Origin: a virus
Direction: 5' to 3' (one strand)
Length of the DNA: 30,678 nt
IMG/VR virus record: IMGVR_UViG_3300017713_000049
Coordinates: 1 to 30,678 of that record
In this document: positions 1 through 30,678 of the stretch, one piece after another
How positions within the stretch are numbered: position 1 is the first letter of the stretch
Layout: every line of letters starts with the position of its first letter
The notes under the pieces: generated by a model
What the model was told of the DNA's origin: nothing
What the model saw: the letters and a program-made list of their open reading frames with translations, nothing else
The model's database searches: none
Position numbers and translations under genes: made by a program

Positions 1-1
1 A

Positions 2-1786
2 AGTATTGCTATGATGGCCGCACAATCAGCCGCTTTAATTGAAGCCGGTGAAGAACAAGGAAAAGCAGGTAGAGCATTAAGAATGACTTATGCTAGATTA
101 GGTGCTGATACTTCCGGTGCGGCTACCGCATTAAATGATTTAGGTGTAGCAACAACAGAGGCTAATGGCTCTCTTAAACCAATGTCTGACATAATGAAGG
201 AACTAAATCCTAAATGGCAAACTTTTAATAGCGGTCAAAAACAGGCTATAGCACAACAAGTAGCAGGTAACAGACATTATGTAAGATTCATAAAATTAAT
301 GGAAGCATATGATAGAGTAATGCAATTAAATATGGAAGCCACAGAACAAACTGCGGCAGTTATGACAGAAGCAGGAGAAGCGGTAGGTTTCTTAGGAGAC
401 ATGATGGACAGTAATGCCGTTAAGTTAGATAGGGCTAGAGCAGAACTAGAATTAACTAATGCTACAATAGGTGATGTTTTTATACCCGGACAAATAGAAG
501 CAATAAATATACAAAATAGATTTAATCAAACTATAGTAGATACAATTGTAGCCTTAGATGGTTCAGAAAAAGGTTTAAGTAAATTATTCGGTTTAGGTAA
601 AGCCTTACAAACTACTTTTGCCCCTTTCTTTTCTGCTTTTATAAATGTAAAAGCAACAAACCTTGCTTTACTAACACAAGTTCAAATAGTAAGGGCTTTG
701 TCGGGAGTGCAATTAGGAAAATCTGCTAAAGAACAAAGTAACCACGCTCAAAATGAAGAGAATTTAAAAACTGAAAATCAATTAATAAAACTACAAACAG
801 ACTTAATGAAAAATCTTGTTTCGATAGAAAAAAACAGAGCGTTTATACAAAAACAAAACACTGAAGGCACTAAAAAATACGGGTTTACTGTTCATAAATT
901 AAATGTATCAAAGGAAAGATTAATTTTCTTAGAAAAACAACGAAAAGGACTTATTGAGCAGGAAATAATATTAACTGACCAACTAACACACGCTACAAAC
1001 GCATTAAACACTAGCAGTATGAAATTAAGTATGACTATGATGAAAATTAGTGGTATCTTTATGATTATAGATGTATCAGTTATGGCTTTATCTTCTTTAC
1101 TTGGTGATAAGTTAGTTATGGGAATAGACCTTGCTAGATTATCTATGATATTAATGGCTTTGACTATGGGATTCATGATGATTGAAACTATGATAACTAC
1201 AGGGGCTATAATAGCACAAACTGTTGCCATAAACGCAGATACTACTTCTAAGGTAGTTAATACTGCCGCTACAGGTGCATTGGGTAAAGCAACAATATTC
1301 TTGGCTAATGCAATTAACTTTGCCAAAAGAAGCCTTAAAAGTTTTTTAGTGTTTTCGGGTGTCGGTTTAGTCTTTTTAGCAGTAGGTCTAGCGATAGAAA
1401 AGTTACTACCTAAAAGCAAAGCCTTTGACGATGCTATGATTTCTAACACCGATTCAGTAGATGCTTTAAGTGCTTCGTTTGCAGACATGGAAGCAAATAT
1501 GGCATTAAGTGTAGGTTCAGATGTAGACTTTAGTGGTTTAGATTCTATGAAAAATAAAACACAAGAGTTTGCCAACGCTAGAGAAGAAATGTTCTTTGGT
1601 TTTAAAGCAGATGCAGTAACAGGAGATTTAGTTAAACAAGTTAAGCACACCGGAGTAGAAAATTTTGTAGCAAATACAGAAGTAATTATGACTAATAACT
1701 TTACAGGATTAACAAGTGATGAAATAGCAAATGAAGTTATTAGAAAAATACAACAAAAAGGTAGTGCAAGCGGTATGGTAATTTGA
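2..1786 (+). CDS. tail tape-measure protein, C-terminal part (TP901-like)
   Basis: Partial gene: the reading frame is open to the left edge, so the true start is outside the window. The first 130 visible residues match the conserved core of TP901-type phage tape-measure proteins: ALNDLGVATTEANGSLKPMS, then ELNPKWQTFNSGQKQAIAQQ followed by VAGNRHYVRF. These proteins set tail length and pass through the tail tube during DNA delivery. Residues of about 245-340 are charged and probably helical/coiled-coil. Three hydrophobic helices follow at about 340-365, 371-408 and 440-466, as expected for a tape measure that inserts into the host membrane. The gene ends 9 nt before the giant tail gene, the usual order in siphovirus-like tail modules. 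Family assignment is by recognition of the core pattern; the tail architecture is inferred from it. Confidence 0.88.
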   Translation, partial: SIAMMAAQSAALIEAGEEQGKAGRALRMTYARLGADTSGAATALNDLGVATTEANGSLKPMSDIMKELNPKWQTFNSGQKQAIAQQVAGNRHYVRFIKLMEAYDRVMQLNMEATEQTAAVMTEAGEAVGFLGDMMDSNAVKLDRARAELELTNATIGDVFIPGQIEAINIQNRFNQTIVDTIVALDGSEKGLSKLFGLGKALQTTFAPFFSAFINVKATNLALLTQVQIVRALSGVQLGKSAKEQSNHAQNEENLKTENQLIKLQTDLMKNLVSIEKNRAFIQKQNTEGTKKYGFTVHKLNVSKERLIFLEKQRKGLIEQEIILTDQLTHATNALNTSSMKLSMTMMKISGIFMIIDVSVMALSSLLGDKLVMGIDLARLSMILMALTMGFMMIETMITTGAIIAQTVAINADTTSKVVNTAATGALGKATIFLANAINFAKRSLKSFLVFSGVGLVFLAVGLAIEKLLPKSKAFDDAMISNTDSVDALSASFADMEANMALSVGSDVDFSGLDSMKNKTQEFANAREEMFFGFKADAVTGDLVKQVKHTGVENFVANTEVIMTNNFTGLTSDEIANEVIRKIQQKGSASGMVI

Positions 1787-1795
1787 GGTTATTGT

Positions 1796-4700
1796 ATGGT
1801 TCGTAGTGTCAAAGATAAATATGGTATATGGCTTACGGGCTATTATGATGATTTTACAGGGGCTAGAGCCATAGCAGAAGATACTAATTCTCCAAATAAT
1901 AAAACAGAATATTTAATGTACAAATCACATTTTGGTAATCCTTTAAATGGTGAGGCTACATTAAATCCTAGATACCGTTGGTGTATTTTAGATAGAGTTA
2001 GGGATAATTCTACTCTAACTTCCGGCGAGTTTTTTGCTAGTGCTACTAATAAATTATTACACAACAAAGGTTTGTTTGAATGGATTTCTTACGACCCTAT
2101 TAGAAATTTAAATGACACTTATCAAGGTAGGTCACAATTAGAATATCCCGATGGATTTACAAATGTTAATAAATTTAGAACTACACCAAATTCTACAACA
2201 GGACTTTATGGTAATGATGCTTACCAATTATTTTGTAATGGTCACGATACCTCTACTAGATATATAGTTCCTACGGGTACTATAGACAGTAGTTTTGCTA
2301 GAAGCGATATGGTAGGATATGGTGACGCTACTACTTTTGCTAACAAAACTTCGGGAAAAAATACTATCAGTACACACGCTAACATTACTAGAACTGCTAA
2401 AGCGCATTTGGCAGGTCATTGGATGGGAGAAACCATAAATTTTGGAAGTAGCGATACGGCGGCTGAGAATGTTTTTGCTACTGTAGAATCCCCTTCCGGT
2501 CAACCGTTTTTATGTGTACAAACTTGGGATAAAACAGGTAGTAATTCTACACCGTCAACACCTACTTTAATTTACGATGGTAGTTTAAACTCAAGAGATA
2601 CAGGTGATTGGTTACATTTTAGATTAGCAGTACGTTCGTTTAATGGTACAACAAATAGTCATGGTGCAGTAGTACCAAAAGTAACAATAAAAGCCGGGTT
2701 TAGCGGTAGCGTTACCGCTACTACTTTAACTGAGGGTAATTTATATGGTATGAACACATTTTTAGAAGACGGTCTTACAGGAACACCCGCTATTTCTTTT
2801 GATTTAGATTTATCAAATTACAACACACACCCTATGTTATATGACGGTAATAAAACTGCTATTAACAATACAACGGATAGTATGTGGATAGACGTAGACG
2901 TACACATAGATTACACAGATGGCGCACAAAAATTTAAAGTGTATCAAGATGGGGTATTGAAAAGCACTAATAATTTTGGGGCTACAAGAAATGCTAGTGC
3001 CATGTATGGTTGGGAAATATACACTCACCCACCACTTAATACTGATAAAACTGTAACTACTTTAATGTTAGATAGAGCCGCCGTATATAGGCCATTAACA
3101 GACGACCCATCCGGCAAAGAATTAAATCCTATGACCACATTAGATATTAATACTACTAATAATGGTATTTCTTCCGCAAATTTAAAATTTTTAGATGAAG
3201 CACAATACCATTCAGATAATCAATACGGATTTGAAACTACACAATATGACCAACAAATTTATAATTTGTTTAGTGGTGAATCTTTAAAAGAATGGTATAT
3301 GTTAGTGTTTGCAGGAGCAGGTGAAACAGGGTCTAAAGATATTGCCCGTATAGATAGACCAATATGGAAAGGGGTAATAACTAATTTAACCGTTAAAGAA
3401 AATTTACAAGATAGAGAAATACAAATAGAAGCACAAGACTCACTTAATATTCTAAACAAACAATTACCGCTATGGGAAGTAGGTCAAGGTGGTTTAAATA
3501 CAAGCGAAACAGGTAGTTTGTATTGGCACTACGAAGCAGAAGGTATGAAAGAGGTTATGAATATGGGCGCTAATAATTTAAAAACTTTAGCAGGTACATT
3601 AGGTAGAACACATATGGATTCTTATGAAAATAGAAGCGACCAAAGAACTCAACTACATTCCGGTCACCCTATACAAATATACAATAACGAAGATACTTTT
3701 GGGCCAAATAGTTTAGAGAATGATTATGAAGGTATGGGTGTAGATTATATATTTGAAGAAAGTAATGGTAAAATAACTTTTGTCATGACAGGAAATCCCG
3801 GTTTTGGTGTAGGGCAAACTGTAACTATAAAACATACAGGTATTAGCGGTTATGATGACGTATCTTTAGTTATTAATGCAGTTAACGATGTTACTACTGC
3901 CGGAGTTACACAAGAACACGTAACTTTTGATGCCGCTAATACTGCCGATATAGCAAGTAATATTCTTGATAATGATTTAGTTCATAATCTTAGTAATTGT
4001 GTAGTTTATGCAGGTAAATATATAGGCTCTAGTATAGAATATACAGACTCTAATTATATGACTCAAAGCGATTATTTAACTAGCCTAGCAGGTACATCAA
4101 GTGAGGAATATACTAGGTTTTTAAATTATATACATTTAATGGCTACACACCCTACTAGACATTATTTAGAAGATATTAATGTAATAGAAGGTGGTGAAAA
4201 TCATTATTTTGCTACAGGTTATTATTCTGTAGTAAATAATAATGGAACTGATACAACTATTTATGAAGGGCCACTAAGTATATCTACTCCGCCTAGTTAT
4301 ATAGGAGACACCGGAGAAGATATTTCTGAAACTGCTACTGCTAAATGGGTTGCTGACCCAAATACAGGAAAAATTATAGCGGCAGAAGTTTTAGATTCGG
4401 GGTATGGTTATACTTCTGTACCAACAGTAGGTTCTCTCTTAGGTGGTGTAGTTACTGCAAATAATAACGGAGTAAAAACTTTTGTAGAGTCTGCTTGGAA
4501 TACCACTTTAGCAAACGGAACTTATGAAAGTATTGCTACTACTGTTTCGGGCGCTTTAACTACTTTAGCCTCTAATTATACTGACGGACAAACACAACTG
4601 ACACTAACTGATGCTACAGGATTTAATAATAGTGGTACTATTACTGTAAACGGTGATGCTATAAGTTACAGTGGTAAAAGTGGTAATGTATTAACTGTAG

Positions 4701-7700
4701 CAGATTTAAATACTAACTATAGTGCAGGGGCTACTGTAGTAAGAACTAATAATGTAACAGGTTCGGGTTGTAAGTTAGACATTACTGTATCGGGTAATGA
4801 AGTAACATCTATAGAAATAGCACAAACTATATCTGCACATACATATAACCTTAAAAACTTTGGCAAAAACTATCTTATAAACAGTAGAATAACTGCTCAA
4901 ATACCACTAGCAAGTGGTTTAGGAAATGGTAATGTTACTTCTAAAATTACCGCTATAACAGATGACGCACAATTTGAAGAAATTATGGGTGGAGAAGCAA
5001 TATCAGATACTTTCACTCTTTGTTTAGATGTAGACCCTAATCTTAGGGCAGGAGAACATTTTGTATTTTTAGGAGAAAGGCATGAAATTAAAAGTATAAA
5101 AAAGATTTTTAATTATCATAGTACGTCTAATTATAATTATGGTATAGGTGCTAACACCGCAACTTATTTGTGGCAAATACAAACTTATACTCCCTATGAA
5201 GGTAGTGTTTTTGGTATAGAGTATGGTACTTGGATTAATAATGATGGTTTATTAAGCGGTAACGACAGGAAAAACTTAACAACAGTAACAGGTGGGGTTA
5301 TTACTCCCGCACCAACAAGTGAAGATGTTTCTAATAGAGTTTCACACGCAGTATGGATGAGAGATTTACCTTTATCTTTGTGGTTTCAATATCATTTTGG
5401 TGAAATAAAATATTCTGCTATTACTACATCGGTAGTTCCTAGCACTACTGCCGCAAACGCTAATCAAATAGAAGTAACTCAAGCATCTTTTAATGCCGCA
5501 CCTACACACGGAGTAATACAAATACAAAGACCTGTAAAATCAGCAACACATACTACACAAAAAATGATTAATGATTTTGCTATCTATCGTCATAAATGGC
5601 ATGACACAGGCAACAGTAAATATTATTTAGCGGGTGTTAAGTATATTAGCCTAAATCATGCGGGAACAGGAAAAAATTGGCAAACCTCTTTAACTCAAAT
5701 ATCAGAAGCAACAAAGGTTAGCGTGTTAGATTTAAGAACCGATTATAAACATATGTGGGTATTGTGGGCTGACATGAGAAATGATGGTACTGCTGATGCT
5801 GATGGTGGATTAAGAAAAAAATCTTTCGGTCTTGTTTCTCCTAAAATGGACAATTATTCATTAAAATTACTGTTTGAAGATGACCTTGACGAAGAAGGAA
5901 ATCCTAGAGTATTTACAGAATTAAAACAAAGCGAAGATTATGATATATGGGAAGTAGATTCTACTTTAGATGATAGTACAGATGGCCCTTTTTCCCGTCC
6001 TCTTGATTATACTAATCAACAAACTTGTACTCTTCTTAACGAAGGTGGTGGTAATACAAGTAATGGTACTTTAAAGGTAAGAGTAACAAAAGCAAGTCAT
6101 GGTTTATCTAACGGAGATTATGTAGGTATATGGAATGCAAGTCAAAGTGGACACAACGGTATATTTCAAATAACAGACGCTTCAAATAGCGGTTATTTTA
6201 TTATAGATAATATTTATTTAGGTAATGATACAGGTGGTAATGGTGGTATAAAATACGCAATAACTTACGGCAGTTCTACAGATTTGAGTGTGTATAGAGA
6301 TTGGCATGAAAAAGGCGGCTCTATGATATTAATAGATACTTCTAAATTTTTTAATCTTAATACTTTAGCAAATAATGGTAGTATAAATCAAGAGGTAGGT
6401 GGTAGAACTAATTTAGAAGATTATTATGCTATTAGTAGAGGTGATGTAGCACTTATAGATAATTATTATAAATACGCTCCATCTACTACATTAAGCACAG
6501 ACGTTAATTATAAAAAACACGACTATACTTCTCAAATAGTAGGTGACAATACTACATTAGCAAGCAATATTTCTAAAGGTCACTTTTGGGTAGAGCCTAC
6601 TGATGTTACTATATTTTTAGATAACGGTATAGGTAGAATTAAAGGTTTTAAAAATGATTCTAATTCTAATTATATGTTTAGTTGGAATAATAAACTTAAT
6701 ACCGCAGAAACAAGCGCTTTTACCTCTTATGTTACCCCTACTATTGGAGATTCGTATTGGGTTTTAACAGATAGTGATGCTACTTTTATTTCTGACGGTA
6801 TCAAAGCAGGAATGTATATTAAAAATAATACAAAACCGTTAGTAAGAGGTACTTTAACAAGTTACGCTACACATTTTATTCAAGACTTTTATTACAGAAT
6901 AAGAAAAGTTGATAGCGAAACAGTATTGTGGGTAGAAAAAGTTAGTTATTTACCATATAACCCCTTTGCCAATATCCCTAACACAAGAGATACTTTGCTT
7001 GCTATAGCCGGAGAATCATTCACAAATACTACTGTAGGACTAAGAAGAAAATATATTACTGCCCAAGATATTACTGATGGTTGGAGTGCTACATCTTCTT
7101 ATACAATACCTGCCCAATTAGCCGGAGTAGTTATTGAAAGTGCTACTAATATTACTACCGATAGTACGTGGTCAGCATCAGAAATAGAGAATGCGTTTAG
7201 AAGTCACATAAGTAACTCTAACTTAGTTGACAATATAGATACTCCTTTTTCAAAAGTACAAATATCTAATAGCGATTATATTGAAGTAGAAGTATATAAC
7301 AATGTAGCATCACAATTTGCTTACAGATTAATGATGAAAATAGATGGTGCTATAGAATCTCCTAACAACGGTACTTTCTATAATAGTGATAAACTTAGAA
7401 CTTTATGGTCAGCAGGTATGGCTGATACTTGGTGGTCTAACACTAAATACCCATGCGTTTTTGACATTAATAATGTGCCTATTACAAACCTTATGACTAC
7501 TTATGATACTAAATCAGAAAGTGATTCTTATGGCGGTGTATTAAATACACAAAATAAGACCGTATATAGCACTATACAAAACATACAGAAACTATCGGGA
7601 GTAGGAACTACTAATAATTTAGAAACTTCTTTTTCATATTTAATAGGTAGAGACAACAAATTAGAATTAAGACCAAAATACAATAGCGGTCATAGTATTA

Positions 7701-9784
7701 CTAGGGAAGGTATAAAATTATCTAATATGGAAATACAATCTAACACAAATGTAGAAAATGTTAGAGTTTATTATAATGACAACAAAGACTTTGTAGATTT
7801 CCCTAAACCTAATTTGTCTGATACTACTTCTTGGTTTATAGAATCTAACTCTAGTGTTAGAACACAAAAAGAAGCAGAACAATTAGCCAAAGAAATTTAT
7901 AGAAAAAAGAAACAAAATAATATTCTTTTAGAAATTAGCCCTATTAGAGCAGTAAATGACAAAGATGCTATGTTAGATGGTGGTAGATATGGATATATTT
8001 CAGACCCACAAATAGCGTTTCAAGGAAATAACGATGACAGTTTAGGAACAGGTTGGTGTTGGACTATTTTAGGAACAGGGGGCTTATTATTTCCCGGTAT
8101 GGTTAATGCTCTTGACGGTAATCTAGGTAGCGCCCCTACTACCACATTATATAATAGAATAGGAACAGGTAGTATGCCTTCTTATAGTGCGACATTAGGC
8201 ACTTCTGATAACTATACATGGTATGGTTCTAGGTCAGTTTCTAAAGCAGTACAAATTGTACATATTAGTAAGGATACTCCTAAAGTTAGTGCTACTACAG
8301 GAGAAAAATTAAGGGTTATAGTATCTCTTAAACCCGATGGTACTAATACTGATGTAAATACTTTAAACTTTAAAGTTTGGTTGGCTGATTATTCTTTTGA
8401 TAACTCTACTGCTACTACCCCCTCTAATGCGGCGGCTAGATTAAATGCTACTTTAGCCACTAATGGTAGTGTTTCTCAAGAAGTAAAACATAGTGGGTTT
8501 TACGAATTAGATGTACCGTCTTCATATGGTACAGGAACAATAGTATTTTCTTTTAACTCTGAATATTGTCGTGACCTTGTAAGAAGTAGGTGTGGTTCTA
8601 CTAACACACACAAAAACGCCCATGATATAGCAGGGATAGATTTAGGCTCTACTTTTAATACAAATAGTATTTTCCCATTAGGGGCTAGACAATATACAGA
8701 ATTTAAAGGTGGTATAGGACTATATAGAAATGAATGGTATGCCCCACAATTACATATTGTAGATGACCTTACTTATATTCCTGCTACTTATGTTTCTTAT
8801 ACAGATGCTTCACATAGTCTAAATAACGAAACTTTAGTTATACAAGATATTGATTGGTCAGTAAAAGCAGGTAACGTAGAAAAAATTAATTTAACATTAG
8901 AAAGAGATGAGTCTCGTTCTGCTTCGGGTATAGTACCATACATACTAGATAACTTACCTGTTAACTCACACCAAGAAAGTGTAACTGTTGTAGACATTCC
9001 TTTGCCGCCGGCAGAAACTATTGTCGAAGATATTACAGAAAACGATAATCAAAACATTAATGGTATGAATCCATTTATAGATTTTCCACCTAACTCTAAT
9101 CTTATATCCCCTAATTCTGTTAGTCAAGGTTTTTATCAAAACCAAGTAGGTAGTATGAATATGGGTGGTAGTATGTTTACCCCACAAACAGGACATCAAA
9201 TTTTAGGGCAAATGAGAGTACCTAGTACACTATCTTCTATGAGAGGACAACAAGGTGGATTGACACCACATCTTTATTCCGGTTCAGCAATTACAGACGG
9301 TGATTCTTTTGCTTTGCCCGGAAGTGGGAAGACGCAATCAGTAACAGATTTAGCAGAATCGGGTAGTGAACAGAAAAAATATGACACTACGCACGCAGTT
9401 AAATTTAATGTACCTACACCTTCTGATGCTATTAATGATGATATAAATGTAACTGCTAGTTTACAGTTACAAGAAGGTACAGGAGTAGGTAAAAAAGCAG
9501 TATTGGATATAGATGTTAGATGTAAAGAAACAAACACAAGAATACAAGATAGTGTAGTAGTCTCTACAGGCAAACAAATTAATGTAGAGTTAATATCTAC
9601 CCAATCCTTAGCAGGTGTAGTTACTCCCGGTAATAATATAGAGGTTATAGTAAGTAGAAGAGGTGGTAAAGCAAAAGATAATGCTAAATACCAAAGCGTA
9701 CAAGTTTCTAATCTTAACGTTAATTTTAGGAGAGCCGCAGTAGTAGCAGATTCCCCTTCTACTGAATTTGTACCTTATTCTTGA
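1796..9784 (+). CDS. giant tail hub/adhesin-like protein (2662 aa)
   Basis: Very large protein starting at an ATG preceded by GAGGT, directly after the tape-measure gene; this position is typical for distal tail, hub or receptor-binding proteins. Residues about 360-432 look like a LamG/concanavalin-like sandwich (DYTDGAQKFKVYQDGVL). Residues about 443-562 contain a baseplate-like segment ending ITNLTVKENLQDREIQIEAQ. Residues about 922-982 hold a small beta module common in phage structural proteins (QLTLTDATGFNNSGTITVNG). Residues about 1420-1485 resemble another beta module (THGLSNGDYVG type, here SHGLSNGDYVGIW). Residues about 1940-2060 recall a tail-hub domain (GRDNKLELRPKYN, later a Lys-rich helix and an SPIRAVN strand). 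A Pro/Asn/Met/Gly-rich linker (about 2400-2500) leads to a C-terminal beta domain (about 2530-2662). Ser, Thr, Asn and Gly dominate throughout. Probable role: tail tip and host recognition. The exact domain set is inference. Confidence 0.7.
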   Translation: MVRSVKDKYGIWLTGYYDDFTGARAIAEDTNSPNNKTEYLMYKSHFGNPLNGEATLNPRYRWCILDRVRDNSTLTSGEFFASATNKLLHNKGLFEWISYDPIRNLNDTYQGRSQLEYPDGFTNVNKFRTTPNSTTGLYGNDAYQLFCNGHDTSTRYIVPTGTIDSSFARSDMVGYGDATTFANKTSGKNTISTHANITRTAKAHLAGHWMGETINFGSSDTAAENVFATVESPSGQPFLCVQTWDKTGSNSTPSTPTLIYDGSLNSRDTGDWLHFRLAVRSFNGTTNSHGAVVPKVTIKAGFSGSVTATTLTEGNLYGMNTFLEDGLTGTPAISFDLDLSNYNTHPMLYDGNKTAINNTTDSMWIDVDVHIDYTDGAQKFKVYQDGVLKSTNNFGATRNASAMYGWEIYTHPPLNTDKTVTTLMLDRAAVYRPLTDDPSGKELNPMTTLDINTTNNGISSANLKFLDEAQYHSDNQYGFETTQYDQQIYNLFSGESLKEWYMLVFAGAGETGSKDIARIDRPIWKGVITNLTVKENLQDREIQIEAQDSLNILNKQLPLWEVGQGGLNTSETGSLYWHYEAEGMKEVMNMGANNLKTLAGTLGRTHMDSYENRSDQRTQLHSGHPIQIYNNEDTFGPNSLENDYEGMGVDYIFEESNGKITFVMTGNPGFGVGQTVTIKHTGISGYDDVSLVINAVNDVTTAGVTQEHVTFDAANTADIASNILDNDLVHNLSNCVVYAGKYIGSSIEYTDSNYMTQSDYLTSLAGTSSEEYTRFLNYIHLMATHPTRHYLEDINVIEGGENHYFATGYYSVVNNNGTDTTIYEGPLSISTPPSYIGDTGEDISETATAKWVADPNTGKIIAAEVLDSGYGYTSVPTVGSLLGGVVTANNNGVKTFVESAWNTTLANGTYESIATTVSGALTTLASNYTDGQTQLTLTDATGFNNSGTITVNGDAISYSGKSGNVLTVADLNTNYSAGATVVRTNNVTGSGCKLDITVSGNEVTSIEIAQTISAHTYNLKNFGKNYLINSRITAQIPLASGLGNGNVTSKITAITDDAQFEEIMGGEAISDTFTLCLDVDPNLRAGEHFVFLGERHEIKSIKKIFNYHSTSNYNYGIGANTATYLWQIQTYTPYEGSVFGIEYGTWINNDGLLSGNDRKNLTTVTGGVITPAPTSEDVSNRVSHAVWMRDLPLSLWFQYHFGEIKYSAITTSVVPSTTAANANQIEVTQASFNAAPTHGVIQIQRPVKSATHTTQKMINDFAIYRHKWHDTGNSKYYLAGVKYISLNHAGTGKNWQTSLTQISEATKVSVLDLRTDYKHMWVLWADMRNDGTADADGGLRKKSFGLVSPKMDNYSLKLLFEDDLDEEGNPRVFTELKQSEDYDIWEVDSTLDDSTDGPFSRPLDYTNQQTCTLLNEGGGNTSNGTLKVRVTKASHGLSNGDYVGIWNASQSGHNGIFQITDASNSGYFIIDNIYLGNDTGGNGGIKYAITYGSSTDLSVYRDWHEKGGSMILIDTSKFFNLNTLANNGSINQEVGGRTNLEDYYAISRGDVALIDNYYKYAPSTTLSTDVNYKKHDYTSQIVGDNTTLASNISKGHFWVEPTDVTIFLDNGIGRIKGFKNDSNSNYMFSWNNKLNTAETSAFTSYVTPTIGDSYWVLTDSDATFISDGIKAGMYIKNNTKPLVRGTLTSYATHFIQDFYYRIRKVDSETVLWVEKVSYLPYNPFANIPNTRDTLLAIAGESFTNTTVGLRRKYITAQDITDGWSATSSYTIPAQLAGVVIESATNITTDSTWSASEIENAFRSHISNSNLVDNIDTPFSKVQISNSDYIEVEVYNNVASQFAYRLMMKIDGAIESPNNGTFYNSDKLRTLWSAGMADTWWSNTKYPCVFDINNVPITNLMTTYDTKSESDSYGGVLNTQNKTVYSTIQNIQKLSGVGTTNNLETSFSYLIGRDNKLELRPKYNSGHSITREGIKLSNMEIQSNTNVENVRVYYNDNKDFVDFPKPNLSDTTSWFIESNSSVRTQKEAEQLAKEIYRKKKQNNILLEISPIRAVNDKDAMLDGGRYGYISDPQIAFQGNNDDSLGTGWCWTILGTGGLLFPGMVNALDGNLGSAPTTTLYNRIGTGSMPSYSATLGTSDNYTWYGSRSVSKAVQIVHISKDTPKVSATTGEKLRVIVSLKPDGTNTDVNTLNFKVWLADYSFDNSTATTPSNAAARLNATLATNGSVSQEVKHSGFYELDVPSSYGTGTIVFSFNSEYCRDLVRSRCGSTNTHKNAHDIAGIDLGSTFNTNSIFPLGARQYTEFKGGIGLYRNEWYAPQLHIVDDLTYIPATYVSYTDASHSLNNETLVIQDIDWSVKAGNVEKINLTLERDESRSASGIVPYILDNLPVNSHQESVTVVDIPLPPAETIVEDITENDNQNINGMNPFIDFPPNSNLISPNSVSQGFYQNQVGSMNMGGSMFTPQTGHQILGQMRVPSTLSSMRGQQGGLTPHLYSGSAITDGDSFALPGSGKTQSVTDLAESGSEQKKYDTTHAVKFNVPTPSDAINDDINVTASLQLQEGTGVGKKAVLDIDVRCKETNTRIQDSVVVSTGKQINVELISTQSLAGVVTPGNNIEVIVSRRGGKAKDNAKYQSVQVSNLNVNFRRAAVVADSPSTEFVPYS

Positions 9785-10500
9785 TTAAATTTATCTCGTA
9801 ACGATAGAATTTTCTGAGCCTTTTTTCTACCTATACCTTCTACTTCCATAAGTGCTTTTTGTGTTCTTCTACTGTGTAATATCTGTGGAATGCTACCAAA
9901 TTTTTGTAATAAATCTACTGCCATAACAGGTGTTATACCCGCTAAAGTAGTTAGTACCGCTACTCTATCATCAAATACAGGCTCAGAGTGTGCTTTTCTT
10001 ACAAAATCCGGTAAGCGATTAATTTGTGCGCCACCATCTAAAGTCATCTGTGTATGATTAACTACTAACCAATCACAAAACGAATCCATACTAGGTAATT
10101 CCATGTACATTATATTAGGAAACCTTTGATAGAATGTAAGTTTAAATTGATTAATAACTTTTTGCATTTTTGTCATCTCGATTGCCATTTTCTGTGCCGT
10201 AGGTCTGCCATGTACGTAGGGTTTTAATTTGGTGTTGTAAACCACAAGGAATGGCTTATCAAAGTTTTCTTCTAAGTCTCTCAATTGGTCTAAGATAGTT
10301 CTAGTTCTACCTATACCTAGAATACTTCTATACAAATCGTTAATCTCCTTAGCCTCTACACCCCATTGGCCTATCACATAGTCTGCTGACTTCAATCGCT
10401 TAATCTTAGCCCTACCATCGGGAGATTTAGAGAAGTCTCCCATTCTCATTAAGAGTTTTTGCTTAACTTTTTCATTCTCGCGGTCATCAATGATTAACAC
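9775..10500 (-). CDS. ERCC4/XPF-family nuclease with C-terminal helix-hairpin-helix
   Basis: The 241-residue protein has the XPF-type catalytic layout: IIDDRE at residues 3-8, SADY at 38-41, and EAKEIND at 49-55. The last corresponds to the family signature ERK-x3-D, with Ala in place of Arg. A C-terminal tandem helix-hairpin-helix follows (LAGITPVMAVDLLQKFGSI, then MEVEGIGRKKAQKIL). Family members cut branched DNA at ss/ds junctions; here a role in replication-fork or recombination-intermediate processing is inferred. No helicase domain is fused, so it resembles the nuclease-only forms. The start is GTG, with no ribosome binding site; a TATA box lies exactly 30 nt upstream, suggesting a leaderless message. 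Its last codons overlap the end of the convergent giant tail gene by 10 bp. Family is confident; substrate is not visible. Confidence 0.9.
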   Translation of the reverse strand: MLIIDDRENEKVKQKLLMRMGDFSKSPDGRAKIKRLKSADYVIGQWGVEAKEINDLYRSILGIGRTRTILDQLRDLEENFDKPFLVVYNTKLKPYVHGRPTAQKMAIEMTKMQKVINQFKLTFYQRFPNIMYMELPSMDSFCDWLVVNHTQMTLDGGAQINRLPDFVRKAHSEPVFDDRVAVLTTLAGITPVMAVDLLQKFGSIPQILHSRRTQKALMEVEGIGRKKAQKILSLRDKFNQE

Positions 10501-10522
10501 AATTATTGGTAACTATAAAGCC

Positions 10523-10530
10523 TATATAAA
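10523..10530 (-). promoter_or_regulatory. TATA box of ERCC4 nuclease gene
   Basis: TTTATATA on the minus strand in the 34-nt gap after the primase gene. Its first T is 30 nt before the GTG start at 10500, the spacing expected if transcription begins at the start codon. A second TATA-like TTTATAG follows. The AAGTATGA box seen at other promoters of this window is absent. Confidence 0.6.
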
Positions 10531-10534
10531 AGGT

Positions 10535-11554
10535 TTAATCTCTTCTTGTGCCATCATCATTCCAACATGGGCCTGTACATAAATTTCTAGCCTGTAACCA
10601 ATGACAAGAAGCAGTATTCTCATAATCTAATATACTGTTTATATGAAATCTTGTAGTTTGTTTATTATAATCTCTCCAACCTAGTGTAGAATAAAAGTCT
10701 GCTATCTCATCACCTATTTTTGCTTTTTCTTGGTAAGTCATAGTAGAAGGGTTAGAGAACCAACGTAGGCTTTCTGCTAAGTGTTGGGTCAAGGCTACCC
10801 TCACATCATGTCTAGGGTTTTCTTGCCTCATAGCCTTGTCTAAACAAGGGGGAATTGGTACTTGTGCCATAGTGCCTATCTCACCATCAAAGGCTTGTAA
10901 AATAGGCATCTGTTTAGCAGGATTTTCTGCTATCCATTTGACAATATTAAAAGAAGAATCTCTTATCTCTCCTCTAAACGGGTCATTCTTGATAAGTTTT
11001 ATATCCGGTTTTTTAGGTATTATATATTCTTGGTGGTCATTCATAAATTCTTTAACGTCTATATTAACTGCCCACTTTTTTCTAGTCACATTATATGTGT
11101 CGGGAACTCTTGTAAGTTTTAAAGGATTACCTACACCATCAAGAGTTTTTAATCCTTTACCCATTTTTCTTTGGTATCTATCTACATGTTTTGATATAGC
11201 AGTACCTTTAACGGATTTGTCAAATATTTGGTGTACGTGAAATCCTCTACCTGTAGCCACTACCCTTATATCACCTTCTATTCTCTGTAGTAATGTATTT
11301 ACATCATCTTTAACGGTAAAAATATCTTCTTCTTCTGTCGTGTCAAAATCCCACCACGCTCTATCCATTACTACTGAATCTGTATCATACTTCCATGCTC
11401 TAGTAGGGTGTTTTCTCTCAAAAGAATACAAAGAAGTATAGATAGAAGCCTTACCATTAATACGATTAACATAATCGTCAAAGACTTGTCTACTATCACA
11501 TTGACGACGGCGAAGCCCTATCTCTCTTGGAAAATTAAGTAGCATGGTTATCAC
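10535..11554 (-). CDS. archaeo-eukaryotic primase, PriS-like core with PriL-like Fe-S tail
   Basis: Residues 67-71 read WWDFD, the two-Asp metal motif of archaeo-eukaryotic primases; TGRGFHVH (101-108) is the nucleotide-binding SGxGxH-type motif, and KLTRVPDTYN (146-155) is the RxP-type third motif. The C-terminal part has PPC (C237) and CHWLQARNLCTGPC (C317, C326, C330). This four-cysteine pattern is that of the 4Fe-4S domain of the large primase subunit PriL. The protein therefore appears to join catalytic and regulatory primase parts in 339 residues. It should make primers for the PolB encoded upstream. GTG at 11554 overlaps the stop of the preceding small zinc gene (GTGA); ATG at 11545 is the alternative start. 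Core assignment is firm; the PriL-like reading of the tail is inference from cysteine pattern. Confidence 0.85.
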   Translation of the reverse strand: MITMLLNFPREIGLRRRQCDSRQVFDDYVNRINGKASIYTSLYSFERKHPTRAWKYDTDSVVMDRAWWDFDTTEEEDIFTVKDDVNTLLQRIEGDIRVVATGRGFHVHQIFDKSVKGTAISKHVDRYQRKMGKGLKTLDGVGNPLKLTRVPDTYNVTRKKWAVNIDVKEFMNDHQEYIIPKKPDIKLIKNDPFRGEIRDSSFNIVKWIAENPAKQMPILQAFDGEIGTMAQVPIPPCLDKAMRQENPRHDVRVALTQHLAESLRWFSNPSTMTYQEKAKIGDEIADFYSTLGWRDYNKQTTRFHINSILDYENTASCHWLQARNLCTGPCWNDDGTRRD

Positions 11555-11715
11555 TCAGTTATATCTGCTACTTCTTGTTGGTGTCCGCAAGCACAACCGC
11601 CTACTAAAATTACTCTAGGCATATGACCTACTTGAGCATTTACTTGAACCATTTCTTCAAAGCCTTCCCAATCTTCTTCTTCTCCACAAGCATCACACAC
11701 GGCATAAACTTTCAT
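11551..11715 (-). CDS. small zinc-binding protein (54 aa)
   Basis: Short frame beginning MKVYAVCDACGEEEDWEGF and ending CACGHQQEVADITE. C7/C10 and C41/C43 with H45 form two knuckles of a probable zinc ribbon. The ATG overlaps the stop of the upstream small membrane gene (ATGA) and its own TGA overlaps the GTG of the primase gene, so it is tightly embedded in the operon; this arrangement is the main reason to treat it as real. Function unknown; it may be a nucleic-acid or protein adaptor of the replication cassette, but nothing in the sequence shows that directly. Confidence 0.72.
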   Translation of the reverse strand: MKVYAVCDACGEEEDWEGFEEMVQVNAQVGHMPRVILVGGCACGHQQEVADITE

Positions 11716-11855
11716 GCTTTCACCACTTTTAATTTAAATACTAAGAATGCCCCTAATAATAGTAATGTAATACTACCTATTTCAATTAAAGGGCTAAAAT
11801 TTAAATCTACCTGCATATTATCTGTAACTTTTTTTATATTTATTATTTGTATCAT
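11712..11855 (-). CDS. small single-pass membrane protein (47 aa)
   Basis: The frame starts with ATG 4 nt after the stop of the Cas4-like gene and ends in an ATGA overlap with the small zinc-protein gene, so it fills what would otherwise be an empty gap. The N-terminal half is polar (MIQIINIKKVTDNMQVDLNF). Residues about 23-40 are hydrophobic (LIEIGSITLLLLGAFLVF), followed by a Lys-rich end (KLKVVKA), consistent with one membrane span and a positive cytoplasmic tail. No family recognised. Short transmembrane proteins are common in tailed viruses, for example as lysis or superinfection factors, but no role can be assigned here. Confidence 0.6.
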   Translation of the reverse strand: MIQIINIKKVTDNMQVDLNFSPLIEIGSITLLLLGAFLVFKLKVVKA

Positions 11856-11859
11856 TATA

Positions 11860-12711
11860 TCACAACCATTTCTCAATACTACCCGTCATTTCGGACTCAC
11901 AATTTAAATGAAAGTCACACCACATAGGGCAGAAATATTCATTCCACACCATAGGGTAGTCTTGGAGTGTGAGTGATTCAATAGTATCATATAAAGATGC
12001 CTCAAAGGAATTAATAGAGCGAGTGGTTACAGGCTCTAAAAGAGCGTAGCCGTGAGTTTCACCTACCCACATTGTCTTCCCTCTTTTTTTATATTCATCA
12101 AGTAATTTATCATTATCTTTAATTTCATAATCCGGTGTTATATATAAGAAATGTGTAATTTCATCATAGCCTAATAATTTTAATATTCTAGCATAGTATA
12201 CTAATTCTTTTCTAGTTCTACCTAACTTGCCCATGTTCATGTTACCTGTTTTTAATTCTACTAAAATTAATCCGCCGTTAGGGTGTCTAATAACACCGTC
12301 AATCATACCTACCCATATAACAGGAGTCATACCGCTAGGCAAATCTAATTCTTCATATACTTGATGTTTTACTTCTGCTTCTATAACCTCTAAAGAACCT
12401 AAGTCTGCCGCTACCCTATGTAGTAAATTTGTCATAGCAACTGCACCTATATCTGTATCCATATTTTCTGCCGTTAAAAATCTTTGCATATCTTCGGGTT
12501 CACCTAAAATACCTGTTTCCATAGCACTATGTAATATAGTACCACGTATCATAGATTCAGTAGGTGGGGTAGAGGGAACATCTGCAACATATCTCCAATA
12601 AAATTGTCTAGGACACATTTTATATGTCATATAAGATGACTTAGAAACTCTAAGTATTTCGCCTTCCGGCTTATAAGAAGATTTACTAATTTGTTCTTTA
12701 GTGGCTATCAT
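11860..12711 (-). CDS. Cas4/RecB-like PD-(D/E)XK nuclease with Fe-S cysteines
   Basis: The protein (283 aa) opens with SKSSYMTYKMCPRQFYWRY, the N-terminal motif of Cas4/AddB-type nucleases. H61 lies in RGTILHSAM, D138 in WVGMIDGVI, and E152-x-K154 in LVELKTG; together these are the PD-(D/E)XK catalytic residues. RKELVYYARIL (168-178) corresponds to the QhXXY motif. C33 plus C261, C265 and C271 (FCPMWCDFHLNC) would bind a 4Fe-4S cluster as in Cas4. Such enzymes are ssDNA exonucleases; without cas1/cas2 or a CRISPR array in the window, a role in viral DNA replication or recombination is more likely than spacer acquisition. The ATG overlaps the stop of the upstream zinc-ribbon gene (ATGA). Confidence 0.88.
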   Translation of the reverse strand: MIATKEQISKSSYKPEGEILRVSKSSYMTYKMCPRQFYWRYVADVPSTPPTESMIRGTILHSAMETGILGEPEDMQRFLTAENMDTDIGAVAMTNLLHRVAADLGSLEVIEAEVKHQVYEELDLPSGMTPVIWVGMIDGVIRHPNGGLILVELKTGNMNMGKLGRTRKELVYYARILKLLGYDEITHFLYITPDYEIKDNDKLLDEYKKRGKTMWVGETHGYALLEPVTTRSINSFEASLYDTIESLTLQDYPMVWNEYFCPMWCDFHLNCESEMTGSIEKWL

Positions 12712-13022
12712 TCTTCCTCTCCGCTATCCCATTGGTCTATTGTAGTTTGCCCTTGTAGTAAATCAGTACCACATGAAGGACATACTTTATCTAAAGGTAC
12801 GGCTTTTAGTATAGGGCTTAAAATACGTTGAGAGCATTTAGGACAAGACTGTTCTTTTATCTGCCCATTCTCTTTTAGAATGCCAAACACTAAAGAATTT
12901 AATCTTCCTACATCTGATGTCATAGCATTAATCAATTGATTAATTACTCCTCTCATCTCATGTACATCTTTCTGTAATTGTTTTACTGTAGGTTTACCAC
13001 TTTGCGCTCTACTTCTACTCAT
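12708..13022 (-). CDS. zinc-ribbon protein with helical N-terminus
   Basis: A 104-residue protein. The first 50 residues are probably helical (QLQKDVHEMRGVINQLINAM). A zinc ribbon follows with CPKC (C60, C63) and CPSC (C81, C84), then an acidic tail. No close family recognised; the layout of coiled coil plus ribbon suggests a nucleic-acid or protein adaptor. It begins a transcription unit: a strong TATA box lies exactly 30 nt before the ATG, in the short gap after the polymerase gene, and no clear ribosome binding site is present. It is followed by the Cas4-like nuclease with an ATGA overlap, so the two are probably cotranslated. Confidence 0.78.
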   Translation of the reverse strand: MSRSRAQSGKPTVKQLQKDVHEMRGVINQLINAMTSDVGRLNSLVFGILKENGQIKEQSCPKCSQRILSPILKAVPLDKVCPSCGTDLLQGQTTIDQWDSGEEE

Positions 13023-13031
13023 AACTTTACA

Positions 13032-13052
13032 TCATACTTCTTAGGTTATAAA
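13032..13052 (-). promoter_or_regulatory. TATA box plus AAGTATGA box before zinc-ribbon gene
   Basis: Minus strand TTTATAACC, then AAGAAGTATGA, lying outside coding sequence between the polymerase stop and the ATG at 13022. First T to ATG is 30 nt. This copy is the cleanest evidence that the two-part motif is regulatory and not a coding coincidence. Confidence 0.7.
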
Positions 13053-13053
13053 C

Positions 13054-15270
13054 TTATAGCCAAGAGAGTCCGCCCAAGCCCCTCATAGAGTTTATCAAAG
13101 GTTGTGTTGACCAACCCATCAATTCATAATATGGTGTTACTTTTTTAATAACGAATCTTTCACATAGTATTTTGTAACCTATATTTACTATACCCGTTAT
13201 ATCTTCCGGTTCGTCAAATGCTACATACTTACCTTTATCGTCAAGAGTAACTTTAAAGAAAGAACCACTATGATAACCCTTACCTAGATTTTCGTTAGCC
13301 CATGCCGCACCTGCACTAGAACCGGATAAAACTTTGTAGTCACTTAAATTTCTATCTAATTTACCCTTCATACAAATACTGTTAATATCTACAGTACCAT
13401 TTACTATGCTCGTTATAATAGGTTTAAGTTTGTCGTTAACCGCTAATTCATTTTTACCATCTAATATCATCTGTATAGTATTTCCCATAACCTCTTTCAT
13501 AATAGGAGGCATACGTGATTGTTTCATTTCTATACCTTTGATATACATTTTTGGTTCGTGGAACTGACCATCAGTCCATGTAACATTTCCGGCGTATCTA
13601 TTCTTAGCCATCAAAACCATAGACGAACACCACTTCTCAAACTCAGTTTCAATAGGGTGCATTGTAGCGTTGATTGTGGCTATCAAATCCTCTCCGGCCT
13701 GTGGACTATCTATTACACAAAACACACTGTCTGTATGGCCGTAAAGCACCTTAGAACCGTTGTCTTCAGCACACTGTTTGAGCCTACCTAGAGTAGCCCT
13801 AGAAGTATAAGTAATTGAAGCCGCTACATCGGGATGATACAAGCCGTATTTTGCATCTCCCGCCACACCATACATAGATGCTACTAAAGACTTACAAGCG
13901 AACTGCATTGTATCCCATTTATCATAGTTACTACGGTCAGATTTCATAAGTTTTTTATATATATTCCTAGTTTCTGTCATGTAATCCATTTGTCTAACTA
14001 GAATACCTTTATCACCTTCTGAAAACTTAGTACCATTACCACAATCTTTACCATTTTTATCAAGAGTATCCCAAGATATATTGTATAGAGAAGCATTACT
14101 GTGATACATAGCCTTAATATCTAGGATACCTACGTTCTGATATACAGATGGTTCTACTTCCATAACTTCTGCCCCCATGTAAGGTTCGTACTCAAACTGT
14201 GGCTTAGTAGGTATTCTTAGATTTGTCTTAGGGTCTAGTAATACTAAGTTAGAAAACATCTTTGTAATAAATGGGGTAGAACGTATGTCACATTGTACAA
14301 TATGTTGTAGTGATGTGTAATACTCTAACGCATTTACTTTAGAGTCTAATTTAGGTAACAATCTTACGTCTTGTCTAGCGTAGTGTAAGTACAGTGGAGG
14401 GTCAGTAAGATAAGTGTCGTGTCCGTCGGGTAACTCAATCTTCTTTTCTCCTAAAACTTCATGTGCTACATCATCTAATTTGTAAGAAGGTAATTTACCA
14501 TTCTTCATTTCCCATATTTTAGAGAAGCCTATCATCAAATCTATACAATTTCTACCGACAATAGGTTGTTCCCAATCTTTGTAGGTATAATTTATTCTTC
14601 TATATGGACTCATAAGAGCAGGGTTAATATTACAAGCCCTACATCTTTCTATAATAGTTCTTATGTCAGCACCTACTACAAACCAACCCGTAATTATATC
14701 GGGGTCTTGTTTATTCATGTGACTTAAGAAATGCTCTAACATATCTTTTTCGTCGGGAAAGCCAATAGCAGGTGTTTCATAAGTGTAATCGCCGTATTTA
14801 TTAAACATTTTTATTTCTGTTAAAGTTTTGTCTACAAACCACACATATTCTTTACCCGTAAAAGAATCATTAACCACTATAATTCTCATCTTATTAGTAG
14901 CAGGACTCCATTCGCAATCAAGATACCAAATTCTATGCTTATAATTCTTGTAAGGTTCATGACCATTGTTTACTCTATCAACCAATACTCTATTAACATA
15001 AGGTATATTTGCTTCCCATGTAGGTATATGTGGGTTTTGATTCTTAAAATCATATACAAACCTAGGGTCTGATACTAGAATCTTAGTTAAGTCTTCTCCA
15101 TAAACACCTTTGTACCCACTTTCTTTACTAGAGGCAGAAATGTCTATAGCATCTTCATCTGTTATAAAAAAATAAGGGCTATAGTTAGTTAGTTTATCGG
15201 TCTTACGAACACCTTGCTCATCTCTATATCGTACATTAACTGTACGTCCTCTACCTTGAGTAACTATCAC
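13054..15270 (-). CDS. polB: family B DNA polymerase
   Basis: Compact 738-residue replicative polymerase with 3'-5' exonuclease. Exo I is WYLDCEW (D118, E120); Exo II is ITGWFVVGADI (D202); Exo III is YARQD (Y297, D301). Polymerase motif A is DIKAMYHS (D384) where DxxSLYPS is usual, motif B is K460 to SMYG (465-468), and motif C is YGHTDS (510-515) where YGDTDS is usual. The catalytic second Asp of motif C (D514) is kept. KGIEMKQ (578-584) fits the KxY-type template-contact region. It should act with the primase, clamp and loader encoded nearby. The start is GTG preceded by GAGG and lies just after the stop of the HTH gene. Family certain; no uracil-sensing N-terminal domain was recognised. 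Confidence 0.95.
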   Translation of the reverse strand: MIVTQGRGRTVNVRYRDEQGVRKTDKLTNYSPYFFITDEDAIDISASSKESGYKGVYGEDLTKILVSDPRFVYDFKNQNPHIPTWEANIPYVNRVLVDRVNNGHEPYKNYKHRIWYLDCEWSPATNKMRIIVVNDSFTGKEYVWFVDKTLTEIKMFNKYGDYTYETPAIGFPDEKDMLEHFLSHMNKQDPDIITGWFVVGADIRTIIERCRACNINPALMSPYRRINYTYKDWEQPIVGRNCIDLMIGFSKIWEMKNGKLPSYKLDDVAHEVLGEKKIELPDGHDTYLTDPPLYLHYARQDVRLLPKLDSKVNALEYYTSLQHIVQCDIRSTPFITKMFSNLVLLDPKTNLRIPTKPQFEYEPYMGAEVMEVEPSVYQNVGILDIKAMYHSNASLYNISWDTLDKNGKDCGNGTKFSEGDKGILVRQMDYMTETRNIYKKLMKSDRSNYDKWDTMQFACKSLVASMYGVAGDAKYGLYHPDVAASITYTSRATLGRLKQCAEDNGSKVLYGHTDSVFCVIDSPQAGEDLIATINATMHPIETEFEKWCSSMVLMAKNRYAGNVTWTDGQFHEPKMYIKGIEMKQSRMPPIMKEVMGNTIQMILDGKNELAVNDKLKPIITSIVNGTVDINSICMKGKLDRNLSDYKVLSGSSAGAAWANENLGKGYHSGSFFKVTLDDKGKYVAFDEPEDITGIVNIGYKILCERFVIKKVTPYYELMGWSTQPLINSMRGLGGLSWL

Positions 15271-15272
15271 AC

Positions 15273-15596
15273 CTATTCCTCATTAGCGTTAAGGATTCTC
15301 TTATGTACTCTTGTAGGTATTTCTAATTTAGTTAACCATTGGTTTATAGCAGTAGGACTAATATTAAATTCTTTACCTATGTCTTGCATAGACCTACCTT
15401 GTACCACATAAGCATCATGTAACCATAGTGGGTCGCGATATTTCTTTGGCTTATTCTTTTCTATTAAAGTAATGTTAACACTATATCTTTCATTTTGTGC
15501 AATAGCATCACCATCTACACCAAGATTAATCATACCTCTTAGAGTATCTATTACGTCTGTTATTAATTCTTCATCATACATTGTTGTACTAATCAT
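15273..15596 (-). CDS. helix-turn-helix DNA-binding protein
   Basis: A GTG nine nt upstream gives a longer frame, but ATG at 15596 follows GGTGA at the right distance and lies next to the clamp stop, so it is preferred (107 aa). The second half, WLHDAYVVQGRSMQDIGKEF then NISPTAINQWLTKLEIPTR, is a classic HTH of the type found in phage regulators and beside HNH domains. The N-terminal 50 residues are not recognised. Placement between clamp and polymerase genes suggests either regulation of the replication operon or origin binding; the sequence cannot separate these. Confidence 0.75.
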   Translation of the reverse strand: MISTTMYDEELITDVIDTLRGMINLGVDGDAIAQNERYSVNITLIEKNKPKKYRDPLWLHDAYVVQGRSMQDIGKEFNISPTAINQWLTKLEIPTRVHKRILNANEE

Positions 15597-15597
15597 T

Positions 15598-16434
15598 TTA
15601 TTCACCTATTATACTTGCTTGGAAGACATAATCTTCTGACCCTAAATCTATCAGCATCTTAATCCCTTGTTCGGGGAACTGATAAAAATAGAGTGTGACA
15701 GAACCATTCATATGACTAAATAAATTTTCAAGACCTCCTTCAAAGGTAGCCTCCCATTCTTGTGTATAGTCATCTTCGGTATAAGTAGTATTACTTTGTA
15801 GTTTGTATATTGTTTGACCCTTTAATTCTTTACCTGTTTTTACAGAAAAGCCGCTACTACTAAAAATAAAAGTATAACGGTTAAATTTTTGACCATTCAT
15901 TGAATCGCAACGTAGAGCCTCAAACAAAGTGTTTCCATCTGTCATATGTTTAAAGAAAGGTTTTATTGTCTCATTTGTTTTGGAGACATAATTATAACCA
16001 CTATCGTCCTTAACAAAGGAGCGTGATATTGCCAAAGATTTAGTAGTCCATTCCATTAGTGTTGCAGGATTATGAGGATAAGCAGTAGCCTTAGTAGAGC
16101 CCGTAATAGTAGTTTGTTTACTTTTAGATTTAATCTTTACTTTATCACCTACCGAAGACAACGATAGTGAACCGCCGTGATACTTTAATATTCCTAGAAA
16201 ATCTTTAATGTTAGTAATTGGTATTTCTTTATCGCCTACTTTACAAGTAGCGAAACAAGTAAATCTGTTTAAAGAAGTTACACCATCCTTAACTAAAGAA
16301 ACAACCTTTACTTTATTATGTTCGGGTGTCAGAATACAAGAATGTATTTGGTCTTGTTGTTTACCCGCTATAGTTTGCGGTCTTCTGACTTTCTCCAAGA
16401 GAATCCTAAGAGTATCACAATCAATTGTTATCAT
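15598..16434 (-). CDS. PCNA-like DNA sliding clamp
   Basis: The 278-residue protein has the periodic beta-strand pattern of a clamp: FLGILKYHGGSLSLSSVGDK followed by VKIKSKSKQTTI, and a C-terminal strand set KMLIDLGSEDYVFQASIIGE. Overall similarity to cellular PCNA is weak; the call rests on size, strand pattern and location between a RecA-like gene and PolB, with an RFC-like loader in the same block. It would tether PolB to DNA as a ring. ATG at 16434 is chosen over an upstream GTG (16443) because AGAAGGTG lies at normal spacing before it. The start overlaps the preceding gene by 14 nt. Confidence 0.68.
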   Translation of the reverse strand: MITIDCDTLRILLEKVRRPQTIAGKQQDQIHSCILTPEHNKVKVVSLVKDGVTSLNRFTCFATCKVGDKEIPITNIKDFLGILKYHGGSLSLSSVGDKVKIKSKSKQTTITGSTKATAYPHNPATLMEWTTKSLAISRSFVKDDSGYNYVSKTNETIKPFFKHMTDGNTLFEALRCDSMNGQKFNRYTFIFSSSGFSVKTGKELKGQTIYKLQSNTTYTEDDYTQEWEATFEGGLENLFSHMNGSVTLYFYQFPEQGIKMLIDLGSEDYVFQASIIGE

Positions 16435-17392
16435 TCTTAGCACCTTCTGTTAGGAAAGGTAAGCCGAACCATTTTACTTTAGCATCTTTAACGCTTAAAA
16501 TAGTATGTGTACTACCTACATATTCCATATTACTACCTTTCATTTCTTCTATAGTAGCCTTAACTGCCCATTCACCATCTGCTAGAGATTTGTCACCCTT
16601 TACACCGGCGGCCATGTCAGCCTTCTTCATGTAGCGGGATAGGAATATCTGTTGAGAGAATCTACGCATAGTACCTTTCTCCCAATCCGGTCTTTCTCCA
16701 ACGGCCATAAGAACTTTCTTACCTGTACCGTCATCCATATATTGTTGTACTGCCTTCAAGTGGAAGGTGTTGAATATTTTAGAGACAGGTAGAGCATGAA
16801 GTCTATCAAGAACGTCACGATTTAGTCTGTTACGCTCTCTCCATTCTTTCTGATTAAATGAGTCATCTTCGTTCTCAATGATACCCTTTGCTAGTAGAGA
16901 CTGTCTCATAGCAAACTCACACCATTTAAGGAATGTAGAGCCACCATCAAAAATTATACCACCGTGTTGTTCCGGTTGTTCTGCTATATCTTCTGCTAGA
17001 AGATTGATAAACCACTTTGTCTTGTTGATAAGAGCCATGTGGTTTACAGAATTATCTTCATGATAGATAGAATCATCAGACTCATCTAGTAAAGGTATAA
17101 CTCTAATGTTATCCGCATTAGGGTATAAATATTCTACTGTAGCACCTGCTGAATTATCTATATCTAAGATAGTAATAGTTTTACCGTTATCTATTTCTGC
17201 TTCTAATAGAGAAAGAGCAAGACCTGTTTTACATGAGTTTTCATGTGCCACAAGAGCCATTCTATATTTCTGAGATGTAGTTTTCTTAGTATCTAAAAGC
17301 GACCTATAATAATCGCGGTCATATAATTGCGTCGGTGCTTTTGCTACTTCTTTTTTGGCTACTGTGTTGTTTGTTTGATTTCCCCAAGACAT
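16421..17392 (-). CDS. RecA/Sak4-like recombination ATPase with altered Walker A
   Basis: A 323-residue P-loop protein of the RecA/RadA superfamily, most like phage Sak4-type single-domain ATPases. Residues 46-61 (ALVAHENSCKTGLALS) sit where Walker A belongs. Both usual glycines are replaced (A49, C54), while K55 and T56 are retained. The Walker B strand is GGIIFDGG (144-151), and ITILDIDNSAG (73-83) follows as in this family. FNTFHLKAVQQYMDDGTGKK is a probable DNA-binding/sensor segment. Such proteins bind ssDNA and promote annealing or exchange. It stands first after GroEL under its own TATA box. No N-terminal helix-hairpin-helix domain is present, so it is not a full RadA. Confidence 0.72.
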   Translation of the reverse strand: MSWGNQTNNTVAKKEVAKAPTQLYDRDYYRSLLDTKKTTSQKYRMALVAHENSCKTGLALSLLEAEIDNGKTITILDIDNSAGATVEYLYPNADNIRVIPLLDESDDSIYHEDNSVNHMALINKTKWFINLLAEDIAEQPEQHGGIIFDGGSTFLKWCEFAMRQSLLAKGIIENEDDSFNQKEWRERNRLNRDVLDRLHALPVSKIFNTFHLKAVQQYMDDGTGKKVLMAVGERPDWEKGTMRRFSQQIFLSRYMKKADMAAGVKGDKSLADGEWAVKATIEEMKGSNMEYVGSTHTILSVKDAKVKWFGLPFLTEGAKNDNN

Positions 17393-17401
17393 ATTATTCC
17401 C

Positions 17402-17422
17402 TCATACTTCTTTGCTTATAAA
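17402..17422 (-). promoter_or_regulatory. TATA box plus AAGTATGA box before RecA-like gene
   Basis: Minus strand TTTATAAGC then AAGAAGTATGA. First T is 30 nt before ATG 17392. The motif lies within the last codons of groEL (encoding FISKEV and the stop), so on its own it could be coding constraint; the matching non-coding copy at 13032-13052 argues otherwise. GAGGG just before the ATG could also serve as ribosome binding site on longer transcripts. Confidence 0.6.
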
Positions 17423-18907
17423 CTTGTCAGCAGGTAGACCTACTAACGCATCTGATAATAATACTAATACCGCTATAGATACCGCACTTCTTATAGAATT
17501 TATAGTGACATCAACAGGGTCATAGACTCCTTTTTCTTTCATGTCAAAACCTAAGTCAGCATCTTCATCGTATTGTATTTTAGGATACTGCATTATCCCT
17601 GCATTATCTAGTAATGTTTCTTCGGGCATAACAAATGCTTCTTTTATAATCTCTAAAGAACTTTGTTCTCCAAAATGTCTAAGTAACACACCACCACCCG
17701 CAATTACTCCGTTTCTTTGTGCGGCCCTAACTGCGTTTACTGCATCATCTATTCTTTCTTTACGCTCTCGTAATTCTATTTCTGTATTAGCACCTACTTT
17801 AATGGATGCAACACCGTCAGTTAATCGTGCAATCCTACGGGTAAGTGTCTGCTTTTCCCAATTATTGTCACTATCATCTAATTGTTGATATAATTTATCA
17901 ATATGTTTTTCATCCCTAGTATCTTTTTCGGTAAGCAACATAGTAGTATCTTTAGTACAATCTGCTTTTAGTACAAAACCTAATTGATTTTCTTTAACCT
18001 CTAAAATATTATCACCTAAAATCTTAGAAAACATATGTCCACCTGTCACTGATTGTATATCCTGTAACCAATCTTGTTGTCCTTGACCCATACCTGCCGT
18101 CTTTACAATACAGGCACTTATCTTTCCTTGTACTACATTAATAAGTATATTAGGTAACATAGCAGGATTATAGTCAGAGCAGAAAATCATTAGTCCTCTA
18201 CCCGCTTTCATAGAAAGTTCAAGAGCAGGTACTAAACTTTCAAAGTTATCTAACCTGTCACTTGTTAATAAAACATTAGAGTTTACTAAATTCTGTGTAA
18301 AGTAAGGGCTAACTGCACCCGACTGTACTTCAAGACCGGATTCTATATTATATATAGTATCGAAACCACTACCGGCCTCTACTGCTATTGCACCTTCCGA
18401 ACCTACTTTGTCCATAACTTCTGCTATCAGATTACCTAAGTCTTCATCGTTGTTAGATGCTATGATAGCAACATTCTTTAACATATCTTTGTCATCAGTA
18501 ACAGGAATTGCTTCTTCTAATAATTTATCTATGATAATTTCAGCCTCTTCTTTTATAGCGTTAGTTAAACCTACTGCATCTTCTCCTCTATGGATAGCAT
18601 CATACCCTATATTACATAGGGCTTGCGCTAATAATGTAGCAGTAGTAGTACCATCACCGGACTTATGTTGTGCTTGTGATGCCACTTCCTTAATTAAATC
18701 TATACCCATTTGTACATAGGGGTCGGGGTCATTTACTGCTTTAGCAATAGTAACTCCATCATTTAATATAAGGGGGAAAGTATCTTCTCTTTGTATAATT
18801 ACAGTTCGGGCGTTTGGCCCTAGAGTTCCTTTAACCGCATTGGCTACTTTGTTTACTCCTTGTAGTAATTTGTTACTTGCTTCTTTACCTGTTATTAATG
18901 TTTTCAT
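17402..18907 (-). CDS. groEL: group I chaperonin GroEL
   Basis: The 501 residues align along the whole length with bacterial-type GroEL. KLLQGVNKVANAVKGTLGPN (13-32) and NDGVTIAKAV (49-58; D50 matches E. coli D52) are ATP-site elements, as is GDGTTTATLL (84-93; D85 matches D87). RIDDAVNAVRAAQRNGVIAG (385-404) ends in the GGG turn; D388 matches the hydrolytic D398. The apical domain is recognisable (LQDIQSVTGG). The Gly-Gly-Met tail is missing, as is some other length, relative to about 545 residues. It is not a thermosome (group II), the usual archaeal chaperonin. TAA of groES touches its ATG, with GGTGAT before it. Probable role: folding of virion or replication proteins with the encoded cochaperonin. 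Confidence 0.95.
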   Translation of the reverse strand: MKTLITGKEASNKLLQGVNKVANAVKGTLGPNARTVIIQREDTFPLILNDGVTIAKAVNDPDPYVQMGIDLIKEVASQAQHKSGDGTTTATLLAQALCNIGYDAIHRGEDAVGLTNAIKEEAEIIIDKLLEEAIPVTDDKDMLKNVAIIASNNDEDLGNLIAEVMDKVGSEGAIAVEAGSGFDTIYNIESGLEVQSGAVSPYFTQNLVNSNVLLTSDRLDNFESLVPALELSMKAGRGLMIFCSDYNPAMLPNILINVVQGKISACIVKTAGMGQGQQDWLQDIQSVTGGHMFSKILGDNILEVKENQLGFVLKADCTKDTTMLLTEKDTRDEKHIDKLYQQLDDSDNNWEKQTLTRRIARLTDGVASIKVGANTEIELRERKERIDDAVNAVRAAQRNGVIAGGGVLLRHFGEQSSLEIIKEAFVMPEETLLDNAGIMQYPKIQYDEDADLGFDMKEKGVYDPVDVTINSIRSAVSIAVLVLLSDALVGLPADKFISKEV

Positions 18908-19120
18908 TTATATCACCGCTATAATATCTGAGAATTTACAATACTTAGTAATACCTTCTGTCTTTAAACTATCTGATTCAATAAGAACCCTAGAACCTAC
19001 ACTTATTTGTGTAGGAACTAGAGAACCTATTGATAGAACGGAGTAAGATGTATTTATGATTAAGCCGCTATCAGACTGTGGGGTTGGTTCAACAATAACA
19101 TTGTTGCCCAACGCTTGCAT
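18908..19120 (-). CDS. groES: GroES-like cochaperonin (short)
   Basis: The protein is 70 residues from ATG 19120, compared with about 95 for cellular GroES. LGNNVIVEPTPQSDSGLII corresponds to the N-terminal GroES strand, ISVGSRVLIES to the central GxxVLF-like strand, and KYCKFSDIIAVI to the C-terminal strand that closes the ring. The mobile-loop region, between LII and SIGSLVP, is short. The ATG overlaps the TAA of the preceding gene (TAATG) and has GGGTGGGAT upstream; an in-frame GTG 9 nt earlier is less likely. Direct adjacency to groEL in the same order as in bacteria supports the call. Confidence 0.85.
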   Translation of the reverse strand: MQALGNNVIVEPTPQSDSGLIINTSYSVLSIGSLVPTQISVGSRVLIESDSLKTEGITKYCKFSDIIAVI

Positions 19121-20316
19121 TAATCCCACCCTTCTGCGTCTACAGTTTCCATAGCCTCTACTTCGTCAAAAGGATACCAACCGTTTACAGATAATTTTTG
19201 TTCATCTGTATCTCTTGTTCTCCATGTTTGACCGACTAATAATATCTTAGTACCTACTGCAAAGTCTACTCTACTACCATGTTCTGATGGAACGTATACT
19301 TCTACTACAGGTGCTACTGATGCTATATCTAAATCAGCACACACAAGAGTATAACCACCGTTATCTCTAGGGTCTATATGAATTACTTCACCTATTACAC
19401 CTACTATTCTATCCCACCAACCGGCTTGGCCGTTGAATTGGTCATAGTAATCACGTAGAGCATCTAATGATGACAACATATTTTCTGAACCTAACAGAGA
19501 AGGTACTAACCCTGTACCGTCAGCCATGATAGGTGCGGCTGAAAAGATTTCTGCTTTACTAGCATCTGCGGTATAGTTAGCCATATCTGCTTTAACGTAG
19601 CATTTCTTACCGTCTTTACCGACACGTAGAGCCATAGTCAAAGGGGTGAATGTTGGGTATTGCATATCTGCCGCTTTACCTTGTGCGGTTACAGTCATCA
19701 TCTTTACTTCATCACTAGAACCTTCTACACGACCTAAGAACATAGATGTTCTTTCTTGTTCGTTTTGTGGTCTTGCATTACCGAATTTAAAGTTTCTATC
19801 TCCACTAGGGAAAGTAGGGTTGTTACTATCCCATACACAGTAGAAGTAAGAGTCACCATCAAGACGCATAGCGTTCTTGTCTAGTTCATTTACATTAGTA
19901 GTATCTTCACCGAAGAAATCTTCTCTAGCATATCTAGTATAAGTTCCATCACCATTATCATTGTATAGTACAATCTTTCCATTGTCTACAAATTGTTGAC
20001 GTACTTCTTCTGACGCACTAATCATTTGACTCTTCATTTTATTGTATAGTATCTTACCCCATTCTTTAGGGCGTGGTACTGATATAAACATACCTTCTAA
20101 TTTAGAAGCACCGGAACGTAGTAGTCTTGAGTTTTCATTTTTAATTTTACTACCGGCTACCTTTAATGCTAGGGCATAACAATCTTGTTCTGATTTACCT
20201 GCATTTTTCCATGCCTCTCCTTGAGCCAACAGGATTTCATCTGTCCTACTCTTGAGAGTGTTTATATCTATATTCAGCGTATTAGCAGTTCTTTGTATTA
20301 TTTTTTCATCTATCAT
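19120..20316 (-). CDS. putative OB-fold ssDNA-binding protein (RPA-like)
   Basis: A 398-residue protein from ATG 20316, which has GGTGATTGAA directly before it; an in-frame extension to 20388 runs back through the promoter and is rejected. The N-terminus (residues 1-60) is helical. KLEGMFISVPRPKEWGKILY leads into an Asp/Asn-rich middle. The C-terminal third (IVGVIGEVIHIDPRDNGGYT, VEVYVPSEHGSRVDFAVGTK, ILLVGQTW) has the strand pattern of an OB fold. With polymerase, clamp, loader and primase nearby and no other ssDNA-binding candidate, an RPA-like role is the best guess, by context and fold pattern and not by a diagnostic motif. It is translationally linked to groES. Confidence 0.5.
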   Translation of the reverse strand: MIDEKIIQRTANTLNIDINTLKSRTDEILLAQGEAWKNAGKSEQDCYALALKVAGSKIKNENSRLLRSGASKLEGMFISVPRPKEWGKILYNKMKSQMISASEEVRQQFVDNGKIVLYNDNGDGTYTRYAREDFFGEDTTNVNELDKNAMRLDGDSYFYCVWDSNNPTFPSGDRNFKFGNARPQNEQERTSMFLGRVEGSSDEVKMMTVTAQGKAADMQYPTFTPLTMALRVGKDGKKCYVKADMANYTADASKAEIFSAAPIMADGTGLVPSLLGSENMLSSLDALRDYYDQFNGQAGWWDRIVGVIGEVIHIDPRDNGGYTLVCADLDIASVAPVVEVYVPSEHGSRVDFAVGTKILLVGQTWRTRDTDEQKLSVNGWYPFDEVEAMETVDAEGWD

Positions 20317-20349
20317 TTCAATCACCTTTTGGTTTTCTATATCCTCTCG

Positions 20350-20370
20350 TCTTACTTCTTTGCTTATAAA
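20350..20370 (-). promoter_or_regulatory. TATA box plus AAGTAAGA box before putative ssDNA-binding gene
   Basis: Minus strand TTTATAAGC, then AAAGAAGTAAGA, in the 59-nt gap after the clamp-loader stop. First T is 54 nt before the ATG at 20316, so a start 30 nt downstream would leave a leader of about 24 nt carrying GGTGA. Confidence 0.7.
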
Positions 20371-20375
20371 GATTA

Positions 20376-21248
20376 TTACCTTATACACATTAAAACAAAA
20401 TTAGAGAGTATAATATCTTCGTCAACACCCATAATAAAATCCCTTTCGGATGTGACGGCGGCTTCTATAACCTTTAATTTACTTGGGGGTTTAGCATTTG
20501 ACTCCATAGCAAAACGGAATACTGCTCTAATACTCTCCCTTTTGTTATCTTTGTCTAGTAGTTTTAATGACTCTTCAAAATCTTTTTCTCTAAAACAAAG
20601 TGTTAAGAATTGTTGGACATCAAACTTCTCGTTCTCTAATGAATGTACAAAGGAATGTTTGTCTTGAGAATTATGATATGCCTGTAATGCGTTGATTGCA
20701 TTTCGTAAATCTCCTCTATGGTTATTAATTATTAAGGCTAAATGATTAGGTGTTATCTCTACGCCTTCTTTACCCGCTATAGTAATTAATCTTTGTTTCA
20801 TATGTTCTTCACTAATAGGGTTGAACTTAAGAACTCTACATCTTGATTGTAACCATATACTTACTTTAGACAAATCATTACAAGTTAGAATAAACCAACC
20901 GTGTGCGTTTTCTATCACACCTTTTAGTGCTGATTGTGCGGCAGGTGTTAATTGGTCTGCCTCGTCTAATAAAAATATTTGCTTCCAATTACCTGTTCTT
21001 GACATAGGCATAAGTTCTTCTTCTACAAACTCTATACCTCTAGTCTTTTTACTACTAGCGTTAAAGATATGTAAGGTACTACCATGTCTCTTTGCTAGAG
21101 CATGAGCCAAACTTGTTTTACCTGTACCTGCTTGTGGACTATAGAATACCATATGTTGCATCCCATTACCTATAGCATTTATAATATCATCTTGACCAAC
21201 TATATCATCTATAGATGGTCTATGTTTTAATGCCCATACTTTACTCAT
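20376..21248 (-). CDS. RFC-like clamp loader AAA+ ATPase
   Basis: The protein (290 aa) starts like replication factor C small subunits (WALKHRPSIDDIVGQ; RP-x7-GQ motif). Walker A is PQAGTGKT (38-45); Walker B is FLLDEADQL (92-100). Sensor 1 is LTCND (N124). The SRC motif with the trans-acting arginine is at 135-137, and sensor 2 is GDLRNAINALQ (179-189). The C-terminal collar is short. It should load the sliding clamp encoded about 4 kb downstream. No separate large subunit is visible in the window. The start has GAGG at 8 nt and lies next to the stop of the upstream basic-protein gene. Confidence 0.92.
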   Translation of the reverse strand: MSKVWALKHRPSIDDIVGQDDIINAIGNGMQHMVFYSPQAGTGKTSLAHALAKRHGSTLHIFNASSKKTRGIEFVEEELMPMSRTGNWKQIFLLDEADQLTPAAQSALKGVIENAHGWFILTCNDLSKVSIWLQSRCRVLKFNPISEEHMKQRLITIAGKEGVEITPNHLALIINNHRGDLRNAINALQAYHNSQDKHSFVHSLENEKFDVQQFLTLCFREKDFEESLKLLDKDNKRESIRAVFRFAMESNAKPPSKLKVIEAAVTSERDFIMGVDEDIILSNFVLMCIR

Positions 21249-21249
21249 T

Positions 21250-21471
21250 TTAATTCCTCATAGGTGTGAACGTTTGGCTTATCCGACTTGTTAATGCTCT
21301 ATGTATTATCAGAACGGTTCTGCATCTATGACTCTTGGCTTGTTTATCAGAACGTGAGACTCTTAATCTTCGTGTCTTTACTCCTTCCTTCATCAACGGC
21401 TCTACATCTATCTGTGCATATCGGTTACGGTTTGGGGATAGCACCTGTTTATCTATCCTCGCCTCGCTCAC
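21250..21471 (-). CDS. small basic protein, unknown
   Basis: A 73-residue Arg/Lys-rich protein (GVKTRRLRVSRSDKQAK) with a GTG start. No family recognised, and the frame alone would not be convincing. Two things support it: a TATA box with the AAGTA box lies exactly 30 nt before this GTG, matching the other promoters, and the stop is adjacent to the clamp-loader ATG. If real it is the first gene of the clamp-loader transcript and would be translated from a leaderless message. The high positive charge suggests nucleic-acid binding. Alternatively the GTG region is only a leader for the loader gene. Confidence 0.55.
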   Translation of the reverse strand: MSEARIDKQVLSPNRNRYAQIDVEPLMKEGVKTRRLRVSRSDKQAKSHRCRTVLIIHRALTSRISQTFTPMRN

Positions 21472-21480
21472 AAATTAAAG

Positions 21481-21501
21481 GCTTACTTCTAAGAATATAA
21501 A
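21481..21501 (-). promoter_or_regulatory. TATA box plus AAGTAAG box upstream of basic protein and clamp loader
   Basis: Minus strand TTTATATTC followed by TTAGAAGTAAGC, within the 43-nt gap. First T is 30 nt before GTG 21471. Confidence 0.65.
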
Positions 21502-21514
21502 GATAATGTAATGA

Positions 21515-21865
21515 CTACGCAAGCGAATCAAAGGTCTTCTCGATTCTCAAAGATTCTAATTGTTTGTACATTTCTGCTAGTTCTGCTTTAAAATCAACGG
21601 GATTAGAATTATCTGTTTCTAATGCCATCAAAACACCTAAGCCCATACCTCTAACTAAATCTAAACTCCATGCTCTTGACATCATTAATTCGGGATTAGT
21701 TACAAAATCATCTATAATATCTATGTCAGTTAAAAAATCAATACAATCTTTAACAAGGTGGCTTTGTCTAATATTCTCGTCCGTCAGTATATCTGCTAAT
21801 AGTGGGTCTGTTCCGTATGCTTGCATCTGTTGTAGTAAATGGAACATAAGTCTGTCTGTATCCAT
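21515..21865 (-). CDS. hypothetical acidic helical protein
   Basis: 116 residues from ATG 21865 (an in-frame TTG at 21874 is less likely). Rich in Asp, Leu and Met, with probable helices throughout (DRLMFHLLQQMQAYG, DCIDFLTDIDIIDDFV, FKAELAEMYKQLESLRI). No cysteines, membrane span or known motif seen. It follows its own promoter with a 54-nt TATA-to-ATG distance and precedes the basic protein and clamp loader. Function unknown; acidic helical proteins of this size are often protein-interaction or DNA-mimic factors, but that is speculation. Confidence 0.65.
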   Translation of the reverse strand: MDTDRLMFHLLQQMQAYGTDPLLADILTDENIRQSHLVKDCIDFLTDIDIIDDFVTNPELMMSRAWSLDLVRGMGLGVLMALETDNSNPVDFKAELAEMYKQLESLRIEKTFDSLA

Positions 21866-21898
21866 AGTAACCAATACTCTTAGCGTCTTAAATTACTT

Positions 21899-21919
21899 TC
21901 GTACTTATTCGCTTATTAA
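21899..21919 (-). promoter_or_regulatory. TATA-like box plus AAGTACGA box
   Basis: Minus strand TTAATAAGC then GAATAAGTACGA, overlapping the stop codon of the upstream zinc protein gene. First T is 54 nt before ATG 21865, the same spacing as at 20350-20370. Confidence 0.6.
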
Positions 21920-22323
21920 GATGTTGATTGTTCTCTTATACAATGTAGACAGACATCACTATTAGGAGGGAAGACTCTAGTTCTACTACAGGAACATTTT
22001 TGAGATTTTGCTTTCTCACTAGGAGTCATAACTGTCAAAGAACGTGTGTAGGTAATATCATCTTTATTTTTAATTAACTCTCTATCTATGTCATAAATTA
22101 AGTGCATAGCCTTAGTTCCTACGGCATTTTCTACTGCTTCTGAACCCGTCGCTACTATCTGTGGATTCTTAGACATAAGGGCCGCTAAACTATGTGGGCT
22201 AGGAACAGTACGAACAGTTTTACGTTGTGCTAACATATCTGCCATTCCTTCTTTTGTCATCTGTCCACACTCAAAAAGTATCTCTACAATGATACGTCGA
22301 ATGCGGCGGTTATTCGCGCTCAT
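21916..22323 (-). CDS. winged-helix protein with C-terminal zinc knuckle
   Basis: A 135-residue protein. The N-terminal part is a probable winged helix: RIRRIIVEILFECGQMTKEG then MADMLAQRKTVRTVPSPHSL, with AALMSKNPQIVATG as recognition end and wing. The last 30 residues carry C110, C112, C125 and C128 (CSCSRTRVFPPNSDVCLHC), a likely zinc site. It is one of several small winged-helix proteins in the window and may regulate viral transcription. ATG at 22323 is also the expected leaderless position relative to a weak TATA-like element 30 nt upstream. Confidence 0.7.
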   Translation of the reverse strand: MSANNRRIRRIIVEILFECGQMTKEGMADMLAQRKTVRTVPSPHSLAALMSKNPQIVATGSEAVENAVGTKAMHLIYDIDRELIKNKDDITYTRSLTVMTPSEKAKSQKCSCSRTRVFPPNSDVCLHCIREQSTS

Positions 22324-22344
22324 ATATCTTGGTAATATATAAAA

Positions 22345-22353
22345 GTATATGAA
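22345..22353 (-). promoter_or_regulatory. weak TATA-like element
   Basis: Minus strand TTCATATAC with its first T 30 nt before ATG 22323, in the 38-nt gap between genes. A second AT-rich tract TTTTATATATT lies closer, at about 20 nt. The AAGTA box is not present, so this is a weak call. Confidence 0.35.
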
Positions 22354-22361
22354 GGGTTTTA

Positions 22362-22553
22362 TTAATCAATATCTAACCACATAGCGGTATAAGCAAAAGA
22401 ATTATCTTGTTGTTCCTGTGTAGGGATTAGATGTTCAGTAGCAGGTGTATTTTCTATAGCAATATATATGTCAGTAAAAGAAATAAAAAAACCTATAAAG
22501 AAACTAACGAATAATACTATAAATATTATACTACATAAGAAGGCTAAACCCAT
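22362..22553 (-). CDS. small membrane protein (63 aa)
   Basis: The N-terminal 30 residues are strongly hydrophobic (LAFLCSIIFIVLFVSFFIGF), long enough for one membrane helix or a hairpin. A polar, Gln/Glu/Thr-rich C-terminal domain of about 35 residues follows (TPATEHLIPTQEQQDNSF). The ATG follows GGTGA and the frame overlaps the end of the upstream gene by 10 nt, suggesting translational coupling. No family recognised; could be a membrane factor acting at infection or lysis. Confidence 0.62.
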   Translation of the reverse strand: MGLAFLCSIIFIVLFVSFFIGFFISFTDIYIAIENTPATEHLIPTQEQQDNSFAYTAMWLDID

Positions 22554-23209
22554 TCATTCACCTTCTGTTTTGTTTTTTTCATACCTTTAGGTAAATCTAT
22601 ACCTTGCTCTCTAATTTCATTACCAACTTCTTTAGAGGTTATAATCTCTTGCCAATACTTATCTCCCATGCGGAAAGGTGGTGGTGCTTGCTCTTTAACT
22701 TTTTGCTTCTTAGGCCAAGCCACACTCTGTCTTTTACCCGTTATAGAATAAGCAAAGATAGCCTTTGTATAATCTTCGGGCAATTCCATATTAGTTTGTG
22801 CTATTAATCTCCAAGTGTCTATATCTTTTACATTCTGTTTTAAAAACACTAAAGCATAGGGAACAGGTAAAGTCTGTATCTGTTTCCACACTCTTAATCT
22901 ATCTGACCAATTAATTATAGAGGTTATAGCAGTTAAGTTTTTGCGGTCACTAGCAACCTTTAGTGACTTATCAATTATTACATTGTCTTCTGTCTTTTTA
23001 GTAATCTTAGGTGCTTTATCTATACATACAATTAGTTTAGTGGTTATATATGGTAGCCAAGCGATAACATCTGCTTCTGTAAATTTATTTGTTCGTAAGA
23101 TATAATTTACTTCGGGATTACTAAGAGAGGTATCAATTTCTTTAACCATTATAACATAGTCGCCTACTAAAAACTGCGAGTCGTCTTTTGTAAAAATCAC
23201 AATACCCAT
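22544..23209 (-). CDS. hypothetical protein, 221 aa
   Basis: Unrecognised protein with alternating strands and helices (VGDYVIMVKEIDTS, WLPYITTKLIVCIDKAP, WKQIQTLPVPYALVFLKQNV). The C-terminal 50 residues are Lys-rich and probably unstructured (KKQKVKEQAPPPFRMGD, then MKKTKQKVNEWV). There is no P-loop, no cysteine pairs and no membrane span. ATG 23209 has GGAG upstream and follows a TATA box at 51 nt, so it begins a transcript that continues into the small membrane gene. The alpha/beta pattern is loosely like a clamp-loader delta core, but without a motif that would support naming it so. Confidence 0.75.
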   Translation of the reverse strand: MGIVIFTKDDSQFLVGDYVIMVKEIDTSLSNPEVNYILRTNKFTEADVIAWLPYITTKLIVCIDKAPKITKKTEDNVIIDKSLKVASDRKNLTAITSIINWSDRLRVWKQIQTLPVPYALVFLKQNVKDIDTWRLIAQTNMELPEDYTKAIFAYSITGKRQSVAWPKKQKVKEQAPPPFRMGDKYWQEIITSKEVGNEIREQGIDLPKGMKKTKQKVNEWV

Positions 23210-23243
23210 GTAACCACTCCAAATTTTTTGCCATGATTTTTAA

Positions 23244-23260
23244 CATACTTACTTTATACA
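23244..23260 (-). promoter_or_regulatory. TATA box before 221-aa gene
   Basis: Minus strand TGTATAAAG then TAAGTATG, overlapping the stop of the upstream gene. First T is 51 nt before ATG 23209; a GGAG ribosome binding site lies in the predicted leader. The second box is closer to TATA than at the other sites. Confidence 0.5.
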
Positions 23261-23508
23261 GTATAGAAAGGGTCATGCTCATAAATATAATCACATATTC
23301 GTTTATATTGAGTAGCAGTTAAACCCCAAGCATCACGCACCGCTTTAGGGGTAATACTATAACCGTTATATTCCCACAAGACACCTCTATCTCCAATAGT
23401 ACCCATCAAACCATCATCTATCATGGCTTGTATAAGAATAGGCATATCATCTTTATAGATAGGTCTAGCAAAAAGACTTACGTTTTTACCTGTGCGCCAT
23501 TTCTTCAT
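23254..23508 (-). CDS. hypothetical protein, 84 aa
   Basis: Small protein with a compact mixed fold. The N-terminal half is KKWRTGKNVSLFARPIYKDD; the C-terminal half YSITPKAVRDAWGLTATQYK followed by RICDYIYEHDPF resembles a helical HTH-like unit. No family recognised. Its ATG overlaps the stop of the zinc/HTH protein gene upstream (ATGA), so both are likely made together, and it may function with that DNA-binding protein. Confidence 0.65.
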   Translation of the reverse strand: MKKWRTGKNVSLFARPIYKDDMPILIQAMIDDGLMGTIGDRGVLWEYNGYSITPKAVRDAWGLTATQYKRICDYIYEHDPFYTV

Positions 23509-24122
23509 TCTATAACCTCATAATCTACTGTGACAGGTGCTTTAAGTGCCGCCATCCTAAACTCTATTTGGTCTAGTAATTGCGGATTAGTACCAAGAAC
23601 ATCTACAAGTATATTTGACATATGATTCATTTGTGATTGTGCTAATAATAATTGAGAATCTACACCTATCTCTTTCTTCAATTGACCTACTAACTTTAGG
23701 CTTGAATTTGCTTGACCGATTAACTTAGCCGCATCAGCAACGAAATCGGAAGTGATACCGCCGTGTGCTTCCTTTCTTTCTTCTAACTCATCTAGGTACG
23801 ATGCTATTCTATTCACAATATCTTCTGCCGCATCTAACGTATTTATAGATTGTTTTCTTGCTTCCTCTACGTGTTCTGCTTCTTCGGGGTCAAACTCTAC
23901 GTGACTCTCCATGTGCTTCATTACTGTACCTTCCGACCAACTATATTTACTCTCTAAATAATCGGGAGTAGTATCACCGTTATTTAATTCTATTTCAAAT
24001 TCTTTCTTCTTTTTGTGGTCGCATAAAGCACACCCGCCATCAAGAACCCATCTAAGAACTTCCATAGCAAACATATCGTTTTCATTTCTTAATCTTTGTT
24101 GTATTTCAAATCTAGTTTTCAT
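23505..24122 (-). CDS. zinc-knuckle/HTH protein, possible small terminase subunit
   Basis: A 205-residue protein. C31 and C34 (CALC) and H70 and H74 (HMESH) flank a short HTH-like stretch (IELNNGDTTPDYLESKYSWS). The CxxC...HxxxH pattern around an HTH is typical of phage DNA-binding proteins related to small terminase subunits. The rest is helical: EEAEHVEEARKQSINTLDAA, later SSLKLVGQLKKEI and LLLAQSQMNHMSNILVDVLG, suited to oligomerisation. A role in DNA recognition for packaging is a guess; no large terminase is visible in the window. A regulator is the alternative. The start overlaps the preceding gene by 11 nt. Confidence 0.6.
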   Translation of the reverse strand: MKTRFEIQQRLRNENDMFAMEVLRWVLDGGCALCDHKKKKEFEIELNNGDTTPDYLESKYSWSEGTVMKHMESHVEFDPEEAEHVEEARKQSINTLDAAEDIVNRIASYLDELEERKEAHGGITSDFVADAAKLIGQANSSLKLVGQLKKEIGVDSQLLLAQSQMNHMSNILVDVLGTNPQLLDQIEFRMAALKAPVTVDYEVIE

Positions 24123-24390
24123 TTTTTAAACCCCACTCTACTCTTTGTTTTTTAACGCTTATAATATCGGGATGGTCTGCCAACCATCTTGATAATTCTC
24201 TTTGTGTAGGACACATTCTTGATTGACATAATAGTTTATCTTGAGCCGCACTACCATATGAACCAATCATGTAGGCTTCTGCTATAATAACATTACTTGT
24301 GACAAACGGAAGTTTATCATCTCTCCTATTCTGTAAGTATTTTCTTACTGCGGGCCACCAAGCCTTTGTCGTTTTTGATTTTCTACCCAT
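24112..24390 (-). CDS. small winged-helix-like protein
   Basis: 92 residues. The C-terminal half, MCPTQRELSRWLADHPDIIS followed by VKKQRVEWGLKN, fits a winged-helix recognition helix and wing: a helix ending in RWLADHP, then a strand with the closing Trp. This resembles the wings of other small regulators in the window. The N-terminal half (WWPAVRKYLQNRRDDKLPFV) is basic. The ATG follows GGTGA and lies next to the stop of the MCM-like gene. DNA binding is likely; target unknown. Confidence 0.6.
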   Translation of the reverse strand: MGRKSKTTKAWWPAVRKYLQNRRDDKLPFVTSNVIIAEAYMIGSYGSAAQDKLLCQSRMCPTQRELSRWLADHPDIISVKKQRVEWGLKNEN

Positions 24391-25695
24391 TTACTCACCC
24401 ATAGTATTTGCGTTTGGCCCTATCCTACAAAGCATACCTTTTCTACCACGCCTAGAAGTCTCCGGTTCATACTCACAATACCAAGACTGTCCTTCTAAGT
24501 TTTCTACTACCCATCTTTTAGCACTTTGATAATCTCCCATAGTAATCATACGGGAAATCTCCTTGAGTAATTCTGACTTAGGTAAGTCTTTCATCCAAAA
24601 GGTAGTTCTGATAAGTTCTGAATCTGCATCCATAACTCTACGACGTTGTTCTAGTGACATATTTAGTATAGTCTCTAAAGTATTGTCAAGAGTAATCATT
24701 AGTGGTTGCCCTCCTCTATATGTTGGCAACATCATATGATAGCCTATCGCTAATCTTCTGAACAAGTCAGCCTCAAAAGAACGTATGTCCGGCCTATTAA
24801 TCCAATCACCAATATCATCGGCAAAAATAATTCCTGTAGGCGGTTCTGAAACTGCTAACATCATTCTCTCTCGTATCCATTGTTTAATCTCTATACTTAA
24901 TGTGGCTAGAGAAGTTCTTTCTTCTACCGTCATATTAGATTGTTTGTGTTGTGCTTGTTTGTAAAGCAATTCTTTTTGCGGTGACATTTCTATATCTATA
25001 ATAAAGAATCTACGGTCAAGACCGGAATCTAACTCAAACCTAGCAGGTTGTGTACCTGCCCATACTGTATATCTAGTAGTGTAACTAACCCATCCTGCTC
25101 TCAAGGCTTTCTGTACACGGCCATTATCTAAGGAAGTAAGTAACTGATTTTTCATATCCATACTGTGGTCTTTTTTAGACGCATCAGACATAGAAGAAAA
25201 CTCTTCAAATCCTAAGAAGCCACCACACAAATCTCTAGCCAATGGTCGGCCCATAATATTACCTTCTTCGTCTACACTACCAAACATACCTGCTTCTGTA
25301 ACGGAGTTAGGCCCAAGCATTGTTCTCATACCTTGCCCTAAGTCAGCATTCTGACTATGTAGTAATCCCGTACCTTCCGCTAAGAACATCATAATCAATA
25401 CAGATTTACCCGACCCTTTAGGGCCACGAAGCATTAGATGAATTCGTGTGTCGGGTAACTGTGACATAGGAGTATAGAAGGGCATATTGTTATGTCTCAA
25501 AGCACAATTGGTAATCAAGAAATCATTTTCTTCATCTACTAAAGGGCTATCGGGGTCAAAGTCACACCTAGAACATTTATTAAGAGCATTAAAGATATGC
25601 GCTCCAATACTACAGATAAATATAGGTACTTTATCCTCTACATCTACATAGTGGTTTCTTCTAGCAAAGTCTTTTATGTTGTCAAATATATTCAT
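24391..25695 (-). CDS. MCM-like AAA+ ATPase, probable replicative helicase
   Basis: The 434-residue protein carries Walker A GPKGSGKS (91-98), a Walker B strand GGFLGFEEFSSMS (158-170), and LLTSLDNGRVQKALRAGW. The last resembles the MCM insert hairpin that follows Walker B. WAGTQP (212-217) is at the sensor-1 position, and LDSGLDRRFF (222-231) contains the arginine-finger candidates R228/R229. C41, C44, C64 and H68 could bind zinc, as in MCM N-terminal domains, but the N-terminal part is far shorter than in cellular MCM. A helicase driving the encoded replisome is the natural reading. A packaging or other AAA+ role cannot be excluded. The ATG overlaps the PAC2-like gene (ATGA) after GGAGG. 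Confidence 0.68.
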   Translation of the reverse strand: MNIFDNIKDFARRNHYVDVEDKVPIFICSIGAHIFNALNKCSRCDFDPDSPLVDEENDFLITNCALRHNNMPFYTPMSQLPDTRIHLMLRGPKGSGKSVLIMMFLAEGTGLLHSQNADLGQGMRTMLGPNSVTEAGMFGSVDEEGNIMGRPLARDLCGGFLGFEEFSSMSDASKKDHSMDMKNQLLTSLDNGRVQKALRAGWVSYTTRYTVWAGTQPARFELDSGLDRRFFIIDIEMSPQKELLYKQAQHKQSNMTVEERTSLATLSIEIKQWIRERMMLAVSEPPTGIIFADDIGDWINRPDIRSFEADLFRRLAIGYHMMLPTYRGGQPLMITLDNTLETILNMSLEQRRRVMDADSELIRTTFWMKDLPKSELLKEISRMITMGDYQSAKRWVVENLEGQSWYCEYEPETSRRGRKGMLCRIGPNANTMGE

Positions 25696-26501
25696 ATGTC
25701 AAGTCCTCCAAAGTTTTTAATGTTGTCCATATCTACAAGTTTTTCCGTTATACTTTGTAGTGCAGATTCATCACACGACAAGTCATATGTTAAAAGTATA
25801 TGGTTTAAAAGTGCGTCTGCCGTGTCCATATCTACTGATTCTCCACTAGCACTTCCTAATAATACTTCTGATAATTTTAGGGGGGAAGAAGTAAAATTAC
25901 AGAAAACATCACACCATATCCAAACATTCGGTGCTAAAATATAATCTAACTCTAAACTATCTTCTTGATATTTTCCACTATGAGTAGTAACTTCTTCTTT
26001 CATTGTAGACCAATTGTAACTTACTACCTCTCCGTGTGCAACTTTACTATACTCTTTAAAGTCTTTATGCAAAACAAACAGATTTGTAGTCATATATGAC
26101 ATTTTATTTACACCTAATTCATTAAGAGTCATTACGATGTCTCTAACCACAGGATAAGTGTGCATCCACACATCTTTATTTGCATACCTATCTTGTGTTA
26201 ACTCAATAGGATAAGCAGTAGGTATTCTCAAGATAAAAAATCTTTTACCGTCATTGTTTCTTGTTTCGTATAATCTATACTCCGGCCAAAAAGGTACGGG
26301 TATAAAATTAACAGATGTAGTATTTAGATGCTTAGAATATATAGAAGCAACAGGCGGCCTTTCTCCTATTAATGCTTTACCCGCTATAGTAGTGGCCGCA
26401 CCATGTTCTTCTTGATGATATACTATTAAATGAGTCTGCTCTTTTTTTGGTCTTCTTCCGTTAAGCCACACTATATCTATATCCAATTTTTGCTCTATCA
26501 C
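25692..26501 (-). CDS. PAC2-like protein (proteasome-assembly-chaperone fold), tentative
   Basis: A 269-residue protein whose order of elements resembles the archaeal PAC2 family. A small-residue turn and helix (HGAATTIAGKALIGERPPVA) leads to SIYSKHL. A proline-rich strand (NFIPVPFWPEYRLYE) is followed by FFILRIPTAYPIE, and then by a helix before a conserved-looking GVNKMSYMTTN strand. In cells PAC2 proteins associate with proteasomes. No diagnostic motif exists for this family, so the call is by pattern only. The C-terminal 100 residues are acidic and unrecognised. The GTG start overlaps the winged-helix gene stop (GTGA) and has GGGGGGAG before it. Confidence 0.4.
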   Translation of the reverse strand: MIEQKLDIDIVWLNGRRPKKEQTHLIVYHQEEHGAATTIAGKALIGERPPVASIYSKHLNTTSVNFIPVPFWPEYRLYETRNNDGKRFFILRIPTAYPIELTQDRYANKDVWMHTYPVVRDIVMTLNELGVNKMSYMTTNLFVLHKDFKEYSKVAHGEVVSYNWSTMKEEVTTHSGKYQEDSLELDYILAPNVWIWCDVFCNFTSSPLKLSEVLLGSASGESVDMDTADALLNHILLTYDLSCDESALQSITEKLVDMDNIKNFGGLDI

Positions 26502-26881
26502 AATACTCCCCCCTGCTTTACATATTCTTCTCTTGCGAATTTCGGTACAGATTTATATGTAGAAATATTATGACTGTAAGATAACTTTTTAGCAATCACT
26601 TGTTTCAAATCCGCACATCTATAGACACAACACGTAGAAGAACTACCGGAAGGTGTTATACTTCTTACAGTACCTATTTTAATAAAGTACGGCGATTTTC
26701 TAAGTATTTGAGATACTTGTTGAATACTCCATGTCTGTTTAGTTTTTCTGCACCCCGTTGTAACCTTTCTATTGTTCAAATACCACATTATGTCATGTGT
26801 ACTTGCTTCTCTTTTTTCATGTTGGTCTAAATATCTGTATGATAATTCTACACACTGTTTACTTCCACTACCTCTTGCCAT
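26498..26881 (-). CDS. winged-helix regulator, first gene of the replication block
   Basis: 127 residues with a clear winged helix. STHDIMWYLNNRKVTTG is helices 1-2; WSIQQVSQILRKSPYFIKIG is the recognition helix and wing start; CCVYRCADL is the closing strand. It is the promoter-proximal gene of the leftward replication arm, just inside the AT-rich gap, a place suited to an autoregulator or early switch. ATG 26881 has GAGGTGA upstream and a TATA-like element exactly 30 nt away. Regulation of the operon is inference from position. Confidence 0.72.
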   Translation of the reverse strand: MARGSGSKQCVELSYRYLDQHEKREASTHDIMWYLNNRKVTTGCRKTKQTWSIQQVSQILRKSPYFIKIGTVRSITPSGSSSTCCVYRCADLKQVIAKKLSYSHNISTYKSVPKFAREEYVKQGGVL

Positions 26882-26890
26882 ACTATCACC

Positions 26891-26911
26891 TCATACTTGT
26901 TCGCTTTTAAT
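26891..26911 (-). promoter_or_regulatory. TATA-like box plus AAGTATGA box before winged-helix gene
   Basis: Minus strand ATTAAAAGC followed by GAACAAGTATGA; first base of the box is 30 nt before ATG 26881. The TATA part is less canonical than elsewhere but the second box is intact. GAGGTGA follows, so the message might be leaderless or have a very short leader with ribosome binding site. Confidence 0.6.
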
Positions 26912-26966
26912 TGTTTCAGTAAGACCACGCAACCACAGAAATAATAAAACGATGTACTGCTCTAAT

Positions 26967-27049
26967 ATTCTTTAATTCTTTTATTTCTTCATAGATGTTT
27001 TTAGATTAGTTAACTATTACCTAAAATACTATTGAAGTAATTAAAGAAT
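26967..27049. repeat. 11-bp perfect inverted repeat
   Basis: ATTCTTTAATT at 26967-26977 and its exact reverse complement AATTAAAGAAT at 27039-27049, with a 61-bp loop containing AGTTAACT. Could be an operator pair, origin iterons or a weak cruciform. In such AT-rich DNA a chance match is possible. Confidence 0.5.
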
Positions 27050-27099
27050 TATCAAAAACGTGCTACTGCCCTCCATTAATTAATTTTGTTATATTTTTT

Positions 27100-27849
27100 T
27101 TAGTAAAAAGAATTAAGAAACCATTCATGTTCTATGTCATCTTTTTCTTTAGTCTTCATATTTGCGGTATTTTTTATACTGCCTATATTTCTTGTTTGCA
27201 TTTTATCTGCTTTTTCTAAACTTTCTTTAGCCTCTATAATAGATTCATAAACAATATACCATTGAATAGTTTCTATAATACCCAATATTTTTATAGCGGG
27301 CATAGTTTGTACAAAACCATTTTCGACATATTTTCTTGCTCGTATAATAACAAACTTTTCATACTCTTGTATCTCTATCGTATTATCTCCCTTACTTATT
27401 GTTATCTTGTCGCTTACAGTATGTAAAGCCCAATCCTTCAGCGCTTCTATTGACATATACATAATACTAGCCTTGAGGTTATTTAGCCTCATAATACCAA
27501 AAGACACATCTTCCATTTCAAAGTCATATATAATTTGTATTTCATTATATTTTTCTACCCATACTTTTATTATATAATTATTATACTCAGTAAAATAATC
27601 ATCTAATATTTTAAACAAAGACAACTCAAAGTTTTGTATTTGTACCCATTCTGTCCAAGTAATGTTAGGCTCAAATTGTTTTATCAAACTATAACATACT
27701 TTTCTGTCAAGTATAAAATAACTTTTATCGTTATATTTAATTTCTATTTTAGGTTGTTTCAAGTATCTACCTTCACCTACATAAGTAAAAGATGTTGCCT
27801 CTACTAATTTTATTTTACTAATAGGAACTTCTATCAATTTATTTTCCAT
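27100..27849 (-). CDS. hypothetical protein, 249 aa
   Basis: An Ile/Lys/Glu-rich protein with more A+T-rich codons than its neighbours. The N-terminal half has beta strands (LVEATSFTYVGEGRYLKQPK, IEIKYNDKSYFIL). Aromatic-rich strand/helix elements lie in the middle (IIKVWVEKYNEIQIIYDFEM). A charged C-terminal tail ends in EHEWFLNSFY. No motif, cysteine cluster or membrane span recognised. ATG 27849 has GGTGGGATGA upstream and overlaps the preceding small gene by 16 nt. It is the last gene of the right-hand cassette; the AT-rich gap follows. Confidence 0.72.
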   Translation of the reverse strand: MENKLIEVPISKIKLVEATSFTYVGEGRYLKQPKIEIKYNDKSYFILDRKVCYSLIKQFEPNITWTEWVQIQNFELSLFKILDDYFTEYNNYIIKVWVEKYNEIQIIYDFEMEDVSFGIMRLNNLKASIMYMSIEALKDWALHTVSDKITISKGDNTIEIQEYEKFVIIRARKYVENGFVQTMPAIKILGIIETIQWYIVYESIIEAKESLEKADKMQTRNIGSIKNTANMKTKEKDDIEHEWFLNSFY

Positions 27850-28028
27850 TCATCCCACCATGTAGAGTTTGTTATCTTGTCCTGTCTTACCCAAGCCGCA
27901 TATGCTTTCATTGTTTTTACATAATCATCTCTTATCTTAAAGGTATAGTTAGTAGGTGCTTTTACACCAAACCATTTATACGCTCTCCTCAATATTTCTT
28001 CTGTTGTCATTTGTTCTTCATCTGTCAT
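27834..28028 (-). CDS. small hypothetical protein
   Basis: 64 residues from ATG 28028; in-frame ATGs at 28043 and 28010 are alternatives. The sequence is helical and Trp-rich at both ends (EEILRRAYKWFGVKAPTNYT and AAWVRQDKITNSTWWDEWK). No family recognised. It overlaps the genes on both sides, as is usual in this cassette. Confidence 0.55.
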   Translation of the reverse strand: MTDEEQMTTEEILRRAYKWFGVKAPTNYTFKIRDDYVKTMKAYAAWVRQDKITNSTWWDEWKIN

Positions 28029-28290
28029 GTAACCATCTCTCATATGCTTCGTAATCTTCCATGTGATACAAAGTAGTTATAGTAGAAGTAATTTCTCTCT
28101 TTCGTAATACTTTACTCCTTGTAATACCTTTCGCCCCTTTCAATAATTGTGCTATTGTTTTGGGTCTTTCAGCATAGAATTTCATTTTCTTATTCATCAT
28201 TTGTTCTGCTATCTCATAAGCCGACATAGGTTCTTTTTTATCCCTCATTATCTCACCGATAGGTCTTCTTGCTCTGTGTTTTTTCACCAT
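28018..28290 (-). CDS. winged-helix DNA-binding protein
   Basis: 90 residues from ATG 28290, chosen because GGTGA lies 6 nt upstream; the longer start at 28305 would bury this site. RRPIGEIMRDKKEPMSAYEI then AEQMMNKKMKFYAERPKTIA has the helix-turn-helix of small archaeal-type winged-helix regulators (MRDKKEPMSAYEIAEQM being helices 1-3). VLRKREITSTITTLYHMED is the probable wing. Target unknown. Confidence 0.68.
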   Translation of the reverse strand: MVKKHRARRPIGEIMRDKKEPMSAYEIAEQMMNKKMKFYAERPKTIAQLLKGAKGITRSKVLRKREITSTITTLYHMEDYEAYERWLHDR

Positions 28291-28324
28291 ATATTCACCA
28301 ACCATTTAGTATTAATAAGGGTTT

Positions 28325-28507
28325 CTATCCTATCAATTCCTTGAGTTTTTGTACATAAATTGCCGCATCTAATAATTCTTCTTGAAGGTGTGTGAGCCAT
28401 TCTTTCATAGATAAATCGCTACGTTCCATATTCGTACCATACTTTAGTTCGCCTGTCATAGCCCTTTCTTGAATCATTGTAATTACTTTATCCTCTATTT
28501 TACTCAT
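28325..28507 (-). CDS. mini MazG-like nucleotide pyrophosphohydrolase
   Basis: A 60-residue protein with the phage-type pattern KYGTNMERSDLSMKEWLTHL followed by QEELLDAAIYVQKL. E43, E44 and D47 (EELLD) match the metal-binding ExxD of all-alpha NTP pyrophosphohydrolases, and KYG is a typical upstream element. Such enzymes hydrolyse (d)NTPs and appear in many phages, where they may clean nucleotide pools. Only about half a usual MazG domain is present, so it would have to work as an oligomer. It overlaps the preceding gene with ATGA. Confidence 0.62.
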   Translation of the reverse strand: MSKIEDKVITMIQERAMTGELKYGTNMERSDLSMKEWLTHLQEELLDAAIYVQKLKELIG

Positions 28508-28761
28508 TGTTCTTCACTCCTATCAATATGCCCAACAGGTAAATACTGTCTTCTATTTTCTAACTTATTTGTCATCTGATGTTTGACATTTTTGATGGCC
28601 GTATTCCATCTCTTTAATGCTACTGCATCATTCTTAGGTACTACTCTATCAAAGATATTTTGCATAGTTCTTTGTATAGGCTCATCTCTTTGATTGACTA
28701 GCATACCTTTGTATATCTCATACTCCGCGTGTTTAACGCTTGCTAATCTAAACCTACTCAT
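28504..28761 (-). CDS. small basic hypothetical protein
   Basis: 85 residues, helical and basic (VKHAEYEIYKGMLVNQRDEP, then IKNVKHQMTNKLENRRQYLP). No cysteines or known motif. It sits in a chain of ATGA overlaps between a short helical protein and the MazG-like gene, which is the main support that it is translated. Nucleic-acid binding would fit the charge but is not shown. Confidence 0.6.
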   Translation of the reverse strand: MSRFRLASVKHAEYEIYKGMLVNQRDEPIQRTMQNIFDRVVPKNDAVALKRWNTAIKNVKHQMTNKLENRRQYLPVGHIDRSEEQ

Positions 28762-28931
28762 TCTCTCACCTTGCCGTAATAATTCTGTGAGGCTTTTAGT
28801 AACTCTAATTGTTCTTCTGTACTACGCCTAATCCATGTGTTTAAATCAACAGTACCTAGATTTGCTAGGTACATTATGAAGTCATTTACTGTATTGTAAT
28901 CTTCTACCAACTTTTGTTTCATCATAGCCAT
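28758..28931 (-). CDS. small helical hypothetical protein
   Basis: 57 residues from ATG 28931, which has GGGGGTT at good spacing; a longer in-frame start at 28979 lies inside the upstream gene and has no such site. MKQKLVEDYNTVNDFIMYLA then NLGTVDLNTWIRRSTEEQLE is all helical, with a pattern reminiscent of small HTH or dimerisation modules. Function unknown. Confidence 0.55.
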   Translation of the reverse strand: MAMMKQKLVEDYNTVNDFIMYLANLGTVDLNTWIRRSTEEQLELLKASQNYYGKVRE

Positions 28932-28950
28932 ACCATAACCCCCATGTATT

Positions 28951-29250
28951 TTAATCTTCCGTAATGACTTCGCAAGCATTACCCCACAAATATGTATTTT
29001 CTCTTGTCAATTTTTCAACCTTAACAAATCTAGGGTCGCGACTTAATATAAGGGCTAAAGATACTGTACTTTTGAATGAGTTATTATTTTTTATTAATCT
29101 ACCATTCTTAAATCTAGCACCGTCGGATATACTGTACACAGTAGACGGCCCGTTTTCTTCTATGTATCTTGCTACCGCATCTAACATACGACTTCTGTTC
29201 CTGTTTTTAGTTCCTTTGTTTTTTACTTTACTGCTTATAGTATGTCTCAT
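28951..29250 (-). CDS. winged-helix DNA-binding protein
   Basis: 99 residues. After a basic N-terminus (SKVKNKGTKNRNRSR) comes MLDAVARYIEENGPSTVYSI, then a loop, then STVSLALILSRDPRFVKVEK and NTYLWG. This is the order helix 1, helix 2, recognition helix, RDPRF turn and closing wing strand seen in many archaeal and viral winged-helix proteins. Its start overlaps the stop of the upstream gene (ATGA). Probably a transcription regulator; operator unknown. Confidence 0.72.
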   Translation of the reverse strand: MRHTISSKVKNKGTKNRNRSRMLDAVARYIEENGPSTVYSISDGARFKNGRLIKNNNSFKSTVSLALILSRDPRFVKVEKLTRENTYLWGNACEVITED

Positions 29251-29726
29251 TTCTTTTTACTCTCCTTTTCTTTTCTAGCCCCATCTTTTTGCCACTGATT
29301 ATATTTAGATGATGGGTATTTATTACCATGCCTAAAGTTATTTGGGTCTGCTCTTGCTAACTCATCTCTAGGCGTGTATTTATTGTTGCCCTTTGCTCTG
29401 CCACCAATGCCCCACCGAAGCCCTTTCTTTCTTATTATACCATAAGCACCTTTAGGCTTCCATTTCTGTGAGCGATATTGGTATTCATCTTCGGTCATAC
29501 TATCTACTGATTGCCACAATATTGCGGCTACCATTCTTTCATCATAATATTTTTTAGCCCTACCTAAATCACTTTTATCAAGGTCATTGTATGGGTCAAA
29601 ATATCTCGGAGGCATTCTAACTAACCACCTGTCTCCTGTATCTAAACAAATCCTACCATCGTAAGCATAACCTGTTACTTTGTATTTAGGTACGCTAAAT
29701 GTCCTATCTCCTATTGGTTGTGTCAT
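29247..29726 (-). CDS. hypothetical basic protein, 159 aa
   Basis: The start is taken at ATG 29726 because GGTGA precedes it; an in-frame GTG 9 nt earlier is inside the ribosome binding site. The N-terminal 45 residues look like a beta unit (KYKVTGYAYDGRICLDTGDR, WLVRMPP). The middle is helical. The C-terminal 60 residues are Lys/Arg/Gly/Asn-rich (KKGLRWGIGGRAKGNNKYTP; tail KDGARKEKESKKK) and probably flexible and nucleic-acid binding. No family recognised. Confidence 0.68.
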   Translation of the reverse strand: MTQPIGDRTFSVPKYKVTGYAYDGRICLDTGDRWLVRMPPRYFDPYNDLDKSDLGRAKKYYDERMVAAILWQSVDSMTEDEYQYRSQKWKPKGAYGIIRKKGLRWGIGGRAKGNNKYTPRDELARADPNNFRHGNKYPSSKYNQWQKDGARKEKESKKK

Positions 29727-29735
29727 TTTTATCAC

Positions 29736-29948
29736 CTAGCACATATTATATATTTCTCTTATTTTTGAAATAATACCATCGGGGTCTTCAAATTCTTTTA
29801 AGGGTAAAGTAATTATGCTTCCACCACTCATATGAAAATCAACCGTACCATAATTCTCATGTTTTATTATAGCGTCTATATTATTTAGATTGATAAATTT
29901 ATTATTACCATTACCACTATTTATACAAACATACATATTGTCTTTCAT
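29736..29948 (-). CDS. hypothetical protein, 70 aa
   Basis: The computed longest frame starts at 30014, but ATG 29948 has a strong GGAGGT 10 nt upstream and overlaps the previous stop (ATGA), so the shorter form is chosen. MYVCINSGNGNNKFINLNNI then DAIIKHENYGTVDFHMSGGS and IITLPLKEF suggest a small all-beta domain ending in a helix, like many short phage proteins. Function unknown. Confidence 0.65.
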   Translation of the reverse strand: MKDNMYVCINSGNGNNKFINLNNIDAIIKHENYGTVDFHMSGGSIITLPLKEFEDPDGIISKIREIYNMC

Positions 29949-30493
29949 ATTACAAGACCTCCGTTTCTTACACACACATCTTCCCACCACGTAGGTGTTT
30001 GATTGTCTGACCATTCTACTGCCATAACATTAGTTTTACGGTAATAGTAATCACGGTATTCTTGAACTGCTTGAGTCAAAGGAACATGGCGTGTAGTCTC
30101 TTCGTTCATAGCCAAAGGAATATCTGTAACGCTTCCATTGACAGGCATATGATGAATTACATAATGTTCTGCCATCTCACGGATAGGTTGCTCACACGCA
30201 TGAACTTTACCGAATGTTTCTGTATATGATAAGCATTGTTGTATAGCATGGCGGGCAAGCCAACGGAAATTCTCTACGCATTCTCCTGCCCACACAGTAG
30301 AAGGGTGATGTGGGTAACCACCTTTGTAGTGCGTACCGGATTTTGTAAGTGGTAAAGTATCGGGCAAAGCACCATAGCGTAAAATTGCTGATGCCATCAT
30401 TTGTGCTGACTCTACACACATTTTAGGTTTGTGTTTTAGGCACAAGTTACGTGCCGCTTCTTCCGGTTGTTCGTCTATAAAAAATATATTCAT
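29945..30493 (-). CDS. conserved phage-type protein (pyrimidine-dimer-glycosylase-like annotation)
   Basis: The 182 residues match a family widespread in marine phages. MNIFFIDEQPEEAARNLCLK then HKPKMCVESAQMMASAILRY is its opening; HHPSTVWAGECVENFRWLAR its middle; TFGKVHACEQPIREMAEHY and an ALAMPDE-like block (DIPLAMNEET) follow; and it ends AVQEYRDYYYRKTNVMAVEW plus WW. Members are sometimes annotated as related to pyrimidine-dimer DNA glycosylase, but the activity is not established to my knowledge. Conserved His and Glu positions hint at an enzyme. The gene follows the partial frame at the right edge by 2 nt and is preceded by GAGGAAT. Confidence 0.68.
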   Translation of the reverse strand: MNIFFIDEQPEEAARNLCLKHKPKMCVESAQMMASAILRYGALPDTLPLTKSGTHYKGGYPHHPSTVWAGECVENFRWLARHAIQQCLSYTETFGKVHACEQPIREMAEHYVIHHMPVNGSVTDIPLAMNEETTRHVPLTQAVQEYRDYYYRKTNVMAVEWSDNQTPTWWEDVCVRNGGLVI

Positions 30494-30495
30494 AG

Positions 30496-30678
30496 TTATT
30501 CCTCTTCGCCCTTTGTTATTAAAGTTTCCGAATTGACATCACAAACAATTAAATTTGATTTGTAATTTAACCGTGATAGATAATATTTTATCATCTCATC
30601 TTTTTTATTTTTTATTGTTATTTTCATAGTATTTAGTGCCGATATTCTCGCACAATATTCATCTAAGGCAGGTAAATC
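30496..30678 (-). CDS. partial hypothetical protein at right edge
   Basis: The minus-strand frame is open for 60 codons up to the window edge, so its N-terminus may be outside; an internal ATG at 30627 gives a 43-residue minimum. The visible part includes ARISALNTMKITIKNKKDEM then IKYYLSRLNYKSNLIVCDVN and an acidic end KGEEE. Its stop is 2 nt before the ATG of the next gene, and GAGGAA near its end forms that gene's ribosome binding site. No family recognised. Confidence 0.5.
   Translation of the reverse strand, partial: DLPALDEYCARISALNTMKITIKNKKDEMIKYYLSRLNYKSNLIVCDVNSETLITKGEEE

Follow-up and report, generated by a model that had tools for sequence, protein, structure and literature searches.

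Several replication-module genes of a marine, magrovirus-like tailed virus of archaea are probably transcribed from real archaeal-type promoters, mostly leaderless, that carry a second element read in trans. The TATA box is locked to the start codon, the second element keeps a fixed spacing to the TATA box, and it is common to unrelated genes of one genome. The virus is represented by a window of 30,678 nucleotides (the whole stretch analysed; IMG/VR record IMGVR_UViG_3300017713_000049) with a G+C content of about 35%.

The virus and its relatives

The minus strand of the window has matches to PolB, to an RFC-type clamp loader and to GroEL, and a plus-strand ORF (11-1786) has matches to tape measure families; the marks of the Magrovirales, namely PolB, clamp loader, chaperonin and oppositely oriented replication and structural modules, are present. 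A PolB search with 892 matches gave no named magrovirus record among the 20 listed, and a scan of genome contigs gave one PolB match (24%), in a Nanohalarchaeota assembly. We infer Poseidoniales to be the host. The clades of related records were defined by PolB identity, without a tree. Many of these records are akin to each other, and counts taken from them are non-independent events.

TATA boxes locked to the start codon

The original prediction had placed minus-strand TATA boxes exactly 30 nt before the starts at 10500, 13022, 17392, 21471, 26881 and, weakly, 22323, and exactly 54 nt before those at 20316 and 21865; all eight were found there. Mismatches to TTTATAAGC number zero at 17392 and 20316, one at 13022 and 21865, two at 21471 and 26881, and three at 10500 and 22323. 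The TATA-like stretch before 22323 (22345..22353, minus strand, TTCATATAC) had rightly been called weak, but the one before the ERCC4-type nuclease gene at 10500 (10520..10530, minus strand, TTTATATAGGC; gene named by Pfam ERCC4/HHH) is equally weak, which had gone unmentioned. As a general consensus TTTATAAGC did not hold: the pooled relatives and the window contain seven copies, four of them distinct with their flanks, and the boxes at 10500 and 22323 are weaker. The 54 nt are correct to the ATG codons of both genes, but in each gene another possible start codon stands in frame 45 nt from the box (GTG at 20325, TTG at 21874), so that the equal distances may mean little; the 24-nt leaders proposed for the two genes are possible, with start codons made uncertain by these alternatives.

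Against random starts, the position of the boxes proved non-random. The minus-strand list has 33 ORFs and, as two ORFs have a pair of candidate starts, 35 starts; TTTATAAGC with at most two mismatches stands at exactly 30 nt from 4 of these starts, versus a mean of 0.085 for random starts, which reached four matches in 0 of 20,000 draws; when the best of all distances from 12 to 89 nt was allowed, 0 of 3,000 random sets attained four. The proposed scan of related genomes for the box relative to starts gave a sharp peak at 29-31 nt. Across 1.78 Mb of relatives, TTTATAA with at most one mismatch occurs 29, 30 and 31 nt before the start in 58, 80 and 27 distinct upstream regions, versus a background outside 28-32 nt with a mean of 11.6 (sd 4.2, maximum 21). 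In the non-redundant set with gaps of at least 25 nt the counts are 34, 47 and 15 versus 6.5, and at operon-internal starts 5, 6 and 4 versus 2.5, a weak peak. A further class of promoters with leaders, the box lying at 46-51 nt, was considered and is not claimed: the slight rise (21, 19, 18, 14, 21 and 15) became smaller once redundancy was removed (9, 12, 8, 8, 12 and 10 versus a mean of 6.5).

The TATA box of the window is of the ordinary archaeal type. Archaeal TATA boxes lie about 28 nt ahead of the transcription start site, according to the abstract of PMC8553660. The predicted leaderless mRNAs are well supported by position only, through the lock at 29-31 nt in the relatives, and transcripts of the 30-nt genes would probably begin without a leader. 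Upstream of the TATA box, where a purine-rich BRE would be expected, the relatives show some enrichment that varies by clade and module.

Shine-Dalgarno-like sites in two of the 30-nt genes had been read as a hint that transcription starts somewhat upstream of the codon. The upstream start is not required; messages reading through from the preceding gene may use these sites. Shine-Dalgarno sites occur at 56% of 818 operon-internal starts (shuffles, 12-15%); in the TATA genes a weak test of read-through gave 42% of 88 versus 32% of 56, which is suggestive only of read-through as the reason for the sites.

A second element behind the TATA box

In six of the eight promoters of the window (all but 10500 and 22323) AAGTA occupies positions 14-18, the first T of the box being position 1. 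Both 54-nt promoters are among the six and keep the same spacing, which ties AAGTA to the TATA box rather than the codon. A two-part promoter had been predicted, and a second part does exist, but its actual form, AAGTA at constant spacing from the TATA box, had not been described. The six promoters, all on the minus strand, are those of the 104-aa gene starting at 13022 (13035..13052, TTTATAACCTAAGAAGTA, first T of the TATA box at 13052), of the 323-aa gene at 17392 (17405..17422, TTTATAAGCAAAGAAGTA), of the gene starting at 20316 or 20325 (20353..20370, again TTTATAAGCAAAGAAGTA), of the 73-aa ORF at 21471 (21484..21501, TTTATATTCTTAGAAGTA), of the gene starting at 21865 or 21874 (21902..21919, TTAATAAGCGAATAAGTA) and of the 127-aa gene at 26881 (26894..26911, ATTAAAAGCGAACAAGTA), which was grouped in family 10. 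When each was left out in turn and all positions on both strands were ranked, they came, in this order, at ranks 5, 1, 3, 7, 6 and 6; the full matrix gives them scores of 18.6-24.4, and the next best position 13.0. None of 5,000 draws from 84 other TATA-like sites in the window was as good. All six recur in the related record G020 (one as AAGTC) at a DNA identity of 84-90%, and an orthologue of the 20316 promoter lies at 41953 in G003. A loose pattern, TWTATAN6GAAGTA with two mismatches, was too permissive when run over 30 records and mostly gave no clear excess over the reversed control (32 versus 27 matches in the window).

Different words in different lineages

The consensus words at the place of the element differ between lineages; in other lineages CGTGA or GTAATAGTA, for example, is found there. 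The clade F matrix has 21 matches (8 distinct), all 21 at 29-31 nt from the start, and none with its columns reversed, in a scan that is partly circular. Three clade F orthologues of the 22323 gene have a different promoter in common, CTTATAAACAC...GTTATC. Pooling the relatives on exact TTTATAA at any position left almost nothing after the box; the signal there needed anchoring on start codons and a split by clade.

In six of the eight records tested, unrelated genes of one genome have words after the TATA box in common beyond chance. For words of four and five letters, the window, G016 and G026 each gave 0 of 2,000, and P was 0.004 and 0.0005 in G019, 0.02 and 0.0035 in G013 and 0.036 and 0.0025 in G003, all of these values being uncorrected for the 16 tests; in G010 and G012, with four families each, sharing was not significant (P 0.10-0.32). 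Over positions 8-20, promoters of different families in the same genome are 0.464 identical versus 0.334 for unrelated between-clade pairs, a gap reached in 0 of 2,000 permutations and in 0 of 1,000 in a rerun; identity is not raised in genomes such as G006 (0.308) and G019 (0.323). Concerted change between lineages is not claimed, being unproven: the pair-weighted excess of same-genome promoters over orthologous between-clade promoters (0.464 versus 0.397) vanishes under equal weighting of genomes and families (0.449 in 13 genomes versus 0.438 in 6 families), because one family supplies most of the pairs.

Replication and structural promoters

Promoters of the replication and structural strands could be told apart with a leave-one-family-out AUC of 0.89 (18 versus 9 families), reached in 0 of 300 permutations. 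These 27 families come from clades B, D and F, with A, C, E, G, H and I excluded; some of them may perhaps be chance TATA matches. The contrast rests more on the upstream side (AUC 0.86 alone) than on positions 8-18 (0.73, P 0.053), the TATA box alone giving 0.68 (P 0.067). Structural-strand promoters show an A-rich stretch and TTnATAAnnCA (17 sequences). Across the promoters collected, those on the structural strand are few in clades H (none) and I (four).

What may read the element

We propose that host TBP and TFB engage the TATA box of the viral promoters and that transcription would start at the codon or within a few bases of it, giving mostly leaderless mRNAs. The second element spans positions 8-18 as counted from the first T (roughly -23 to -13 relative to the presumed transcription start), in fixed orientation and spacing at replication-module genes, with AAGTA at 14-18 as its core in the lineage of the window. 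Recognition would be by a reader acting in trans, which may come from the virus or be a particular TFB of the host, and which would turn the gene set on together.

A candidate regulator, and a possible reader of the element, is the predicted winged-helix protein of the 22323 gene (21916..22323, minus strand), which has 135 aa and a C-terminal four-cysteine stretch. Its structure model has a mean pLDDT of 93.5. It was compared with TFE/TFIIE-alpha, which pairs a winged helix with a zinc ribbon. The best Foldseek match is human TFIIE (E 3.4e-4, yet TM 0.36 and rmsd 15.9), whereas rank 18 is taken by archaeal TFE-alpha (6xjf, E 0.059), and in VIA-align other winged helices rank first. Against PDB sequences nothing better than E 0.14 appeared, and in a Pfam scan of 26 members of the family the E values were never better than 0.0055. 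The 26-sequence alignment shows a putative recognition helix (PSPxSLSALxSKN) that changes little between clades with different elements, which counts against the protein as the reader. A TFB gene is labelled for one Magrovirales member in a figure legend (PMC10768690 / PMC12999244). Among 50 partial virus records PF00382 was found in none (4 of 14 control genomes positive) and PF08271 in two, as partial matches below the cut-off (11 of 14 controls). It appears improbable that an initiation factor encoded by magrovirus-like viruses themselves, possibly the 22323 protein or a diverged TFB, reads the element and brings host RNA polymerase to replication-module genes, with another class of core promoter serving the structural genes; if true, this would amount to a promoter code of the sigma kind in a virus of archaea.

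One archaeal host may carry several TFBs. It is a distinct possibility that only the TBP/TFB preferences of each Poseidoniales lineage shape what follows the TATA box, without virus-specific control: the element varies by virus clade, as it would with a separate host lineage for every clade, and neither the TATA box nor the leaderless layout is unusual for archaea. The different structural-strand promoters of the same viruses (TTnATAAnnCA; AUC 0.89) speak against this, but not decisively, because the host may own several TFBs. Possible, though on the unlikely side, is that the element serves as operator to a viral repressor or activator outside the initiation machinery, as proposed for Sulfolobus virus early genes; its fixed place beside the core promoter and its being genome-specific and common to unrelated genes would suit such a site, for which parts of PMC11065993 offer a precedent, but neither AGAAGTA nor CGTGA is an inverted repeat (judged by eye only) and the operator-binding protein is hypothetical.

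Two other explanations fare worse. GAGG or GAGGTGAT follows the element at 17392 and 26881, and G is common at about -8 in the TATA genes of the relatives, as if the element were a ribosome-binding region and AAGTATGAGGTGAT a Shine-Dalgarno context; this is very unlikely, since at 20316 and 21865 AAGTA keeps its spacing to the TATA box though the ATG lies 24 nt further on, and AAGTA is present at 13022 and 21471, where a clear Shine-Dalgarno site is absent. Chance TATA-like words in DNA of such G+C content can practically be dismissed: TTTATAAGC-like words are no commoner in the window than expected (183 matches with at most two mismatches versus 212.5) and position is their only special feature, but the positional peaks in the window and in the relatives refute chance.

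Comparison with known promoters

A lineage-specific promoter code would aid correct start calling and the grouping of virus genes by transcription class in metatranscriptomes, and the finding makes redirection of host polymerase by an archaeal virus testable in vitro. Marine Group II start sites are included in a published marine data set (PMC5069720). The literature searched contained no description of magrovirus transcription signals; two main magrovirus papers were outside its scope, which leaves the absence unproven.

With the Magrovirales (PMC10768690, PMC12999244) the virus has PolB, the clamp loader, a GroEL-type chaperonin and the opposed direction of the two modules in common; these papers make no statement on promoters, which are the subject here. 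The leaderless TATA/BRE promoters of archaea such as Haloferax volcanii, as set out in parts of PMC4983044, are similar in that the TATA box lies at a near-fixed 28-30 nt before the codon and transcription presumably starts at the codon or a few bases off; they differ from those of this uncultured tailed virus, known from sequence alone, which have an extra lineage-specific element after the TATA box.

In the rudiviruses SIRV1 and SIRV2 most promoter regions have, after the TATA box, a short GTC motif that was proposed to be virus-specific (sections of PMC5569661, citing Kessler et al. 2004). Here too a short motif common to unrelated genes of one virus follows the TATA box, significantly so in six of eight records, but virus class, host and motif are different, the motif depends on the lineage and the modules differ. 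The early-gene regulatory sequences of archaeal viruses, in the portions of PMC11065993 that treat them, also have TATA/BRE surroundings common to unrelated genes of one virus and flanks variable between viruses; they served to find early, likely anti-defence genes in rudiviruses, lipothrixviruses and fuselloviruses, with no mention of magroviruses in those portions, whereas here replication-module genes of magrovirus-like viruses are concerned. Virus-specific sequence beside the TATA box is already known from Sulfolobus viruses, and the lineage-dependent second element described here would be a further form of such sequence.

Gene Content of the Virus

The record is a virus sequence of 30.7 kb, whose minus strand encodes a family B DNA polymerase (PolB; 13054-15270), an RFC-like clamp loader (20376-21248), a GroEL-type chaperonin (17402-18907), an ERCC4-domain nuclease (9775-10500) and a PD-(D/E)XK nuclease (11860-12711). 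On the plus strand an ORF of 591 codons matches tape measure families (11-1786), and beside it is a single ORF of 2,662 codons without clear PHROG match (1796-9784; best E 0.0065). The GC skew changes sign at about 9780, near the convergence of the plus- and minus-strand gene blocks. Both the gene content and the opposite direction of the modules are as expected of Magrovirales, an order of tailed viruses that has been linked with Poseidoniales (PMC10768690; PMC12999244; PMC5332604), and we infer a Poseidoniales host. Compared with named phage records, PolB was closest to haloviruses, with approximately 23-25% identity (best 20 of 892 records).

A TATA Box Locked to the Start Codon

All eight TATA-like sites of the original prediction, which precede minus-strand start codons at 10500, 13022, 17392, 20316, 21471, 21865, 22323 and 26881, are present. 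Two of them, at 10500 and 22323, differ from the box consensus at three positions. The predicted exact spacing of 30 nt was borne out: it is found at 4 of the 35 listed starts, a number reached in 0 of 20,000 random draws and, in a best-distance version of the test, in 0 of 3,000. TATA-like words are not more numerous in the window than expected; it is their position that is special.

For the relatives, a scan with PolB yielded 79 loci and fuller stretches were taken for 24 records, the set comprising 103 stretches (1.78 Mb including overlaps) and 4,917 candidate starts from our own ORF caller. At distances of 29, 30 and 31 nt before the start codon, TTTATAA-like boxes were found in 58, 80 and 27 distinct upstreams, respectively, versus a background outside 28-32 nt of 11.6 on average (sd 4.2, maximum 21). 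The non-redundant counts at these three distances were 34, 47 and 15 versus 6.5 where the intergenic gap was at least 25 nt, and 5, 6 and 4 versus 2.5 where it was below 10 nt. The GAGGTGAT-like signal was stronger at operon-internal starts. Since the codon is locked to the TATA box within about 1 base, the most likely reading is that transcription begins at the codon itself, in which case the mRNAs would be leaderless.

For the genes at 20316 and 21865 leaders of 24 nt had been proposed. The 54-nt spacing of the ATG stands, but translation may really begin at an in-frame GTG (20325, minus strand) and an in-frame TTG (21874, minus strand), respectively. Both codons lie at a distance of 45 nt, and with them as starts the leaders could be about 15 nt long. 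In the related record G003 the orthologue of the 20316 promoter, at 41953, reads TTTATAACCGTAATAGTAT, and the in-frame ATGs are 42 and 51 nt from the box; because these, too, are more than 30 nt away, the leadered arrangement seems to be conserved. In the homologues from clade F (clades being groups of relatives by PolB identity) a GTG lies at 30-31 nt, and an ATG follows three codons later. In BLAST, residue 2 of the window protein aligns with residue 4 of these homologues, so that the GTGs are alike in place rather than strictly matched.

A Second Element Behind the TATA Box

Six of the eight sites (13022, 17392, 20316, 21471, 21865 and 26881) have AAGTA at positions 14-18, with the box's first T as position 1. 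This count was not reached once when sites were drawn 5,000 times from a further 84 TATA-like ones. At 20316 and 21865 the ATG is 24 nt further off, yet the spacing between AAGTA and the TATA box is unchanged, so the element is part of the promoter. In leave-one-out scans of all positions on both strands the six sites ranked 1, 3, 5, 6, 6 and 7; with the full matrix they scored 18.6-24.4, the next best site 13.0. All six promoters recur, one with AAGTC, in the relative G020 (84-90% DNA identity).

In logos anchored solely on a TATA box at -29 to -31, the replication-strand promoters (those of the PolB strand) show TTTATAAGCGTGAnAG in clades B and F (26 sequences) and different words after the box in clades D, H and I; 106 TATA-like sites at 40-65 nt that served as controls show next to nothing there. 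A clade F matrix gave 21 matches (8 distinct), each of them with a start 29-31 nt downstream, a result that is partly circular because the matrix was built from such promoters; with its columns reversed there were 0 matches.

Per-record tests revealed words common to unrelated genes of one genome at this place in 6 of 8 records (the window, G003, G013, G016, G019 and G026); in G010 and G012 sharing was not significant. The P values of these tests are uncorrected for multiple testing. Agreement at positions 8-20 was 0.464 between different genes of one genome versus 0.334 between unrelated genes of different clades (0 of 2,000 permutations reached this difference). The element is thus shared genome-wide. 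Concerted change, as against common descent, was also considered. Orthologous promoters of different clades agreed at 0.397 when weighted by pairs, but at 0.438 versus 0.449 for the same genome when families and genomes were weighted equally, which is no clear excess and does not establish concerted change.

Replication and Structural Promoters

The promoters of the opposite, structural strand precede, among others, the gene of a portal-like protein and that of an unnamed protein with 645 residues. In clades B-F (17 sequences) they have an A-rich stretch followed by approximately TTnATAAnnCA, in which position 10 is C in 59% and position 11 is A in 71%. A leave-one-family-out classifier separated the two classes with an AUC of 0.89 (18 versus 9 families; 0 of 300 permutations). 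Restricted to the upstream side it reached 0.86, to positions 8-18 0.73 (P 0.053) and to the TATA box 0.68 (P 0.067). An exonuclease of a PHROG DNA-repair family, at 15534-16988 in locus L117 and 15908-17374 in locus L143, is encoded on the PolB strand and its promoter scores as structural.

A Candidate Reader of the Element

The gene at 22323, whose promoter is distinct from those of the AAGTA type, encodes a conserved protein of 135 residues (21916-22323, minus strand; 26 sequences aligned). Its model (mean pLDDT 93.5) has a winged helix followed by a C-terminal segment with four cysteines in pairs. The best Foldseek match was human TFIIE (E 3.4e-4, low TM), whereas VIA-align ranked different winged helices highest, with 2od5 (Z 11.3, rmsd 4.2, 86 residues), a protein of an uncultured marine organism, at the top. 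The model suggests a DNA- or polymerase-binding factor, a candidate for the reader of the element. Conservation is, however, higher in the putative recognition helix than in the promoter element. In 50 partial records no TFB domain was detected.

Comparison with Known Systems

TATA boxes with leaderless genes are ordinary in archaea (PMC4983044). A virus-specific motif likewise adjoins the TATA box in SIRV1/2 (PMC5569661), and in other archaeal viruses motifs beside the TATA box act as regulatory sequences of early genes that are specific to each genome (PMC11065993). To these are added here such a system in oceanic magrovirus-like viruses, an element fixed in position and varying by lineage, and replication and structural modules with different promoters.
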